A DNA stretch of 61,740 nucleotides, taken from Cnuella takakiae (lineage in GTDB: Bacteria; Bacteroidota; Bacteroidia; Chitinophagales; Chitinophagaceae). The notes under the pieces were generated by a model. That model was not told the DNA's origin. It saw nothing but the letters and a program-made list of their open reading frames with translations, and made no database searches. This document shows positions 1-61,740 of the stretch, piece by piece. The stretch covers positions 2,390,486 through 2,452,225 of the forward strand of contig NZ_MTFE01000010.1 of assembly GCF_001953305.1 (NCBI RefSeq), written 5' to 3'. A program made the translations under genes and the position numbers. Numbering within the stretch: the first letter of the stretch is position 1; the number at the start of each line of letters is the position of its first letter.

Positions 1-1453
1 GTGTCAACAAGTTATGTTCAAATATCGGTAACACAAAAGGGGTTCGATAGGTCTTGTCTTCATAGTACAACTCGTTATCGAACCCCAATCGGATCAATTC
101 CTGTTTCTTGAGGGTATCAGCTTGGTTATAAACGTATTGTAGGTCAGTAAGCTTTGAGAGGTGATCAGAAAGCAATTTCCAGGTACTATCCCCATTCTTA
201 CTGAACCGCTCTATTCGGGACTTAACCTCAACACGGCGTCTGGTAAGGTCTTTCAACCAGCGGTGGTAGGTTTCCGCTGCCATTTGGTTTTTGATATACT
301 TTTCTTCAACTGAATAAAGTTGCTGCTCCAATTCTTCCATATCACGTTTTGACCTGGAAAGATTAGCGCGGTTATCCTTCATCCGTTCTTGTAACATCTT
401 TTCGCTTTGGTCCTTAATAGCAGCAACCAATCGCTGTGGGAGGCTCATGTACTTCAGAATTTCATGAAGCTGCTCATGTGCCTTGGTAGCACTTATGTTG
501 TTGTGTCCTTTGTGGCGGCATTTATAATACAGGTAGTACTTGCCATGCCGACCACGGGAAGGTGCTCCAGTCAATGGTTTTTGACAATGGCATTTCAACA
601 CTCCCCTGAGGGGAAGGTTGTCATCAATGATCACTCTTTCCATCCCACCTCCCTTCAACCTTTGCTGAATCATTGACCAGGTCTCCATATCAACAATCCC
701 TTTGTGCAGCGCTGGGAAAATACCACCAGGAAGATCCTTGTATGGCTTCACAACTTGGTGACCAGCATAAATGGGGTTGGTAAGGAAATCTTTTACCACA
801 CTATTCCCCTTGTGCTTTAGTCCCATATGGGCGGCTCTTTCCCTTATGATGTAGTCCGGGGTATTGGTTAGGTAAGCATTGAAGATGTATGTAACAACCT
901 TTGCCTGTTCTTCATTTATTACTAAATGGCGGCTTTTACCTTGCCCTTCGAACTTGTAGCCAAATGGTGCATGCCCATATATATACCTTCCTTCTTTTGC
1001 TTTAGCCGTGTAGATACCCGCATTTATTTTTGACGCCCTATTAATATTGTCCTCTTCAGCCAGTAAAAATTGGAGGCCAGCCCGAAAAAAGGAACCAGGT
1101 GTGTGGTAATCGAAAGTGATACCCTCAGTTGCTGATACCACCTGTATGCTGTATTTAGACTGAAGTTTTTTGATCATGGACAACGCTTCACCGGCATCGC
1201 GGCTGAAACGGTCCATCTGGTCAACAATTAAGTAATCAACCGATCGGTGATGCTGCTTGATGAAATCCTGAAGCTTTTGAAAGTCAGGTCGGTCAAAGGT
1301 TTTTGCAGAATGTCCAGCATCTGCGAAAGTATCAGTTATCTCCACATTCATCCTTTCAGCCCATTGGCTTGTAATAAGCTCTTGCCGTTCGATGGATGAA
1401 TTGGATTGCCCTTCATGACTGAACCGTAGGTATGATATTGCTTTTTTCTGCAT
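1..1453 (-). CDS. large serine recombinase (phage integrase), 3' end outside window
   Basis: Site-specific recombinase of the large serine family, which would integrate and excise the prophage. The protein starts MQKKAISYLRFSHEGQ, with the resolvase-type N-terminus and its nucleophilic Ser, followed by a DQMDRFSRD motif near residue 80. A Recombinase domain with the YIYGHAPFGYK signature follows, then a zinc-ribbon region (LKCHCQKPLTG and YKCRHKGH) and a long C-terminal coiled coil. The ATG at 1453 matches the usual family start. The gene is read leftwards and is still open at base 1, so the stop and probably the left attachment site lie outside the window. It is the last gene of the leftward early operon. 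Confidence 0.93.
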   Translation of the reverse strand, partial: MQKKAISYLRFSHEGQSNSSIERQELITSQWAERMNVEITDTFADAGHSAKTFDRPDFQKLQDFIKQHHRSVDYLIVDQMDRFSRDAGEALSMIKKLQSKYSIQVVSATEGITFDYHTPGSFFRAGLQFLLAEEDNINRASKINAGIYTAKAKEGRYIYGHAPFGYKFEGQGKSRHLVINEEQAKVVTYIFNAYLTNTPDYIIRERAAHMGLKHKGNSVVKDFLTNPIYAGHQVVKPYKDLPGGIFPALHKGIVDMETWSMIQQRLKGGGMERVIIDDNLPLRGVLKCHCQKPLTGAPSRGRHGKYYLYYKCRHKGHNNISATKAHEQLHEILKYMSLPQRLVAAIKDQSEKMLQERMKDNRANLSRSKRDMEELEQQLYSVEEKYIKNQMAAETYHRWLKDLTRRRVEVKSRIERFSKNGDSTWKLLSDHLSKLTDLQYVYNQADTLKKQELIRLGFDNELYYEDKTYRTPFVLPIFEHNLLT

Positions 1454-1595
1454 GCTGTTGGATGGTGGAATCGACAATAATGTTGGCAATCAAATCTACG
1501 AGGAGTTTTTCCGTAGGGGAAAGCAAAGCCTTCACCGGTGCCGGCTCTTGTGCCGGTACCAGGTGAAGGGGTGATATTTTCTGCTTTGCTTTCAA
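1413..1595 (-). CDS. small protein overlapping the recombinase start
   Basis: Short ORF of 60 residues whose last 40 bases overlap the first codons of the serine recombinase in another frame. The middle is a plausible amphipathic helix (LLVDLIANIIVDSTIQQ) and the C-terminus is polar. Small proteins with a similar leucine/isoleucine-rich helix often sit just before recombinases in Bacteroidota mobile elements, so translational coupling is likely. No function can be assigned and it has no recognised domain. Confidence 0.5.
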   Translation of the reverse strand: MKAKQKISPLHLVPAQEPAPVKALLSPTEKLLVDLIANIIVDSTIQQHAEKSNIIPTVQS

Positions 1596-1634
1596 TGGAA
1601 TGTGATTTGAGTTGATGCTGTTGCTTTTTAAAGG

Positions 1635-1829
1635 CTAAAAGGGCAGTTCGCCGTTCATGATCATTCTTTTGGTTTCATTATCCGTTTTAACACGCCACAT
1701 GATTCCCCTAACGATGGTGCGTGATCTTCTTTGGCTAGGTGGGTGCCTGTGGGCAAGCCTAAAACGCTTATCTGTATTGTGCAGATTTCTATCCACTGAC
1801 CGGTGGTCACGACTATTCCAATTTTTCAT
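1635..1829 (-). CDS. hypothetical small basic protein
   Basis: A 64-residue, very Arg/His-rich ORF. Its ATG overlaps the stop of the preceding gene as ATGA (1826-1829), which is typical of translationally coupled phage early genes. The basic composition would suit nucleic-acid binding, but no motif is recognisable. It lies in the operon between the ASCH-domain gene and the recombinase. Confidence 0.45.
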   Translation of the reverse strand: MKNWNSRDHRSVDRNLHNTDKRFRLAHRHPPSQRRSRTIVRGIMWRVKTDNETKRMIMNGELPF

Positions 1830-2062
1830 GCTGCTGATTTGAGTTGATTAGGAGTTTTGATTTCTGAGGCAAATTGGTTGATGTTGCCATTCATCTTGCT
1901 TTGAAGCACCAGTACTATTTCCCAGGGTTTGTACCCAATGGAGTACTTATATGCTGTGTACAGGCTTTGCGATACTGCTGCAATTGTGGAAGGCCTTGGA
2001 GGTTCCTTGCGCTTCCGTTCGGCATGCAGCTTTCCGTCTATCCACAATTGCAGGGTAATCAT
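1826..2062 (-). CDS. hypothetical small early protein
   Basis: A 78-residue ORF starting MITLQLWIDGKLH. It is coupled on both sides: its start overlaps the stop of the ASCH-domain gene (ATGA at 2059-2062) and its stop overlaps the next start (1826-1829). Composition is mixed, with a basic segment near residues 15-22 (HAERKRKEP). No domain recognised. The tight overlaps support it being a real gene. Confidence 0.55.
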   Translation of the reverse strand: MITLQLWIDGKLHAERKRKEPPRPSTIAAVSQSLYTAYKYSIGYKPWEIVLVLQSKMNGNINQFASEIKTPNQLKSAA

Positions 2063-2472
2063 GATTGCAGGTTGAAAAGTGAAGCCTGTTGATATACCTG
2101 GTTAGGCTGGTATTGGAAAGGGGTCCAGTGTAGAATTTTCCCTTTGTAGTTGCAATTGAACCAGGCAAAGAAGTCGCTGGTGGTGAGAAAGCCATCATTG
2201 TGCACCAGCTGCTTGAGCATCACCAGTGTTTTAATGGGGTCTTCGTCAATGGCTACAATCTTCTTTCCCTTTGGATAGTGCCTGATTTCCACCTTCTGAA
2301 TGCTCCGTACAACTTCAAGGTTGAACTGCTCATAATCCCGGGTCCGTACACCGGTTGCCATGTGCATCTTCATCCCCTGGCGCCACCGGTTGTGAGGATC
2401 GGTGCGGATCGTGTGGATCTTTATTCCGGAAAGGATATAAGGCACAAATTGTTGTTTGAATCCTATTACCAT
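2059..2472 (-). CDS. ASCH-domain-like protein
   Basis: Small protein of 137 residues resembling the ASCH (ASC-1 homology) beta-barrel, a fold linked to RNA or modified-nucleotide binding. The N-terminus carries the expected pattern: MVIGFKQQFVPYILSG, then KIHTIRTD, W-x-x-G and a conserved hydrophobic strand around EVVRSIQKVEI. I chose the ATG at 2472 rather than a TTG at 2538 because it begins directly at the domain and clears the upstream hairpin. It is part of the early operon and coupled to the next gene by ATGA. The function in phage is not known; acting on nucleic acids is inference. Confidence 0.65.
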   Translation of the reverse strand: MVIGFKQQFVPYILSGIKIHTIRTDPHNRWRQGMKMHMATGVRTRDYEQFNLEVVRSIQKVEIRHYPKGKKIVAIDEDPIKTLVMLKQLVHNDGFLTTSDFFAWFNCNYKGKILHWTPFQYQPNQVYQQASLFNLQS

Positions 2473-2502
2473 CTTTGTAGTGCTTTTTTGGATTTTTGAT
2501 TG

Positions 2503-2526
2503 GCCTGGCTGTTGACGCAGCCAGGC
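2503..2526 (+). terminator. perfect hairpin with plus-strand T-tract
   Basis: GCCTGGCTG, a 6-base loop, then CAGCCAGGC followed by TTTTT (2527-2531). The T-run is on the plus strand although both neighbouring genes are on the minus strand. It would stop antisense transcription, or act as a processing or attenuation hairpin for the early operon. Confidence 0.55.
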
Positions 2527-2534
2527 TTTTTGTA

Positions 2535-2783
2535 TCAATCTTCTTCAGTGAAGGCAGCCATTTCGAAGTACCATTCACCATCCTTGCCTCGGCGGATCAC
2601 TCTGGAGGGGGTGGCTCTATGGTGCCTGGGTCTACGCTGGTCCTTTGAATGGTTATCAAAGAAGGTGAGGCCAATGGATCCGGTAAGCACTCCAACCAGG
2701 GCAGCTCCGGCAATGGCGGCACGTGCCTGGGTGAGCATTCGGTCAGCCTCGTACTGTTGTCGGGGTTTGTTTTTTCTTGACAT
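2535..2783 (-). CDS. small membrane protein, hypothetical
   Basis: A 82-residue protein with a basic N-terminus (MSRKNKPRQQ), one likely transmembrane or amphipathic segment around residues 21-42 (rich in Ala, Gly, Val and Leu) and a charged C-terminus. The first 187 bases overlap the 3' part of the HNH gene in another frame. Its composition looks more protein-like than the overlapping HNH tail. Function unknown. Confidence 0.55.
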   Translation of the reverse strand: MSRKNKPRQQYEADRMLTQARAAIAGAALVGVLTGSIGLTFFDNHSKDQRRPRHHRATPSRVIRRGKDGEWYFEMAAFTEED

Positions 2784-3121
2784 ATAGTGTGGGTGAGTTG
2801 TTTGAGTTCTTCGGCATCAGTCTGGAAGAGCATACCGTTTTGGTACTTTGTTTCACTTCCATACTTCCGGTTGGCTATGTGCACCGCCCGGTCATGGTTA
2901 AGGTGGCAGCGCTGGCAGAGGGCAGCCAGATTCCAAAAGCGGTTATTCTCCCGGTTCCTATCGATATGGGCCACTGTCAGGATCACCCTGCTACCGGTAC
3001 CAGGGTGCGGATGGCCGTTCCTGGCACCGCACCATTCGCACCTGTTATGAGCCCTGTACACCCGAATCATGCGGCTAATGAGTGACCACTTTGGGTGATA
3101 ATTCTTGTAATCGATTGGCAT
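2597..3121 (-). CDS. HNH endonuclease
   Basis: HNH nuclease of the kind found in Bacteroidota phages. The domain starts MPIDYKNYHPKW and has a CEWCG zinc knuckle, a VAHIDRN segment with the HNH histidine, and NLAALCQRCHLNHD with the second Cys pair and His. Family members as I recall them stop near 100-110 residues; here the frame stays open to 174. The extra C-terminal part is Pro-rich and overlaps the next gene, so it is probably not functional protein. Such nucleases can nick DNA or assist packaging at cos sites, but this copy is in the early operon beside the iterons. Confidence 0.8.
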   Translation of the reverse strand: MPIDYKNYHPKWSLISRMIRVYRAHNRCEWCGARNGHPHPGTGSRVILTVAHIDRNRENNRFWNLAALCQRCHLNHDRAVHIANRKYGSETKYQNGMLFQTDAEELKQLTHTICQEKTNPDNSTRLTECSPRHVPPLPELPWLECLPDPLASPSLITIQRTSVDPGTIEPPPPE

Positions 3122-3171
3122 TTGGGGAGCTTTTAAATATTTCAGACTTTTTGTCCAAGTTGATTATTGCT

Positions 3172-3409
3172 GTTACATCTGTTACAAGGTCTGCAACTCT
3201 TTGATTTTCATTCTGTAACAGTGTAACTGGGGGATGTAACAGATTTTTTACTGTTACATCCATGTTCAAACATTTATGTAACAAACCCTGTAACAGCATG
3301 TAACAGTAAAGCCGTTTTTGTCATATACTGTTACAAAATAATGTGTATTCATTTTCATATAGTTAGCCCCTTTTTGTAGGGTATTATTTACTATTTGTAA
3401 CAGTGTAAC
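3172..3409. repeat. iteron cluster: 12 TGTAAC/GTTACA repeats
   Basis: Within 238 bases there are eight TGTAAC copies on the plus strand (3214, 3222, 3235, 3277, 3289, 3299, 3396, 3404) and four inverted copies, GTTACA (3172, 3181, 3253, 3330). Many extend to TGTAACAG. Two pairs are spaced exactly 8 bases apart (3214/3222 and 3396/3404). The stretch lies between the primase-helicase stop and the HNH start and holds no convincing gene. By analogy with other replicons this could be the phage replication origin or a regulator-binding array. Confidence 0.75.
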
Positions 3410-3471
3410 AGTAAAAAGTAGAAATTGATTATAATTTGAAGCTGGTCGCAAATCAGGCGGAACGGATGAGT

Positions 3472-5910
3472 TTAAAAAGGCACATCATCAGGTTGATCAT
3501 CACTGTTACCTACTGGTTTTGGCGCCGTGGCCATGGCTGATTGGAAAACCGCTTCGACATCGAGATCATTCATCCGGAGTTCGTCTTCAGATAGGTAATC
3601 TTCCCTTTTGAATACATAAGGCCGACCTACCCCAGAAACCTCCACCCGCTTAACTGTCTTTTTAAGAGTCACATGGTCAATTGATTCCTCCCAACGGGGG
3701 TAATTGTAGCGGCAGGTGACATACTTTTTACCTGGCTCCCCATCTACCAGGTTGGTAGGATCAGGCCTCCAAAACTGTTCAGCCTTCAGGTGTTGCTTCA
3801 ACAGTTTCTCCAGGTAGTTGGCATCAAGTCGGCCTTTGAAGCATTCCTTTTGAATATCCTGGCGGGTCATATACAACTTGTCAATTCCAAAATCCAGGAA
3901 AACATCTTTGAGGAACAGGCGCAGCTCTTTCTCTTGGTTGTACCTGCTACCTTCCCGAACCTTGTTCAATGCTTCCGTTTCTATGAGCCTAGGATGGAAC
4001 CACATTCGGCCTTGCTTGGAGGTTGCCAGCTTGCGGTGACTTAGGAAGGAGAGGAAGGCTGGCAACTCCTCAATAAAGTCGTCCATGATGTTTGGGCGAT
4101 CGGTTTTGAGCTTTGGGATTTTGAGCACCCAAAACCGGATATCCTCTTCGCCAACCGTGATGAAGTTGTCTTCGTTGTTGGTGATCATTACAAACTTGAT
4201 AAAGCAGTCGATTTCGGCGTGTGCTTTACCCTTACTGTTGATCATGATCTTTTTAGCAGTGGAAAGCATCTTTACCTTTTCTACCACATGCTGCTTATCA
4301 ATTTTGGCCTCGTCCAGTACTACTACACATTTGGTTGCCCAGTGGCTGTTGAAGTCGCCGGCTAGATCCTGATTGCCCACAATGGCTACATTGGCGCCCA
4401 GCATCAGCCTCAGGAAGTTGCCCAGGGTGGATTTACCGGTATTGTTCTCTTTACTTACCAGGCAAAGAATAGGAAGCTTTTCAGCGGGTTGTTGATAGAG
4501 CAGCTGCAGGTAGTCCAGACCCATTTCGAACATGGTAGTTTCAAATTGCTGCCCTTCAATAATGGCTTTGCATTTGGAGTGGCCGAAAATGTGATCAACA
4601 AAGGCAATGATAGTTGGGCAATCTTCAGCAGTGCACTCCTCTTCATCTGGGAAAAAGTCCAGGGGGCTGTAAACATTGAAGCAGTTGTTTACCGTCTGCT
4701 GGTAGTTTACGTGTTCGGGAACGTTGCAGAAGATCTCGTATTTGGGAATGTGCTGGATGAAGTTCTTATTGTGATCATCCATGATGGTAGTCTTCTTCCG
4801 CTCCACGAAAATGCGCTCCAGCTTTTTATGCTGGTTGGGGATCATCACATACTTGTAGTAGTAGTCACCAACCCGGAAGTAATTTTTGCTGTCACCAGGT
4901 ACCACCACAATGCAGCGGTTTTCTTTTTCGTCGAACTTATACTGGGTACCATTCCAAACAAACTCCGTGTCTTTCAGATCCTTTCTGCGATCAGAGTGGA
5001 AAAGGTAAAAGTCGGTGACATCACCCAGGTGAAAGTAGTTGCGCACCTTGGTGATGCCTCCAGCTGTAATGTTGAACCGCTGCGCATACTGGCTGGCTTT
5101 GCTTACACTGGTGAGATCAGCCACTATTTCTGCAGTGCGGTTGGGAAAAGCAATTAGCAGATCATCGAGGCCTTTGGGTTTGCCTTCAATGTTTTCGGTA
5201 TCAATGTGCATGAAGTACTTGTCGACATCATAGTCATCGAGCAGCTGCTTGAACTTCTGGATGGAGTTAAAGAAGTTGGCAGGGCGCCGGTACAGGTCTT
5301 TTAGTTTTCCATCGCTTTGCTTCAGGCTACCGCTTATGTCAAGGCAATCGCCATCAGTAAGCCAAACCACCCGCGACACATTGCATGTATTGATGAGCCG
5401 TAAAACATCAGGGTGAAGGGATCCTTTTGTTTTCTCCATCAGGTGGGTGATGGACGGAAGGCCTACAATATCCATCCCATGCATGTAACCCTTGAAAGCT
5501 TTGAAAAATCCCTCTGTCAAGAACAAACTTTCAATCTTTTCCTTTTTCTCAAACTTATCTACCAGCCCAGGAGGAAAGAAGGGAAAGGATCCAGCGCCTT
5601 TGGGCATCTGGTACTTCATTACAGATCCATCTTCCTTGGTGATGGGGTTCTCCAGGCGAATAATGCTCCACTTCTTTTTCCACCGGGCATTTTCTGGGGT
5701 GTAGGATATGAACAGGCGTTCCAGGTCATACACCATTATTTCGATCCCTTTTTCGTGGGGGCGGAAAATGCGCTCAGGTACCAGAATGGTTTTTTGAGCA
5801 TTCTTGATATCAGTTTGTTGGATGGCAATGGTGTTCCACTGGTCGGTTATGCCCAGCTGTGCCATCCGCTCTTCGAAGTATTTGTTCTCTATTGTATCAG
5901 ATCCTTTCAT
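3472..5910 (-). CDS. toprim/D5-like primase-helicase
   Basis: Large (812 aa) replication protein. The N-terminal half has a toprim-like fold: LTEGFFKAF with Glu133, WLTDGDCLD with Asp186 and Asp188, and KGLDDLL at 246-252. The C-terminal half is a superfamily 3/D5-type helicase: Walker A around residues 486-495 (ENNTGKST), Walker B VLDEA near 531-535, and a sensor-like MITNNEDN segment. It would prime and unwind DNA at the phage origin. The ATG at 5910 is one base past the upstream stop (TAGTATG); an in-frame upstream start would overlap the previous gene. The iteron cluster follows its 3' end. Confidence 0.88.
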   Translation of the reverse strand: MKGSDTIENKYFEERMAQLGITDQWNTIAIQQTDIKNAQKTILVPERIFRPHEKGIEIMVYDLERLFISYTPENARWKKKWSIIRLENPITKEDGSVMKYQMPKGAGSFPFFPPGLVDKFEKKEKIESLFLTEGFFKAFKGYMHGMDIVGLPSITHLMEKTKGSLHPDVLRLINTCNVSRVVWLTDGDCLDISGSLKQSDGKLKDLYRRPANFFNSIQKFKQLLDDYDVDKYFMHIDTENIEGKPKGLDDLLIAFPNRTAEIVADLTSVSKASQYAQRFNITAGGITKVRNYFHLGDVTDFYLFHSDRRKDLKDTEFVWNGTQYKFDEKENRCIVVVPGDSKNYFRVGDYYYKYVMIPNQHKKLERIFVERKKTTIMDDHNKNFIQHIPKYEIFCNVPEHVNYQQTVNNCFNVYSPLDFFPDEEECTAEDCPTIIAFVDHIFGHSKCKAIIEGQQFETTMFEMGLDYLQLLYQQPAEKLPILCLVSKENNTGKSTLGNFLRLMLGANVAIVGNQDLAGDFNSHWATKCVVVLDEAKIDKQHVVEKVKMLSTAKKIMINSKGKAHAEIDCFIKFVMITNNEDNFITVGEEDIRFWVLKIPKLKTDRPNIMDDFIEELPAFLSFLSHRKLATSKQGRMWFHPRLIETEALNKVREGSRYNQEKELRLFLKDVFLDFGIDKLYMTRQDIQKECFKGRLDANYLEKLLKQHLKAEQFWRPDPTNLVDGEPGKKYVTCRYNYPRWEESIDHVTLKKTVKRVEVSGVGRPYVFKREDYLSEDELRMNDLDVEAVFQSAMATAPKPVGNSDDQPDDVPF

Positions 5911-5911
5911 A

Positions 5912-6277
5912 CTACTCTTGGTTAATGGATGAAGCACCCTGGAAGTTTGGAATGGTCTTATTGGCAAAGCCTGGTTGATTCATCTTGTCAATGATGAGTT
6001 GAGCAAGGGCAACCATTTTACTCCGCACCAGGAAGGAACAATCATTGTCCTTCAGCGTAGTGCCTTTACCAATCATGAGGCTGTTCCTGTTGTCATTGAA
6101 CAAAAGCAGAAGTTCATAGCCATCCAAGCCAGAATAGTAGTTGCGCAGCTTTTCCATCAAGTCACCACTAAAAATGATAGCATCAGTGTACGGTGATTCG
6201 GCTGCGATTTCTTTTATTATTTCTTCCCTGCTATTGTTCAGGAAAAGCGAAATGGAGTCGTTTATTAGGTAAGGCAT
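5912..6277 (-). CDS. hypothetical early phage protein
   Basis: A 121-residue protein, start chosen at MPYLINDSISLFLNN. It is acidic and helical, with the central segment GYELLLLFNDNRNSLMIGKG suggesting a small alpha/beta fold, and ends one base before the primase-helicase start, so the two are probably coupled. No known domain recognised; a replication-accessory role is inferred only from position. Confidence 0.6.
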   Translation of the reverse strand: MPYLINDSISLFLNNSREEIIKEIAAESPYTDAIIFSGDLMEKLRNYYSGLDGYELLLLFNDNRNSLMIGKGTTLKDNDCSFLVRSKMVALAQLIIDKMNQPGFANKTIPNFQGASSINQE

Positions 6278-6297
6278 CGTTATCGATTTGAAAGTGG

Positions 6298-6558
6298 TTA
6301 ATGAAGCGCGAAGACCCAGTGGCGCCGGGCGTCCCAGTATTGGTCCCGCCATTGTTGCATTGCACGTCGGCCTTCGCGGTTAATCCGGAGGAACCAGGGA
6401 CTGATGATCTTGTAGGTTCCTGTTTTAAGGCGTAGCCAGTAATAGTACCGGGCAGCGCCATATCCCAAGGCTTCGACTTCATCAGGGTGCTGTTCCTCTT
6501 GTAAAGGGCCAATGTCCAGCACCTCCAGCACCGGGAGATCATAATCATTAAACCGCAT
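6298..6558 (-). CDS. hypothetical phage protein (86 aa)
   Basis: Compact protein starting MRFNDYDLPVLEVLD. It is rich in Trp, Tyr and Arg (YYYWLRLKTGTYKIISPWFLR), which suggests a small beta fold with an aromatic core. The start at 6558 overlaps the previous gene by 11 bases. It belongs to the early operon. No family recognised. Confidence 0.55.
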   Translation of the reverse strand: MRFNDYDLPVLEVLDIGPLQEEQHPDEVEALGYGAARYYYWLRLKTGTYKIISPWFLRINREGRRAMQQWRDQYWDARRHWVFALH

Positions 6559-6946
6559 GGCTAACCGTTTGTTTGGTAGGTAATGTGGCCCGCCGTAGCA
6601 GTGCTTCGCTTTCAATTCGACAGTCTTCCAACTCCATTTCCTTTTCGGTAAGGATCATAGACATGAAGCGGAGGCCAGCTGATTCGCCAAAGAGGTGTTG
6701 GAGTTTACGGCGGCATGGCTTTGCATCTGCCTTGAGTGAAGCGGCAAGGCGCTGGCTTGCTATTGCAGCTGCATTGTTTTCTGTGCAGATTGTGTTGTTA
6801 TGGATTTCCATAACTACCGCCACAGTGCAATCGTCCTGCACCAGCCAGGTCATAATTCGTTTGATGTGAGCAATCTGGACATGAAGCACTTTCATGCGGT
6901 CGTTGATGGCGGTGAGTTGATCTATCTCACAAGTTGTCAGGTGCAT
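6548..6946 (-). CDS. hypothetical early protein (132 aa)
   Basis: Mostly alpha-helical protein starting MHLTTCEIDQLTAIND, with heptad-like stretches at residues 8-35 and 95-120 (LTEKEMELEDCRIESEALLRR). Several Cys residues are present but no clear zinc-binding pattern. It is in the middle of the leftward early operon and overlaps the next gene slightly. Function unknown. Confidence 0.6.
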   Translation of the reverse strand: MHLTTCEIDQLTAINDRMKVLHVQIAHIKRIMTWLVQDDCTVAVVMEIHNNTICTENNAAAIASQRLAASLKADAKPCRRKLQHLFGESAGLRFMSMILTEKEMELEDCRIESEALLRRATLPTKQTVSHAV

Positions 6947-6974
6947 ATCGTTATGTTTTGAATTGAGGAAGTGA

Positions 6975-7187
6975 TTAGAGTAATGGTTCCGGATGGTACC
7001 GGCGTTCCAATGGGTTGCGGAGTTTAGAAATCATTTGTTGGGCTTCGCCATGGCTGTAAAATGTGAAGGCTTCCTCCTGGCTCTTGGTGTAGATAGGGAT
7101 ATAGTGGAGGCCTCCAATCATCGTCAGCTGCAGGTGAAAGATGTACACTGTATGTCCATCACTCACCGTGGCAATCACCCAGGTCAT
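6975..7187 (-). CDS. hypothetical small early protein (70 aa)
   Basis: Starts MTWVIATVSDGHTVYIFHL and has predicted beta strands followed by a helical C-terminal half (EAQQMISKLRNPLER). The ATG overlaps the stop of the membrane-protein gene upstream (ATGA at 7184-7187). No domain recognised. Confidence 0.55.
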   Translation of the reverse strand: MTWVIATVSDGHTVYIFHLQLTMIGGLHYIPIYTKSQEEAFTFYSHGEAQQMISKLRNPLERRYHPEPLL

Positions 7188-7396
7188 GGCTGGTAGTTGC
7201 GGGGTAAGCCAAATAGGGATTGAGCAAGGCGCCTGAGCCTGGAGGTTTTGTACTTGTATCTGCTGGCGCGGGGAACGCCATGAAAGTCCTTGATGAAGCG
7301 GTGTAGTTCACGCTCTGCAGAAATCCATAACCAGAAAGTTATGAGCATGCATAGAACAGCAAGGCCAGTGGCCAGGTACATTGATTGATCCGACAT
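7184..7396 (-). CDS. small single-pass membrane protein
   Basis: A 70-residue protein starting MSDQSMYLATGLAVLC, with one strong transmembrane helix at about residues 6-26 and a basic cytoplasmic tail (RYKYKTSRLRRLAQ). The ATG at 7396 gives a cleaner N-terminus than an upstream in-frame start. It overlaps the next gene by ATGA. It could be a lysogeny or superinfection-exclusion protein, but nothing in the sequence proves it. Confidence 0.55.
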   Translation of the reverse strand: MSDQSMYLATGLAVLCMLITFWLWISAERELHRFIKDFHGVPRASRYKYKTSRLRRLAQSLFGLPRNYQP

Positions 7397-7486
7397 GATG
7401 TAGTATTTAGATGTTGTTAAAGCAGGGGTGAGGAAAAGACCCTTTAACAAGCTATTAGGTGGGGGAGTAGATGCGGGATGCTTTCT

Positions 7487-7738
7487 TTACGCCATCGCCT
7501 TCGTGAGTTCTTTATCACGAGCAGCAATCCTTTTCTTGAAAAACTTCAGCAAGTTCATTGCTAGTTCAATATCCTTTGCCTCACCCTTCAGGTAACTGTT
7601 TACAGTGTACCTGGAAACAGTTAATTCAAGTTGTGCAGCCTTTTTGTCTTCAGCAGTAACGTCACTGCTTATTGCTATAAAGGCATTGTTTACTTTGTCC
7701 AGTTGGGTTTTTGGCTTATTTTGCCTCACTCGTGTCAT
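7487..7738 (-). CDS. Cro-like HTH regulator
   Basis: An 83-residue protein and the first gene of the leftward early operon, divergent from the CI-like repressor. A helix-turn-helix is visible around residues 35-55 (AAQLELTVSRYTVNSYLKG), preceded by a helix and followed by a basic C-terminal helix (FFKKRIAARDKELTKAM). It would bind the operators between 7788 and 7853 and control the lysis-lysogeny choice. The assignment rests on size, HTH and position. Confidence 0.7.
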   Translation of the reverse strand: MTRVRQNKPKTQLDKVNNAFIAISSDVTAEDKKAAQLELTVSRYTVNSYLKGEAKDIELAMNLLKFFKKRIAARDKELTKAMA

Positions 7739-7853
7739 GTTGATTCTTTGTTTGTGTTATGTTGATTGTTTGTTGATACGAAGTTAAGGAACAATAGTCC
7801 TCAATTTTTACATTTAGAGGAACATTATTCATATTTATTTTAAACGACTATTC
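7738..7853. promoter_or_regulatory. divergent immunity control region with three operator-like sites
   Basis: Intergenic region between the Cro-like and CI-like genes. Three similar sites are visible: GGAACAATAGTCC (7788-7800), GGAACATTATTC (7819-7830) and CGACTATTC (7845-7853, which reads GAATAGTCG on the other strand). A near-direct repeat ATGTTGATT(C/G)TTTGTT also covers 7738-7775. These are likely binding sites for the two HTH proteins, and the third abuts the repressor start. Confidence 0.6.
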
Positions 7854-7855
7854 TT

Positions 7856-8323
7856 TTGTCTGAAAATCAAATTGATAAAAGCATTGGTGGACGAATACAG
7901 GAACTGCTTTCCGTATTAGGCATAAGGCAAAGACCATTTGCGTTGGCTATAAGGATGGATCAAAGCCAGTTGTCAAAAGTGATAAATGGTGAAAGAGGCC
8001 TCACAATGGAAAAGGCTGTGGACATATCGTCAACTTATAAAGTTTCCTTGAACTGGTTAATTGCAGGAGTAGGTCAAATGTGGATTCTTGATAAGGACAA
8101 AGGTTCAGATGAAACATCCCGCCAGGAGCGGGATGAAGATGTGATTATAAAATTGAAAAGAACTGAGTTGGAAGCACTCCAAACTAGTTTCGAAATATTG
8201 GCTCAAGCCTTTTCAGGGCTTCTTCACTCAGGTAAAGAAAAGTACGATCCTTCCGTTGAGGTGTTGTCCTTGGGCAAAAAAGGGGCTTCAGGTTCGAAGA
8301 GTAAGACTTTAGGGGGCACTTGA
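7856..8323 (+). CDS. CI-like XRE-family repressor
   Basis: A 155-residue lysogeny repressor candidate. The N-terminal 70 residues form an XRE-type HTH domain (GGRIQELLSVLGIRQRPFA, then MDQSQLSKVINGERGLTMEKAVDI, ending SLNWLIAG). The remainder is charged with a leucine-rich helix (ELEALQTSFEILAQAF) that could oligomerise. The only plausible start is a TTG at 7856, directly next to an operator-like site. It is the only regulator transcribed rightwards in the lysogeny region. Confidence 0.82.
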   Translation: MSENQIDKSIGGRIQELLSVLGIRQRPFALAIRMDQSQLSKVINGERGLTMEKAVDISSTYKVSLNWLIAGVGQMWILDKDKGSDETSRQERDEDVIIKLKRTELEALQTSFEILAQAFSGLLHSGKEKYDPSVEVLSLGKKGASGSKSKTLGGT

Positions 8324-8379
8324 TCAATTGATTGCAGCGGCTGCAATTCGTTGTGGTCTTCATAATAAGCCCGTAATTG

Positions 8380-8397
8380 TACTACACCCATGTAGTA
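8380..8397. repeat. short palindrome upstream of small ORF
   Basis: TACTACA, spacer CCCA, TGTAGTA: a 7-base inverted repeat within the 130-base gap between the repressor and the next gene. There is no T-run after it, so it may be an operator rather than a terminator. The rest of the gap shows only an ATTGCAGCGGCTGCAAT palindrome after the repressor stop. Confidence 0.4.
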
Positions 8398-8454
8398 TAA
8401 AGAGTACAAAGCCAAGCTATAATACCAAACTTAAAGGGTAACCCCTAACTGCTT

Positions 8455-8676
8455 ATGAATACATCCTTTATCTCCGTTACTACAGCCAAAGGGCAGGAAA
8501 TCTTAGTCAATATGGCTTACGTGAGAAGTGTCCGGCAAGTAAGTCCAACCTCAAAAGATTCCTCATTATCACACTGGTGCGAATTGCAATTTGAAAATTC
8601 CATGCACATGTCCATTATTATAAGAATGGAAATGGAAGAATTGTACAAGCAAATAAAATCAACACCTACTAACTAA
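8455..8676 (+). CDS. small beta-rich hypothetical protein
   Basis: A 73-residue protein starting MNTSFISVTTAKGQEILVNMAYVRSV. The pattern (short strand, Asn-Val-x-x-I/V-R-S-V, later a CELQFEN strand and a C-terminal helix ELYKQI) matches the small FlbD-like beta-fold proteins common in Bacteroidota. Function unknown. It immediately precedes the secreted protease gene (2-base gap), suggesting one transcript. Confidence 0.6.
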   Translation: MNTSFISVTTAKGQEILVNMAYVRSVRQVSPTSKDSSLSHWCELQFENSMHMSIIIRMEMEELYKQIKSTPTN

Positions 8677-8678
8677 AT

Positions 8679-9680
8679 ATGAAGCAAATTTTTTTTGCAT
8701 TGATGATAGCCTGCCCGTTTTTACTATTTGCCCAAAAGAAACAACCATATACACCATCGGAACTTGCAAAATCTGTTGTTGGGTTAGAGACTGTAAGGGA
8801 ATTCGTAGATGATGATATAGAATCAAGAAAGCAAGTTGTGCTTCAAGAAAACTTAAATGGAAAAATTATAAAGGATTCTTTGGATAAGGCAATAAAGAAA
8901 ATAATGTCTGAAACTAAAAGGACTCTTGCTTCTTCCGTTTTTGTTATTTACCAATCTAAAAGGTACTTAATTTCTGCACTTCATGTTTTTAGATATGATG
9001 GAAGCGATCCAATGTATTCAGGTGCACCATTTCCAAGATTTATTCGAGTGCCAAGTATAGGTGATTCAATTGATAGGGAAGTGCATTTGCAATTTGGCAT
9101 TGCAGAGGGCAGAAAGGGCGCTTGGGAGTTTTCAGATTTAGATACTGATTTAGCGGTGATAGGTTTAGATGAAAAAGAAAGGGTTGATAGTGCATCTAAT
9201 TTTGTTAAGAACCATAGTGAATTTGCCAATTATTTAGAAAAACATGGCCATAAGCCTTTACCGGTTGAGATGATCGATGCAACACTAGATATCAAAATTG
9301 GTGAGGAAGTTTTCGGATTGGGATTTCCAACCCAGTCAATTGTTGCAACATTTTCTGGGAAGAATGTTTCTAGTATTTTCCCAAAAGGTTCAATGGTTGC
9401 AGAATTATATTATATAAATGGGGTTGTTTCTAATATTGGGAAGAATCAGCCTCTAATGGTCTTAAATATGAGTAGTCTGCCCGGTTGTAGTGGTGGACCA
9501 ATCTTTAAAGGACATAAATTAATCGGCATATTGTCAAGCATGACTGTGGGTTACATATACGATAATAATAGAAATCCAATACCTTATTTTTCTCCAGTTC
9601 CACTAGCCAAGGCTGCAAAGTCAACTAGTATTCTACCTTTAATTGAAAAACTTAGAAAGAGACTTGATAGTTCGAGATGA
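8679..9680 (+). CDS. secreted trypsin-like serine protease
   Basis: A 333-residue protein with a Sec signal peptide (MKQIFFALMIACPFLLFAQ) and a chymotrypsin-fold domain. The triad is visible: His102 in LISALHVF, Asp157 in DTDLAV, and Ser271 in GCSGGPIF. An alpha-helical segment of about 60 residues separates the signal peptide from the protease core. No PDZ domain is present, so it is not a full HtrA. It would act in the periplasm or outside the cell. The AT-rich composition and plus-strand position inside the lysogeny region suggest lysogenic-conversion cargo. Confidence 0.85.
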   Translation: MKQIFFALMIACPFLLFAQKKQPYTPSELAKSVVGLETVREFVDDDIESRKQVVLQENLNGKIIKDSLDKAIKKIMSETKRTLASSVFVIYQSKRYLISALHVFRYDGSDPMYSGAPFPRFIRVPSIGDSIDREVHLQFGIAEGRKGAWEFSDLDTDLAVIGLDEKERVDSASNFVKNHSEFANYLEKHGHKPLPVEMIDATLDIKIGEEVFGLGFPTQSIVATFSGKNVSSIFPKGSMVAELYYINGVVSNIGKNQPLMVLNMSSLPGCSGGPIFKGHKLIGILSSMTVGYIYDNNRNPIPYFSPVPLAKAAKSTSILPLIEKLRKRLDSSR

Positions 9681-9730
9681 AAAAAACAGCTTGTCAACTA
9701 TGAATCTTTAACCTAGTTATTTTCTTTATC

Positions 9731-10531
9731 ATGTTTCCAAATTTTTTTTCATTTCCAATTTTTTTGTTGATGTCAATCAATTGTTTTTCTCAAGGTACAT
9801 TCAAGGGTTCCTTTACTTTCGTTCTGCCTTCACAAGATGGAATTGCTGTGGTTTCTGATACAAGGCTTAGTTATGATTACCCTGGGACCGAAAAAGGATT
9901 AGGATATTTTGATCCGACTCAGAAGGTCTTTATCATTCATGATTTTGTACTGTCTTTTACAGGCGCAGGCATGGTAAATACAACGTTTGTGAAATTCTTT
10001 ATCGATGCATACAAAAAGGAGAAGTATACTCCAAAACGTAGTTTAGATAAGACCTTTCAACATTTTAAAGAATATATTGAAAGAAAATTTCCTGCCGAAG
10101 CACCTGTAATCTTTTCCAATGTTATTTATTTAGCCAAATATTTTGATGGAATACCGTATAGTGGTATTTATTTTAATGGAAGGTTTCAGTCGGGTCCTTA
10201 TGCTGTACTCTCATCATCTGATCAGGTTTTGAAAACCGGATTGGTTAACCCTGAAAACACTTGTGAACAAAATATATTCTATGCAAAGAAACTTATATCA
10301 GATTATGCAATTAAAAATAATCAGCAGCACCTAATAGGTGGCCCTTTCTTGATTGCTAAAATATTTCCAGATAATAAAATTATTTGGATGGAAAATAAAC
10401 CTATTAGTTCTCCATCAACCTTAAGTCAGTTTGCAGACAATTATTTTAAAGGTTTTTATCAAAGTCATTTTTTTTCAGCTGAAAGCAAGTTAGTTTTCGA
10501 GGATATCATGCATAGGTTCAAGTCTAAATGA
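9731..10531 (+). CDS. secreted proteasome/HslV-like Ntn-hydrolase candidate (Ser nucleophile?)
   Basis: A 266-residue protein with an N-terminal signal peptide (to about residue 21). The following stretch resembles the start of proteasome-beta/HslV subunits: SFTFVLPSQDGIAVVSD puts an Asp (43) exactly 17 positions from Ser27, counting Ser27 as 1, like Asp17 of the proteasome fold. A Lys (65) and the glycine-rich LSFTGAG (74-80) follow in the expected order. It shares an (I/V)GGP motif (202-205) and a C-terminal strand pattern with the protein at 13853-14596, so the two look like homologues. Catalysis is not proven. It follows the secreted protease gene by 50 bases. Confidence 0.6.
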   Translation: MFPNFFSFPIFLLMSINCFSQGTFKGSFTFVLPSQDGIAVVSDTRLSYDYPGTEKGLGYFDPTQKVFIIHDFVLSFTGAGMVNTTFVKFFIDAYKKEKYTPKRSLDKTFQHFKEYIERKFPAEAPVIFSNVIYLAKYFDGIPYSGIYFNGRFQSGPYAVLSSSDQVLKTGLVNPENTCEQNIFYAKKLISDYAIKNNQQHLIGGPFLIAKIFPDNKIIWMENKPISSPSTLSQFADNYFKGFYQSHFFSAESKLVFEDIMHRFKSK

Positions 10532-10675
10532 GTCTAAATTGTAAGGATAAAGAATGCCATATCCATGTGGACTAACATATAATTTGTACTTCATCTTGGG
10601 TGGATTTTGCCGCGAACATGAAGTCACGATGAATAAGATACCACAAACTAGGAGATGCATTCCTTTGACTTTCAT
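10490..10675 (-). CDS. small predicted lipoprotein
   Basis: A 61-residue ORF with a lipoprotein signal (hydrophobic MHLLVCGILFIVTSC, lipobox VTSC) and a short mature part rich in Tyr and Pro. It is on the strand opposite the Ntn-hydrolase candidate and overlaps that gene's 3' end by 42 bases. The well-formed lipobox supports a real gene; the overlap and small size count against it. No function known. Confidence 0.45.
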   Translation of the reverse strand: MKVKGMHLLVCGILFIVTSCSRQNPPKMKYKLYVSPHGYGILYPYNLDSFRLEPMHDILEN

Positions 10676-10681
10676 TTGCAT

Positions 10682-10964
10682 TTGTTTTTATTAAGGATGT
10701 TCTAATACTTAACCTCTTTATACGTCTCTAAAAATTAAGGTGTCCGGCCACCGCATGGCTCGTGCTTGGCGCTCTATATGGGCTATTCTAAAGCGATATG
10801 GGGCGCATCATATTTCTATAAACTTGCATTGTCCGGCCGCCGAACGGATAGGGCCCGCCGTGGTTTTCTTCCCAATTCCGGATTTTTTGAACTTTTTTTT
10901 CAAGTCAAACCCGCTACAGTACTGCATCGGACTGGAAAAGTCCTGTACTAGATTTTTCACCTTT
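10682..10964. other. intergenic region with repeated TGTCCGGCC motif
   Basis: No convincing gene. TGTCCGGCC followed by (A/G)CCG occurs twice (near 10741 and 10829), and a 10-base string TGCTTGGCGC near 10768 is shared with the palindromic element at 41674. T-rich tracts (10880-10910) lie downstream of the terminase gene on the minus strand and may include a weak terminator around the GGACT/AGTCC inverted repeat near 10928-10942. Confidence 0.35.
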
Positions 10965-12554
10965 TTACCGGGCCAACAGGTCAATTCCACCCGTATCGTA
11001 CATAGGTACCAGCTCCAGCTCCAGTGCTCCCCAGACTATCATATCAAACGTGTCCGGGTAGTGGGTCGCCTCTTCCGGAGGTATGCGCTTGCTCCGCTCG
11101 GACCTCTTGTCTTTCTTGGTTTTCCCATTCACCAGTTCGGCATCCGTTTTTTCGATTGACTTTTTCAGGAAGGTGTTTCGGGCTTCGTTCATTCGAATGG
11201 CCTTATCTGCCTGGCAGCGGAGCCACTTCCTGATTGCTTCATACTTCACGCCATGATCCGGAGCATCTCCGGTGAAAACTTCCACAACTGCCCAATCTCT
11301 GGCAGCCAGGTAAGCGCATACCATATCCTTGTACGTGCTGCCATAAGGGCTCCGTGCAATTGCTGTGTGGTCATATATGTAATACACCAGCTTTTCCTGG
11401 TGATCTGCAAAGGCTTCGCACCACATTTCCATTGCCCGGTTCAAATCGCCTGGTATTGAGTGGAGCGACTGCACAAAGTTGAGGGTAGTCCATGGTGATC
11501 CGGGCAGCTGGTCGAATTGAGCCGTCACAACCGGGGTAATGGAGTGCTGGTAATCCAATGAAATAATCAGCCCTTTGTTGGGGTTCACATCATAAGGGAA
11601 GTTGTACAGGTGTTCTTGAGTGAAATCCGGGTAATAGGGCACGATGGCCTTGTCCGGATCCATGTTCTTAACTGCAACATCGTATTCAAACTCGCTCAAA
11701 TCCCGCTTCAGGTCACGGAAGAACTTATCACCCAGCGCTTCCTGGTTCTCATATGGCTGTGCATCCCGGTAATACACCAGGTCTTTTCTGAGTTCGCGGA
11801 GCAAGGCTTCTATTTCTTCCAGTTCCTTTTCATACCGGTACCTGGTGCTTTCACTTTCGCAAGCCTCCGCTTGCTGTTGCAGGGAGATTGCATACAACTG
11901 CAGGTCGAACACAGTTTGAACCGCATCCCAATCAACATCCGCTTTCTTCTTCAATACCCAGCTGATGTCAGCACCCTTGCTGGGGTACTTGTCAGAAAAG
12001 AACCATTGGCTTTGGAACTCTGGCAGGTGCCCAAAGTGCTTGCGGCCACCGCGGATGGCTGGCTTTACTTCGCTTTTGAACTTGGCTTCATCCCAGTATT
12101 TCACTTCATCACCAATTACTGCCTGCAGGTTGAAGCCGTTTGCGGAGCCATTCACCGCCAGCGATATCTGGCAAACAATAAAGCCGGTTTGAAAAGCAAC
12201 AACCCGTCCCCAGTCCTTTGGAACAAACAGGGGTTTGGTCCAGTGATCAGGCGGCCGCTTGCCTACCACGTAGTCGATGTCTTCCAGCAGCCCCAGCTCT
12301 TCACCCCAATAAGCTTTAAGGCCAGGCAACAGGCTTTTGTCGATCCGCTCGAAGGTGTCGCAGATCAATCCGATCTGGGAGCGGGGCATAGTCTCGGACA
12401 GGTGAAGTATGCGGGGACCAATGCCTCCGGAGGTTTTGCCACCGGCACGGGGCCATGTGTTGTAACACACGTTGGCATTTATAATATGAATAAGCGCCTG
12501 GCTAAGATTAAGGTTCGCCTCTTTAACATTGGGATCATGCGCCGAAGCTTCCAT
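10965..12554 (-). CDS. phage terminase large subunit
   Basis: Packaging motor (529 aa). The N-terminal ATPase has a Walker A-like WPRAGGKT (34-41) and a Walker B ending in Asp149-Glu150 (AVIGDEVKYW). The C-terminal nuclease half shows a strand ending in Asp (IISLDYQHS), a second acidic strand (VYYIYDHTA) and a final DTFDMIVWGALEL. It would cut concatemeric phage DNA and pump it into proheads. It overlaps the small-subunit candidate by 20 bases. It is the last gene of the first late block. Confidence 0.88.
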   Translation of the reverse strand: MEASAHDPNVKEANLNLSQALIHIINANVCYNTWPRAGGKTSGGIGPRILHLSETMPRSQIGLICDTFERIDKSLLPGLKAYWGEELGLLEDIDYVVGKRPPDHWTKPLFVPKDWGRVVAFQTGFIVCQISLAVNGSANGFNLQAVIGDEVKYWDEAKFKSEVKPAIRGGRKHFGHLPEFQSQWFFSDKYPSKGADISWVLKKKADVDWDAVQTVFDLQLYAISLQQQAEACESESTRYRYEKELEEIEALLRELRKDLVYYRDAQPYENQEALGDKFFRDLKRDLSEFEYDVAVKNMDPDKAIVPYYPDFTQEHLYNFPYDVNPNKGLIISLDYQHSITPVVTAQFDQLPGSPWTTLNFVQSLHSIPGDLNRAMEMWCEAFADHQEKLVYYIYDHTAIARSPYGSTYKDMVCAYLAARDWAVVEVFTGDAPDHGVKYEAIRKWLRCQADKAIRMNEARNTFLKKSIEKTDAELVNGKTKKDKRSERSKRIPPEEATHYPDTFDMIVWGALELELVPMYDTGGIDLLAR

Positions 12555-13158
12555 CTTCCTTCCTTTTGAGTTCTATAATCTGCTTTGCTTTTGCCATGGC
12601 ATCTTTGCCGGCATCCTTTACTGATTCGGGTACCTGGCCACCAAAAACATTGAATACGATCTTTTTGGGAGAACGTGCCGGCCTGATATCGGGATAGATG
12701 TCATAGTACTTCTGCAGCACCTTTTCCAATGCCACCGCCTGGTTGATGTACTCTTCGTTGTTTTTGCGCTGCATGGCGGCATCGATCACATCCATGTCTT
12801 CGCCAACTGTGGAGGGTTCAACCTTACCGTACAGTTCATCAATCTTTTCTTCCAGGAACTCAATGCGGGTTTGGACCTTGTACCGCTTGTTAAGGGGAGT
12901 AGAGGAAGCAAAGACGTGTTCTGCATTCACAATGTCCTGGTAAGCCGTAGTCCGGCTCACCTTGAACTTGAACATGATCAGCTTGGCAATTGCTTCCCGC
13001 TTGCGGATCTCCTTTTGCCGGATCAGTTCATCGGCATACTCCCAGCGCTGCAGCAGCTCCTGCTGCTTATCGGTCAGGGTGACCGTTCCCTCTTCACTCA
13101 CCAGGTAAAGCTCGATGGCTTCCCGCTGGCCTTCGCTACTGCTTTTTAATTCCTTCAT
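12535..13158 (-). CDS. terminase small subunit-like DNA-binding protein
   Basis: A 207-residue protein directly upstream of and overlapping the large terminase. It has an HTH around residues 60-85 (AIAKLIMFKFKVSRTTAYQDI) followed by a helical oligomerisation region and a basic C-terminal tail, the usual small-terminase layout. It would recognise the packaging site. Assignment is by position and architecture. Confidence 0.7.
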   Translation of the reverse strand: MKELKSSSEGQREAIELYLVSEEGTVTLTDKQQELLQRWEYADELIRQKEIRKREAIAKLIMFKFKVSRTTAYQDIVNAEHVFASSTPLNKRYKVQTRIEFLEEKIDELYGKVEPSTVGEDMDVIDAAMQRKNNEEYINQAVALEKVLQKYYDIYPDIRPARSPKKIVFNVFGGQVPESVKDAGKDAMAKAKQIIELKRKEDGSFGA

Positions 13159-13792
13159 TGGATTTTAGTTGGTCGGTGATCTTTTCCAGCTGTTCCTGGT
13201 ACTGCCTGGCCAGCGCTGGGTAAGTTGGATTATCCGGATGCTTCTGAGCCTGGGCTTTGTTGCGCCGGATGTTTCTTTTCAAGGTTTCCACCATGCGGCC
13301 AAGCTCCAGTGGATCCGTTGGTACCGGTACTTCCCTTTGTTGTACTTCAGGAAGGGAACCATGCTTTTGGTAGTAGTCGCGCCGCTCCCAAACCCGCATA
13401 CATTCCTGCTCGAGGGAAAGAATTTCAAATGCCAGGTCTTTGCGAGTTTCGGTGGCCTCCGGGCCGTTTCCTTCCTGTTTATCCAGCTGGTGGCGCAGAT
13501 AGTTCATTCGCTGGTAAAGGGGCTGCCATTCTTTGCGCATGGCCTCCAGGACAGCATCATTGCTTTGCGGCATTTCCTCCGCTTCAGGTTTTGTTACCTG
13601 CTTATCCTGCAAAACAATTTTAGGTTGCTCCAGGAGGGCAGCCAGGGCGCCTTCCAGCATAGATTGCAGGTGTGGCGTAGGTTTTCCGGACAGCAGCTTC
13701 AAAAGGCTGGTATCGCTGCCGAATTGTTTGTACAGGGCAGCACCAACATAAAAGTTGCGTTTCCCTTCCATCCATTTCTTTATTAGCTCCAT
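13136..13792 (-). CDS. coiled-coil packaging-operon protein
   Basis: A 218-residue, almost entirely helical protein at the head of the terminase operon. Its N-terminal 40 residues (MELIKKWMEGKRNFYVGAALYKQFG) look like a small folded domain; the rest is coiled coil with long Glu/Gln/Arg-rich stretches. It overlaps the next gene by 23 bases. The start codon lies four bases from the -7 element of a late promoter. No domain recognised; a packaging-accessory role is inferred from position. Confidence 0.6.
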   Translation of the reverse strand: MELIKKWMEGKRNFYVGAALYKQFGSDTSLLKLLSGKPTPHLQSMLEGALAALLEQPKIVLQDKQVTKPEAEEMPQSNDAVLEAMRKEWQPLYQRMNYLRHQLDKQEGNGPEATETRKDLAFEILSLEQECMRVWERRDYYQKHGSLPEVQQREVPVPTDPLELGRMVETLKRNIRRNKAQAQKHPDNPTYPALARQYQEQLEKITDQLKSNEGIKKQ

Positions 13793-13833
13793 TGTACGAA
13801 AATGGGAAGATGTGTCCGGACATGGAAGGACAG
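13793..13833 (-). promoter_or_regulatory. late promoter module P1
   Basis: Reading on the minus strand: CTGTCCTTCCATGTCC (13833-13818), 13 bases, CATTTTCG at the -7 position (13804-13797), four bases, then the ATG at 13792. This is the most divergent of five such modules, but the spacing is identical. It overlaps a plus-strand promoter and a TGTCCGGACA palindrome (13813-13822). Confidence 0.55.
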
Positions 13834-13838
13834 GTAAT

Positions 13839-13846
13839 TATATTTG
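13839..13846 (+). promoter_or_regulatory. TAnnTTTG promoter of the Ntn-hydrolase candidate
   Basis: TATATTTG matches the Bacteroidota -7 consensus perfectly and sits six bases before the ATG at 13853. No clear -33 TTG element is seen. The arrangement implies a very short or absent 5' leader. Confidence 0.5.
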
Positions 13847-13852
13847 ATCCTT

Positions 13853-14596
13853 ATGAAGATGTATCTAGTATTCCTAATTGCCTTTTTTTACCAGTTTAAT
13901 CATGCTTTATGTCAAACTACAATTATTGCAAAAAGAACGACAGATGCAATATATGTGGCGGTAGATAGCAAAACTCAATTGGTAAGTATTGGAAGGAAAG
14001 GTGATGAAGTACATATTGATACAGTGAACATCTGTAAAGCATGGCATAATGGTAAAGTAGGTTTTGCCCTAGCCGGTAGGTATTTGTTTGAATCTAAAAA
14101 AGTAGCATTACAACTTTCCCATTTAACTGATCCTGTAGAGTTGTACAATGCACATGCACCTTTATTTGGAAGAATGTTATTGGATTCCTTGAAGAAAATA
14201 AAGGAAGGCAACCCTGAATATTTCAATTTGCAATTTGGAAAGGACACAGGCGAAGTAGCCAGCATTATTGCGTTTGGATTTCAGGGAGACTCTTTATGCA
14301 TGGTGCAATCCACATTCAATATTGTTTATAATGAGAAAGGCGAACTTGATATTGAGGTAAAGCCAATTATAGAAGATTATGGTGTTTACGCTGCTGGTTA
14401 TTACGATCACATTGAAGAGGATTTGATAAGCCCAGAATTTTGGAGAAAGAGGAAAAGGATTGACCAAGGTTTGAAGGAATTAATAAATAGAGAAGCTAAA
14501 TACCATCCTATGCATGTTGGTGGACCTATTAATATTATCAAAGTTCAAAATGGAACAATAGAGTGGATAACAAAAAATGACGTTTGTATCGAATGA
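13853..14596 (+). CDS. secreted proteasome/HslV-like Ntn-hydrolase candidate (Thr nucleophile?)
   Basis: A 247-residue protein with signal peptide (MKMYLVFLIAFFYQFNHALC). The mature part begins at or next to Thr22-Thr23, and the sequence TTIIAKRTTDAIYVAVD places Asp38 at position 17 counted from Thr22, as in proteasome beta subunits and HslV. Lys62 and a glycine-rich ALAGR (72-76) follow, and VGGPINIIKV (222-231) matches its relative at 9731-10531. Export of a proteasome-like protein would be unusual. The gene is AT-rich, on the plus strand between two minus-strand late operons. The ATG at 13853 is preferred over a TTG at 13844. Its stop overlaps the next start. Confidence 0.65.
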   Translation: MKMYLVFLIAFFYQFNHALCQTTIIAKRTTDAIYVAVDSKTQLVSIGRKGDEVHIDTVNICKAWHNGKVGFALAGRYLFESKKVALQLSHLTDPVELYNAHAPLFGRMLLDSLKKIKEGNPEYFNLQFGKDTGEVASIIAFGFQGDSLCMVQSTFNIVYNEKGELDIEVKPIIEDYGVYAAGYYDHIEEDLISPEFWRKRKRIDQGLKELINREAKYHPMHVGGPINIIKVQNGTIEWITKNDVCIE

Positions 14597-14820
14597 TGGC
14601 TATCCAAATCAATGATGAAGTCTTTCTCAATACCAACGTGTTTGATGATGCCACCCGCTGGCGTAATCACCACATTTATAAACGCATCCTGGAAGAGAGC
14701 CGTTTGGGTATCGTTCAGGGGTGGGTTAAGCAACACAACCAGTGGTGGGTAAAGTTCCCAGGTGTCACGATCCGGGTGGAAGAAAGGAACCTGATCAAGG
14801 TTGAAGCGGAAGCTGATTAG
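14593..14820 (+). CDS. hypothetical small protein coupled to the Ntn-hydrolase candidate
   Basis: A 75-residue protein starting MMAIQINDEVFLNTN (or at the second Met, 14596). The first ATG overlaps the upstream TGA as ATGA. It is Trp-rich (GWVKQHNQWWVKFPG) with a probable beta-barrel-like core. Its 3' end overlaps the convergent tail gene by four bases. No family recognised; it may be a phage gene unrelated to the hydrolase. Confidence 0.6.
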   Translation: MMAIQINDEVFLNTNVFDDATRWRNHHIYKRILEESRLGIVQGWVKQHNQWWVKFPGVTIRVEERNLIKVEAEAD

Positions 14821-16604
14821 CCTATCCGCTTCAACCTTGCTTTTACCTGTCCGTTGTAGGGTATTACATCCGTCATCTGCTCCACCAAAAAGGGAATGTT
14901 CCGGAGCAGTATCACATCATCCCAGCGGAACTCCATCAGCTCAGGCCTTGGCAGTAGTAGCACTCCGCTGCTGATTTCCCCCCTGCTCATGTACTCGAGG
15001 CTTTCCCGGAACCAGTAGGAGACAATGCCCATGTCACTTCCATTCAATTCGTGCTTATATACATTGCTCCAGGGCAGGTCCGGCTCTTCCTGGGTAATAG
15101 TGCTGGCAACAGAAGTGAGGCAAGGATATTTAATCTGGCCTTTGAACCCTGCCTGGCCAGCCTCCCATACCCATCCGCGATGAAACAGCAGGCGCATTGT
15201 CCAGGGCACAAATTCTCCCTGCTTGCCTTCCCAGTTGCCTTCCTGCTCACACATTGGAAACAACCCGTAGAAGTTGCCGCCATTGGTGCGCCATAGGGTA
15301 CGGTAAACCGGCATGGTACTGATACCGGTGGTAATGGTTTCATTGAAGTCTTTGGGTTCGTATGCATGGACACCATCGGCAAAGTGCCCCCACTCATACC
15401 GCTGCTCTTCCTCATTGTACCTGCACTGCCAGTACTGGTTTTCCTTCCAGCAGTAAACAACCTGGTTGAAGTTGCCTTCTGCAGGTCCCATTAGCTCGGT
15501 ATAAGAAAACACCGGGAGGCCAAACTGCACCTTTTCAAAATCGGGTGCAGATGAAAGTCCATCGCTGCCATCCCCTTCATTCTGGAAGGCAAACACCTTC
15601 ACCTCTTCGGAAAAGTCAGAATCCCAAAGTGCTGCCATGTACCGGGTCCAATCCTTTCTTTTACCATAAGCCAGGCCTTTGAGCGGAAACATGCGGCACA
15701 CCCTGGCATTGGAATCAAAGGCAAACCCCCAGTTGTACCTGTTCCGCAGATCGATGATCAGGTTTGCGATCGGGTATTCCGGTGGAACATGGTTGCGGAG
15801 ATCCATCTTGATTGTAGGCAGCGGAGTGTAAGAAAAGTAGGGCTCCTGCTGGACCTGGATAATCTTCTGCCATGTCACACCGTAAAAGGAAGGCATGAAC
15901 AGCTTTTCCCAATGGGTTCCTTCCATGGCAGAAATATCCATCTGCCAGCCTTGTTCACTGAAAACACAATCCAATACATACCTGAGCGACACCTGTGGCG
16001 CCAGTGTGTTGAAGTTGTTGCTGTAATCCAGGGTGCCCTGATTGTTGAGCCGGTTCATCCAGTCGGGAGTGCCTTCCTCTGAATTGCCCGCCCACTTTTC
16101 ATTGCGGATGGGACCAAAGGAATAATCCATGGTACCGGCCAGGGTTTCATGGATATGCTGCCAGAAACCTTTGAAGCTGCTGGCGGGGTTGTTGTTTGTC
16201 CAGGCAAAAGTCCGGACGCCTCCCAATTCCAGATCCTTCAGCTTCTTGCCTTTGATCCGGGTGAAAAAGGAAGAAACACCGGTGAGGAAGTAAGCGGTGA
16301 TGGTGCTCTTGGTGATATCGTTTACGTTCAGCTGGGCTGCCTGGATCACCAGCTCACCGGTGTAACTGAAGTTGAACCCGTCATAAAGTTTTACACCCGG
16401 GATCTTTAGTTTTTCCCTCCTGGTATAGAAGTGGTTTGGAAGGCCCAGGGCTTTTGCATTTTTGGGAGTGTAAAGCAGGGTGAGCGGCATGCTGTGTTCA
16501 TCGGCAAGGCTATCCATACCAAAGAATGGGGACTGCCGCTCCACCTGCGCAGATGTACCTGGCGCCAGGTCTAAAAAGGTTCCGCTGATCTCTATTCCAA
16601 GCAT
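14817..16604 (-). CDS. phage tail-associated protein (595 aa)
   Basis: Last gene of the portal/tail late block. A mixed alpha/beta protein starting MLGIEISGTFLDLAPG, Trp/Tyr-rich, with no transmembrane segment. The N-terminal 100 residues include repeated beta strands such as KIPGVKLYDGFNFSYTGELVI. Its size and place, next to an FN3-containing tail protein, fit a baseplate/hub component of a siphovirus-like tail. No catalytic motif seen. Convergent with the plus-strand gene ending at 14820. Confidence 0.6.
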   Translation of the reverse strand: MLGIEISGTFLDLAPGTSAQVERQSPFFGMDSLADEHSMPLTLLYTPKNAKALGLPNHFYTRREKLKIPGVKLYDGFNFSYTGELVIQAAQLNVNDITKSTITAYFLTGVSSFFTRIKGKKLKDLELGGVRTFAWTNNNPASSFKGFWQHIHETLAGTMDYSFGPIRNEKWAGNSEEGTPDWMNRLNNQGTLDYSNNFNTLAPQVSLRYVLDCVFSEQGWQMDISAMEGTHWEKLFMPSFYGVTWQKIIQVQQEPYFSYTPLPTIKMDLRNHVPPEYPIANLIIDLRNRYNWGFAFDSNARVCRMFPLKGLAYGKRKDWTRYMAALWDSDFSEEVKVFAFQNEGDGSDGLSSAPDFEKVQFGLPVFSYTELMGPAEGNFNQVVYCWKENQYWQCRYNEEEQRYEWGHFADGVHAYEPKDFNETITTGISTMPVYRTLWRTNGGNFYGLFPMCEQEGNWEGKQGEFVPWTMRLLFHRGWVWEAGQAGFKGQIKYPCLTSVASTITQEEPDLPWSNVYKHELNGSDMGIVSYWFRESLEYMSRGEISSGVLLLPRPELMEFRWDDVILLRNIPFLVEQMTDVIPYNGQVKARLKRIG

Positions 16605-16606
16605 CC

Positions 16607-18748
16607 TTATACGTTTGTATTGAACTCCGGTCCGTTAATGAATTGGGAGAAACCGCCACCGGTGCAATTGGTACGCACCCGCCACTCCCAGTTTCTATTG
16701 ACTAATGCATTGCCCATCATTCCGCTTTGCACGTTGTTCTGAGTCAGCCATGCGCCGTTGGTTCCTTTTTCCCGCAGTTGCCATTCATAGCTGGAGGCAG
16801 CCTGAGCTGCTGTCCATTGGAAGATGGGAATGAAGTAACCAAGGATCTGTGCCCGTGCTTTGCCAATGGTTGAACGATCGATGGTAACAGATAGATTGGT
16901 AGGAGGTGTGCAACTGCCCAGCAGGTTGGAGGGAACAAAGGTTTCACCGTATGCGTAGCCGCTGTAGTCACCTGCAGCATTGCACTTGGAGCGCACCCGC
17001 CACTCGTACCCGCCATCCCGAAGGAAGCCGGCTTGTATGGTTGTGGGAGGCGCCGCCTGGGCAACAACCTTGCTTTGCCAGTCGCCGCTGCCGCTCTGGC
17101 GCCATTCCAGGACATATTCCAAAACACCTGGTACCTGCGACCATTTGAACTGCATTGTGGCTGTGGTTTGATCAATGGTCACCAGCTCTGTTTCCAGATT
17201 AATGGGCGCACTGCAGGCTGGAGCAGTGGAAACGATATCGATGCCAGGACCTACCGTATAAGCACTGTAATCTCCATCGCCGCATTTGGTCCGAACCCGC
17301 CAGCTGTACTGGTTGTCAATCTCCAGGAGGATCAGTGCGGTGTTTGTCGCTGCAAAGATGGGAGCGGACCAGGTAGATCCATTGTTCACTTCTAATTCGT
17401 AGCCTTCAGCTGCAAGGACTTCATTCCAGGTAAACCGGTACCGGTGTGCCAGTTGAGCTGGTACCGCTTCAATGTATTCGAACTGGAGTCCGGAGGGAGG
17501 CGTACAAACGGAAAAGTCATCCGGAGGCGCCACCTCTACTGCAGCACCCAGGTTTATGCCCAGGGGTGTAAACTGACTGTTGTTGAAGGTGTATCGCCAC
17601 TGCAGGGGAAAGCTCCAAACTGTATCATCGGTGCCACCCATGGGCTGTGTTTTCTGCATGTGCATCACCCGCAGCCAGCGGCCGGCGATCTCCCGAAGGA
17701 CAAAATCGGAAAGCAGCATATCCTGCATGGCTTCCTGCATGCGCGGGGTATTGAGCATGCCGGCATCGCCTTTGTAAACTTCGTACTTGCTGATGTTGAT
17801 GACCGCCCTTTCGGTTGGCAAAAGTTCGCCGGCGTAATCGCCACCGGCTTTTTCAACTTCGGTGTACTCCCGCTGGATCTCAATATCATAATCGCCACGC
17901 ACCCGCATGCTGTCAATGCCACCTAGGCTATTGGCATAGATAAAAGAAAAGGCATTGTAGTAGGGCCGGTAATCCGCATACAAGCGGTAAGGCTTTGCAT
18001 ACACATTGCCGCCATCATCTTCCACGCTCACATCATAGAACCATACCTTTTTACCAGGCTGCAATCCGAACAGACCCAATTGCTTCAGGCCTGCAGGAAG
18101 ATGAAAAAGCAGCGAAGCGGAGAGTGGAGGGAAAGCCTTGGTCACCGTATCGGTTGCACCATCCTGGTACACAACCCTGGCTTTTAAGCGCAGCTCCGGA
18201 GTGGTGTCATAATGATGAAAATAGGTCAGGTACCGGCGCTCTTCCAACCCTATCAATTCATCTGCAGGCTGCCAGGTAAGGAAAGGCTTATTGGCAACCA
18301 GGTAGGAAACAAAGAAGTTGTTGCGGTCCCATTTTTCTTTTGCCACTCCACCTTTAAGAACGGTGAGCAGGTTGGCGCTGTCGCTATTCCAGGCGGGTGA
18401 GGTGTTCCCCTTTTGTATCTGCCGGTGCCGGATGTAATACTTCCGGATCTGGGTAGTAACTGCCACCACTTCATTGCTCGCAAGTTCGGCAACATGCCAG
18501 TCCATGTAGGAGTTGAGATAGTCCTGGCAGTAGAAGTTAACCACACCGTCCGCACCAGGGTAAAGTGTTTGCCTGGAGATCAGTACACCCCAGTCGGTGT
18601 CCGTTACGGTACCGGTGATGGGAACGGTGCGCAGTTCTATTTCGATGGCACAGCCAGGCGCTTCCGGGTTGGCCACATCAAAGCGGTACAACACAGGGTT
18701 TGCAGCATAGGAGAACTTGTAAGGCCTTTCAAGGATACGGTAGGACAT
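16607..18748 (-). CDS. tail protein with C-terminal fibronectin-III-like repeats
   Basis: A 713-residue protein. The first 410 residues are a tail-specific region. The C-terminal 300 contain three FN3-like domains, each starting with C-x-P/A-P (CTPPSGLQF, CSAPINLET, CTPPTNLSV), with a conserved Y-x-W-R-V-R-T/S-x-C at the end of each domain. Paired Cys residues per repeat are unusual for a cytoplasmically assembled virion part. It probably sits at the tail tip and contacts the cell surface. Two bases separate it from the next gene. Confidence 0.7.
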   Translation of the reverse strand: MSYRILERPYKFSYAANPVLYRFDVANPEAPGCAIEIELRTVPITGTVTDTDWGVLISRQTLYPGADGVVNFYCQDYLNSYMDWHVAELASNEVVAVTTQIRKYYIRHRQIQKGNTSPAWNSDSANLLTVLKGGVAKEKWDRNNFFVSYLVANKPFLTWQPADELIGLEERRYLTYFHHYDTTPELRLKARVVYQDGATDTVTKAFPPLSASLLFHLPAGLKQLGLFGLQPGKKVWFYDVSVEDDGGNVYAKPYRLYADYRPYYNAFSFIYANSLGGIDSMRVRGDYDIEIQREYTEVEKAGGDYAGELLPTERAVINISKYEVYKGDAGMLNTPRMQEAMQDMLLSDFVLREIAGRWLRVMHMQKTQPMGGTDDTVWSFPLQWRYTFNNSQFTPLGINLGAAVEVAPPDDFSVCTPPSGLQFEYIEAVPAQLAHRYRFTWNEVLAAEGYELEVNNGSTWSAPIFAATNTALILLEIDNQYSWRVRTKCGDGDYSAYTVGPGIDIVSTAPACSAPINLETELVTIDQTTATMQFKWSQVPGVLEYVLEWRQSGSGDWQSKVVAQAAPPTTIQAGFLRDGGYEWRVRSKCNAAGDYSGYAYGETFVPSNLLGSCTPPTNLSVTIDRSTIGKARAQILGYFIPIFQWTAAQAASSYEWQLREKGTNGAWLTQNNVQSGMMGNALVNRNWEWRVRTNCTGGGFSQFINGPEFNTNV

Positions 18749-18751
18749 AGC

Positions 18752-19270
18752 TTAATCAAACCATTTACTGGTGTCGGAATTGGTGATATCGGGGAAGGCA
18801 TCATCTTCAATGGTCAGCTGCCAGCCAAAAAGGTTTCCATTGAATGATACCGTTGAAAATGAAAACCTGTTCAGGTCAATATTGGAGAAATTGCTGCAGA
18901 AGCCTTTCTCATGAAACTCCCCCAGCATGAAAGCAATAAAGTCTTCCATTATTTCCATGGTCAGGTCGTAACAGGCCTCCCTACTATCCATATTGGTGGG
19001 GTGATCCACCTTTGAAAGGAACATCAGCTGGTTGGTAGTCTTGCGCTTAACCAGGCTTTGCTTTCCTTCTGTGTACCTGCCCGACATGCCGGCATGCACC
19101 ACGCAAGGGAAGTGGGCCCAGTTGACACAGGCAGCAAGCAGCTCCTCTTCGTCATTCATCCGGTGAAAGCTGTTTTTTTCATGCTTGCCTTCAATCCGCT
19201 TGTGGGCAACCAGCTTGTGCTTATTTGCCAGGCTCTTGAAGTAATCGGACCTGTCTTTAAAAAATCCCAT
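18752..19270 (-). CDS. phage structural protein, hypothetical (172 aa)
   Basis: Starts MGFFKDRSDYFKSLANKHK. It is a compact alpha/beta protein with several His and Phe clusters. It is in the tail block between two larger proteins and its start shares one base with the stop of the upstream gene (TAATG). Likely tail completion or a neck protein, from position only. Confidence 0.55.
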   Translation of the reverse strand: MGFFKDRSDYFKSLANKHKLVAHKRIEGKHEKNSFHRMNDEEELLAACVNWAHFPCVVHAGMSGRYTEGKQSLVKRKTTNQLMFLSKVDHPTNMDSREACYDLTMEIMEDFIAFMLGEFHEKGFCSNFSNIDLNRFSFSTVSFNGNLFGWQLTIEDDAFPDITNSDTSKWFD

Positions 19271-20064
19271 TATGATTGGTTTTGTGCCATCTGGCTTTCA
19301 TAATACTCTTCCTCTTCTTTGATCAGTCCCAGCTCCAGCATGGCTTGTTTGATCTCCATGCATTCAATTCGGTCAACTGGTCCCAGGCGCTCGCCTGCAA
19401 GGCTGCGCATCATGCCGTAAAGGCCTGTGTCGAACTGGCTTTCAAAACCATTTACTACCGGCTCTTTAAACACCTTGGGGTTGTTATCAATTAGGGTGGT
19501 GCGGCATCCGTCATACCAAAGGAAAATGGCTTGCTTCACTGACTCCGGCCACTTCGCTACAATGGCTGCATGGTAGTCCATTTCGTTATGGTTGAAGGGA
19601 ACCCGGATATCGCCATCGGGATTGCGCCTGCGATCGTAACCCTTCTTTGCAGGGCGGTACAGGGCTGCAACCAGGTTGTTGATGGCGCTGTCATCCGGGC
19701 CGTCACTCACCAGGACACGGTAGTGCAGTTCTGAAAAATGGAATTCCTTCATCCGGAGGTTTTCAAAGTCCGCTGCAGGGCCATGGTAGCCGCGGTACTC
19801 CGGGATCCACTGGCAGGTAAAAGGCTTGTGCTCAAAAAGCCAGTCGGTATAGGGCAGGGCTTTTGTCAGCACTTCAGCCGGCAGGAGCTTGAATGAGATC
19901 AGCCCCAGCCCTGCAAGTATTTTAACTGCCAGGGCTTTGCACTTTTCTTCATCGCCACCCTCAAACATCAGGGGCGCCAGGGCAATCGCCTGCTTTGGGG
20001 TCAGTTCCTCAAAGTTATCAGGCATCAGCAGCCTTCCTTTCCTTCCATAGCGGAGGATGATCAT
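19270..20064 (-). CDS. phage protein, hypothetical (264 aa)
   Basis: Starts MIILRYGRKGRLLMPDNFEELTPKQ; a second Met at residue 14 (20025) is also possible, and FEELTPKQ looks like the start of the folded domain. The first ATG overlaps the upstream stop (20061-20064). The protein is helical with conserved-looking Trp/Tyr positions. In Bacteroidota phages similar genes sit between portal and tail genes. Function unknown. Confidence 0.55.
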   Translation of the reverse strand: MIILRYGRKGRLLMPDNFEELTPKQAIALAPLMFEGGDEEKCKALAVKILAGLGLISFKLLPAEVLTKALPYTDWLFEHKPFTCQWIPEYRGYHGPAADFENLRMKEFHFSELHYRVLVSDGPDDSAINNLVAALYRPAKKGYDRRRNPDGDIRVPFNHNEMDYHAAIVAKWPESVKQAIFLWYDGCRTTLIDNNPKVFKEPVVNGFESQFDTGLYGMMRSLAGERLGPVDRIECMEIKQAMLELGLIKEEEEYYESQMAQNQS

Positions 20065-21071
20065 AGACCAAAGATTTTACGGTGGGCGTTTTTGCTTGGC
20101 TCCGGGCAGGTGGGGTTGGCAGGTGCTTCGTAATAGGAGCTGGTGAAGTACTCCGCAAACATGGCATCCGAAGCCATGCTATTGAGGTAGTCCTGGAGCT
20201 TCAGCAGGTAAGCATCGCCGCTCTTGGAGCAACTGTCGTGCAGCATGCTAAGTCCTGCACTCAGGGCCGGAGTATCACCGGCATTAGAGCTGTCTGCGTT
20301 TCCTGCACCCATCAGCAAGGTGAACCCCTCTTCAGTAATTGCAACCGAGCGCTTTTCCACGGCCATGGCCATGGTGATCTGGGAGACTGCCTTGCGGCAG
20401 AAATCCAAAGCAGTGCGCTCTTCCTTTGATGGATCCACTTTGCCTTTCAGTACCTGGTAGAATTCATTTCCGATCGCAGCTGCTACATAGAAATCTTCAG
20501 CCTCGCGGATCAGCGGCCGCAATTGCCAGAAAACCCGGTGCGGCTGATGTAAGCGGAAGTACTTGTTGAACTCTTCTCCGGTGGCAAACAACAGGTTTTC
20601 AAACTCTCGGTACTGGGTGCTTTCCGTCCATGCAGGATAGTGCTCCTTATTATGGATCAGGAAACGGAGCAAAGCTTCAATGCCGTAGGATCCTTTGTCT
20701 GCCAGCTGTTGCAGCACGTTATTATACTCCCAGCGGTGGGCAGCCTGCATATTGTCTGAACTAATGGTCCGAAGTCCGGCATCAGTCAGCTGTGCTTGAA
20801 TCAAAGGCATTTCCAGCATGTAAGCCAATGGCGCCACCACAGTGCGGCATAGCCTAAGCAGTTCGGCGTTCCGCTTTTCGTCATCAGTAAGAGGCCCACC
20901 TGGTTCAACTTCAGCAAGGGCCTTTACCTGGTTGTGGAGGTCAAAGCCCATCACCGGTACCAGGTACCGATCCTCGGCTGCATCCCAATCAGGAAAGGAT
21001 GAAAGCTGGTTTATGAAGTTGATTCGGACAAAGTCGCGTACCAGGTCTTTGTCGTTGGATAGGATTGCCAT
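20061..21071 (-). CDS. phage head/neck protein, DUF6712-like
   Basis: A 336-residue helical protein starting MAILSNDKDLVRDFVRINF. Its layout (N-terminal ...FPDWDAAEDRYLVPVMG, long helical middle) recalls the Bacteroidota phage family I know as DUF6712, which usually lies next to the portal gene. The DUF number is from memory and unverified. It shares one base with the portal stop and overlaps the next gene by ATGA. Connector or neck role is inferred. Confidence 0.55.
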   Translation of the reverse strand: MAILSNDKDLVRDFVRINFINQLSSFPDWDAAEDRYLVPVMGFDLHNQVKALAEVEPGGPLTDDEKRNAELLRLCRTVVAPLAYMLEMPLIQAQLTDAGLRTISSDNMQAAHRWEYNNVLQQLADKGSYGIEALLRFLIHNKEHYPAWTESTQYREFENLLFATGEEFNKYFRLHQPHRVFWQLRPLIREAEDFYVAAAIGNEFYQVLKGKVDPSKEERTALDFCRKAVSQITMAMAVEKRSVAITEEGFTLLMGAGNADSSNAGDTPALSAGLSMLHDSCSKSGDAYLLKLQDYLNSMASDAMFAEYFTSSYYEAPANPTCPEPSKNAHRKIFGL

Positions 21072-22483
21072 TATACTACTTCTCCTTTTGTGCTTTTACC
21101 GGTGTCGAGTGTGGTGAGTACGCCTGCAGGATATCGGAACACCAGGCGGGGTTTCAGTTTTGCAGGCGCAATGGTTGCAGTATTGCCACTGGGTGTTGCT
21201 GCATAGATGTTGCGCTCTACTTCCAGCCGCGTATCCCACCCGTTGAAGCGCTTCACAATGTTTAGCTCTTTGGTTGCCTGCCGGCGCTCCCGCTCCATCA
21301 GCATGATCTGGGTGAGGTAGCTTTCCCGGATGTTGGAACCTCCGGCATTGCCGGCATAAGCGCCACCGGGCTGGCCAGCACCCACCAGGGCAGGATTCAC
21401 GCACAGGGCAAACAGGATTTCACTGTTGGCAGCTGCACTATCCACCAGGCCTTTGCCTTCTTTGGCCTTATCATCAAGAGCTTCAATCTTGATATCGGGT
21501 ATCTCCGTCTTTGTGATGGGATCGATATAGGAAGAACTGAAGATGCTTTTGTAGGTGGCTTCAATACCAGTCAGGTACTTGTCTATTTCCTCCAGCTTAT
21601 CGTCCATGATTTGCTTACGCGCCTCCGGGGTGTAGGTATCCCACTTGGTATGGATGCGTTTCCAATAACCCATGCTGATGGTAACCAGGTACTTCACAGA
21701 CATCTGGTTGCGCATCATTGCGTTCTTCATTAAGGGGATTGCTTTGGCATGATCCACCCAGGCCTTGGCACTATACCAGAGCGGGGGAGGGTAGTACCCG
21801 CGACCGTTGCGCAGCTGGCGGGAAATAACGGCAAACTCATAACCGGAGGTCCGTTCAATGATGTCCAGGCCTTCGGCACCTTCCTCGAGCACGGGAATTT
21901 TCTTTACATACTCGCTGCCCAGGCCTGGGTTGGATGGCCAGTCAGCACACAGGTGAACCTCTTCGATCAATCCTGAATCCTTTTTTTTACCCAGCCTGGC
22001 TGTTACCACATCGGTGCGCCGGATCCGGTTGATCTTACTCCGGTTGCGGGAAAGAAGCAGTTGGGACACGCTCCAACCATAAGCGCATACATCGAAGATC
22101 TTATCAGTGGTGAAGTTGAAGCAGTCGTTCCATTCCAGGAAGTCGTGAATCTCACTATCCGACACCCATTCCAGGTCTTCCTTTCCTTCCTTATCCACGT
22201 TGAGCAGCAGAAAAGGTTGCAGGCCTTTGCCCACGGCAATACGGGGCTTTGCATCGAGGGCAGCGTTTAATACACCGCATTCCTCAATATCCCTGGCCAT
22301 TTTATTGGGCAGGTCGTTGTTGTCACCCCAGTTTGACCAGGGCTTGATATCGCCGGCAGCTGTCTTTTCTTTTGGTTCCGTGAATGGCTTACCCACAAGA
22401 AAAGAGCTGCCGGCTCCTGCCAGCATGTAAGCAGTACGGGTGCGGGTGCTGTAGCCAACACCATCGGACATGATAATACTCAT
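21071..22483 (-). CDS. phage portal protein
   Basis: A 470-residue protein with portal features: an N-terminal wing (WSNWGDNNDLPNKMARDIEECGVLNAALDAK), a central stem with long helices, and a C-terminal segment FALCVNPALVGAGQPGGAYAG then RESYLTQIMLMERERRQATKEL, typical of the clip/crown helices in portal families. It would form the dodecameric DNA gate of the head. The ATG overlaps the upstream stop (22480-22483). Second gene of its late block. Confidence 0.8.
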   Translation of the reverse strand: MSIIMSDGVGYSTRTRTAYMLAGAGSSFLVGKPFTEPKEKTAAGDIKPWSNWGDNNDLPNKMARDIEECGVLNAALDAKPRIAVGKGLQPFLLLNVDKEGKEDLEWVSDSEIHDFLEWNDCFNFTTDKIFDVCAYGWSVSQLLLSRNRSKINRIRRTDVVTARLGKKKDSGLIEEVHLCADWPSNPGLGSEYVKKIPVLEEGAEGLDIIERTSGYEFAVISRQLRNGRGYYPPPLWYSAKAWVDHAKAIPLMKNAMMRNQMSVKYLVTISMGYWKRIHTKWDTYTPEARKQIMDDKLEEIDKYLTGIEATYKSIFSSSYIDPITKTEIPDIKIEALDDKAKEGKGLVDSAAANSEILFALCVNPALVGAGQPGGAYAGNAGGSNIRESYLTQIMLMERERRQATKELNIVKRFNGWDTRLEVERNIYAATPSGNTATIAPAKLKPRLVFRYPAGVLTTLDTGKSTKGEVV

Positions 22484-22803
22484 AGGACGGTTTTTCCGTT
22501 GAATTTTCGGATTAAGCGTATGTGCACCTTCCTGATATCGTTGTTGGCAACGATGCGGATGTTACGGGTGCTGTTTTCGTAATGGTTGGGGGCTTTGCGC
22601 ACACCTTCGGAAGGCGCCTGCAGCTTCTCCTGCTTTTTTCGGTCTTCAGGCAACTGCCATCCGGACTTTTGTCCCTCAGCGATCTCTATGAGTTCGCCAC
22701 CGGTTTTGGTGCGCTGGTTGGCAGTGATGAAAGCAATGGAGAATGTGCTGCCGGAGTCCATCCAGGATAGTACTTCTTTGAGTGTGATAAAGTCCCCGTG
22801 CAT
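22480..22803 (-). CDS. small phage protein preceding the portal
   Basis: A 107-residue protein starting MHGDFITLKEVLSWMDSG. The first 45 residues (AFITANQRTKTGGELIEI) recall small phage proteins found before Bacteroidota portals; the C-terminus is basic (DIRKVHIRLIRKFNGKTVL). First gene of the second late block; its ATG follows the promoter -7 element by four bases. Function unknown. Confidence 0.6.
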   Translation of the reverse strand: MHGDFITLKEVLSWMDSGSTFSIAFITANQRTKTGGELIEIAEGQKSGWQLPEDRKKQEKLQAPSEGVRKAPNHYENSTRNIRIVANNDIRKVHIRLIRKFNGKTVL

Positions 22804-22844
22804 AGTACAAACCTATTTTGCAGGGTCCGGAAGTGAAAGGACAG
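22804..22844 (-). promoter_or_regulatory. late promoter module P2
   Basis: On the minus strand: CTGTCCTTTCACTTCC (22844-22829), 13 bases, TAGGTTTG (22815-22808, a perfect TAnnTTTG -7), TACT, then ATG at 22803. The 16-base upstream box is identical to that of P3. Confidence 0.75.
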
Positions 22845-22860
22845 AAGTCTGCAATAAAAA

Positions 22861-22882
22861 CCCCGCTATTGTGGTAGCGGGG
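22861..22882 (-). terminator. rho-independent terminator of the head/tail block
   Basis: CCCCGCTA, 6-base loop, TAGCGGGG; on the minus strand it is followed by a TTTTT run. It lies downstream of the tape-measure gene and just upstream of promoter P2. Confidence 0.85.
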
Positions 22883-22949
22883 TAGTTCAATGTGCAATTA
22901 GTCAGGGTCGGAAAAAACGGGCGATTGCCTGCTAAAGAAACGGGATGAT

Positions 22950-25900
22950 TTATTGTTTTCTAAATGTGGAATCGCTTTTTAACTGATTATACTGGTCTTG
23001 CACTGCCTGCGCTTCTGAAAGGACCATGTAGGCCTTGGGTGGTATGCCCAGGTAGGTGCGTATGTCGCGGAGCAGATCCACCACTTCAGCCGGCATGGCT
23101 GCCACCACCTGCCCGGTACCACCGTTGCCGGGTTGGGCTGCAGGTTGGGTAGGCAAAGTGCCGCCGTTGGCATAATACCGCGACCGTTGTATGCTGCGGG
23201 AAAGTCCTCCATAATCAATGCTCTGGTAAGTCCTGGTGCGGAATGCCGGCACGATCGGAGCGCCGCTGCGGTTCATGCTACTGTATAGCAGGGCGCCAAC
23301 CAGGTCGGGATTGTTTCTTACCGTCTTTCGGCTCAGGATCACTTCCCCACCTTCCGCTTCTCCATAGTATGCGCCGCTGCGACTAAAAAGGGGCACCCCT
23401 CCCTGCTCATGTGAGGGACCATCCAGCAGCTGGCCACCGTCCCTGAATTGTGGCTTTTGCTTGGTGATCAGCGCCACCTGTGTAGCTGTAGTTGCAGCAG
23501 CCAACCCGATCTGGATGGCAGTGGCCACACCGAAGTCAAACTTTGGAGTTTCTGCCAGGATCTTGGTAACAGCCATGGCGCCATTTGCAATTGCCTGGGC
23601 AATGTTGATTTTCTTTTGCCTTTCAAACTGCTTCTTTTCAATCTCCGCTTTCCGTGCATCCAGGTCGGCATCCATCTGGGCGATGCGCCTGTTATATTCC
23701 TGCTGGGAGACCAGCTTGTTATTGAGCAGGGTGCGGTATCCACTTTTCCTGCGGTCGTTTGCCCTTTGTTCCTTGGCCAGCTGCTGGTCTTCCCGTGCGG
23801 ACATCAGCTGGTCGAACATTGTGGCCAAGGTCAGCACCTGCTGGGCATAAGCAAAGTAGCTTTCCGCAATGCTTGCGTAATAGTCAAATTCGGCCTGTTT
23901 TCGGCTTTGGCGGTACTGTTCCTCAATAATCAGCTTTCGCTCCTCTGTGAGGCCTGCCTGGGCCAGTTCCTGCCGTTCCTCTTCCTTCAGCAGATCCAGT
24001 TTTGCCTGTAGCTGTTCGCGGCCGCTGGTTTGGATCACCTTCAGCTCCGCAGCATCCAGCTTGCGCCGGTCGGCCTTGGCCAGTCCGTTGGATATAGCTT
24101 CAGAAACACCACGCAGCTGCGCCATGCCTCCGGCCATTGCAGATTTGGACAGGTCTTCCATGCGCTTGATGCGCTCCTGCTGCTTCTTTTCAAATTCAGC
24201 GGTTTGCAGGCGGCCGTACTTGGTTTGGATCTGGGTTATTTCCTGCCAGTACAGTTCCTCGAGATGCTTCAACTGCGCCTGGTTGCCATGGGCAAGCAGC
24301 TTCTTTTCCTCCCAGGTCTTATATGCCCTGTCCAGTTCCTTTTCCTGCTCGGTAGCATCGAACTGCGACAAGTCAAAAGCCTTTTGCTTCAGGTATTTTT
24401 CCAGCTCTTCGGCATCCTTTTTCGCCTGCTCAACTTTTGGATCCTTTTTGTCCTTTTCCTTTTTGGTTTTTCCGGTACCGCCAGCATTGATACCAAGGGT
24501 CTCAGTATTGGAAAGGGAATCCTGAAGCTTAAGCAATCCGTCAATTTCCAGCTTCAGCACCCGTACTGCCTGCTGCGCTGCAATCACCTGGTCTTTGGGT
24601 GTGTACTTGCTGGTGGCAAGCTTTTGCTTTGCCTGTAGGTTCTGCTGCAGCTCTATAAGGGCCTTGCTTATTTCTTCCTGCCCTTTGCCATCAAAGGATT
24701 GTATGAACTGGCTGGAGGCCTGCGCTTCAAAGCCTGCCTGCCTTTCAACTTCCCGGTTGCCCCTGTTTGCCAGGAGTCCGGAAACGCCACCGGTAAGCAG
24801 GGCCTTTACATCGCTGAAGGTGTTGGTTGCTTTGTCCTTCATGTAGCCCAGGCCCGTGATGATCTTATTGAGCCATCCCAACAAAGTGGCAAGTACCGGT
24901 ATCAGCTGGGTGCCGATATCTTCCTTCAGGTTGTCGAACTGCTGGCGGGCTTCAGCCACACCACCAGCTGCAGTATTCTGGAACGCTTCGCCGGCACCTT
25001 CAACTTTTGAAGCCAGGTCGGTCATTACCACGTTAAAGCGTTCGGTTGTGGTTTCTGCATCCTTGATGTCAATGCCGTAATCCTTCAGGGCCTTGCCGTT
25101 GCCTTCCAGAGCCTTGATTACAACAGATGCCGATTCCTCCAGGGTGATGCGCTGCTTTGCCGCAAAGTCGATGATTACCGGCATTAGGTCATTCATCTGC
25201 TTTTCAGTCAGCTTGCCATAGGTCACCAATTTGTCGAACACGGCCAGCACATCGTCATTATCCAGGTACTTGAACTTCTCGGCCATTTCATCTGCCTTTG
25301 CAGATAGCCGGTCAAAGGCGTCTTCCCTGCCCAGATTGGCCATAGTGCTCTGGAAACGGGCAACACCGGCCTCGGCTTCCATGGCACCGGTAACAGCATC
25401 GGAAAAGAAGCCTTCTACCAGGCTGCCTACTTTCATCACGGCTCCAGCTGCCAGGTTGCCGGCAAAAGAGGAAAGCCAGCTGGATCCGGCTGCAGTGCTA
25501 TCCTGCTGCACCTTCCGGACAGAAGCCACCTTTTCGCGCATCTGGTCCAACACCCGGGCCTGGTTGGCATACTCCAGAAGCTTCTGTTCTGCCTCTTTGG
25601 TATTGGTACCAAGGCGCTGGTATTCGTTATATAGCCTTTGCACCAGGGCTGCCTGGCTCTTTAAGCTTGGACCGCTTTTGCTGTCCAACTGTTGGGCAAG
25701 GGCCTGTTGCTGGCTGGTTACCTTGGCAAGAGCCTCCCTGTTTTTATCAAGGGTTTTGTTTACCGAATCGAGCTTCTTTTGGATGGCATCACCAGACTTC
25801 CCGCTGTCGAGTGCTTTCTTCAGGTCCTTGGCCAGCTGTTCAGCCCTTTTGGAGCCCTCGGCAATTTTGGTGTTGTAGTCATCCTGCTTTTTGGAAAGCC

Positions 25901-25973
25901 GGTTGTAGGCCTCAATACCAGGCGCATCATCAATGTATATACTGACGGTTTTTGGTTGCAGGTGATCAGACAT
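22950..25973 (-). CDS. tail tape-measure protein
   Basis: A 1007-residue protein, the longest in the late region, which sets tail length. The N-terminal 200 residues are coiled coil (repeated Lys/Glu/Leu heptads). A hydrophobic segment (AGNLAAGAVMKVGSLVEGFF) leads into the TMP core with conserved LGREDAFDRLSAKADEMAEKF. More hydrophobic helices (IPVLATLLGWLNKIITGLGYM) follow, then long coiled coil with RERQ/QEY motifs and an Ala-rich hydrophobic stretch near 815-860. Two bases follow the upstream stop. A terminator ends the transcript. Confidence 0.9.
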   Translation of the reverse strand: MSDHLQPKTVSIYIDDAPGIEAYNRLSKKQDDYNTKIAEGSKRAEQLAKDLKKALDSGKSGDAIQKKLDSVNKTLDKNREALAKVTSQQQALAQQLDSKSGPSLKSQAALVQRLYNEYQRLGTNTKEAEQKLLEYANQARVLDQMREKVASVRKVQQDSTAAGSSWLSSFAGNLAAGAVMKVGSLVEGFFSDAVTGAMEAEAGVARFQSTMANLGREDAFDRLSAKADEMAEKFKYLDNDDVLAVFDKLVTYGKLTEKQMNDLMPVIIDFAAKQRITLEESASVVIKALEGNGKALKDYGIDIKDAETTTERFNVVMTDLASKVEGAGEAFQNTAAGGVAEARQQFDNLKEDIGTQLIPVLATLLGWLNKIITGLGYMKDKATNTFSDVKALLTGGVSGLLANRGNREVERQAGFEAQASSQFIQSFDGKGQEEISKALIELQQNLQAKQKLATSKYTPKDQVIAAQQAVRVLKLEIDGLLKLQDSLSNTETLGINAGGTGKTKKEKDKKDPKVEQAKKDAEELEKYLKQKAFDLSQFDATEQEKELDRAYKTWEEKKLLAHGNQAQLKHLEELYWQEITQIQTKYGRLQTAEFEKKQQERIKRMEDLSKSAMAGGMAQLRGVSEAISNGLAKADRRKLDAAELKVIQTSGREQLQAKLDLLKEEERQELAQAGLTEERKLIIEEQYRQSRKQAEFDYYASIAESYFAYAQQVLTLATMFDQLMSAREDQQLAKEQRANDRRKSGYRTLLNNKLVSQQEYNRRIAQMDADLDARKAEIEKKQFERQKKINIAQAIANGAMAVTKILAETPKFDFGVATAIQIGLAAATTATQVALITKQKPQFRDGGQLLDGPSHEQGGVPLFSRSGAYYGEAEGGEVILSRKTVRNNPDLVGALLYSSMNRSGAPIVPAFRTRTYQSIDYGGLSRSIQRSRYYANGGTLPTQPAAQPGNGGTGQVVAAMPAEVVDLLRDIRTYLGIPPKAYMVLSEAQAVQDQYNQLKSDSTFRKQ

Positions 25974-25974
25974 T

Positions 25975-26364
25975 TTACTTAATCATTAAAGCGTTAACGA
26001 TCATGGTGCCCTGGTGATCCGCTACGAGTTCAGCCAGTTTGCCAATGTTTTGTTCAATAGGAGGGTTTAGGAATGGCTTTGCCTTTCGGTTGGTAGATCC
26101 GGCCTGGCTTGCGGTAGTACCGCGGCCAACACCCTTGTGCAGGAACACCGCATGTCTCGGGATTTTGAACGAGATCCGGTTGGTAACACCTCCATTCTTG
26201 CGGAGGGCGGTTTTCAGTGCCTTGCGAAGCGGTACCGGGCTTTTGCTTTTTGGGCTGTGCACCACACCGTGCTTATCCAGTTCTGCCAGGGCAGCGTTTT
26301 TGGTGTCCTTTGTCCAGGCTGCAACATCCTGGTTGTATTTATCGATGTCTTGGGGTCGGAACAT
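25975..26364 (-). CDS. tail completion / HK97-gp10-like protein candidate
   Basis: A 129-residue protein starting MFRPQDIDKYNQDVAAW, chosen over an upstream start that would read through the preceding hairpin. It contains basic patches and a central FKIPRHAVFLHKGVGRG strand pattern, with a C-terminal PFLNPPIEQNIGKLAELV helix, the general layout of tail-completion proteins with an N-terminal helix and a K-P-x-x-P-A-like C-terminal motif. It sits between the tail-tube and tape-measure genes, fitting a head-tail joining role. Moderate confidence. Confidence 0.6.
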   Translation of the reverse strand: MFRPQDIDKYNQDVAAWTKDTKNAALAELDKHGVVHSPKSKSPVPLRKALKTALRKNGGVTNRISFKIPRHAVFLHKGVGRGTTASQAGSTNRKAKPFLNPPIEQNIGKLAELVADHQGTMIVNALMIK

Positions 26365-26382
26365 AGTTTTTAAATGAAAAAA

Positions 26383-26410
26383 GGTTTCCCGCCACGCGGG
26401 GCGGAAAACC
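26383..26410 (-). terminator. internal hairpin with T-runs on both sides
   Basis: GGTTTCCCGCC, 6-base loop, GGCGGAAAACC (10 of 11 pairs). On the minus strand it is followed by a run of T, and on the plus strand by TTTT. It lies inside the head/tail block between the 62-residue ORF and the gp10-like gene, so it may cause partial termination and lower expression of the tape measure. Confidence 0.65.
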
Positions 26411-26455
26411 TTTTGGTTTTCAGGATATGGAATAATCACAGAGAGAGAGCAGAGA

Positions 26456-26644
26456 TCAGGGAGTGGTATCCTCTTCCTGGGGCTTTTCCACCAGGTAGGA
26501 AACACCACTCTTTACCAGGGCAGCTGCGCCGCATTCATTGATATTGCTCAAAGGGCCGTTATAGCAGCCAATATGAACAATGAAATCTTCCGTTGCAGTG
26601 CATTCGTAGCGGTCTGCTACTACCTGCCTGTTAAGCTTCAACAT
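26456..26644 (-). CDS. small hypothetical structural-operon protein (62 aa)
   Basis: Starts MLKLNRQVVADRYECTATEDF. It has three Cys residues and a predicted beta-rich N-terminal half. It follows the tail-tube gene by 58 bases, the position where many siphoviruses keep a tail assembly chaperone, but it is too short for that role on its own. Function unknown. Confidence 0.5.
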   Translation of the reverse strand: MLKLNRQVVADRYECTATEDFIVHIGCYNGPLSNINECGAAALVKSGVSYLVEKPQEEDTTP

Positions 26645-26702
26645 GGTAAATGCTTTAGAGGTGAACTATTCGGGTAAAGGGGGCAACTTATAGGTTGATT
26701 CC

Positions 26703-27248
26703 TTAAGCCATCACTTCCAGCGCACCGGTGTAGAAGTACTTGTCGAAAGCCTCCAGGGTGAACTCGAACTGCTTGCGGCCATCGCCTTGGGTACCGCTCT
26801 TGAAGGAACCTTCAACAACAGTGCAGGGAGTGCACTTGGAACCAAACTGTACGAAACCAGAACCTGTTTCGCATTTTTTCACATCTTCAATATGCAGGAT
26901 AAAAGAGCCATTCAGCAGGTTCTGCATCATCTCGAGCAGTTCAGGACCATCACCGGCAACGATGATCTTGGGCGTCCAGCGGAACACCTTGCCCAGCACT
27001 TCACCGCTCATCTCGCCATCACCAGATACGGTTTTGGGAACGCAGTACACTTCGATTGATTTTTTGCCGGTCGCATAAACGTGGCTGGTTGCGATCGTCA
27101 CCGCCTCACCCAGGACAGGGGTTGGGGAGATCACCGGTGTTTTGAGGTCCGTGAAGTAGTCCACAGGGGTCAGGAACGCATTGGGGCCGTAACCGGGAGC
27201 AGCGTTCTTTACATCGCCGGACTTGTAGTTTTTATAAAGCGAACCCAT
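26703..27248 (-). CDS. major tail tube protein candidate
   Basis: A 181-residue beta-rich protein starting MGSLYKNYKSGDVKNAAPG. Length, composition (Thr/Val/Gly-rich, acidic), and position between capsid genes and tape measure fit the tail-tube subunit. Visible strand pairs include KSIEVYCVPKTV and KIIVAGDGPELLEMMQN, and the C-terminal RKQFEFTLEAFDKYFYTGAL could be the final sheet. Two Cys pairs are present. Assigned by synteny. Confidence 0.65.
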   Translation of the reverse strand: MGSLYKNYKSGDVKNAAPGYGPNAFLTPVDYFTDLKTPVISPTPVLGEAVTIATSHVYATGKKSIEVYCVPKTVSGDGEMSGEVLGKVFRWTPKIIVAGDGPELLEMMQNLLNGSFILHIEDVKKCETGSGFVQFGSKCTPCTVVEGSFKSGTQGDGRKQFEFTLEAFDKYFYTGALEVMA

Positions 27249-27311
27249 AGGATCGATTGTTTAAGAGGTTTGAAATAGGATAGTGGATCTCGAGGCTGGA
27301 AGACAGGATGG

Positions 27312-27827
27312 TTACTTCACTTCCTTGATCACGCCGGCGCCTTGTGCAACCAGCTTCTCCAGGAGAGCTTTATCAGCAAGTGCGGTTTCGGCCACAATGC
27401 GGTTGCCACCAAAATGGAAAACAGGGGCAATGAAGGCGTACTTCTTTTTGTTTACCAGGAAAGTCGCTTCCGGAACTTTCAGCACTTCAGGCTTGCCAGC
27501 TTCGGCAGCTGCAGCAGGTACAGATAGTTCCTCGATCTTTTCGGTCAGATCTTCGTTTACACGCTCCAGCGCTTCATTGGTGGATTGCAGTTCGGTGTTG
27601 CCGGCATGCAGGGAAGCATTCTCATTTTTGAGGTGTGCCACTTCCTCATTGATTTTGGCATAGGCTTCTTTCAGCTGTTCCAAAACAGATTTCAGTTCAG
27701 CAATCATTTCATCCTTTGCTGCACTGTTTTGCTCTTCTGCCTGAATCTTGGAGATCAGTTCTGCTTTCTCCTTTTGCAAATCAGCAATGGATTGGCCTTC
27801 CTGCTGGGCATTGGTCTCTTTTGCCAC
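27312..27827 (-). CDS. coiled-coil protein after the capsid gene
   Basis: A 171-residue protein. Residues 10-100 are a continuous coiled coil (QKEKAELISKIQAEEQ and similar heptads). The C-terminal 60 residues form a small domain with KKYAFIAPVFHFGGNRI and a helical ADKALLEKLVAQGAGVI end. Similar C-terminal domains follow capsid genes in Bacteroidota prophages. A decoration or head-joining role is possible. Part of the head/tail block. Confidence 0.6.
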   Translation of the reverse strand: MAKETNAQQEGQSIADLQKEKAELISKIQAEEQNSAAKDEMIAELKSVLEQLKEAYAKINEEVAHLKNENASLHAGNTELQSTNEALERVNEDLTEKIEELSVPAAAAEAGKPEVLKVPEATFLVNKKKYAFIAPVFHFGGNRIVAETALADKALLEKLVAQGAGVIKEVK

Positions 27828-27923
27828 GGTAATGAGTTTTTATGAAGTGGGGCCTAGTATCCCGGAACACCCGGCAGCAGCCCCGCACTCAATGAATAAT
27901 CAGTTTACTGGATCAGGGCTTGG

Positions 27924-28898
27924 TCATACCAGGTCCTGGTCGTTGGTGAACACAAACTCCGGCACTTCGAAGTTGAGCGACTCCCACCAGTCGGTGAGCA
28001 GGTCCACAACACGCTTGGCACTTTCCACTTTCATGGTGTTGCCCAGGACAGCTTTCTTAGTGGCACGGATGCGGTTTTCAGGAAGGCTGGTCCATACCAA
28101 GCCGGATCCTGCATGGCTTTCCAGGCCAACTACCTTGATTTTAGGATAGTCTTCCAAAGACTGCAGGTCGTTGGTTTGCGCATAGTTCAGGTTGTATTTT
28201 TCCCGTTTGCCACGCTTGTAGCGGATGGCTACTTCAGGAGCCACAAAAATGGCGTCCAGCTTGGAGCGAAACACAGAAGGAATGCCATCTGCGAACTTCT
28301 CCAGGTAAGTAACGCATTCAACAGGATCGGTGGGGATTGCACCCAGCACTTGGGGACCGTTTTTCAGGTTCAGGCGGCCGGCAGTGTTATAACCACGGAT
28401 CACCTTGCGGATACCGTCCATAGCGGTACCAGCAGCACCAGCAGTGTTCGGGGTAGGCGCGGCATATACACCCTTGAAGTATTCGTTCAGCTCAAGATCC
28501 TGCTGGATCTTGGCCATAACGTGTACCTCGATCAGCCAGCGGATGAACAGCCATTGAGCGCGATCAGCTTCGGGCTGTGATGCCAGGAAGCCCAGGTAAG
28601 TGGCCTCCAGATCATCAGGGGTTTCGCTCATATCAACCTTGATCTTGAACAGCGGGAACTGGTTGGGCTCAAAGGTGATAGTGCCGATGGGGGTGAAGGC
28701 CTTTTGGAAGGGCTGCACGATACGGTTCAGGGTAGCCAGTACACCACGGTAAACGGTATCGTCACCTGGGCGCTCCTGGAAATAAGTTGCCGTGTCGGCA
28801 GGGAGATACAGCATGTTGCGCAAGCGCTTCATGTTGTCGGGATTATTGATGTAGTATGCGCCAAACTGGGTTACTACAGCTGCAACAGCAATTGCCAT
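27924..28898 (-). CDS. major capsid protein candidate
   Basis: A 324-residue protein located between the protease-scaffold fusion and the tail-tube gene, the canonical capsid position. It starts MAIAVAAVVTQFGAYYIN. The middle has an E-loop-like region and a long helix (AQWLFIRWLIEVHVMAKIQQDL), followed by a P-domain-like stretch with VAPEVAIRYKRGKREKYN, and a C-terminal beta region. I recognise the gene order better than the sequence. Confidence 0.7.
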   Translation of the reverse strand: MAIAVAAVVTQFGAYYINNPDNMKRLRNMLYLPADTATYFQERPGDDTVYRGVLATLNRIVQPFQKAFTPIGTITFEPNQFPLFKIKVDMSETPDDLEATYLGFLASQPEADRAQWLFIRWLIEVHVMAKIQQDLELNEYFKGVYAAPTPNTAGAAGTAMDGIRKVIRGYNTAGRLNLKNGPQVLGAIPTDPVECVTYLEKFADGIPSVFRSKLDAIFVAPEVAIRYKRGKREKYNLNYAQTNDLQSLEDYPKIKVVGLESHAGSGLVWTSLPENRIRATKKAVLGNTMKVESAKRVVDLLTDWWESLNFEVPEFVFTNDQDLV

Positions 28899-28966
28899 CT
28901 TCAGAGGGGTTTAAAAAGGATATTGAATTTTGTTTATGGTATTCGAAGGATCGGATTAGTGAAGCC

Positions 28967-29374
28967 TTATACTTTGGACAGAAGCTCTTGTTGGAAGTCC
29001 ATCGCAGCAGCATCAACTTTTGAGTCGTTGAACTCGTCACCATCTTTTTTGGCTTCGGTGAACTTGCCGGCATCCAGTTTACCCAGACGCTCCACTTCAG
29101 CATTGGCCTTGGTGAGGTCAGCATTAGCCTTGGTCAGGTTGGTGTTGGCAGTTGCCAGCTGGCCTTCCAGTTCAGTGATGCGGGTTTTGTCAGCTGCCTG
29201 CGCAGTCTCCAGTTCTTTTACACGAGCCTGGGCTGTGGTCAGTTCTGCAGAGCGGGTTTCAGCATCAGCCATAGAGGCTTCCAATTTGTCCAGGTGTTCG
29301 TCCTGCAGATCAGCAGACGAATTAAAGGCGGCCAGCCCCAGGATGGCTGAGATTTTTGCCCACGTTTTTTTCAT
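28967..29374 (-). CDS. possible internally initiated scaffold protein
   Basis: In-frame ATG at 29374 (Met295 of the fusion), followed by an AAA-rich second codon run (ATGAAAAAAACG) and preceded by an A/T-rich stretch, as expected for Bacteroidota starts. The resulting 135-residue product is exactly the coiled-coil scaffold portion, as Nu3 is nested in lambda gene C. Inferred from sequence; no direct proof. Confidence 0.45.
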   Translation of the reverse strand: MKKTWAKISAILGLAAFNSSADLQDEHLDKLEASMADAETRSAELTTAQARVKELETAQAADKTRITELEGQLATANTNLTKANADLTKANAEVERLGKLDAGKFTEAKKDGDEFNDSKVDAAAMDFQQELLSKV

Positions 29375-30256
29375 GGTTATTTGAGAGGTTTTAGATGAAT
29401 GTTTGGAAATAAGTGCATTGATGGTGGCATCCATGGAAGCCACTTCGTCAACCAGTCCCAGCTCTTGCGCCTGGGCGGCCAGGAAGATCTCACCGGTGAG
29501 GGTCTTTTCTTCATTCAGGGCCTTACCACGGCCGGTCCGTACGGCAGCCAGGAAAAGCTCATTTAATGGATCGAGCAGGTTTTGGATCAGCGCTTTGCCC
29601 TTGCCCTTTTGGGCTTCGGTGAACATCCTGTTTTTATCCGTTGACTTGGTGGCGTAGTATTCATGCACGATCACTCCCATCTCTTCCATGTAGGAAGACC
29701 GGTCCTGGATGGTAAACATGGTACCAATGGAACCAATAAGGTCGGTGCCGGAAGTAGCAACAATGCGATCGGCTTGCGATGCAATCCAGTAGGCTGCGGA
29801 GGCGCATACACCATCCACCATGGCAACAACTTCCTTTTTGCTGTTGCGGATAGCTTCAGCAAGTGCCTGGGTACCGTCAACGGATCCACCAGGAGAGTCT
29901 ACATGCAGCACAATGGTTTTGATGCTTTCAGCAGCTTCCATCTTGCCCAGCTCACCACGGAGGGAAGCAGTGCCAAACCATCCGCAGAAATCACCCTTCA
30001 TAAGGGGACCGCTAACGGGCAGTACTGCAATGGTGCGGCCTTCGTATCCAGGATGCTCTTTTGCTGCGTACCTGTTATCAGGAGCGGCAATGACTGTAGA
30101 TGATAAGGCATAGGCAGCCAACTTTGCACTGGGCCGCTTAACAAATGAAGCCTTACCCTGACGGATGTTTTCGAGCAGGCTGATATATTCAACAGCTGCT
30201 CCCTGTTCAATCAACCAGGGCTTGCCATAAATGCTACTTGCTACTTTGTAATCCAC
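28967..30256 (-). CDS. S49-family prohead protease fused to coiled-coil scaffold
   Basis: A 429-residue fusion. Residues 70-285 are a SppA/ClpP-like S49 protease: VLHVDSPGGSVDGTQAL, the catalytic-Ser segment GVCASAAYWIASQA, and the Lys candidate in STDKNRMFTE. Residues 295-429 are coiled coil (LTTAQARVKELETAQ, LTKANADLTKANAEV), the scaffold part. It would build the prohead and then clear the scaffold, like lambda C/Nu3. The start is GTG at 30256, four bases after the promoter -7 element. A second start at Met295 is likely. Confidence 0.82.
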   Translation of the reverse strand: MDYKVASSIYGKPWLIEQGAAVEYISLLENIRQGKASFVKRPSAKLAAYALSSTVIAAPDNRYAAKEHPGYEGRTIAVLPVSGPLMKGDFCGWFGTASLRGELGKMEAAESIKTIVLHVDSPGGSVDGTQALAEAIRNSKKEVVAMVDGVCASAAYWIASQADRIVATSGTDLIGSIGTMFTIQDRSSYMEEMGVIVHEYYATKSTDKNRMFTEAQKGKGKALIQNLLDPLNELFLAAVRTGRGKALNEEKTLTGEIFLAAQAQELGLVDEVASMDATINALISKHSSKTSQITMKKTWAKISAILGLAAFNSSADLQDEHLDKLEASMADAETRSAELTTAQARVKELETAQAADKTRITELEGQLATANTNLTKANADLTKANAEVERLGKLDAGKFTEAKKDGDEFNDSKVDAAAMDFQQELLSKV

Positions 30257-30297
30257 AATACAAACCTATTCCGGAGCATCTGGAAGTGAAAGGACAG
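30257..30297 (-). promoter_or_regulatory. late promoter module P3
   Basis: On the minus strand: CTGTCCTTTCACTTCC (30297-30282), 13 bases, TAGGTTTG (30268-30261), TATT, then the GTG start at 30256. The 16-base box and the -7 octamer are identical to P2. Confidence 0.75.
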
Positions 30298-30315
30298 GTA
30301 ATGAGGTAATAAAAA

Positions 30316-30337
30316 GCCCACTGTAAAAACAGCGGGC
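30316..30337 (-). terminator. terminator of the lysis block
   Basis: GCCCACTGT, loop AAAA, ACAGCGGGC (one G-U pair in RNA), followed on the minus strand by a TTTTTATTA run. Located 30 bases after the endolysin stop. Confidence 0.8.
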
Positions 30338-30368
30338 GTCTAACGATTGCTTGCCTGAAAAAGGTTGA

Positions 30369-30935
30369 TTATGTGAGTGATACCCGCTTAAGCCATCCGG
30401 AGGTAAAGGTCTCCTGTGTTTCGCGGGCCTCGCAGATTTCGATATAGCGGTTCCCCTGCAGGATGTTCAGCACTTTAAGTACATCGGCTGGGCTGCGGTG
30501 AACATTCAGGACCGTAACTGTTTTGGGGCCTATCTGGCCGTCAACAACCAGGTTGGGATAGTCGCGGCCGGTTCGGTTGAGCACATTCAATGCTCTTTGG
30601 AGGAACTGGCCTGCAACAGCTGGACCACAATTTACTGCAGTATCAAACATCTCGTTTGCAATGCTTTGGTCTTGAATATTTTCAAGGGAGAGGCGGTTCC
30701 AGAATTCCTTTTTATAAAACATGCGCACCATCTGCTCGAGGGCCTGGTTGGTCTTCAGGTTGGCGGGAAAGCTTTTTTCGCGCTTGCATGCATCGATAAT
30801 TGCCCACCCGCTCCAGGATGGATGAAAGTTCCGGGCAACACCTTTCCAGGTTTCTCCGCCACGGTCTTTGGGGTTGTCGCTATGTGCGCCTTCATGCCCC
30901 ATGGTTGCATTGTAGGCTGTAGTAAAGTTCGCCAT
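30369..30935 (-). CDS. endolysin, glycoside hydrolase family 108-like
   Basis: A 188-residue cell-wall hydrolase of the ZliS/GH108 type that cleaves peptidoglycan at lysis. The N-terminus has the catalytic Glu15 in MGHEGAHSDNPKDRGGETWKGV, the family signature (E-G-x4-P-x-D-x-G-G). A C-terminal peptidoglycan-binding part follows (VDGQIGPKTVTVLN). There is no signal peptide, so it needs the holin for access. It shares one base with the upstream candidate spanin gene. Confidence 0.88.
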   Translation of the reverse strand: MANFTTAYNATMGHEGAHSDNPKDRGGETWKGVARNFHPSWSGWAIIDACKREKSFPANLKTNQALEQMVRMFYKKEFWNRLSLENIQDQSIANEMFDTAVNCGPAVAGQFLQRALNVLNRTGRDYPNLVVDGQIGPKTVTVLNVHRSPADVLKVLNILQGNRYIEICEARETQETFTSGWLKRVSLT

Positions 30936-31567
30936 TAGGATAGTGGATTGTTGGCTTTTACTACACGAGTGGCCACAAAGCCAATCAAGGCCAGCAGGAC
31001 CATGATCCCCACCCCAATGCTAAAGCCTGAGAGTAGTTTTTTTCTTTTGGTGTCCTGGTCTTCTGTGTTGTCAGCCTTGTGGGATGAATTGTTTTCCTGT
31101 GCCGTTGTATCGCGGCTATGTTTTAAGGATCCTTGCAGTTTCGCAGTGCTATCCTTGCCAGCCTGCTCGGAGGTGGAATTGGATCCTGATTCGCGGCTGT
31201 AGGTGATAGTTACTGGTTTTCCGGTGCCTTTAATCATGTCTTCATCAGGGGTGTAGAACCTGTTATATCCGGGCTCATTATCTGAGCGTCCGAAATACCA
31301 TTCCGGAATTGCCAAAGTCAATGATTCGCGGATAAAATCGGAGGTCGATTGCTTCTTTCCTGTATCCCGAACCTGAGTGAGGGAAGAAAGATCAATTGCA
31401 GTTTGTTCGCTGCCCTTCACAGCTTTGCCCTCCTGGGTTGCTTCCATACTGGAGCTGCTTCTCTTGTTCTTTTCAAGTATGGAACAGGAAGAGTATGCCG
31501 TTGACAGGGCAATAAGGATTGATACAAGCAGCAAGGAGAACAGCCTATTGGTTGTCTTTATAGTCAT
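30935..31567 (-). CDS. candidate unimolecular spanin (lipoprotein plus C-terminal TM)
   Basis: A 210-residue protein between holin and endolysin. The N-terminus is a lipoprotein-type signal (MTIKTTNRLFSLLLVSILIALSTAYSSC), the middle about 130 residues are polar and Ser/Lys-rich, and residues 180-203 form a strong transmembrane helix (SIGVGIMVLLALIGFVATRVV). This arrangement (outer-membrane lipid anchor and inner-membrane anchor in one chain) is that of u-spanins such as T1 gp11, which fuse the two membranes. The lipobox is imperfect (YSSC). Confidence 0.65.
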   Translation of the reverse strand: MTIKTTNRLFSLLLVSILIALSTAYSSCSILEKNKRSSSSMEATQEGKAVKGSEQTAIDLSSLTQVRDTGKKQSTSDFIRESLTLAIPEWYFGRSDNEPGYNRFYTPDEDMIKGTGKPVTITYSRESGSNSTSEQAGKDSTAKLQGSLKHSRDTTAQENNSSHKADNTEDQDTKRKKLLSGFSIGVGIMVLLALIGFVATRVVKANNPLS

Positions 31568-31569
31568 AA

Positions 31570-32037
31570 TTATGGCTTTACCTGGTCAAGGTTTTCAGCG
31601 GCCTGAACAGCGGGGCTCCGCTTGATCTGAGCCGTCAGTATCTTATGTGCGGGAACAAAGAAGTATTTAGCAATCGGTGATTCACTGTCAATGGCAATCA
31701 GGTTTTCGAAGATGCTGGTGATTTCGATATATATAATGAACACAACCAGGGCATCACCTAAAATGCTGGCAAGCCGCATTGCATCTTGCATCTTGTGCTG
31801 TTCGGCCGATTGGCTAAGTACAACACTTACTGCTACGGCGCCACCATACTGCACAAACTTGGTGATGGTTTTTCGCAAGCATCCGGATGTACGGGCTTGG
31901 TTCAGCACAACTGCTTTGCTGAAGCCTGTCAAGAAGTCGAGTGTCATAGCAAGAGCCATCCAGATTAGCAGGTTTGTGTTCGGTAAAATGCTCACTTTGA
32001 TGAAAAGCAGGGATACGTAAATAAGGGCGGTTTTCAT
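31570..32037 (-). CDS. phage holin
   Basis: A 155-residue membrane protein, first gene of the lysis block. It resembles the phage_holin_4/toxin-secretion family: hydrophobic N-terminus (MKTALIYVSLLFIKVSI), then LLIWMALAMTLDFLTGFSKAV with the TLDFLTG motif, a basic loop (LRKTITKF), another TM (YGGAVAVSVVLS) and ALVVFIIYIEITSIFENL. It forms the lesion that releases endolysin and triggers lysis. Confidence 0.85.
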   Translation of the reverse strand: MKTALIYVSLLFIKVSILPNTNLLIWMALAMTLDFLTGFSKAVVLNQARTSGCLRKTITKFVQYGGAVAVSVVLSQSAEQHKMQDAMRLASILGDALVVFIIYIEITSIFENLIAIDSESPIAKYFFVPAHKILTAQIKRSPAVQAAENLDQVKP

Positions 32038-32071
32038 TTAAAATTGGATTAGTTGGATTTTTAATACATGG

Positions 32072-32108
32072 CAAAGACCGAGAAATTATCCAAAAAGTGA
32101 AAGGACAG
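32072..32108 (-). promoter_or_regulatory. late promoter module P4
   Basis: On the minus strand: CTGTCCTTTCACTTTT (32108-32093), 13 bases, GGTCTTTG (32079-32072). The -7 element is weaker than in P2 and P3 and there is a leader of about 34 bases before the holin ATG at 32037. Confidence 0.6.
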
Positions 32109-32135
32109 AAGTCTGCAAAAAAGTTGAAGAAAAAA

Positions 32136-32152
32136 GGCTCCGAAATGGAGCC
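32136..32152 (-). terminator. terminator of the tail-fibre block
   Basis: GGCTCC, loop GAAAT, GGAGCC, flanked by AAAA/TTTT on both sides, so it works in either direction. Located 8 bases beyond the tailspike stop. Confidence 0.8.
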
Positions 32153-32159
32153 TTTTAAA

Positions 32160-35063
32160 TTATTGTTTTGGTGTTGATGTGGTTTTTGTATACCCTCTTT
32201 TTTCGCCTGTAGCATACTGCGCTCCCCACAGGTACAGGGTAGTTGCAGTCGGGGAAACGTAGAAGCGCGCCCTTGCTGCCGTTGGATTGTCGATCAGGTT
32301 GAAGGAGTTATTTACACCTGATGCAGCAGCTGCAGTGGCCTTGCCTGTTATCCAGCACTCATACCAGCCATTCTTTTTGGCCATAATGCCTGAAGCCAGC
32401 ACACCGGTACCGGTGAAGGTCACTGTGCCCGTTTGCAGGTCGAAGTTGCCGAACACAGTAGGACCAAACCCGGTGGTACCGGTGTAAAGCTGCAGGTACC
32501 GGTGTGTACCTGTCTTGGCATGTACCGAGATAGTATAAACCGTGTCCAGCTTTGTGGCCCCTGGCTGCCAGATGTTGTGCTGCAGGCTGGAGGCGCTTAC
32601 AGTTGTAGTAAAGGCTTCAGCAAACAAGCTGTCGTTGGGAGCCTGGGCAGCATTGGCCGCAACAGTTACTGCAGCACTCCGGTTGAAGGCTTCCAGCGCT
32701 TCAGAGTTGGTGAAAAAGTTCTGCCGGTAAACGGGCTCGTATTTCACAACCAGGTAAGGACCATAAGTAACCCGTTTGCCTGTCTTTGTTGTAACTGCAT
32801 AAGGGCCGCGGTAGCCTACGACATCGGTTTCACCTGGTTCCACCGGTGGCGGTGGTGGTGGTGGTGGCGGAGGTGGTGCACTTGCCTCGTACCTGAATAG
32901 CATCACTGTTTCCCAGGGCTTCAATATCAAGGTGCCAGGGTAGTTTATTTCCCCGCGCTCGTTCTTGTAGCTCTTTGTCAGATTGATCACCGTGTCCTGG
33001 GTGCCAATGTTGTAGTAAAACTTCACTGCAGTATCCGGCTGGGTAGTGCCTGCAAACTTAACCGGGCTGACTTTGGTGGCCTTGTCGTGTCCGAAGGTTT
33101 CCGCCCACTTTGCAATGCTCGGTTTCGCTGCTACGTTGGCGGTCGTTCCTATGTAATTATAGATGGCATAAACCCACTCCGTTGATGCGTGGAACGGTTT
33201 AAAATAATAATTGCTGTCTATGCCGTTGTAGTTATTTTGTCCAATCCAAGGCGCCTGCTCGTCTAAATTGGTCAAGGCGGCCGGCGTATTGGCAACGGCG
33301 AAAAACTTAACTATTTCATCCGCGTTGGCCGTGCTGGTGCTTAATAGCTTATTACCATGGCTGTGTATGTTGTGAGCTGTGTCGTCGCTCTTGTACGTGT
33401 TCCGGGTGGCGCCTAAATCAGTAATTATCTGCATTTGGCTTTCCTTGTTATTATAGAAGGAATTACCCCGAAGGTGGATATCGTGGTTGTTGTGCAAATA
33501 AACGCCGGAGCGGGGGGCGTTCACAACTATGTTGCTATCGATCCAAATTTCCCGCCCTGGAGAGCCGTGGCCCTCATCGTCTATGTAAATGCCGATTTTT
33601 GCTATAGTATTTCGCACGCCCGCCCCTTGCAAGGGGTTGCCAGCATTGGCACCATCCACATAGTTAAACTTGATCAGTGTGGCGTCCTTGCTGGTAGTTT
33701 TTACGGAGTAAATGGCGCCGGTATCATCAAGCAAATAGCAATAGTCCCAAAACTTGTTATACATGATGCGGGTGTCATCACCGTTGAACCTTATCGCGCT
33801 GTAGCCGATCACCCGAAATTCATTGTTAATATAGGCATGACCGTCAGCGCCAAGGCCGCCGCCCCTTATCGCGCAAGACTGATTGGAATTTTCTACCACG
33901 GCCATACCTGGCAGATGGCCAATACGGCGGAAGTCACAATCTTTCACTGTCCAGAATCTACCCGCTTCCCGGTGATCAATGCCGAAATTGCCCAGGTCAT
34001 ACAGCTTTGAACCGATCACCATGATATTGGCTACGGAGTTCTTTTGGTGAGCGTTGACTGCTTTACTTCCGCAATATTGGATTTCACCGTTCACAAAAGT
34101 GAGATTTGAGGCTGTGCCTTCCAGCTGCAGGCCGGCATAGTTGGCGCCTTCCAACCTCAGGGTGTGAAAGTTCACCCAATCAGCATCGATCACAGTCAGG
34201 ATGTTCTCTTCCTTTGCTGCCCTGATATCGTATTGGGTGGAACTGTTTTGCAGGTAAACGGTCAGGGCACCACCTTCATAGGTCCATTCCTTATCCAAGT
34301 CCAGGTACTCCTTTTTGCCAGTGAATATTGCTCCGTACCCTAATGGGTGGGCATACTGGGTTGCGCCTTTGCTGTAAGTAAGGGTCACAACACTATCGGT
34401 GCCTACACCTTCTGAAACGGTGAAGCTGCCAATGCGCACACTATCGATGGTCCACCGGCTGGTTCTCACATGCGCAGTGGAGCCAACCAAAGCAGCTGCA
34501 CCAGCACGGCCGCCAATACGGCTGAAGGTTGTTTTAAAGGTTGTAGTGGATCCAGTTGCAGAGGAACGCAGCCAGCCCCATCCAATAGCGCTGTCCACGG
34601 TACCGGCATCGTTTGGCCATCTTCCTGGAGGGATCAGCTCACCGTTCACAACTACCGTCTTGCAGGCTGGCAAATTGGAAAAGCTGAGGCTGGTGTACTG
34701 ATTGCCCACCTTTCCAGGGAAAGCGGTAAGGTTTACAAAACCAGATATCACCGGCAAAGGTCCTGAGCCATAAGCACCCACGTAAATGGGTGCGCCGGCA
34801 GCTCCGGACACACGCCATACCAAGGTGCCGCGGTAGACCTGCCCACGATTGAAAAGTATTGAGTCGCCAGGCACGATCTCGGAGCCGGCCGTTTTATTGG
34901 CTTCCGCCTGAATCTTGGAAAAGTCCCATGGCGTAGCAAGGGTACCGGAGCCTGTTGCAGATCCAGGATTGTAAGTTGCGCTGGTCGCGTTTACAAAAAT
35001 CGTCCGAGCACTGCCACCCAGCTGGAGCAGCAGGATGGCAATAAATAGAATTACTCGAACCAT
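32160..35063 (-). CDS. tailspike-like right-handed beta-helix protein with signal peptide
   Basis: A 967-residue protein starting MVRVILFIAILLLQLGGSA, a signal-peptide-like N-terminus. Residues 20-680 look like a right-handed parallel beta-helix (short repeated strands with Asn ladders such as NIHSHGNKLL and NIVVNAPRSGVYLHNNHDIHLRGN). A run of Pro (11 in a row) near residue 745 links to a C-terminal carbohydrate-binding-like domain ending TLYLWGAQYATGEKRG. Such proteins bind or cut surface glycans. The signal peptide is odd for a virion protein. I chose 35063 because upstream starts overlap the previous gene deeply; a 13-base overlap remains. Confidence 0.7.
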   Translation of the reverse strand: MVRVILFIAILLLQLGGSARTIFVNATSATYNPGSATGSGTLATPWDFSKIQAEANKTAGSEIVPGDSILFNRGQVYRGTLVWRVSGAAGAPIYVGAYGSGPLPVISGFVNLTAFPGKVGNQYTSLSFSNLPACKTVVVNGELIPPGRWPNDAGTVDSAIGWGWLRSSATGSTTTFKTTFSRIGGRAGAAALVGSTAHVRTSRWTIDSVRIGSFTVSEGVGTDSVVTLTYSKGATQYAHPLGYGAIFTGKKEYLDLDKEWTYEGGALTVYLQNSSTQYDIRAAKEENILTVIDADWVNFHTLRLEGANYAGLQLEGTASNLTFVNGEIQYCGSKAVNAHQKNSVANIMVIGSKLYDLGNFGIDHREAGRFWTVKDCDFRRIGHLPGMAVVENSNQSCAIRGGGLGADGHAYINNEFRVIGYSAIRFNGDDTRIMYNKFWDYCYLLDDTGAIYSVKTTSKDATLIKFNYVDGANAGNPLQGAGVRNTIAKIGIYIDDEGHGSPGREIWIDSNIVVNAPRSGVYLHNNHDIHLRGNSFYNNKESQMQIITDLGATRNTYKSDDTAHNIHSHGNKLLSTSTANADEIVKFFAVANTPAALTNLDEQAPWIGQNNYNGIDSNYYFKPFHASTEWVYAIYNYIGTTANVAAKPSIAKWAETFGHDKATKVSPVKFAGTTQPDTAVKFYYNIGTQDTVINLTKSYKNERGEINYPGTLILKPWETVMLFRYEASAPPPPPPPPPPPVEPGETDVVGYRGPYAVTTKTGKRVTYGPYLVVKYEPVYRQNFFTNSEALEAFNRSAAVTVAANAAQAPNDSLFAEAFTTTVSASSLQHNIWQPGATKLDTVYTISVHAKTGTHRYLQLYTGTTGFGPTVFGNFDLQTGTVTFTGTGVLASGIMAKKNGWYECWITGKATAAAASGVNNSFNLIDNPTAARARFYVSPTATTLYLWGAQYATGEKRGYTKTTSTPKQ

Positions 35064-35986
35064 ATAAGTCGTTTGTCTTTGTTCACGCTGAGGGAGGAAA
35101 CCTTGATGAATGCCGGGAAGGTTGTGGTGCCTGTGAGGTGGTAGGCAAAGGATAGGGAGCCTCCCCACCGCTCCGGAACATCACCGTCACCGGTATCGCC
35201 ACACATGCTGGGAGGCATGACAGCTGCCGTCCTGGTATGGATGTACCCAGCATAGTAGGCGCCTGCTTTGAGGATAACGGATGCAGTGAGGGGTTCTGTT
35301 ACATCCGTCCGGTTCACGCCTTTGTAGAGGTCAGGGTTGTTGTTGGTGTTTGCAACCAGGAAGAGGGTGTCAAGGGTGGAGTTAAGGCGGTATATACCCA
35401 TGGCGTTCATGGTGCCGGCTGTGTAGTCGCCCTGCCGGTACTGCCTGAAGCCGATCTTCGATACAACGGTATCTCTGTCCAGGATAACGGCATGCAGCCT
35501 TAAACTGCCCTCTGTGGCCATCGTGGAGTCACCGCTTTCCCATAAGCTGCAGGTGAGGGTAAAGGCCTTCACCCGGCTGCCTAAATACCGGAATGCCTTA
35601 GCAGAAAAGTTGCTGTGCAGGCCAATGCCATACAGGCTATCCACCGGTACTGTGTTGAAGATGCGCCCTGCGTCCAGGAGATCAGTCTTGCGCTGAACAC
35701 TGTCAGCAGGTACAATTTTCAGGTTCTTCAGGTTTTCAATAGTTGCTGAATGCTCCTGGGTAAAAGGGATCTCATTAGGATCAATGTCCTTTTTGCCATC
35801 CATGCGGGTATTCAGATCAGCAATACCAATGTTTGCAGCCCTGATAGAGTCTCTTTGCGCCTGGGTAAGGCCAGATCCACCGCCCCTGCCTATAGGGACA
35901 GGAAATTCTTTGATTGCAGGTACTGTTCCTGCCTGGGCTAATGCCAGGAAGGGCAAAAGAAGGAGAAAGAAAAGAAAGGGTTTCAT
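35051..35986 (-). CDS. tail-fibre-operon protein with signal peptide
   Basis: A 311-residue protein with a clear Sec signal peptide (MKPFLFFLLLLPFLALAQ). The mature region starts polar and helical (GLTQAQRDSIRAANIGIADLNTRMDGKKDI, a collar-fibre-like segment) and continues as a beta-sandwich-like C-terminal domain with one Cys pair (TLTCSLWES, PPSMCGDTGD). It overlaps the upstream gene by ATGA and the tailspike by 13 bases. Probably a fibre tip or adaptor; exported state unexplained. Confidence 0.6.
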   Translation of the reverse strand: MKPFLFFLLLLPFLALAQAGTVPAIKEFPVPIGRGGGSGLTQAQRDSIRAANIGIADLNTRMDGKKDIDPNEIPFTQEHSATIENLKNLKIVPADSVQRKTDLLDAGRIFNTVPVDSLYGIGLHSNFSAKAFRYLGSRVKAFTLTCSLWESGDSTMATEGSLRLHAVILDRDTVVSKIGFRQYRQGDYTAGTMNAMGIYRLNSTLDTLFLVANTNNNPDLYKGVNRTDVTEPLTASVILKAGAYYAGYIHTRTAAVMPPSMCGDTGDGDVPERWGGSLSFAYHLTGTTTFPAFIKVSSLSVNKDKRLIWFE

Positions 35987-36525
35987 ATTTCGTTGAATAT
36001 TGGATTGTCAAAAACTGTTTGTTGGTCGAACTCAGCGCCACTGGCCAGCCAGGCCTGTGGCAGGTTGAAGCAGTTGAAAAGGAACTCAAAGCATTGCACC
36101 TTGCCTTTTGCATCCGGTCCTGTGCGGCCGATCCATGGACCGCCGCACCGGTAAATGAGCTGGTGCACAACCAGGTTGATGTGGTCGTACTTCAGCCCCA
36201 GCTGCAGGGAAGCTGCCTTAAGTACATCAGTGCGGGAGAGCGGGCCGATGTACGGCCGGATTTGTATCCTGCTCCCTTTGCGGTCGATGCCTATTTCAGG
36301 CTGCTCTGCCAGGACAGCCGTGCAGCCACCCTCAGCACTTTCAAACATTACCCATGTGCCCATGATGTTTATGAGCAGCCAGCCATGGTTGAAAGGCTTT
36401 TTGGTGAAGTAGCGGACTGCAGGAGCAGTGAGCCTTGCAATGCCTTTTTTCTTCCATCCATACCGCGCCACACCGACATACACCTTGTCCGGATCCAGCT
36501 GGATTGTTTTACCTCGGTATTTCAT
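35983..36525 (-). CDS. permuted papain-like (YiiX/NlpC-P60-type) peptidase candidate
   Basis: A 180-residue protein within the fibre operon. A His near the N-terminus (KPFNHGWLLINI) and a Cys in the C-terminal half (KVQCFEFLFNCFNLP) occur in the order used by circularly permuted NlpC/P60 proteins, with Glu63 in MFESAEGG as a third polar residue. It might cut peptidoglycan peptides or lipid/peptide amide bonds. No signal peptide visible. ATGA overlaps on both sides tie it to the operon. Confidence 0.55.
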   Translation of the reverse strand: MKYRGKTIQLDPDKVYVGVARYGWKKKGIARLTAPAVRYFTKKPFNHGWLLINIMGTWVMFESAEGGCTAVLAEQPEIGIDRKGSRIQIRPYIGPLSRTDVLKAASLQLGLKYDHINLVVHQLIYRCGGPWIGRTGPDAKGKVQCFEFLFNCFNLPQAWLASGAEFDQQTVFDNPIFNEI

Positions 36526-37046
36526 TCGTCAAGCATGTTGTCTAAAAGGATGGAGCGTTTGTGTTCCAGAAGCAGTCGGTAACCATCCTCCAAGGCCTTT
36601 TGCCGAAGTGCCGCGTACTTCTTTTTCAGCGCATCAACCTGTAGCAGAACCCATGGATGTCGGGCCGCATCAGGAAATACCTTCAGGAGCAGGGCATTGT
36701 TGAAGTCTGCAACCATGCCATCGGACTTTGATAGCAGCCGCTCATAGGTGTCAATGAACTGGCCATAAGTCGTTACCACTTTGATCGTCTGGAAGGTGTC
36801 AACACCATCCCACTTCTTAGCAACCCGTTTCAGGTATGCGCTGTTTTCAGGTGTGGTATTGGGTGCCACTACACCGATGTATCCAAATTGCCATGCTTGG
36901 ATGTTGTTGAAGTGGATGGTGTCACTCTTATAGTCGTGCAGGTCAACAGGTGGCACTGGTGCAACACTGGTGTCCTGATCAGGAGGTTGAGCCTCTGTAA
37001 ATAGGTGGCAAACTGAAATGAGCAAAAGCGTGAGTAGGTATTTCAT
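36522..37046 (-). CDS. secreted protein of the fibre operon, hypothetical
   Basis: A 174-residue protein with a signal peptide (MKYLLTLLLISVCHLFTEAQ) and a mainly helical mature part. The C-terminal 70 residues are strongly helical and basic/hydrophobic (VLLQVDALKKKYAALRQKALEDGYRLLLEHKRSILLD). It is translationally coupled to the papain-like gene. No domain recognised. Confidence 0.6.
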   Translation of the reverse strand: MKYLLTLLLISVCHLFTEAQPPDQDTSVAPVPPVDLHDYKSDTIHFNNIQAWQFGYIGVVAPNTTPENSAYLKRVAKKWDGVDTFQTIKVVTTYGQFIDTYERLLSKSDGMVADFNNALLLKVFPDAARHPWVLLQVDALKKKYAALRQKALEDGYRLLLEHKRSILLDNMLDE

Positions 37047-37066
37047 GAATAAAGGGTTTTATTGGA

Positions 37067-39142
37067 TTAAAGAACACGGCGCCAGAAGGATCCATCCCTT
37101 ATAAACTTCATCCCTGTTCTTGCGGGAATACTTGTTAAGGTTTGATCGTGGTTTTGCGGCTGGTTTGCGTTTACTGATATTGCTGAAGCCGTGGTGTTTG
37201 TCACATTTAAAATGACATTGTCCACTACTGCCGGAAAGCTTACCCCGGTAGCGGTGCCGCCCAACAGAACAAAATGTTCAACGGCAGCCTGGTCAATCAA
37301 AATTTCAGGTGCCCCTGAATTATATACCTGTTTTGAAAACCCAAGTTTCTTAGTGGATGCCATTAGTGCCCCACCTGCTGAGACAACTGCAACCCTATCA
37401 CCATAACCACCGGCAAGACCAGGGAATATGATAGACCCGGACTGCGTTATGTTCATGCGCTGCGTCGAATTGGTGAACAGCGAGAACCCGCTTGCTCCAT
37501 CACCACCTACTGTCACATTTCCACCGAACTGGAGTCCGTAACCATAGGCGCCGGTTACTGAAAGGAAACTACCGGGAAGGGTTGCTACACCATTAGGAGC
37601 TGATGTCAATAAAGTATGATCCCCGTCTATTCCAACATGATACTTACTGTCAGCTCCCCACTTGATCTCCCCATTGAGTATGCCTGATGTTGTGGCTGAT
37701 GCAGCCATGATTAGTGAAGAACCAGTAATGTTTCCTTTCACCCACAGGTTGCCTGAATTATTTAGGGTCATGTTGTGGGTTTCACCTGTTGGAATGTTAC
37801 CGCTGCCGGAAGTACTCCACCAGGCATGGCCACCAGAACTACCCAGCTGTGTCCATTGGGTTCGCCCGTTACCGGTGCCATTGTAAAAGAGCACACCGGG
37901 CAGGTTACCAGGAGTGCCATCCCTTATTGATCCAATCTCACTACCCGAGCGCAGGTATCTTTCCAGAAGGCCGTTTTGGGTTAACCGCATACGGAGAATG
38001 CCGTCATTGTTCCATACCTGTATTGTATCACTTCCTGTATTACTTACATGCGCAGTGTTTCCATCACCGGGTGCTGAATAAATGAGTGGCCAGCTACCAT
38101 TACCCGAGGGTGGAGCATTAATGATTTTACTCCAGTCCAGGCTGGAAATCCATGATGGGTTTGCATAGCTACCAGAAAGGAGTGGATACAGGGAGTCAGC
38201 GAGTGTTTGGGTAAAAGCATCAGTGATTCCATAACCTGCAATGGTTGTAGGCAAACCTGTGAGCTTTGCCCAGGCAAAAGAGCTTAACCACACAGGGTTG
38301 GTATAGGATCCGGAAAGCTGCGGATAACGTGCATCAGCCAGCGTCTGGGTAAATGCATCGGTAATGCCGTATCCGGCAATGGTTGTGGGCTTACCAGTTA
38401 CATCTGTGCCCCACGGATGGGTGTGTGCTGATGGTGTGAATGAGGTTGGAACCCCAGTAAGCTTTGACCAGGCAAGGGAACTTAGCCAGGCAGGATTCGC
38501 GTATGATCCGGAAAGAAGTGGGTACCGTGCATCTGCTGTTGCTTGGGTGAATGCATCTGTGATCCCGTACCCGCCAATAGTTGTTGGATGGTTGAGGATT
38601 TTGGACCAGCCCAGTCCGGTGAGCCAAAGCGGATCATGGTAATCGATGGCCTCCAGGTATTGTTTGCTGTTGCCTGTTGTGTCGAATAGCCACCGGAAGT
38701 AAACATTGCCATTTGCGTCCTTAAAGTCAATGCCGGCAAGCTGTCCGTTCACCATATATGGATCCTGCTGGGATGGCAATGCTGCAAGTTGTTGCTGTGC
38801 CCACCATCCGGATGCAATTGCAGGAAGACCGTTGGCGGATGTGGTATCAGTTGAATTGATACCGCTTCTCCGGACTTTTAGCAGGTTTGGACCTTTTTTC
38901 AGATAGAGGGTATCACCAGTGGTCCAGGCATCATCAACAACGTAATCGAACTCAGTGAGGCCGTTACCCTTGTTCTTCAGGACTGCTCCAGTCCTGCCCT
39001 TGGTGCTGTTCTCCAGTTGAAGTTCAGCCGGAGCGTTACCATTTTGGTTCATGCGAATGATGTCGCCCTGGATCCGGTTAGTTACCTGGGCTTGTGCAAA
39101 GCCCGTAATAAGTAGAAGGAGTAAAAGGATTCTTGTTTTCAT
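37067..39142 (-). CDS. tail fibre with GYGITDAFTQ repeats and signal peptide
   Basis: A 691-residue protein starting with a signal peptide (MKTRILLLLLLITGFAQAQ). Residues 170-345 hold repeated units: a GYGITDAFTQ(A/T) element (three copies) and SGSY(A/T)NP-W-(L/I)-S-S (four copies), as in phage tail-fibre stalks. The C-terminal 300 residues contain head-like beta repeats and end in a short basic tail (GSFWRRVL). It would be the main adsorption fibre. The spacing before the next gene is 20 bases. The signal peptide is not expected in a tail protein. Confidence 0.72.
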   Translation of the reverse strand: MKTRILLLLLLITGFAQAQVTNRIQGDIIRMNQNGNAPAELQLENSTKGRTGAVLKNKGNGLTEFDYVVDDAWTTGDTLYLKKGPNLLKVRRSGINSTDTTSANGLPAIASGWWAQQQLAALPSQQDPYMVNGQLAGIDFKDANGNVYFRWLFDTTGNSKQYLEAIDYHDPLWLTGLGWSKILNHPTTIGGYGITDAFTQATADARYPLLSGSYANPAWLSSLAWSKLTGVPTSFTPSAHTHPWGTDVTGKPTTIAGYGITDAFTQTLADARYPQLSGSYTNPVWLSSFAWAKLTGLPTTIAGYGITDAFTQTLADSLYPLLSGSYANPSWISSLDWSKIINAPPSGNGSWPLIYSAPGDGNTAHVSNTGSDTIQVWNNDGILRMRLTQNGLLERYLRSGSEIGSIRDGTPGNLPGVLFYNGTGNGRTQWTQLGSSGGHAWWSTSGSGNIPTGETHNMTLNNSGNLWVKGNITGSSLIMAASATTSGILNGEIKWGADSKYHVGIDGDHTLLTSAPNGVATLPGSFLSVTGAYGYGLQFGGNVTVGGDGASGFSLFTNSTQRMNITQSGSIIFPGLAGGYGDRVAVVSAGGALMASTKKLGFSKQVYNSGAPEILIDQAAVEHFVLLGGTATGVSFPAVVDNVILNVTNTTASAISVNANQPQNHDQTLTSIPARTGMKFIRDGSFWRRVL
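38090..38640. repeat. direct repeats encoding tail-fibre stalk units
   Basis: Three near-identical blocks of about 40 bases (near 38217, 38355 and 38551, plus-strand GCATC(A/G/T)GT(G/A)AT...) encode the GYGITDAFTQ units; related segments encode SGSYANP. These repeats can recombine and change stalk length. Confidence 0.65.
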
Positions 39143-39156
39143 CAGGATATTGGTTC

Positions 39157-39975
39157 TTACATTATTTCGATAAAGCCAGTAGGATTGCCGCCAAGCCTCA
39201 CCGTTAGTTCGGTAAAAGCTGGAGGCGGTGCATCTACCTCGATGCTGCCGGCATTTGCCTTGTACGGAACCCCGCCGTCTTCAATGAGCCATACCTGCAC
39301 GATCGGGAAGTTGCCAAACCGGTTCTGCCGCAGCGGAGTCCAAGGAATAGAAATGGTGGGTTGGTTTTGGAAGGGGATCGTTTCTTTCTGGGCCATGGTA
39401 TTACCTCCATTGCCGCTGCCATCGCCAGGGCCATTGCCTGGCAAGCCAGAGGCAATAGCATCAGCCGTGAATTGTGGCAGCACATAGGCTTTGCTTATAT
39501 GATTGGTGGAAAAGGAAAACAGGTTTTGAGCAATGTCACCAGGACCAAGGCCGCCCCTGAACTCCGGGTTGAAAGAAAGTGGGCTGTCTTTTGTACCCAC
39601 CAGGCAGTAAAAGCCTCCAGCCCTCATTTTGCCGATGGCCAGGTACTTATGATAAGGCAGGTTTTCGAAGTTAACCCGGCTCTCTGCGCTTTCGCCTGGG
39701 TGGATTCCTTCAATCTTGTGTACATAATAATGACCTGCAGCAGTGCGCTTGAACTCTTCGGAAAAGCCTATGCGGTCACGAGGGACAGCAATTGGTCCAA
39801 GCCACGCAGCGCCGGGACGGATGGACGGTTCATCCACCAGGTATTGGGTTGCTGCATTGATACGCGGCATAACCAATACCTCTTCAACCGGGATAAACCA
39901 GAAACGACAAAAACCACCGTTGTAGGCGGTATTCCGGTGCAATGGTTTTATGCCTGTGTAAGATGATTGGAACAT
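39157..39975 (-). CDS. structural protein of the fibre block, hypothetical (272 aa)
   Basis: First gene of the fibre late block. It starts at 39975, directly after promoter P5; a later Met (residue 36, 39870, MPRINAAT) could be the true start because the first 35 residues look less folded. The central part has a GLPGNGPGDGSGNGG linker, and the C-terminal 70 residues have PFQNQPTISIPWTPLRQNRFGNFP and a final beta strand, a pattern common in Bacteroidota tail-tip proteins. Function unknown. Confidence 0.55.
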   Translation of the reverse strand: MFQSSYTGIKPLHRNTAYNGGFCRFWFIPVEEVLVMPRINAATQYLVDEPSIRPGAAWLGPIAVPRDRIGFSEEFKRTAAGHYYVHKIEGIHPGESAESRVNFENLPYHKYLAIGKMRAGGFYCLVGTKDSPLSFNPEFRGGLGPGDIAQNLFSFSTNHISKAYVLPQFTADAIASGLPGNGPGDGSGNGGNTMAQKETIPFQNQPTISIPWTPLRQNRFGNFPIVQVWLIEDGGVPYKANAGSIEVDAPPPAFTELTVRLGGNPTGFIEIM

Positions 39976-40017
39976 TTACGCAAATGTTGCGCAAGGGCTC
40001 CGGGAGTGAAAGGACAG
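39976..40017 (-). promoter_or_regulatory. late promoter module P5
   Basis: On the minus strand: CTGTCCTTTCACTCCC (40017-40002), 13 bases, AACATTTG (39988-39981, close to TAnnTTTG), five bases, ATG at 39975. Confidence 0.7.
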
Positions 40018-40032
40018 CGGAAAGGGGGATTT

Positions 40033-40578
40033 TTAGCAGAATGCGAAGGCTGAAGTGCCTCTTTGTGGCAGGACAAAAGTCTGCAACTTTCTCTCCTCCT
40101 TTTTTTTGCGGAACCGCCATTCAGCCTTCTTTAAAGCATCCAGGGAGATGTCTTCATCGATGATGATTCCACAACCTTCGGCAAAGCTCCGGATACCATC
40201 TTCAATGCCTGGGCGCCATTCCCTTTTTTTAAGGGATGACTTGCAATGAATGTACAAGTCCTCGATGAAAGCGTTTTCCAGGAAGCGGTTGATGGCAATG
40301 ATCTTGGTAGGGGTGAGCGAGTAGCCCTTATACCGCATTGTCTTAATGGAAGACACCGCTTCGATGCAGTCATCAAAGCTGGTTAGGCGGGTATCCTGCT
40401 TGACCAGGTTCATGTTCACGGAAAAGGAGTCCATTTCCAGAAGTGACAAGATGAGGGTTCCTAAAGTGGAAGAGTAGTTGAGTGCAATGGGTGCACCCAA
40501 TGAAGCAGTTACATATTTCCGTAGGTAAGTCTTGGTGGGCACTTTAACTGTGTAGTTGCCCTGGGGCGCTTTAGTCAT
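40033..40578 (-). CDS. hypothetical Bacteroidota phage protein, possible late regulator
   Basis: A 181-residue protein starting MTKAPQGNYTVKVPTKTYLRKYV. This opening motif (T-V-K-V-P-x-K-T-Y-L-x-K-Y) and a C-terminal helical, basic region (SLDALKKAEWRFRKKKEERK) recur in Bacteroidota mobile elements as I recall. It stands alone, upstream of all late blocks and with its own palindrome (TGGACAATTCGTCCA, 40621-40635). A regulatory role, for example activation of the late promoters, is speculative. No known domain recognised. Confidence 0.55.
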   Translation of the reverse strand: MTKAPQGNYTVKVPTKTYLRKYVTASLGAPIALNYSSTLGTLILSLLEMDSFSVNMNLVKQDTRLTSFDDCIEAVSSIKTMRYKGYSLTPTKIIAINRFLENAFIEDLYIHCKSSLKKREWRPGIEDGIRSFAEGCGIIIDEDISLDALKKAEWRFRKKKEERKLQTFVLPQRGTSAFAFC

Positions 40579-40620
40579 AGTGAGGGTTGTCACAATATAA
40601 CAGCCGCGCTTGAAAAAATA

Positions 40621-40635
40621 TGGACAATTCGTCCA
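40621..40635. promoter_or_regulatory. palindrome TGGACAATTCGTCCA
   Basis: Five-base perfect arms (TGGAC/GTCCA) around AATTC, 43 bases upstream of the ATG of the gene ending at 40033. Its position and symmetry fit an operator. The neighbouring 40640-40839 is AT-rich and holds no gene I can support. Confidence 0.45.
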
Positions 40636-40839
40636 AATAGATAAAAAGATTGGTGAAGTGTATAAAAAGAATGAAATATGCAGGATAGGGGTAATCTTCT
40701 TAGGGTTAACAGCTTGCTGCAATAGCGGCCATAGCATTCAGTCAGCTGAAATATATTACTAAAGAACATTAGAATTATTGTTGCTGAGCTAATATTCATC
40801 AGCCGAATTGAAGCAACCTGATATTAGCGGTAGGCTTTA

Positions 40840-41610
40840 TCATTTACCACCTACAACTAAAACGATACAAGGTGTTGCTGGAAATTCACCCATTTTATTC
40901 CTTGGTACTGTAACTTTTTGAACCTTTATTTGAGCTTTCTCGAACGCTTTTAATAATATATTTTCTGCTTCTGGAAAATTATTGTCAGGAAATGAGAAAA
41001 TACCTACTCCTTCAAAGTCAATTATTGAAGTCATTGCTTTACTAAGAAAAGCCGGCCATCTAGCTTTTTCTATAACATTGTAAATTTGTTCAGCAAAGTG
41101 TAGACTTTCAGTGTCCATCATTTTGCTGCTAATGAAAATTGGGAACCTTTTCTCTTTAAGGGATGAATAAAGAAGGCTTTTTTGATCTTCAGACAGTTCT
41201 CTCGGTTTTACTTTATTCTCTAATTCAGTTGCTTTCTCTTGTAGTTGAACTGTCTTTCTTTCTATTTCAAAAATATGGTTCTGAAGTTTTATAAGACCTT
41301 CGTTCTCATTAAGATTAGGGTATTTGGATTTTGCTATATTTTTAAATGGTTTAAGTTGGTTATTTAGTTCACTAATTTGATTTTTTAAAAGCAAAATCTC
41401 AGAAAGGGAAGTATCAGTTTTAACACCAATTTTCTCCAAACTTTTAGAATTTTCAGTGCTAAAGTTTAAAATTTTATCTGACTTATCTGATGAACTTCTA
41501 TCTTGTTTTAGTTTAGCCCAAGCAATGAGAATCCCGCCGATAAATGCAAATGATAATGAGATCAATGTGCACCAAAACACTATTTCCATAGGTTTTTTAC
41601 TTTTTTTCAT
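40840..41610 (-). CDS. membrane-anchored coiled-coil protein, hypothetical
   Basis: A 256-residue protein with an N-terminal transmembrane segment (VFWCTLISLSFAFIGGILIAW), a coiled-coil stretch (residues 50-140) and a C-terminal domain of about 110 residues with alternating strands (FEGVGIFSFPDNNFPEAENIL, CIVLVVGG). AT-rich like the next two genes, so probably cargo. I do not recognise the C-terminal domain. It may belong to a defence or stress system. Confidence 0.6.
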   Translation of the reverse strand: MKKSKKPMEIVFWCTLISLSFAFIGGILIAWAKLKQDRSSSDKSDKILNFSTENSKSLEKIGVKTDTSLSEILLLKNQISELNNQLKPFKNIAKSKYPNLNENEGLIKLQNHIFEIERKTVQLQEKATELENKVKPRELSEDQKSLLYSSLKEKRFPIFISSKMMDTESLHFAEQIYNVIEKARWPAFLSKAMTSIIDFEGVGIFSFPDNNFPEAENILLKAFEKAQIKVQKVTVPRNKMGEFPATPCIVLVVGGK

Positions 41611-41660
41611 TTTCTATTTTACAAAATTTTGTTTATATCGGATTGACGTATAAGTTGGCC

Positions 41661-41783
41661 GCTAACGTCCGATGCTTGGCGCAGGTTGGGAAATAGCATT
41701 CCATCAGTTCTAGCCCATTCATTGATGTACCATAGAATTTTTTGCAGATGAGCACTTGTAAGTCATGCCCCTTTTGCGCCAAG
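41661..41783. repeat. cassette-boundary-like element with inverted repeat
   Basis: Starts with GCTAACGTC (41661-41669) and contains a 9-base inverted repeat, CTTGGCGCA (41675-41683) and TGCGCCAAG (41775-41783), about 90 bases apart. GCTAACGTC recurs at 44636-44644, upstream of the J-domain gene, and TGCTTGGCGC recurs near 10768. The element resembles recombination-site repeats, but attC identity is not established. Confidence 0.45.
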
Positions 41784-41801
41784 TTCAAGTTTTGGGCAGT
41801 C

Positions 41802-43142
41802 TTACAAATTGGCCTCAGCTGTCGATAGCTCACTTACTGTGCCTACTTCCTTAGGCTCCGGCTTTTTACTTTGCTCTTTTTCTACTTCTTGAAACAATTG
41901 CTCAATAAGCTTTTTAGGTGTCTCAATTGCTTTGTAATCCTCTCTAAATACATCCTTATAACAATTAATAAAACCATCTGTTTTTCGAAAACTTGCAAAA
42001 AGTGGCCACACTTTATAACTCAATTTTTTCACATCGCCGTCCGGACCTATTTTTCGCATAAGCCTCTCTACCTCCTCAAAATTGTCGAGCAATGCTTCCT
42101 TTGCAATTTTAAACTTATCACTACACGCACTCCAGTCTTTATTATTAACAATATCATGGGCTTTATCAATTTTTCCACCTAGTTTTAGTGAAAGCGCTTT
42201 ATTAACGATGAAAACATTTCTGCTCTCTTCATTGTAATACTTTTTTAGAGTATTAGTAGCAAAATCAAGCAAGATGTCAGAAAGATCGAAATGCCCTTGT
42301 TTGAGCAACTCGAAGCAAATGTCATTTAAACTTTCGTCAGCTTTTTCAAGATCTTTCGGCAACAACTTCCTCCAAATAACCTGAGTTAGCTTAACTGCTA
42401 TTTCATACAAACATTTGTAAGCTCTTACAAAATAATCTGGAGAAACCTCAAACTTTGTTCCTACTCCAACTTTCTCGTCTAGCTTAATTTTGTTGTGTCG
42501 GCAAACACTGAGGTATTGACTTGAAACAATACCATCACAATGAACAAATAGATTTCTGCGTTCAGTGATTTCAACGAATGTTTCCCATATTGGCAGATCT
42601 TTTCTTAACACGATTCCAAGCTTATTCTCTAGCCAGCCAAAATGATCTATGTGACTTTCACGAAGAACCGCCTCTACCTCTTTCTCAATTAGATATTCTT
42701 TGGCTTCTTCTAAACTGGCAAACTCCAATAAGCGAGAATATGTCAAGTTCTTTTCGCTAGCGTTGAGAATATCTGGCTTGACATTAAATATTTCCTTTAT
42801 CAATCTACCCAAAAAAGAATCGAATTGACTTATTAAAGTTACAAATAGACTTTCGGGAACGATATCCGTTGCATTCGTCGCTTTTTCAATATTTCTTTTA
42901 TGGAAAAAGTAGTTTTGTGAATCTTCCGGTGAAAAAGTATAGCTCTCCTCACCGTCTTCACCTACGCTCGAAACACCCTTATCTTTGACAAAAGTGGCAA
43001 AGTCGTTATTTGCTTTTCGATAATTATATCGAATGAAAATCATTACGAATGGCAATGTCTCATTAAGGCTCTCGATTTTGCCTAGGAAGTCTTTTACAAT
43101 AGTGTCGAAATGATACTGGGTTATTTCTGTCTTTTGTTCCAT
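41802..43142 (-). CDS. HEPN-domain-like protein with RX4H motif
   Basis: A 446-residue protein. The N-terminal 210 residues form an all-helical domain ending in ITERRNLFVHCDGIVSSQYL, which contains R196-NLFV-H201, the RX4H motif of HEPN ribonucleases. ESLFVTLISQFDSFLGRLI earlier in the domain fits RiboL-PSP/MAE_28990-type HEPN proteins as I remember them. The C-terminal 230 residues are a helical-repeat region. HEPN proteins commonly serve in anti-phage defence as RNases. AT-rich cargo gene near the prophage end. Confidence 0.65.
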   Translation of the reverse strand: MEQKTEITQYHFDTIVKDFLGKIESLNETLPFVMIFIRYNYRKANNDFATFVKDKGVSSVGEDGEESYTFSPEDSQNYFFHKRNIEKATNATDIVPESLFVTLISQFDSFLGRLIKEIFNVKPDILNASEKNLTYSRLLEFASLEEAKEYLIEKEVEAVLRESHIDHFGWLENKLGIVLRKDLPIWETFVEITERRNLFVHCDGIVSSQYLSVCRHNKIKLDEKVGVGTKFEVSPDYFVRAYKCLYEIAVKLTQVIWRKLLPKDLEKADESLNDICFELLKQGHFDLSDILLDFATNTLKKYYNEESRNVFIVNKALSLKLGGKIDKAHDIVNNKDWSACSDKFKIAKEALLDNFEEVERLMRKIGPDGDVKKLSYKVWPLFASFRKTDGFINCYKDVFREDYKAIETPKKLIEQLFQEVEKEQSKKPEPKEVGTVSELSTAEANL

Positions 43143-43193
43143 AGTTAGTTAGGTTTTCAATTGCGCATTACGACTTTTATACGTAATTCTCAG

Positions 43194-43491
43194 TTTTGAT
43201 TTGTTACTCAATTTAGGCTCAGTTCCTTAAAAACAAACATTTTCAGTTGCGTTTTTCAATATCTGGTACTCCAAAAACGCAATTACCAAAATCTGGTTAG
43301 ATACCCAAAAAACGCAAGGATTTTGATCTTGACCCGATTTAGATGTTTTTATTACAAGATGGAAAGGACGAGATTTACCAGTTCAAATCAATTTGATTGT
43401 GGAAATGAATTGCAAAAACATTTCAAGTGATTGAATCAGGAAAACTTTACCTCCAAAAATATAAAACGCCTTGAAAATCAAGGCGTTTTAT
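43194..43491. repeat. diverged direct repeat, copy A
   Basis: About 300 bases in the gap between the HEPN-like and J-domain genes that match copy B (44671-44937) at an estimated 70-80%, with indels (one of about 30 bases). Both copies contain AATTGCAAAAAC(A/C)TTTCAAGTGATT and finish with a strong hairpin terminator. No conserved coding frame. Confidence 0.6.
43461..43491. terminator. bidirectional terminator A
   Basis: ATAAAACGCCTTG, loop AAAAT, CAAGGCGTTTTAT: a 13-base perfect stem with T-runs on either strand. It would stop transcription coming from the J-domain gene on the minus strand. Confidence 0.85.
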
Positions 43492-43634
43492 ATTTTACCT
43501 ATTTTCTATCACTTAAAGGATTGCTGTCAAGTATGAACTTGGAGGAAGTTCTTTAAAAAAAGATACATTGATGCTGTATTATTCGACTACCTTATGGTAA
43601 TGTATCCGGCAGCAATGCATTGATAGGAGTAAGG

Positions 43635-44612
43635 CTAAAATTCGTCGTCAAATTGTCCAGGAAAGTAGTGGGGAGAATTCCAAATTCTAAATGTTCTATC
43701 AAGCATATTAGGATTTGATATGTAGATTAGTTTTTTAATTAAAAGATTGTAAATGAAAATATCTTTTAAGGAATCAATAGTTGCCTCAGTAAACACCGGA
43801 AGAACTTTTGTATAATAATATTTGCTAAAAAAGTTGCGTGGAACTAGTTGTTTAACCAAGAAATTATAAACATTTAATTCGGAAAAATTATTGCCAAGTT
43901 TATATTCCTCCAGGTACTCAACAAATCCATTAATAAATAATGGAGTTTTAACTCTATTTGCAGCTCTTTCTATAATTTTTTCTTCGTAACTTTTTTTAGC
44001 ATATATCAATGGGATTGCAATCAGAATAACAAAAATAATTGTGTTTAAGAATTTTTCCTTTAAAGGAGAATACTTTGAAATCAAAACTGCTATCTCGTCA
44101 ATCTTTGAAAGAATTCCAAACAATAATGTCACTAAAAATGTCAACCCTAATGAAAATAGACTCTTTTTTGTCGGCTTATAGTGCTTTACCAATTCCTGTG
44201 TCTTTTCATCGGCTTTTTCATTTCGCAGAAGTCTGATTTCTTTTTTTAGTTCTTTAAGTTCATAATCCTTTGCAGTTATTGTACTTTCCAAACTCTTGAT
44301 TTTTTCTTCGATTTGTACATTTGTTTGCTTAATCGTTACAATTTCATATGAATCTTTATATGGGATTATTTCTCCTGGCTTTTTTGCCAACTTCTCTTCT
44401 TTTATGAACCGTTCCAATTCTGAAAGAAGAGCATTGACTTTCTTGAATTTCTCTTCAGCCTCCTGTTTTTGATCATCATATAAAAATTTATCGGGATGAA
44501 GATTTGTTCTATACTCAAAAAGCTGATTATACAATTCAGTTGAAGAAAACTCTCCTTCAAGCCTCAGTTCATCTTTTACCTTTTGAATAATGCTTTGGAT
44601 TATGTCTGTCAT
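43635..44612 (-). CDS. membrane protein with J-domain-like N-terminus
   Basis: A 325-residue protein. The N-terminal 70 residues look like a DnaJ domain: LYNQLFEYRTNLHPDKFL with His39-Pro40-Asp41, then KFKKVNALLSELERF. A coiled coil follows (95-140), then two transmembrane helices (151-168 and 188-205) and a C-terminal cytoplasmic domain. The HPD motif implies an Hsp70/DnaK partner. It is flanked by copies A and B of a direct repeat. AT-rich; function unknown, with cargo or defence as options. Confidence 0.68.
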   Translation of the reverse strand: MTDIIQSIIQKVKDELRLEGEFSSTELYNQLFEYRTNLHPDKFLYDDQKQEAEEKFKKVNALLSELERFIKEEKLAKKPGEIIPYKDSYEIVTIKQTNVQIEEKIKSLESTITAKDYELKELKKEIRLLRNEKADEKTQELVKHYKPTKKSLFSLGLTFLVTLLFGILSKIDEIAVLISKYSPLKEKFLNTIIFVILIAIPLIYAKKSYEEKIIERAANRVKTPLFINGFVEYLEEYKLGNNFSELNVYNFLVKQLVPRNFFSKYYYTKVLPVFTEATIDSLKDIFIYNLLIKKLIYISNPNMLDRTFRIWNSPHYFPGQFDDEF

Positions 44613-44670
44613 AAGCGGTTTGTCTAAATCTTACTGCTAACGTCTGTTATTTAAAATTTTTTAAAGACTA

Positions 44671-44937
44671 GTTTTTAGTTCAATTTAAGCTCAAGATTAT
44701 GAAAAACAAATATTTGTAAGAGCATATTCATGATATCTGACTCTAAAAAAACGCAATGATTTTGATTTTGACCCTATTTAGATGTTTTTATGAAAAATCA
44801 AAAACATGGGATTTGCCAATTCAAGCCACCTTGATTGTAGAGATAAATTGCAAAAACCTTTCAAGTGATTCGACCTGGAAAGCCTCACCTCCACCAACAA
44901 AAAAGCCTTGCAGCAAAACTGCAAGGCTTTTTTGTTG
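44671..44937. repeat. diverged direct repeat, copy B
   Basis: Partner of copy A; starts with GTTTTTAGTTCAATTTAAGC and ends in the terminator at 44895-44937. It is the last element before host-like sequence and so may be near the right prophage end, though a serine recombinase needs much shorter sites. Upstream at 44636-44644 is the GCTAACGTC motif. Confidence 0.6.
44895..44937. terminator. 19-bp-stem bidirectional terminator B
   Basis: CAACAAAAAAGCCTTGCAG, loop CAAAA, and its perfect complement, with T-rich tracts on both strands. This is one of the longest stems in the window. Confidence 0.88.
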
Positions 44938-45131
44938 TTGGTATGCCCACATCTTATTTGCGCATACATTATTTTCCACGCTTGTGTTATTGTCTGAAGT
45001 CCCCATTTCGAAGCAAAGTTTTTCAGATGTGTCGCCAGTAAAATGCAAACCAAGGCGGCGCTTTCTTTTTGAGTAAGTGTTATTCCTTTTTCCTGTTAAG
45101 GGATAATTGATAATTCTCAAATCCAGTTGCC

Positions 45132-45161
45132 TTTTGACCTGCCCGATTGAACAGTAACTTG
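45132..45161 (+). promoter_or_regulatory. weak promoter of the sensor kinase
   Basis: TTTTG (45132-45136), 18 bases, TAACTTG (45155-45161), close to the TTTG / TAnnTTTG pair of Bacteroidota. The ATG at 45186 is 24 bases further. The gap 44938-45185 shows no other gene. Confidence 0.3.
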
Positions 45162-45185
45162 TTTTAATTGGAGAACTTTGGTGAT

Positions 45186-47735
45186 ATGAGAATCCCGCAG
45201 GTTGTCTGTAACAAATCTGTTGGCCTGTTTAATCCAATGCCCAAAGTTCCAGATCCTTTCATGGCCGATGAAATGCTGGACATGATTTCTGATGCCCTTG
45301 TTGTGGTACAGCAGGATGGTATGCCGGTATACTGCAACAGCGCAGCGCGCATGCTGTTACCCGAAGGTGTGTTGTTGGGGGCCGAAAATTTTTATACCCT
45401 TTTCCCTGCGCAGGATCAGGATAAAATGCTGCATGCATTTAAACTCGCCCAACTGGGCAACCCTGTGCCTGTAACACCTTCTTTTTCCTCTGCTCAAACA
45501 TCATCTCAAACAATTTGCTGGACGGTGCGCTGGCAACCGGCAAAAGGGGTGTGGTACTGCATCGGCAGGGGGATTGATGCACCCGCTTCGGGGTCGCGCC
45601 TGCAACGTTCCTTGTGCATTACGGGTGTTGCTGGTTTTGACTACGACCGGCTGGCCGATGTTTTCACTTACATTTCGCCCAATATCAATATCCTTTTCGG
45701 ACTGCCTCCAGCCACAACTTTCGACCTTGCTGCATTCTGGGAGCGGGTACACCCCGATGATGTTGAAAGGATGCGCGGCGAGCTATATGCTACGGAAGGG
45801 CAGCCTGCCCGCACACAGCACCAATACCGCATAGTACACCCGGATGGCAGGTTGGTATATATCCAGCATTACCGCGAACTGCATTATGATGCAGCGGGTA
45901 AGCACAGCCGAAGCGAAAACACATTGCAGGATGTAAGCAGTGGCATGTTAAGCCTTCAGGCTTTGCTGAAAAGTGAGAAAAGATACAGGGCACTGGTAAG
46001 CGGGGGCTCCGACCTGGTGGGCATTGTTGCGCCACAGGGACAGTACATTTATGTGGGTGCCAGCGTAACCCACCTGCTGGGCTATTTTCCCGGCGAACTG
46101 GTGGGCCGCTCTGCTTTTGAATTGATTCACCCCGATGATCTCCCGGCACTGCAGCAACAACTTGAAAAAGTATTGCCGGAGAAAAGCATACGCTTTGCAC
46201 CTTACCGCTTTTGCAATAAGGCCGGCGAATGGCGGTGGATGGATACCCGTGTTACCAATCTGGTAGATGATCCGGATATCAATGGCCTGGTAGTTAACAG
46301 CCGCGACATCACAGAGGAAAAAATACAAACGGACAAACTGCACGAACTTTCCCTGATAGCGGAAAAAACATCGCAGGCAATTCTGACCACCAACCACCAC
46401 CACCGGATCACCTGGGCCAATAAGGCTTTTTGCGATATCAGCGGATATAGTGTTGAGGAAGTGCTGGGGAAAATGCCGCAGGAGCTTTTTTCCAGCGCCA
46501 ATACGGAGGTGGAACAGCACGATAATATTCAATTGCAACTGGAGCTGGGACAAAGTTTGCACCAGGAACTGTTTTGCCATTCGAAAGATGGTAAGCCTTA
46601 CTGGATGAACCTGCACATACAGCCCATGTACAACGAGGCCAGGCAGCAGTTGCAGTATATTGCCATTGGCAAGGATATCACCCAACGGAAAGAAGCCGAA
46701 GCCGAACTGGCCCGCAGCGAGCAAAAGTTCAAAGCCCTGGTGCAGGAAGGTACCGACCTTATTGTGATCATCGACGAAGTGGGCAACTTTACTTACTGCA
46801 GCGATAATGTGCGCAAAGCCATGGGCTACGAAGCACACGAACTTCTGCACAAACCTTTATTGCAGTTTATTCATCCGCAGGATGTTGAATCAACCCTCGC
46901 AGGCATTCACCGGGTAAAAACCGGCCAGCAGTTACAAGGCGTGCGGCACCGTTTCCGTCGTAAAGACGGCCAGTACGTGTGGCTGGAGTCGAAGGGTGCC
47001 AACCATTACGATAATCCGCTGATCGGAGGTATGATTGTAAATGCCCGCGACATCGACCGGCAGGTTGAATTGCAGCAAAAGCTGGATGCTGCAGAAAGAA
47101 GCAAGCAAAAAGCAATTACATCGGCTGTTATCAAAGCACAGGAGTCCGAACGGTCGAAAATGGGCCTGGAACTGCACGACAACGTAAACCAGGTGCTGAC
47201 CACCGTAAAGCTGTATAATGAAATGTTCCTTAGCGGGTATTGTGAAGATCGCTCCTTGCTGGAAAGATCGTCCCGCTACCTGCAGGAGTGTATCAACGAA
47301 ATCAGGAGTATTTCCAAGCGGCTATCTGCACCAACACTGGGAAAAATTACCCTGCACGATTCGGTGCACGACCTGGTGGAAAGTATCAACCTGACCAACA
47401 AACTCCAGATCAGTTTTCACCCCGTTGGCATATTCGGCCTCCAAATAGCAGAGGACATGCACCTGGGTATTTACCGTATCATTCAGGAGGGCCTGAACAA
47501 CGTGATCAAATATGCACAGGCAGGTACAGCCGAAATCAGGCTGGAGTTCACGGACGGCTTGTTGCAACTGGTGATAACAGATGATGGTAAAGGTTTCGAC
47601 ACCTCCACCAGGAGCACCGGCATTGGCATCACCAACATGAAAACACGTGCCGAGAGCCTTAATGGTATTTTCCAGCTTCGCTCTGCGCCGGGTGCAGGTT
47701 GTACCATCGAGGTAAGCTTTTGTTTGCCGGTGTGA
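45186..47735 (+). CDS. multi-PAS sensor histidine kinase (HisKA_3/NarL-type)
   Basis: An 849-residue cytoplasmic kinase without signal peptide or transmembrane helices. Five PAS-like domains are visible, for example at DALVVVQQDGMPVYCNSAA, GFDYDRLADVFTYISPNI, GSDLVGIVAPQGQYIYVG, QAILTTNHHHRITWANKAF and GTDLIVIIDEVGNFTYCSD. A HisKA_3 domain follows, phosphoacceptor His in SKMGLELHDNVNQVL, then an HATPase domain with GLNNVIKYA (N box), DDGKGFD (G1) and GIGITNMKTRAESLNG. No cognate regulator is adjacent. The ATG at 45186 is preferred to an in-frame TTG at 45168. Confidence 0.9.
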   Translation: MRIPQVVCNKSVGLFNPMPKVPDPFMADEMLDMISDALVVVQQDGMPVYCNSAARMLLPEGVLLGAENFYTLFPAQDQDKMLHAFKLAQLGNPVPVTPSFSSAQTSSQTICWTVRWQPAKGVWYCIGRGIDAPASGSRLQRSLCITGVAGFDYDRLADVFTYISPNINILFGLPPATTFDLAAFWERVHPDDVERMRGELYATEGQPARTQHQYRIVHPDGRLVYIQHYRELHYDAAGKHSRSENTLQDVSSGMLSLQALLKSEKRYRALVSGGSDLVGIVAPQGQYIYVGASVTHLLGYFPGELVGRSAFELIHPDDLPALQQQLEKVLPEKSIRFAPYRFCNKAGEWRWMDTRVTNLVDDPDINGLVVNSRDITEEKIQTDKLHELSLIAEKTSQAILTTNHHHRITWANKAFCDISGYSVEEVLGKMPQELFSSANTEVEQHDNIQLQLELGQSLHQELFCHSKDGKPYWMNLHIQPMYNEARQQLQYIAIGKDITQRKEAEAELARSEQKFKALVQEGTDLIVIIDEVGNFTYCSDNVRKAMGYEAHELLHKPLLQFIHPQDVESTLAGIHRVKTGQQLQGVRHRFRRKDGQYVWLESKGANHYDNPLIGGMIVNARDIDRQVELQQKLDAAERSKQKAITSAVIKAQESERSKMGLELHDNVNQVLTTVKLYNEMFLSGYCEDRSLLERSSRYLQECINEIRSISKRLSAPTLGKITLHDSVHDLVESINLTNKLQISFHPVGIFGLQIAEDMHLGIYRIIQEGLNNVIKYAQAGTAEIRLEFTDGLLQLVITDDGKGFDTSTRSTGIGITNMKTRAESLNGIFQLRSAPGAGCTIEVSFCLPV

Positions 47736-47853
47736 ATTTCCATTATTTTCTACCGGGAAGAATATAGCAAAACAGGTCATCTCATCACATTAAGCCTGTA
47801 AAATGCTTTCATGTGAGGAAATGGTTACGGCCGGATTGTAAAAACGAGTGTTC

Positions 47854-47896
47854 TACTGCCAAGAAAGATTCTTTGTAAGAATTTTTATTGGCAGTA
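47854..47896. repeat. two-level palindrome in intergenic region
   Basis: Outer 9-base arms TACTGCCAA (47854-47862) and TTGGCAGTA (47888-47896), inner arms ATTCTT (47868-47873) and AAGAAT (47877-47882). It lies between convergent genes. Without a clear T-run it could be a weak terminator or an RNA structure. Confidence 0.5.
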
Positions 47897-47930
47897 CTGC
47901 ATAGGAGACTTGAAAGCTAACCCTGCTTAA

Positions 47931-48764
47931 CTAGAATAAAGCCAACTGTTGTTGGGCAGGAGCTTCGGGCTCGGTACCCCTGATAAGGGTTGTTCTGCTC
48001 GCGGTAATGGTATAAACCGGTGACGCTTCAAAGCGGGAGGCCACTTCAACATGGGTGCTGCCGGCGTGTGGTGCAAATAAGCCGGCTACCAGGTGCGGGC
48101 AGTTATTGTTTTTGGAAAGGTGGGCCAGCAACAAATGGCTCAAATGAGGAGCGCGGTGGTTACAAAAAACCTGGAGGGCTTCGCGGTTGGACAGGTGTCC
48201 GTTACCACCCCTGATGCGGTGCTTGAGGTAATAGGGGTAACTGCCCTTATCCAGCATTTCCTCATCATAATTGCTTTCCAGGAAAGCGGCATGGCACTGG
48301 CTGAAATGCTGAACCAGTTGCTGACAAGGCTTACCCAGGTCGGTAAACACGCCAACCGTAACCCCGTTTCCTTTTACGGTAAAACTATAAGGGTCGGCAG
48401 CATCATGAAACTTGGGGAATGGTGTGACCGTTAGCCCGCCAATGGCAACAGGCTGGTGGGCTGTAAAATCAAATACCAGTTCCTTATCTACCCAAAAGCT
48501 GCCCCTGCGCCGCATGGGCTTGGTGCTGTACACCGGCAACCGCCATTTTTGCGCCAGCACGGCAATACCCCTGATATGATCGGTATGCTCGTGCGAAACA
48601 AAGATGGCTTTTACCCGTTCCATCTGCAGGCCCCTGGCCTTCATTCTTTGCTCTACCTCGCGGCAGCTGATGCCCACATCTACCAGGATGGCTTCCTGAT
48701 CGTTGCCTACATAATAACAATTGCCGTTGGAACCAGAGTTGATGGAGCAGATGGATAATGCCAT
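47931..48764 (-). CDS. YycJ/WalJ-like metallo-beta-lactamase-fold hydrolase
   Basis: A 277-residue cytoplasmic MBL-fold protein. The metal site is seen in VSHEHTDHIRG (His58, His60, Asp62, His63), with KFHDAADPYSF and HLSKNNNCPH providing the later ligands. It starts MALSICSINSGSNGNCYYVG, a hallmark of the YycJ/VicX group, often involved in DNA or RNA-linked exonuclease activity. Standalone minus-strand gene, convergent to the PAS kinase. Confidence 0.85.
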   Translation of the reverse strand: MALSICSINSGSNGNCYYVGNDQEAILVDVGISCREVEQRMKARGLQMERVKAIFVSHEHTDHIRGIAVLAQKWRLPVYSTKPMRRRGSFWVDKELVFDFTAHQPVAIGGLTVTPFPKFHDAADPYSFTVKGNGVTVGVFTDLGKPCQQLVQHFSQCHAAFLESNYDEEMLDKGSYPYYLKHRIRGGNGHLSNREALQVFCNHRAPHLSHLLLAHLSKNNNCPHLVAGLFAPHAGSTHVEVASRFEASPVYTITASRTTLIRGTEPEAPAQQQLALF

Positions 48765-48859
48765 GAGGCCACAAAATTAACCCTCCGCATCGAGAGCTTT
48801 TCAGAAAACAACGATAAGATTGGGAAAGGTGTAGATGGAAGGTGGATGAGGGACTAATG

Positions 48860-48934
48860 GGACCACGGACGACATACCTCGGACCGAACCACAGAAACGC
48901 GGCCACTGGCTGTCGTCACTGGTCCGTGGTCCTG
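48860..48934. repeat. REP-like palindrome (GGACCACGGAC / GTCCGTGGTCC)
   Basis: Perfect 11-base outer arms (48860-48870 and 48924-48934) and shifted inner arms GACGACA (48868-48874) and TGTCGTC (48913-48919). The 75-base element lies in a 250-base intergenic region. Such GC-rich palindromes are often repeated in genomes. Confidence 0.6.
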
Positions 48935-48999
48935 CATCCTTTCTCCTAATTTTTTCCAACCGGCTGCTCAAATCCAAACTCAGGCCTTAAATTTGCTCT

Positions 49000-49016
49000 T
49001 TGCAACGTTGTTGCAA
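49000..49016. promoter_or_regulatory. Fur/Zur-type operator
   Basis: TTGCAAC, GTT, GTTGCAA: a 7-3-7 palindrome 12 bases upstream of the MerC gene. It resembles metal-responsive Fur-family boxes (Zur especially) in Bacteroidota. The downstream operon encodes metal-related proteins, which supports the call. Not experimentally shown. Confidence 0.65.
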
Positions 49017-49028
49017 TTATCTATTTTT

Positions 49029-49460
49029 ATGAACATGAGCGCAGGCAATGAATACCGTGGACGCATGGATCTGGTGAGTATGGCAATATCTGTTATTTGC
49101 CTGGTGCATTGTGTTGCCCTGCCGCTTTTAATGGCCATCCTGCCGGTTGTAGGTATTGCTAGTGGCGAATGGCCCCTTCTGGAGTGGAGCACCGTGTTGC
49201 TCACCGCCGGTATCGGGGGCTATGCCATTTGGAAAGGATACACCCAGGTGCACCAGCAGAAGAGCATTGTTGCCGCCTTTGTTGCCGGATTTTTCCTGGT
49301 GGCTCTGGCCAACCTGCTGGCAATTGATGCAGTGGAAATGGTGCTGAAAGGAGTAGGGGCCGTGCTGCTGATTTGGGCCCACCTCCGCAACCGGGCCGAA
49401 AGCCGCCGCTGTTGCCCCATACCTGTTGTTCAAAAAACCGGCAGCCCGGAAATGGTTTAA
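49029..49460 (+). CDS. MerC-domain membrane protein
   Basis: A 143-residue inner-membrane protein starting MNMSAGNEYRGRMDLVSMAI. Four hydrophobic helices are visible; the first contains SVICLVHCVALPLLMAI with the Cys-x-x-His-Cys pattern of MerC family metal transporters. In Bacteroidota such genes often accompany Zur-regulated receptors, so zinc or another metal rather than mercury is the likely substrate. First gene of an operon behind the palindrome. I took the ATG at 49029. Confidence 0.72.
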   Translation: MNMSAGNEYRGRMDLVSMAISVICLVHCVALPLLMAILPVVGIASGEWPLLEWSTVLLTAGIGGYAIWKGYTQVHQQKSIVAAFVAGFFLVALANLLAIDAVEMVLKGVGAVLLIWAHLRNRAESRRCCPIPVVQKTGSPEMV

Positions 49461-49537
49461 GGAACCATTAGTTTAGCAAAAACAAAAACCTGAAGCAAGA
49501 CAAAACGATACGATCTTTCTGGGCGGCACTGCTGCTG

Positions 49538-49825
49538 TTGATTGCCTTGCTGGGTGCTACGCCCAGGCAATTCCTGCATAACCTGCTGGCCGACCACGTG
49601 GATGCCGATTATGGCTTCCGGGACAGCAACCTGTCCGTAACCACCAAGACTTACCACTGCGGTTTTTACCACCAGGTTATCACCGCCCCGCATCAACCCG
49701 AACCCATCTTTTCCTGGACCGCAGGCTTACCTGAGTACCCTGCGGTATACACGATTGCGCCTTATGCTTTTCCGTTGCTGGGCTTTGTAAAAAATGCCGG
49801 CAGCCGGGGACCGCCCTCCTGCTAA
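49538..49825 (+). CDS. small His-containing exported protein
   Basis: A protein of about 95-111 residues between MerC and the TonB receptor. The reading frame continues upstream to at least 49490 (LKQDKTIRSFWAALLLLIALLG), giving a signal/TM segment; no ATG exists in that stretch, so a CTG (49490) or the TTG (49538) must be used. The mature part has several His residues (FLHNLLADHVDADYGF, YHCGFYHQ), which could bind metal. Small proteins like this accompany TonB receptors in Bacteroidota metal operons. Confidence 0.55.
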   Translation: MIALLGATPRQFLHNLLADHVDADYGFRDSNLSVTTKTYHCGFYHQVITAPHQPEPIFSWTAGLPEYPAVYTIAPYAFPLLGFVKNAGSRGPPSC

Positions 49826-49871
49826 CCCGTAGGAAACATCCCAATTTATTCTTCGTGTAATACGCAATCTC

Positions 49872-52190
49872 TTGAAGCAGATCTTTCTTTTGCTCCTCCT
49901 GGGCAATGCCGCATTTGCGGGTGCCCAGCAGTGCAGCGGCATTCTTACCGGCCATGTACACCATTCGGCCAGCCACGAAAACCTGGCAGGCGCCAGTGTG
50001 TATGTGGCGGAACTCAACCAAACCAGGGTCACCAACGACAAAGGTGATTTTAAGTTTGACTCCCTGTGTGCAGGGCATTACACCCTGCACATCAGCCATA
50101 TTTCTTTTGATACCGTCATCCGCTATGTTGGGCTGCAGGGTGCCAGCCACCTCGATGTGGATATGCCCCTGAATAAAACCACTTTGGAAGGCGTAACGGT
50201 TGCCGCCAACCGGCAACCCTCCACCGGCATCCGCAAAGAGCTGGCAGGTGCTGCCCTCGAAGAGGCAAGGGGCAGGTCCTTTAGCGAGGCGCTTGCCCGG
50301 ATCAACGGGGTTACACTTTTGCAAACGGGTTCTACCATTGCCAAGCCGGTGATTCATGGACTTCATGGCAACCGCATCCTGACCATTAATAATGGGGTGC
50401 GGCAGGAAGGGCAGCAGTGGGGCAATGAACACGCCCCTGAAGTGGATCCGTTTATTGCGGGCCGTCTTTCCGTGATCAGCGGGGTGGACCAGCTGCGGTA
50501 TGGTTCCGATGCCATTGGCGGTGTGATCCTGGTGAGCCCAAGGGCCCTGCGCCAGCAGCCGGGTCATCAGGCCGAGGTCAATACGGTATATGCCACCAAC
50601 AACGGACAGGCCCTGGTATCCGGGGTATGGGAGCAGGCCTCCAAGAAGTGGGAAGGTTTTGCCTACCGCCTGCAAGGAACCCTGAAGCAGGGTGGCAATG
50701 TAACCACCCCCGACTATCGCCTTAACAATACCTCCAACAGGGAAGGCAATTTTTCGGTGACGGCAGGCTACCGCAGGCACCACCTCAGCACCGAGTTGTT
50801 TTATTCTTATTTCAACACCAAACTGGGTGTATTTAGTGGTGCCCATATCGGCAACCTTACCGACCTGCAAAAAGCCATGGAGGCCACCCGTCCTGATCCC
50901 GCTTTTACCGGGAATAAAGGATACGAAATGATCCGGCCATACCAGGCGGTGGTGCACCAGTTGCTGAAGTCGCAAACCACGGTAGACATTGGCGGGCACA
51001 AGCTGGGCCTCCTGCTTTCGGGACAGCTAAACGACCGCGAAGAGTATGACGTAGTGCGCAATGCCGCCAACCGCAGGCCCCAATTGAACCTCAATATCGG
51101 CACCCTGCAACAGGAGCTGAGCTGGGAGAGTCCCCGCAAGGGCAACTGGCAGCACAGCGGCGGAGTGGTGAGCATGCAGCAAAACAACAGCTACTCGGGT
51201 CGGTACTTTATCCCGGCATACCGCGCTTTTAATTTCGGTGGCTATTACCTGTTGAAATGGAACCGCGAAGCCTGGGACCTGCACGGTGGTTTGCGGTACG
51301 ATCACCGGGCCATTCACTCCAACAGGCTGCGTGCCGGCGGCGCCGAGTTTGCCAATTACGATTTTAACTTCAGCACCATGGGTGCTTCGCTGCAGGCGGG
51401 TTTCCGGGCTACCGAACACTGGAAATGGACCGCCGGCGCCACCCTTTCCAGCCGTGCACCGCATGTAAACGAGCTGTTGAGCAATGGCATTCACCATGGT
51501 ACCGCCACCTACGAGGTGGGCGATATCAGCCTGAAGCCGGAGCAGTCGCTTTACCTGCATGTGGGCCAGAATTTCAGCAACAAAAGCGGCACCCTGAGCG
51601 GGGAGCTGACGGTTTACCATAACCGCATCAACCGGTTTATTTACCAGCAGCCTGTTCCCGGTGAACCGGTACTGACCATTTCGGGAGCTTTCCCCAAACT
51701 GGTATATAGCCAAACCGATGCAAGCCTGCAGGGTGTGGATGCTTCGCTTAGCTGGGAACTGCTGCCCCGGCTGGAGTGGACCAACCGCTATGCCATGCTG
51801 CGGGCCCGCAACCTGGTGGCCGATGACTGGCTGATCCGCATGCCCGCCGACCGGTTTACAACCGGCTTTAAATATGCTTTGAAGGATGGCGCACGCCGTT
51901 CCAATACCTACCTGCAGGTGGAAGGCATGCAGGTATGGCGCCAGACAAGGGTACCTGATGAAAGTGCCGGCAAGCAGGACTACCAGGCACCGCCGCCTGC
52001 CTACTTCCTGGTGCATACCGATGCGGCCACTACCGTTCGGCTGGGGCAGGTGCCGGTAACCTTTGGCCTTAGCGTGCGCAATGCCCTCAACCGCAGCTAC
52101 CGCGATTATCTCAACAACTTGCGATTTTTTACCGATGAAATGGGCCGCAACATCCAGTTGCGCCTGAAAGTGCCCCTTGGCAAATCCTGA
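49872..52190 (+). CDS. TonB-dependent outer-membrane receptor
   Basis: A 772-residue receptor. Signal peptide (MKQIFLLLLLGNAAFAGAQ), a carboxypeptidase-D-like regulatory domain (GILTGHVHHSASHENLAGASVYV ... GHYTLHISHISFDT), plug (FSEALARINGVTLLQTG ... YGSDAIGGVILV) and a 22-strand barrel ending in a typical C-terminal aromatic/hydrophobic strand (GRNIQLRLKVPLG). The start is TTG at 49872; no ATG fits. Likely imports a metal complex, given the MerC gene and the Fur/Zur-like box. Confidence 0.9.
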   Translation: MKQIFLLLLLGNAAFAGAQQCSGILTGHVHHSASHENLAGASVYVAELNQTRVTNDKGDFKFDSLCAGHYTLHISHISFDTVIRYVGLQGASHLDVDMPLNKTTLEGVTVAANRQPSTGIRKELAGAALEEARGRSFSEALARINGVTLLQTGSTIAKPVIHGLHGNRILTINNGVRQEGQQWGNEHAPEVDPFIAGRLSVISGVDQLRYGSDAIGGVILVSPRALRQQPGHQAEVNTVYATNNGQALVSGVWEQASKKWEGFAYRLQGTLKQGGNVTTPDYRLNNTSNREGNFSVTAGYRRHHLSTELFYSYFNTKLGVFSGAHIGNLTDLQKAMEATRPDPAFTGNKGYEMIRPYQAVVHQLLKSQTTVDIGGHKLGLLLSGQLNDREEYDVVRNAANRRPQLNLNIGTLQQELSWESPRKGNWQHSGGVVSMQQNNSYSGRYFIPAYRAFNFGGYYLLKWNREAWDLHGGLRYDHRAIHSNRLRAGGAEFANYDFNFSTMGASLQAGFRATEHWKWTAGATLSSRAPHVNELLSNGIHHGTATYEVGDISLKPEQSLYLHVGQNFSNKSGTLSGELTVYHNRINRFIYQQPVPGEPVLTISGAFPKLVYSQTDASLQGVDASLSWELLPRLEWTNRYAMLRARNLVADDWLIRMPADRFTTGFKYALKDGARRSNTYLQVEGMQVWRQTRVPDESAGKQDYQAPPPAYFLVHTDAATTVRLGQVPVTFGLSVRNALNRSYRDYLNNLRFFTDEMGRNIQLRLKVPLGKS

Positions 52191-52277
52191 TGCTCTCTTA
52201 TTAGGTGGCCTGCGGTGTTCCGCAAAGGTCAACCTGGGAAGTAACCTTATTTAACCTGATAAAAAAACACGACCAAC

Positions 52278-52847
52278 ATGAAACAGTTTCAAATGAAATG
52301 GCCCGTACTGTTGCTGGCAGCAACCACGCTTTTTACCGCCTGCAATAAAGACGATGATGAGGGAGAAGGCAATGAGGAAGAAGTGATCACCACCGTTACC
52401 ATGAAGTTGACGCCGGTAGGTGGTGGCAGTACCATCCAGTTTTCTTACGATGATCCGGATGGTCCGGGTGGCGCTACACCCGTCCTGGCACCGGTGACTT
52501 TGCCGGTCAACAAACAATACAATTTCGAATTGGAGTTGCTGGATAAAACCAAGAACCCCGTTGCTAATATCACAACGGAAGTTACTGCTGAGGGCGACGA
52601 GCACCGCTTTTACCTGATCCCTGCCGCTACCAGCAATTTGACCATTTCGGGTCTGAACAACGACGCCAATGGTATGCCCCTGGGTACTACCGGTGTACTG
52701 TCCACCGGTGCTGCCGCTAATGGTACCCTGCGTGTGGTACTCCGCCACTATGGTGGCAACCCGCCCAATAAGGCTACTACCGACCCCGTGGACAGCCCTA
52801 AATCTTCAACCGATGTGGACGTGACCTTTAACGTGACGCTGCAATAA
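52278..52847 (+). CDS. surface lipoprotein of the receptor operon
   Basis: A 189-residue lipoprotein (signal MKQFQMKWPVLLLAATTLFTAC, lipobox FTAC) with an acidic stretch (KDDDEGEGNEEE) right after the Cys, the surface-export signal typical of Bacteroidota. The remainder is one or two beta-sandwich domains (ITTVTMKLTPVGGGSTIQFSY ...). It probably partners the TonB receptor, as SusD-like or accessory lipoproteins do. Confidence 0.75.
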   Translation: MKQFQMKWPVLLLAATTLFTACNKDDDEGEGNEEEVITTVTMKLTPVGGGSTIQFSYDDPDGPGGATPVLAPVTLPVNKQYNFELELLDKTKNPVANITTEVTAEGDEHRFYLIPAATSNLTISGLNNDANGMPLGTTGVLSTGAAANGTLRVVLRHYGGNPPNKATTDPVDSPKSSTDVDVTFNVTLQ

Positions 52848-52965
52848 TTTGGCTTAGGGAAGCATCGCGATTAGAGCAAAAGCTAATTGACCTTACTAAA
52901 TTCAATGGCATAATTGCTTGTGCTAATCTGGCTGATGCTTTTAAAATTAGCCCCTGACTTTTAAT

Positions 52966-53009
52966 CCATAAATAAAGCCGCACCTAAACAGGTGCGGCTT
53001 TATTTATGG
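52966..53009. terminator. perfect 20-bp-stem bidirectional terminator
   Basis: CCATAAATAAAGCCGCACCT, loop AAAC, and its exact complement, giving T-rich flanks in both orientations. It separates the receptor operon from the AraC-type regulator. The rest of 52848-53163 has no gene I can support; a degenerate CTGTCGTC-containing segment near 53110 recalls the REP-like element. Confidence 0.85.
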
Positions 53010-53163
53010 ATCGTATTTGCATAAAAAGATGTGCATTTGAAAGGATAATAGTCGGCAAGTCCAGGAAACAAAACCCATCAGCAACAGCCGGTCGTCCCTC
53101 GGCATGGGTCTGTCGTCAAAGAAGACGCGTCAACGCTAAACCCAATTTTTGCCTGCTGATTTT

Positions 53164-53934
53164 TTACTCCACCACCCCCCGTACCTGGCCCATAAACTGC
53201 GAAGGAGTCATGCCAAATTGCTTTAGAAAATTGCGGCAGAAATTGTTCTGGGAGTGGAAGCCTACTTGGTAGGAAATTTCATACAGTTTCAGGTTGCCGT
53301 CGCCCATCAGTTGGGCAGCTTTTTTAAGCCGCGTCAGGTTGATCAGTTCCGAAGGTGTCATGCTGCTCACTTCCTTGATCTTGCGATACAGTGTAGGGCG
53401 GCTCATGTTCATCAGTTTTGCCAGGTGCTCCACGTCAAAGTCGGGGTCCGACATACGGCTTTGAATGCCTTCGTTGAGGGCTTCCAGGAACTGGGCTTCC
53501 GACCGGCTATGTGCCATGGTGCCAATATGTGCAAGCGGCGAGTTGGCAAAATATACCTGCAACTGGCTGCGGTTGCGCAGCAGGCTGGCCACCTGGGCCT
53601 GCAGGTAAGCAGGCGAAAAAGGCTTTTCAATATAGGCATCGGCACCCAGTTCCAATCCCTCGATCTTGGCTTGTAAACTGTTTTTGGCTGTTAGCAACAC
53701 CACCGGCAGGTGGCTGTATGCCTTGTCTGTTTTTAGCCTGCGGCAAAGTTCAAAACCGTCCATTCCTTCCATCATCACATCACTGATCACCAGTTGCACG
53801 CTGTGGGCCGCAAGCAGGTTGAGTGCAGAGGCGCCACTGGTACAGCCATAAACAGTATACTGTTCGCTCAGCTCTTCTTCCAGGAAAGCAAGTATTTCTT
53901 CATTGTCATCTACCAGTAGCAGGGACGGTTTCAT
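53164..53934 (-). CDS. response regulator with AraC-type DNA-binding domain
   Basis: A 256-residue regulator. The receiver domain has DDNEE at the N-terminus, the phosphoacceptor Asp in LVISDVMMEGMDG, the LLTAKN Thr and the EKPF Lys. A linker leads to a C-terminal HTH_18/AraC domain (VEHLAKLMNMSRPTLYRKIKEVSSMTPSELINLTR, then AAQLMGDGNLKLYEISYQVGFHSQNNF). It overlaps the kinase gene as ATGA, so the two are co-translated. In most Bacteroidota these domains are fused to the kinase; here they are separate. Confidence 0.92.
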   Translation of the reverse strand: MKPSLLLVDDNEEILAFLEEELSEQYTVYGCTSGASALNLLAAHSVQLVISDVMMEGMDGFELCRRLKTDKAYSHLPVVLLTAKNSLQAKIEGLELGADAYIEKPFSPAYLQAQVASLLRNRSQLQVYFANSPLAHIGTMAHSRSEAQFLEALNEGIQSRMSDPDFDVEHLAKLMNMSRPTLYRKIKEVSSMTPSELINLTRLKKAAQLMGDGNLKLYEISYQVGFHSQNNFCRNFLKQFGMTPSQFMGQVRGVVE

Positions 53935-56900
53935 GATACGGATGTTTGGGTTTGCGTTTGGATGGAATAGCTGGTTGATTGAGGAGGCAAGGGCAATTCA
54001 AGCACAAAAACGTTCAGGGATTCGTGGGGCTGCAGCACCAGGCTGCCCCCATGCAGCTGGGCCAGCGACCGCGCAAGGGCCAGGCCAATACCCGTGCCCC
54101 CTTGCTGGCCATTTTCCTTCAGCCGGAAAAATGGCTCGAAGATCTGCTCCCGCATAGCTGGCGGCACCAGGGGACCATCGTTTAGTACCTGTATCGTACA
54201 GTGGTCGTTTTCCGAACTGGCCACCACCCGAACGGTAGCCTGTGCATACTTGATGGCGTTGTGCAGCAGGTTCGAAAAAATTTTGTTCAGGGCTTCTCCG
54301 TCGGCAAGGCCCAAAATAGGTTTGGCAGGCAGCCGTAGGCTCATGTTCAGGTTGCGTTGTTCGGCAAGGGGCTTTTGGGCCGCAAAATGCTCGGCCAGCC
54401 GCCGCGAAATATCGGTGTTTACAAACTGAAGCTGGAAGCCATTGGCCTCTGCCTTCCGGAAATCGAGCAGCTGTCCGGTAAGGTCAATCAGCCGGTCGGT
54501 ATTGCGCTCCATGGTACGGAGGCTTTTTTGCAGGTCAGGCAGTTCCGCTGTTTTATGAAGCACCCTTTCCAGCGGCGCTTTGATCAGCGTGAGAGGTGTC
54601 CGTATTTCATGGGCTACATTGGTGAAAAAATCCATCTTGGCCTCATAAAGTTCTTTTTCCTTTTTCAGCGCAATGAGTTCAATCTTGCGACGGGCCCTTT
54701 CGCGGGTGTACCGGTGATAATAACGAAGTAAAACCAGCAAGCCGGTAATGGCCAGCAGCAGGTAGGCGGCATAGGCGAGGGGGCTGGCCCACCAGGGCGG
54801 CATGATGGTGATGGACAGTCGGCATTCGCCCAGCACCCTGGTGCCCGTGGGCGATAATACCTGCAGGCGAAGGGTGTAAGAACCCGGCTGCAGCGAGGTA
54901 AAATAAATTCTTCTGTTGGAAGCCAACAGGGTCCAGGCATTGTCAAGCCCTTCCAGTTGGTAGCGGTACCGCGTCATCTCAGGGGCGGCAAAACCAAGGG
55001 CTGCAAAATCGATACTAAAGGTCGATTGGTGGTAAGGAAGCCTGAGTGCTTTGGCAAAGGGCAGGGGCAATGTTGCCGGTGCTTTCAGGTTGCCTCCATA
55101 CTGCCTGGTGTTATTTACCAGTACCTGCGTGAAATATAGGGGTGGCACATAAGGATTGGTTTGCAACTGAGCAGGCTGAAAACTTACCATCCCTTTCAAT
55201 GTGCCCAGGTAAATACGGCCACTGCTATCCTGGAAACTGGAGTTGAAATTGAAATGATCTGAAGGCAGGCCATTGGCAATGGAAAAACTTTGCAGCTCAC
55301 CGGTGGCCAGGTGCAGGAGCCCCAATCCCTTGGTGGTGGTAATCCAGAGCCTTTGCTGCCGGTCTTCCTCCACGCGGTATACCACGTTGCCCGGCAGGCC
55401 CTGCTCGGTGGTAAAATGCCGGAAGCGGCCACTGGCTTTTTCGTAGCGGCTAAGCCCGCTTTCGGTACTGAACCAGATATTACCCTGCCCATCGTGGTAC
55501 TGGCCATGTACGTTATTATTGGCCAGGCTATTGTTTTTCCCGCGGCGGTATTGCAGCACCGCCTTTTGGCCGGTAGTGGGGTTGTAATAAAAAACGCCAT
55601 TGCCCAGGGTACAGATCCAATACGCGCCATCGGCGTCTTCACAAATGTTTTGCACCTGTCCCTGGTGCCCGAGGAAAGGCTCAAAATCGTTGCTGGCGCG
55701 GCGGTAGCGGTACAATCCATTCCAGGTGCCAACCAGCATTTCGCCGGCGCGGTTGCGGTAAAGGGTGACAATAAAATTGGAGCCGAGGCTGCCGCTACCT
55801 TTTCCTGCATTGTAATGGCGCAGCACCTTGCCGGTAGGAATATCCAGCACATCCAGCCCATGCTCAAAAGTGCCGATCCACAACTCATTATCTGCCGCCA
55901 CCAGCCCATGGATATTGGAATAGGCCAGGGCTTCGCGGTTGCCGGTGGGCAGGTAAAAATCCGTTTTGCCGGTTGCCGGGTTCCAGCGGCTAAGGCCTGC
56001 ATCTTCCGTACCGATCCAGATTTGTCCCCACTTGTCGGCCGTTATTTCATGTACCACATTGCCGCCCAGGGCAAAACCTTCGTGGCCGGGAAAGAAGCGT
56101 TCAAAAGCAATCTGCTGTTTGGGAAAATAGTTGAGGCCGCCAAAATTGGTACCCGCCCAGATACCGCCTTCCCGGTCGGCACAAAGGGTATTGATATCAT
56201 TGTCAGAAAGCGAAAAGGGATTGGTAAACCCTTTGCGCATGTGCCGGTATTGATGCGTCCTGGGGTTCAGGGTATATATGCCGGTCTCGGATGCAATCCA
56301 GTATTCGGAGGGTCCATTTTCCAAAAAGCCAAATACCAGCAGTTCAGATCCTTCTTCGTTGTGGGTGAGCAGGTCTTCGTAGCTGCCCTTTGCGATTGAA
56401 AATTTTTTGGCGCCCTGGTTGGTGGTGCCCACCAGCAGGCAGGTGTCGGAGGTAGGGTACAGGCGCTGCACTTTATGGGCAGATGCGGGCCGCGAATGGG
56501 CAAAAAGGTTGTAGGCCCGGAAGCGGTGGCTTGCTTCAAGGTATTGGTACAGGTAACCATCGGCCGACGAAGCCCATACCGATCCATCGGCAGCTACGGC
56601 TACCGAACTGGCCTGAGGCACCTGTACAAAGCTGTGCAAACGCCGCTCCTTAGGATCGAAACATTTTAGCTTGTTATGGGCCACATACCAAATACGGCCT
56701 TTTCTGTCGGTGGCCATATGCCCAACGGGGTAGCGGCTCAACACCAGGGGCCGGAACTTTTCCGTAGCATAATCAAAGCGGTACAAGCCTGTATTGGTGG
56801 CCACCAGCAGGGCACCATCAGGTGCCGGAACCAGGCTGTTGATATAGTTATCGCCCAGGCTGCCACCGTCGCCGGGGCTGTTTCGGAAAATCCGGAACTG

Positions 56901-57092
56901 GTAGCCGTCAAAACGGTTGAGGCCATCGGCAGTACCTACCCAAAGAAAGCCAAAGCGGTCCTGTAAAGTGCAGCGCACACGGTTATTGGAGAGGCCCTGC
57001 TCCACGCCATAATGCCTGAAATAGGGTTGGGGACTGCCGGCAAAGCAAACCACGGGCAGGCAGTACAGGAATATGGCAAACAGTCGGGTCAC
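53931..57092 (-). CDS. propeller sensor histidine kinase (HTCS-type, receiver-less)
   Basis: About 1053 residues. Signal peptide (TRLFAIFLYCLPVVCFAG), then a periplasmic two-bladed Reg_prop beta-propeller region (repeated DRFGFLWVGTADGLNRFDG motifs), a Y_Y_Y domain (RYRYQLEGLDNAWTLL), one transmembrane helix, HisKA (FFTNVAHEIRTPLTLIKAPLERV) and HATPase (NLLHNAIKYA, FEPFFRLKENGQQGGTGIGLAL). It senses a sugar-derived ligand and phosphorylates the overlapping regulator. A GTG at 57092 is preferred to a TTG at 57137, as it gives the correct signal peptide. Divergent from the sugar operon. Confidence 0.9.
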   Translation of the reverse strand: MTRLFAIFLYCLPVVCFAGSPQPYFRHYGVEQGLSNNRVRCTLQDRFGFLWVGTADGLNRFDGYQFRIFRNSPGDGGSLGDNYINSLVPAPDGALLVATNTGLYRFDYATEKFRPLVLSRYPVGHMATDRKGRIWYVAHNKLKCFDPKERRLHSFVQVPQASSVAVAADGSVWASSADGYLYQYLEASHRFRAYNLFAHSRPASAHKVQRLYPTSDTCLLVGTTNQGAKKFSIAKGSYEDLLTHNEEGSELLVFGFLENGPSEYWIASETGIYTLNPRTHQYRHMRKGFTNPFSLSDNDINTLCADREGGIWAGTNFGGLNYFPKQQIAFERFFPGHEGFALGGNVVHEITADKWGQIWIGTEDAGLSRWNPATGKTDFYLPTGNREALAYSNIHGLVAADNELWIGTFEHGLDVLDIPTGKVLRHYNAGKGSGSLGSNFIVTLYRNRAGEMLVGTWNGLYRYRRASNDFEPFLGHQGQVQNICEDADGAYWICTLGNGVFYYNPTTGQKAVLQYRRGKNNSLANNNVHGQYHDGQGNIWFSTESGLSRYEKASGRFRHFTTEQGLPGNVVYRVEEDRQQRLWITTTKGLGLLHLATGELQSFSIANGLPSDHFNFNSSFQDSSGRIYLGTLKGMVSFQPAQLQTNPYVPPLYFTQVLVNNTRQYGGNLKAPATLPLPFAKALRLPYHQSTFSIDFAALGFAAPEMTRYRYQLEGLDNAWTLLASNRRIYFTSLQPGSYTLRLQVLSPTGTRVLGECRLSITIMPPWWASPLAYAAYLLLAITGLLVLLRYYHRYTRERARRKIELIALKKEKELYEAKMDFFTNVAHEIRTPLTLIKAPLERVLHKTAELPDLQKSLRTMERNTDRLIDLTGQLLDFRKAEANGFQLQFVNTDISRRLAEHFAAQKPLAEQRNLNMSLRLPAKPILGLADGEALNKIFSNLLHNAIKYAQATVRVVASSENDHCTIQVLNDGPLVPPAMREQIFEPFFRLKENGQQGGTGIGLALARSLAQLHGGSLVLQPHESLNVFVLELPLPPQSTSYSIQTQTQTSVS

Positions 57093-57504
57093 AATGCAGA
57101 TCGTTGGAAGTAACCAAATATAAGTTTTTGTATGCAAGCAGCCTTCCTGCTCTGTAGGTATTGATATTGAGACGAAATGATGAAATTTTGATACGCTTGC
57201 TGGCGCATCCTTATGCCGAAGGCACTAACTTTCGCCGTCAATGAACAGTTTCGCGCAAGGCCTTTTGTAGGCAGGAGCAGGAAGGCTGTTCACCGGGCTT
57301 TTACCCTTTCCAAAATAGATTGCCAATGCTTGCCCTTTGTTTCACTTTGTTATCGGCTACAGGCCAGCCAATGTTGCAGGCCATCACCCTCGATAAAGCG
57401 GAGCCTGCTCCTGATGCGGCGACCGCACATATGCACCTGGTTATTTACAAGCAATTGCCCCAGGGCAGCCTGCCCTCTCAAGCTTTTACCCTTATATATA
57501 AACA
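57093..57504. other. divergent regulatory region
   Basis: A 412-base gap between the sensor kinase and the DUF1080 operon. No gene is convincing. It should hold promoters for both directions, but I could not find a clean TTTG/TAnnTTTG pair; TAACTTTC near 57226 is the best near-match. The AraC-type regulator may bind here. Confidence 0.4.
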
Positions 57505-59334
57505 ATGAATCATTCCCCTTCCTTATCGGTACGCGGTTTGGTATGCGGCTGCCTGTTGCTGTGCACAGCACCCGCATGGGCGCAAACGGCCCTGCCGCTT
57601 ACCGATCTTTCACCCTTCAAACCTGCATCCAAAACCTGGCGTATTGCAGGCGATGTGCAGGCCGACCTTGCTGCTGCCAACGTGCTGAAAACCGCTGGTG
57701 GTACCGGTGTGCTGGTAAACCTGCCCACCGACAAGGAGCATGGCCAGGACCTCTTTACCAACCTGGTTCATGGCGATGCCGATGTGGAATTTGAGTACCT
57801 GATGGCCAAGGGCTCCAACAGCGGCCTATACCTCCAGGGTCGTTACGAAATACAATTGCACGACTCCTGGGGCAAGCAACGTCCCTACTCAGGTGATAAT
57901 GGCGGCATTTACGAACGCTGGGATGACAGCAAGCCCGAAGGCCAGAAAGGCTACGAAGGTCATGCACCCCGCCAAAACGTGAGCAAGGCTCCGGGCCTGT
58001 GGCAGAAAATGCGTATTTCTTTCCAGGCACCCCGCTTTGATGCTTCGGGTAAGAAGATTGAAAATGCCCGCATTCTTTCCATCCAGCTCAATGGCGTTAC
58101 CATCCACGAGAACGTGGAACTGAGCGGCCCTACCCGTGGTGCAATGGAAAATAATGAAGTGCCCCAGGGACCCATCCGCATTCAGGGCGACCATGGTGCG
58201 GTGGCTTTCCGCAACATCAAACTGATGCCTTTTGGGAAACAACAGCCTTCCTTAAAAGACCTGCAATATTCCGTGTACCAGGGCCAGTTTGAAGCACCTG
58301 CCGATGTGGCCAAGGCAAAAGCAGCGGCTTCGGGCAAACTCCTGCAACTTTCTGCAGCCATCACCACGCTCGCCAATGACTTTTTAATTGCCTATACCGG
58401 CAAACTGGAAGTAAAAGAACAGGGTGATTATAATTTTCGGTTAGGCGTTCCCGGTGGAAAAGGCTATTTAAAAGTAGGCGGCAAAGAGGTGATGCCCTTT
58501 TCGGAAAGGGGCGGTACCGGCAGCATCAGCCTGGCACCCGGCGAATACCCGGTAGAAATATTGTACGCCAAAACGGCCAACTGGGCCAAACCCAATATCC
58601 AGCTTTCTGTATCGGGCACAGGCCTGCGCGAAACCCTGCTCAGCGATCCTGCCGCTGCGCTGGGCAACCTGGTAGATCCCATCCTGGTGGAGGCACCTCA
58701 AAATACCATGCTCCGGTCTTTTGTTGACCTGCCCTCGGGAGGCCGCGTAACCCATGCCATCAGCATTGGTTCGGCCGAAGGGCTGCACTATACCTACGAC
58801 CTCGACAATGGTACCATTGTACAGGCCTGGCGCGGCTCCTTTCTCGATGCCACACCCATGTGGCACGAAAGGGGGGATGGCTCTTCCAAGCCTACGGGCA
58901 TGGTGCAGTATTTTGGTAAAACCATGCCTGCCCTGGCGGTACTTGCAGATGCAAATGCAGCCTGGAAGGCCGACAGTGTTGGTACAGGCTTTCGTCCCAA
59001 GGGGTACAGCGTAGACAAGGAAGACCGCCCCACCTTTATGTACCAGATCTATGGCGCACAGGTGCAGGACGCTCCCCGCGTAAGTGCCAACGGCCAGGAG
59101 CTGCAACGCTCCATCACCATTGACAATGCTCCTGCAAATTTGTACCTGCGCGTAGCAGAAGGCAAGGATATCAGGGAGCAGTCGAAAGGACTGTACGTGG
59201 TGGGCGATAAAGAACTCTTTATCCGCATTGACGATGCCGGTGGCGCCACACCCCTGGTGCGCAATGGCGCCGGCGGAACTACCGAGCTGCTGCTGCCCGT
59301 CAGCAAAAAAGCGGTGTATGCTATTTTATTCTAA
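57505..59334 (+). CDS. secreted DUF1080 (3-keto-glycoside hydrolase-like) protein with PA14-like domain
   Basis: A 609-residue exported protein (signal ending at TAPAWAQ). Residues 30-245 form a DUF1080/PF06439 jelly-roll (ADVEFEYLMAKGSNSGLYLQGRYEIQLHDSWG ... GPIRIQGDHGAVAFRNIKLMP), a family that includes 3-keto-disaccharide hydrolases. A PA14-like carbohydrate-binding domain follows (EVKEQGDYNFRLGVPGGKGYLKVGG), then a C-terminal beta domain. First gene of an operon probably controlled by the adjacent kinase/regulator pair. Substrate unknown. Confidence 0.8.
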   Translation: MNHSPSLSVRGLVCGCLLLCTAPAWAQTALPLTDLSPFKPASKTWRIAGDVQADLAAANVLKTAGGTGVLVNLPTDKEHGQDLFTNLVHGDADVEFEYLMAKGSNSGLYLQGRYEIQLHDSWGKQRPYSGDNGGIYERWDDSKPEGQKGYEGHAPRQNVSKAPGLWQKMRISFQAPRFDASGKKIENARILSIQLNGVTIHENVELSGPTRGAMENNEVPQGPIRIQGDHGAVAFRNIKLMPFGKQQPSLKDLQYSVYQGQFEAPADVAKAKAAASGKLLQLSAAITTLANDFLIAYTGKLEVKEQGDYNFRLGVPGGKGYLKVGGKEVMPFSERGGTGSISLAPGEYPVEILYAKTANWAKPNIQLSVSGTGLRETLLSDPAAALGNLVDPILVEAPQNTMLRSFVDLPSGGRVTHAISIGSAEGLHYTYDLDNGTIVQAWRGSFLDATPMWHERGDGSSKPTGMVQYFGKTMPALAVLADANAAWKADSVGTGFRPKGYSVDKEDRPTFMYQIYGAQVQDAPRVSANGQELQRSITIDNAPANLYLRVAEGKDIREQSKGLYVVGDKELFIRIDDAGGATPLVRNGAGGTTELLLPVSKKAVYAILF

Positions 59335-59362
59335 ACCAATTATTCAGCGATACAGATATAAG

Positions 59363-61348
59363 ATGATGAAGGGAAAACATTTTTGGAAAAAAGCTGCCGG
59401 CCGCCTGCTCCAGTTGGGTGCCGCTGCAATGCTGTGGCAGGGCGCCCATGCCCAGGCCGAGTCGGCCAAGGAAGATGACTATTTCAAGATCATGCGGGTG
59501 CCGGTGCCCGAAGGCGACCTGCTGGAAGTGGGCGGCCTGTGTACCCTGCCCAATGGCAACCTGGCCCTTACCACCCGTCGCGGCGATGTGTTTGTGGTAG
59601 AAAACCCTACCTCCGCAAAGCCTTTCTTCCGCAAGTTTGCCACTGGTATGCACGAAGTGCTGGGGGTGGCTTATAAAAATGGTTCGCTCTACTGCGCACA
59701 GCGGGGCGAGCTCACCAGGCTTACCGATACAGATAATGATGGCAAGGCCGACCGCTACGAAACGGTGTATGCCTGGCCAATTTCGGGCAACTACCACGAG
59801 TATAGCTTCGGTCCCAAGGTCGCTCCCGACGGGAAGTTCTTTGTGACCCTTAACCTGGGCTTTCCCGATGTGTGGTGGCACCCCAAGAGCTTTGTGCCCT
59901 GGCGTGGCTGGACCCTCAAAATAGGAGAGGACGGCAGCGTGGAGCCCTGGGCTGCGGGTATGCGCTCACCTTGCGGTATTTCAATGATTGATGACGAGCT
60001 TTTTTACACCGATAACCAGGGCGACTGGGTAGGCTCCGGTTCCATTATGCAGGTAAAAAAGGGCGCCTTCATGGGGCACCCTGCAAGCCTGGTATGGACC
60101 GATATGCCCGGCTCGCCGCTCAAGCTCAAACAGGACCAGGTATTTGCACTGGTGAAGCCCCGTTACGACGTGGACAAGAACGGCAGGGCCGTTAAACCGG
60201 AGAATATTGTCAATGAAAAATTCCTTTCCGAGTACGAAATCAAAAAAGCCATTCCTGAGCTGCAATTGCCGGCCGTTTGGCTGCCCCATGGCATCCTGGG
60301 TATTTCCAACTCTGAGATCGTAAAGATTCCTGAAGACCAGTGGGGGCCTTTTGCCGGCCAGCTGCTGGTGGGCGACCAGGGGATGAGTAAGGTAAGCCGC
60401 GTATTTATGGAAAAAGTAAACGGCGAATACCAGGGTGCTGCCATCGAGTTCCGAAGCGGTTTCCAAAGCGGTGTTACCCGTATGGCCTGGGGCAAGGATG
60501 GTTCCCTGTTTGCAGGCGAGACAGCCCGTGGCTGGGGTTCGGCCGGCGATGCGGGCCAAGGCCTGCAGCGGCTGGTGTGGAATGGCAAGATTCCCTTCGA
60601 GATGCGCGCCGTTCGTGCCATGCCCGATGGTTTTGAAATAGAGTTTACCAAACCAGCTGAGCGCAAGTATGCCGAAGACATTGCATCCTACAAGGTGGAA
60701 AGCTATATCTACAAGTATCACTCAGTGTATGGCTCACCTCCCGTAAACCAGCAAACCTTGCAGATCAAAGGGGTAAAGGTTAGTCCCGATGGTATGAAGG
60801 CCCGGATCATCGTGGATGGTTTGCGTCCTTATTATATTCATACCCTCACCCTTGAAGGCCTCCGCGATGCGGAAACATCTTTCTCGCTGGTGCATCCTAC
60901 GGCTTATTACACGTTGAACAATATTCCCGAAGGCGCCAGGCTCACCATGAATGAAGTGAGTACCCGGAATTCGGCGGTGGCGGAAACCAAGGCGGCACCG
61001 GCCAAAGCCGCAGGGGCAAAAACAGCTGCTACCAAACCTGCAGCAGCAGGTACAGCTGCGGCACCTAAAAACGCAGGCACCATTGCCAAAGCGCCTACCT
61101 ATGCAGAGGTTAAACCCCTGCTTTCCAAGCACACCTGTCTGGCCTGCCACAATACCGATAAGCGCCAGGTAGGTCCCGCTTACAGGGATGTTGCCAAACG
61201 TAAATACAGTATTGAAAAGATCGTTCAGTTGATCCACAACCCGCAGCCTCAAAACTGGCCCGACTATGCCACCCCAATGCCGCCCATGCCGCAGGTGCCC
61301 GTAGCCGATGCCAAAAAGATTGCTGCCTGGATCAATTCGCTGAAATAA
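59363..61348 (+). CDS. sorbosone-dehydrogenase-like propeller fused to cytochrome c
   Basis: A 661-residue exported protein starting MMKGKHFWKKAAG. After the signal peptide, residues 30-540 form a six-bladed PVC-type/sorbosone-dehydrogenase beta-propeller (GGLCTLPNGNLALTTRRGDVFVV, HEYSFGPKVAPDGKFFV, GDQGMSKVSRVF). An Ala/Lys-rich linker (about 555-580) precedes a C-terminal cytochrome c domain with CLACH (Cys592, Cys595, His596) and a MPPMP Met-ligand segment. It may oxidise a sugar or pass electrons from such oxidation. 28 bases follow the DUF1080 stop. Confidence 0.85.
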   Translation: MMKGKHFWKKAAGRLLQLGAAAMLWQGAHAQAESAKEDDYFKIMRVPVPEGDLLEVGGLCTLPNGNLALTTRRGDVFVVENPTSAKPFFRKFATGMHEVLGVAYKNGSLYCAQRGELTRLTDTDNDGKADRYETVYAWPISGNYHEYSFGPKVAPDGKFFVTLNLGFPDVWWHPKSFVPWRGWTLKIGEDGSVEPWAAGMRSPCGISMIDDELFYTDNQGDWVGSGSIMQVKKGAFMGHPASLVWTDMPGSPLKLKQDQVFALVKPRYDVDKNGRAVKPENIVNEKFLSEYEIKKAIPELQLPAVWLPHGILGISNSEIVKIPEDQWGPFAGQLLVGDQGMSKVSRVFMEKVNGEYQGAAIEFRSGFQSGVTRMAWGKDGSLFAGETARGWGSAGDAGQGLQRLVWNGKIPFEMRAVRAMPDGFEIEFTKPAERKYAEDIASYKVESYIYKYHSVYGSPPVNQQTLQIKGVKVSPDGMKARIIVDGLRPYYIHTLTLEGLRDAETSFSLVHPTAYYTLNNIPEGARLTMNEVSTRNSAVAETKAAPAKAAGAKTAATKPAAAGTAAAPKNAGTIAKAPTYAEVKPLLSKHTCLACHNTDKRQVGPAYRDVAKRKYSIEKIVQLIHNPQPQNWPDYATPMPPMPQVPVADAKKIAAWINSLK

Positions 61349-61420
61349 CAGAACAGGATTCAGCTGAAGGCTACATCCTGCTGCCTCCAAAAACAAAGAA
61401 CAATAAACCCAAAACATATT

Positions 61421-61740
61421 ATGACCCGTCCTTTCCTGCTCTCCCTTTCTTTTGCTGCATCCCTGGCTGCAGGAGCGCAAACCAAACCCGAAGAAACTGA
61501 ATTTTATGAACCTGTACCCAAGGTGGTGAATACCGGAAAATCGGTGCTTACACCCGTTCCCGCAGATGCCAAAATCTTATTCGATGGCAAAAACCTGGAC
61601 CAGTGGGTGTCTACAAAAGATCCATCCAACCCTGCCCAGTGGACCGTACACGATGGGGTGTTTACCGTGAAAAAAGGAACCGGTAATATCCAGACCAAAG
61701 AGGTGTTTACCGATTACCAACTGCACCTCGAGTGGCAGAT
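61421..61740 (+). CDS. second DUF1080 protein, 3' end outside window
   Basis: Starts MTRPFLLSLSFAASLAAGA (signal peptide), followed by TPVPADAKILFDGKNLDQWVS, the DUF1080 opening signature (LFDGKNLDxW), and VFTDYQLHLEWQ at the window edge. The gene is truncated by the window at 61740. It is co-directional with the two preceding genes, completing a 3-keto-sugar type operon. Confidence 0.88.
   Translation, partial: MTRPFLLSLSFAASLAAGAQTKPEETEFYEPVPKVVNTGKSVLTPVPADAKILFDGKNLDQWVSTKDPSNPAQWTVHDGVFTVKKGTGNIQTKEVFTDYQLHLEWQ

Follow-up and report, generated by a model that had tools for sequence, protein, structure and literature searches.

Several systems that have already been described resemble the locus studied here. 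The primary-sigma promoters of Bacteroidota consist of a -33 TTTG and a -7 TAnnTTTG element; the sigma-A box has been reported at -12 to -5 (PMC9723704), and the -33 motif itself is reported to be missing in F. johnsoniae. The middle promoters of phage T4 combine a MotA box, located near -30, with a -10 element and work by sigma appropriation. P2 Ogr, Mu Mor/C, and lambda Q are regulators of late genes, and several late operons of P2 share repeated sites. The mRNAs of Bacteroidota have no Shine-Dalgarno signals and are seldom leaderless. Leaderless transcripts are reported for 5.5% of the mRNAs of F. psychrophilum, and 5' UTRs under 10 nt for about 3.7% in B. thetaiotaomicron. Phage transcripts are reported to be often leaderless (PMC5312081), and leaderlessness itself is therefore not new. 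We found no description of late-gene switching in Bacteroidota phages in the open-licence literature that we searched, which excluded bioRxiv.

We analyzed a window of 61,740 nucleotides from Cnuella takakiae (contig NZ_MTFE01000010.1), carrying a prophage with a repeated module at the head of its late blocks. This module has the same -7 element as the primary-sigma promoters of Bacteroidota, at the same place relative to the start, but lacks the -33 TTTG and has a phage box at -40 to -32, and many of its copies have a degenerate -7 element. As in MotA-type promoters, a short non-palindromic box near the -35 region takes the place of the -35 element and a host -10-type element is kept. Unlike the T4 middle promoters, the module is found at late genes, with a different box at a different place. 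As for P2 Ogr, Mu Mor/C, and lambda Q, one phage protein would turn on the late operons (the role of the regulator is here inferred), and as in P2 the repeated sites are common to several of them, whereas the box of the module is not palindromic. With leaderless mRNAs the module would share a transcription start at the start codon, which in its case is predicted.

We think it likely that the module serves a temperate Bacteroidota phage as a late promoter that depends on an activator, but this is inferred from the sequence, as is the promoter role itself, and there are no transcription or binding data. In such a promoter, the -7 element would be recognised by the host RNA polymerase with its primary sigma factor, the 9-bp non-palindromic box TGTCCTTTC at -40 to -32 would stand in for the -33 element, and the phage protein encoded at 40033-40578 would bind the box and recruit the polymerase. 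The fibre, lysis, head, portal/tail, and terminase blocks would be switched on together, and where the start codon is 41 nt away the first gene of the block would be read from a leaderless mRNA.

Table 1. Features of the late region in the window. Mismatches are to CTGTCCTTTCACTTCC, distances are from box start to start codon, and promoter and activator roles are inferred.
Feature	Position	Strand	Details
Candidate late activator, 181 aa	40033..40578	minus	stop 15 bp ahead of first late box
Putative fibre-block promoter box	40002..40017	minus	1 mismatch; octamer AACATTTG 39981-39988; ATG 39973-39975; 42 nt
Fibre-like genes	from 39975	minus	assignment by place and length
Terminator-like hairpin with T-run	32132..32156	minus	upstream of lysis-block box; stem assigned to + strand by scan, T-run on minus strand
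Putative lysis-block promoter box	32093..32108	minus	2 mismatches; octamer GGTCTTTG 32072-32079; start codon of 31570-32037 at 71 nt
Lysis block, holin/endolysin	32037-30369	minus	
Terminator-like hairpin	30316..30337	minus	just upstream of head-block box
Putative head-block promoter box	30282..30297	minus	0 mismatches (exact); octamer TAGGTTTG 30261-30268; GTG 30254-30256 at +41
Head block, S49 head protease to tape measure	30256-22950	minus	
Terminator-like hairpin	22860..22883	minus	just upstream of portal-block box
Putative portal-block promoter box	22829..22844	minus	0 mismatches (exact); octamer TAGGTTTG 22808-22815; ATG 22801-22803 at +41
Portal/tail block	22803-14817	minus	
Putative terminase-block promoter box	13818..13833	minus	3 mismatches; octamer CATTTTCG 13797-13804; ATG 13790-13792 at +41
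Terminase block	13792-10965	minus	large subunit by tblastn

The first-pass annotation had proposed five copies of a 16-base box on the minus strand, each followed after 13 bases by a TAnnTTTG-like -7 element and lacking the usual -33 TTTG. All five are present (Table 1), and in every copy exactly 13 nt separate the box from the octamer. The sequence itself shows the box and the constant spacing between it and the -7 element. The absence of the -33 TTTG also held, positions -40 to -32 being filled by TGTCCTTTC. The description of the -7 element held in part: TAnnTTTG is complete in only two of the five copies, which counts against our reading, approximate in two others, and without the A in the lysis copy. 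What had been missed is the position of the start codon: counted from the first base of the box, it comes 41 or 42 nt later in all copies except the lysis one. The window has six matches to the 16-mer with up to three mismatches, for 0.50 expected, and none of 100 shuffles reached six. The sixth match (58407-58422) lies outside the prophage, fits the chance expectation, and is probably due to chance. The 5.7-Mb genome has three matches with zero or one mismatch, all inside the prophage; with up to three mismatches the 16-mer is hardly enriched (87 matches vs 77 for the reversed control). The whole-genome search did not find the module at host genes, while its occurrence at many unrelated ones would have refuted the proposal. 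In the terminase-block copy, a TGTCCGGACA palindrome spans the end of the box. The fibre-like genes gave no family match above the curated cut-off.

The module recurs at the late blocks of seven prophages, whose portals are 33-49% identical, and is also found in phages of Cellulophaga, Polaribacter, Porphyromonas, and Bacteroides. The conservation of the box at orthologous operons is shown by sequence. The 16-base box proposed as the conserved unit failed beyond the prophage: as an exact signature, the 16-mer gave 18 matches against 19 for the reversed control (at most one mismatch, 98 genomes including C. takakiae) and was rejected. The conserved core is shorter, about TGTCCTTTC at -40 to -32, followed by the host -7 element (A-11, TT-8/-7, usually G-5). 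A matrix made from eight genomes and applied to 21 other loci, a set that is partly redundant (L213 with L209, L218 with L219, L223 with L224), gave 35 matches on the late strand vs 3, 1, and 2 in three controls. When genomes were left out one at a time, there were 33 matches vs 4, 3, and 4. At 13 loci, GTCCTTT is accompanied by A-11 and TT-8/-7 in 33 of 51 cases on the late strand vs 1 of 12 on the opposite one. Among 23 phages, the -7 element (allowing a shift of 1) is present at 79 of 118 late boxes vs 3 of 42 opposite-strand boxes. One might still invoke chance or an unrelated repeat, since the genomes of relatives show no excess of the full 16-mer. Yet this is contradicted by the strand bias, by the register with the start codon and the -7 element, and by the recurrence in diverged phages, which together all but exclude it. 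As a separate observation, matrix scores reach 12-15 on both strands of the control phages FL-1 and FCV-1.01, and FL-1 has one TGTCCTTT without a -7 element.

The distance to the start codon is also constrained. On the late strand, 33 sites are followed by a start codon 40-44 nt after the first base of the box; they are spread over 11 of 12 prophages (all but G444), and the opposite strand has none. The start codon is at exactly 41 nt in 27 of the 33. A fixed box-to-start-codon distance is shown for most copies with a nearby start. In these 27 sites, the columns that played no part in the selection have A-11 (27/27), T-8 (26/27), T-7 (27/27), G-5 (20/27), and a pyrimidine at -1 (26/27), T-12, the first T of TAnnTTTG, being weak (6/27). 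If the start codon is +1, the -7 element is in the same register as the reported sigma-A box. The predicted transcription start therefore coincides with the start codon, and in the 41-nt copies transcription probably begins there or within 1-2 bases, giving a leaderless mRNA; this is inferred from the register alone, without transcription data. One site of the 33 (44038 on the late strand, about 17703 in the window) is intragenic and probably due to chance.

The same fixed distance might suggest that the box is a translation signal acting in the RNA, 41 nt ahead of start codons, and not part of a promoter. We regard this as very unlikely: where the start codon is 46-72 nt away, the spacing of the -7 element is mostly unchanged, and terminator-like hairpins precede the box in three of the five window copies. 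Another possibility is that an alternative sigma factor, from the phage or from the host's ECF group, uses the box as its -35 element and reads both elements unaided. The two-part spacing of box and downstream element and the weak first T of TAnnTTTG speak for it. Against it, the module's A-11, TT-8/-7, and G-5 match the host primary sigma element, there is no distinct -10 element, and the candidate regulator has no sigma-factor match, although the other phage genes were only partly scanned. We thus consider it unlikely. The earlier proposal of a phage-specific activator or sigma-like factor controlling all late genes together is supported, though only inferentially: host genes lack the module, the same operons carry it in diverged relatives, and a small orphan protein goes with it. 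Since the -7 element of the host primary sigma factor is kept and the regulator does not match sigma factors, an activator is the more likely of the two.

This orphan protein is our candidate regulator. Its start at 40578 was inferred from homologues, the open frame reaching 40737. It has no relative in Pfam, PHROGs, or PDB, no sequence match to solved proteins at E below 0.05, and no match to MotA/AsiA, by sequence or among the best fold matches. None of 11 family members matched the Pfam families of P2 Ogr, Mu Mor/C, or lambda Q at E up to 1. A fold search with an AlphaFold model recognised no DNA-binding fold (best E-values about 1). The best viral fold match, a Leef_1 homologue (E 1.7e-8), was discarded as not independent because that sequence was already in the alignment.

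The co-occurrence of this protein family with the box is shown. In phages chosen without regard to the regulator, it was found in six of six testable portal relatives (G258, whose region stops at a contig end, was left out) and in six of six box-carrying phages chosen by terminase or protease (Ingeline and 6H weakly), and was absent from the three box-less phages. Many of the sequences searched with the REG profile had also gone into building it, the exceptions being Ingeline, BT-TP2, and 6H; an independent profile of six sequences found 11 of 12 (BT-TP2 was missed) and none of the three box-less phages. Phage BT-TP2 of Bacteroides thetaiotaomicron (PQ571279) has boxes at 17976, 25810, and 32315, the predicted transcription start of the last falling on the start codon, and its candidate regulator is gp8 (5501-5989). 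Conversely, nine genomes chosen by the regulator alone, with at least 3.8 kb downstream, comprised five with TGTCCTTT boxes, three with altered boxes, and one with no box; the contigs of G908 and G922 were too short for the scan. Regulator-like genes without a box found are those of G444 (3.8 kb downstream), MT835875, and the short gut contigs MT837356 and MT837818. In G725, one box-like site (score 14.6) lies just after the regulator. Altered boxes accompany diverged regulators in 6H, G924, G977, and G1119, but were defined only after the sequences had been read. Phage 6H had first been scored as module-less, its altered box being found on reading the upstream regions, and in G977 just two of six altered-box copies have A-11.

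The promoter class may be real and yet depend on a different box-binding protein, of the phage or the host; the orphan protein would then only share descent with these phages, for example as an accessory of head assembly or DNA packaging. This remains a possibility. Portal and adaptor families co-occur with the box as widely (12/12 and 0/3), so that shared descent can explain much of the association, and no tree-based test separated covariation from common descent. Moreover, the gene is inside the late region in Ingeline and 6H, and no DNA-binding fold was recognised. Against this alternative, 17 window families recur in three or more of seven relatives, and only the regulator among them lies outside the late blocks. 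Its gene is just ahead of the late region in the window and most relatives, directly before the first late box in the window, the family members are basic, and diverged members go with altered boxes. Under the activator reading, the binding of the box by the regulator is still inferred from sequence alone.

A promoter class readable from sequence would yield operon maps, gene starts, and late or early status in phages with few named genes, and the regulator family singles out one candidate gene for late control. If true, leaderless late starts would directly test start choice by Bacteroidota ribosomes. A bolder reading, for which we see as much reason to doubt as to believe, is that a widespread activator family without known fold co-evolves with TGTC-type boxes. 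Its members would take over the -33 contact from the primary sigma factor of Bacteroidota and would drive the late operons of many temperate Bacteroidota siphophages in synchrony, as leaderless transcripts. Diverged regulator-box pairs would then be ready-made orthogonal switches.

A 15-base pattern of the module was found in at least 120 stretches of viral contigs, one contig being the same prophage (100% protein identity). Another, 3300021090_000036, has two matches to this pattern.

Five modules had been described in the window prophage by the first-pass annotation, each a 16-base box, exactly 13 bases and a -7 octamer, and this description held: the boxes differ from its 16-mer consensus at 0, 0, 1, 2 and 3 positions. 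At up to three mismatches, the 16-mer has 6 matches in the window against 0.50 expected, and none of 100 shuffles reached six; the sixth match, at 58407, lies outside the prophage. That annotation had named the occurrence of the module at many unrelated host genes as a refutation. In the whole genome, the only 3 matches at up to one mismatch are all inside the prophage. Relaxing the limit to three mismatches gives 87 matches, while the reversed pattern gives 77. Hence, there is no excess at host genes. As a signature, the full 16-mer held only partly: at up to one mismatch it had 18 matches over 98 genomes, against 19 for the reversed control, and little is conserved beyond box position 10, so it is partly specific to this prophage.

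An IMG/VR predicted provirus of 41,690 bp, whose protease is 100% identical, spans window about -100 (extrapolated) to 41589. All late genes are on the minus strand, and three of the five boxes have a terminator-like hairpin immediately upstream. Another such hairpin (15 pairs, 26379-26414) lies within an open frame called at 25975-26508, and this gene probably starts further downstream. The sequence GCAGACTT immediately precedes two boxes (22845-22854 and 32109-32118, minus strand) and also occurs ahead of a box-like TTGTCCTGCCAC near 40080 on the same strand.

Features of the window prophage
Feature	Position	Strand	Remark
Recombinase	ends at 1489		taken to be a large serine integrase, without a family search
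Primase	3472-5967
Repressor-like gene	7856
Terminase	13792-10965	minus
GGACA terminase-block promoter	13801-13833		also in G121, G125, G300 and G025
Portal and tail	22803-14817	minus
S49 head protease to tape measure	30256-22950	minus
Holin and endolysin	32037-30369	minus
Fibre-like genes	39975-32160	minus	assigned by place

A search of 294 genomes from this bacterial family found the portal protein in 8, the window genome among them. The other seven portals are 33-49% identical, and a check on related prophages, also proposed by the first-pass annotation, found the module at late blocks of all seven: each has, ahead of its portal block, a 16-mer resembling the box (2-4 mismatches), and more copies elsewhere on the late strand. 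With four prophages found later added to these eight, 33 late-strand sites have [N]TGTCCTT and, 40-44 nt on, the start codon of an open frame. The distance is exactly 41 nt in 27 of them; the opposite strand has none. Among these 27, columns outside the selection show (start codon as +1) A-11 in 27, T-8 in 26, T-7 in 27, G-5 in 20 and a pyrimidine at -1 in 26. Box position 10 is C in 18, with little conservation further on.

A matrix built from 22 sites of 8 genomes was applied to 21 further, partly redundant loci totalling 587 kb. It gave 35 late-strand matches, against 3 on the opposite strand and 1 and 2 for two reversed controls; with a start codon at +41 (41 nt after the box start), the counts were 17 against 1, 0 and 0. 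Leaving out one of the 8 genomes at a time gave 33 against 4, 3 and 4. GTCCTTT alone, in 13 loci, has 51 late-strand and 12 opposite-strand occurrences, 33 against 1 when A-11 and TT-8/-7 are required, and 19 against 0 with a start codon at +41 (five sites overlap the 27). Summed by us over 23 phages, with one base of shift allowed, boxes number 118 against 42, and 79 against 3 with the -7 element; the altered patterns used for phage 6H, G924 and G977 were picked after seeing those sequences. The module is found in Cellulophaga Ingeline_1, Polaribacter Leef_1, Porphyromonas 026a, gut phage MT835542, Bacteroides BT-TP2 and a phage filed under Microcystis. Flavobacterium phages FL-1 and FCV-1.01 and gut contig MT835603 lack any box with a -7 element. 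The Microcystis-filed phage L211 (MZ447863) has a Bacteroidota-type late promoter, the candidate regulator discussed below, and boxes with upstream sequence common to those of G698; it may therefore infect a Bacteroidota species and not Microcystis.

Counting from the start codon as +1 places the conserved A, TT and G in the register reported for the F. psychrophilum primary-sigma box TAnnTTTG, -12 to -5 (PMC9723704). The TTTG deduced for B. fragilis, at about -33, was not found in F. johnsoniae (PMC7366714). Where the start codon is 46-72 nt away, the octamer mostly keeps its distance from the box, which links the box with the -7 element rather than with translation. We thus regard the modules as very likely a genuine class of phage late promoters, without transcription data. 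In the 41-nt copies the register predicts, also without such data, that transcription likely begins at the start codon. Leaderless mRNAs make up 5.5% in F. psychrophilum (PMC9723704), 5' UTRs under 10 nt about 3.7% in B. thetaiotaomicron (PMC7366714), and one paper notes that transcripts of phages often are leaderless (PMC5312081). We found no account of Bacteroidota phage late-gene switching in the open-licence literature searched; a term search found no "promoter" in the papers on Ingeline/Leef (PMC8776804) and Porphyromonas phages (PMC10367356).

Since the host -7 element is kept, we prefer an activator of host sigma over a phage sigma factor. Of the window families, 17 are shared with three or more of the seven relatives, and just one of these lies outside the late blocks, a gene (40033-40737) immediately before the first late box. 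BLAST found this candidate regulator in 5 of the 7; in G125 a profile located it on another contig, 198 bp from the contig end, and G258 could not be scored because its region stops at a contig end. There was no convincing family in Pfam, PHROGs or NCBIfam (best E 0.013) and no convincing PDB sequence match (best E 0.054). Profile A2 finds the regulator in all six box-bearing phages that had been retrieved through their terminase or protease (Leef 3e-18, Microcystis-filed 4e-10, gut MT835542 6e-9, Porphyromonas 5e-8; weakly in Ingeline, 1e-4, and 6H, 4e-4). The three box-less phages do not have it. In Ingeline and 6H the gene is inside the late region. With a six-sequence profile, the regulator was found in 11 of 12 targets and in none of the 3 controls. 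Portal and adaptor families score 12 of 12 and 0 of 3, which makes shared descent a real alternative explanation of the link between regulator and box. On balance, we lean towards the 40033-40578 protein being the activator of the late promoters, with no binding or transcription data.

Searching by the regulator alone gave matches in 7 of 396, 9 of 395 and 3 of 395 genomes, 12 of them new, and nine of these have at least 3.8 kb downstream of the gene. Five of the nine (G113, G576, G377, G818, G698) carry TGTCCTTT boxes and three carry altered ones: ACGTCCTA or ACATCCTA in G924 (4 copies, the -7 register being a search criterion), GTGTCGCGG in G977 (6 late-strand copies, 0 opposite; TT at -8/-7 in 5, A-11 in only 2) and a TGTCCTAT-like box in G1119 (7 against 0, with a -7 element in 5). 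In the ninth, G444, no box was found, nor any site under the [N]TGTCCTT/start-codon rule. In phage 6H, all four copies of ATGTCTTAAA are on the late strand, with none opposite. Also found via the regulator were BT-TP2 (its regulator is 44% identical to that of the gut phage; three boxes with a -7 element), the Porphyromonas group L213-L220 with boxes, contig L222 with a weak box, and L223-L225 with an altered box and start codon at +41. Gut contig MT837390 has the regulator and a weak box; MT835875, MT837356 and MT837818 have the regulator, and no box was found.

AlphaFold models of the window (pLDDT 77, pTM 0.71) and Porphyromonas (pLDDT 88, pTM 0.81) regulators both show strand, two helices, strand, long helix and two helices; a fold search against solved structures gave no match (best E about 1). 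Members are basic (pI 8.3-10.4; 27 entries, some repeated). A near-palindrome, TGGACGAATTGTCCA, at about 40621-40635 (minus strand), some 57 bp upstream of where the regulator is inferred to start, could conceivably be the operator of this gene.

Of 8 terminase-block promoters, 5 have GGACA after the box and ahead of the start codon, against 1 of 25 other sites. It often forms an inverted TGTCC/GGACA pair and may serve as a packaging site or a second operator.
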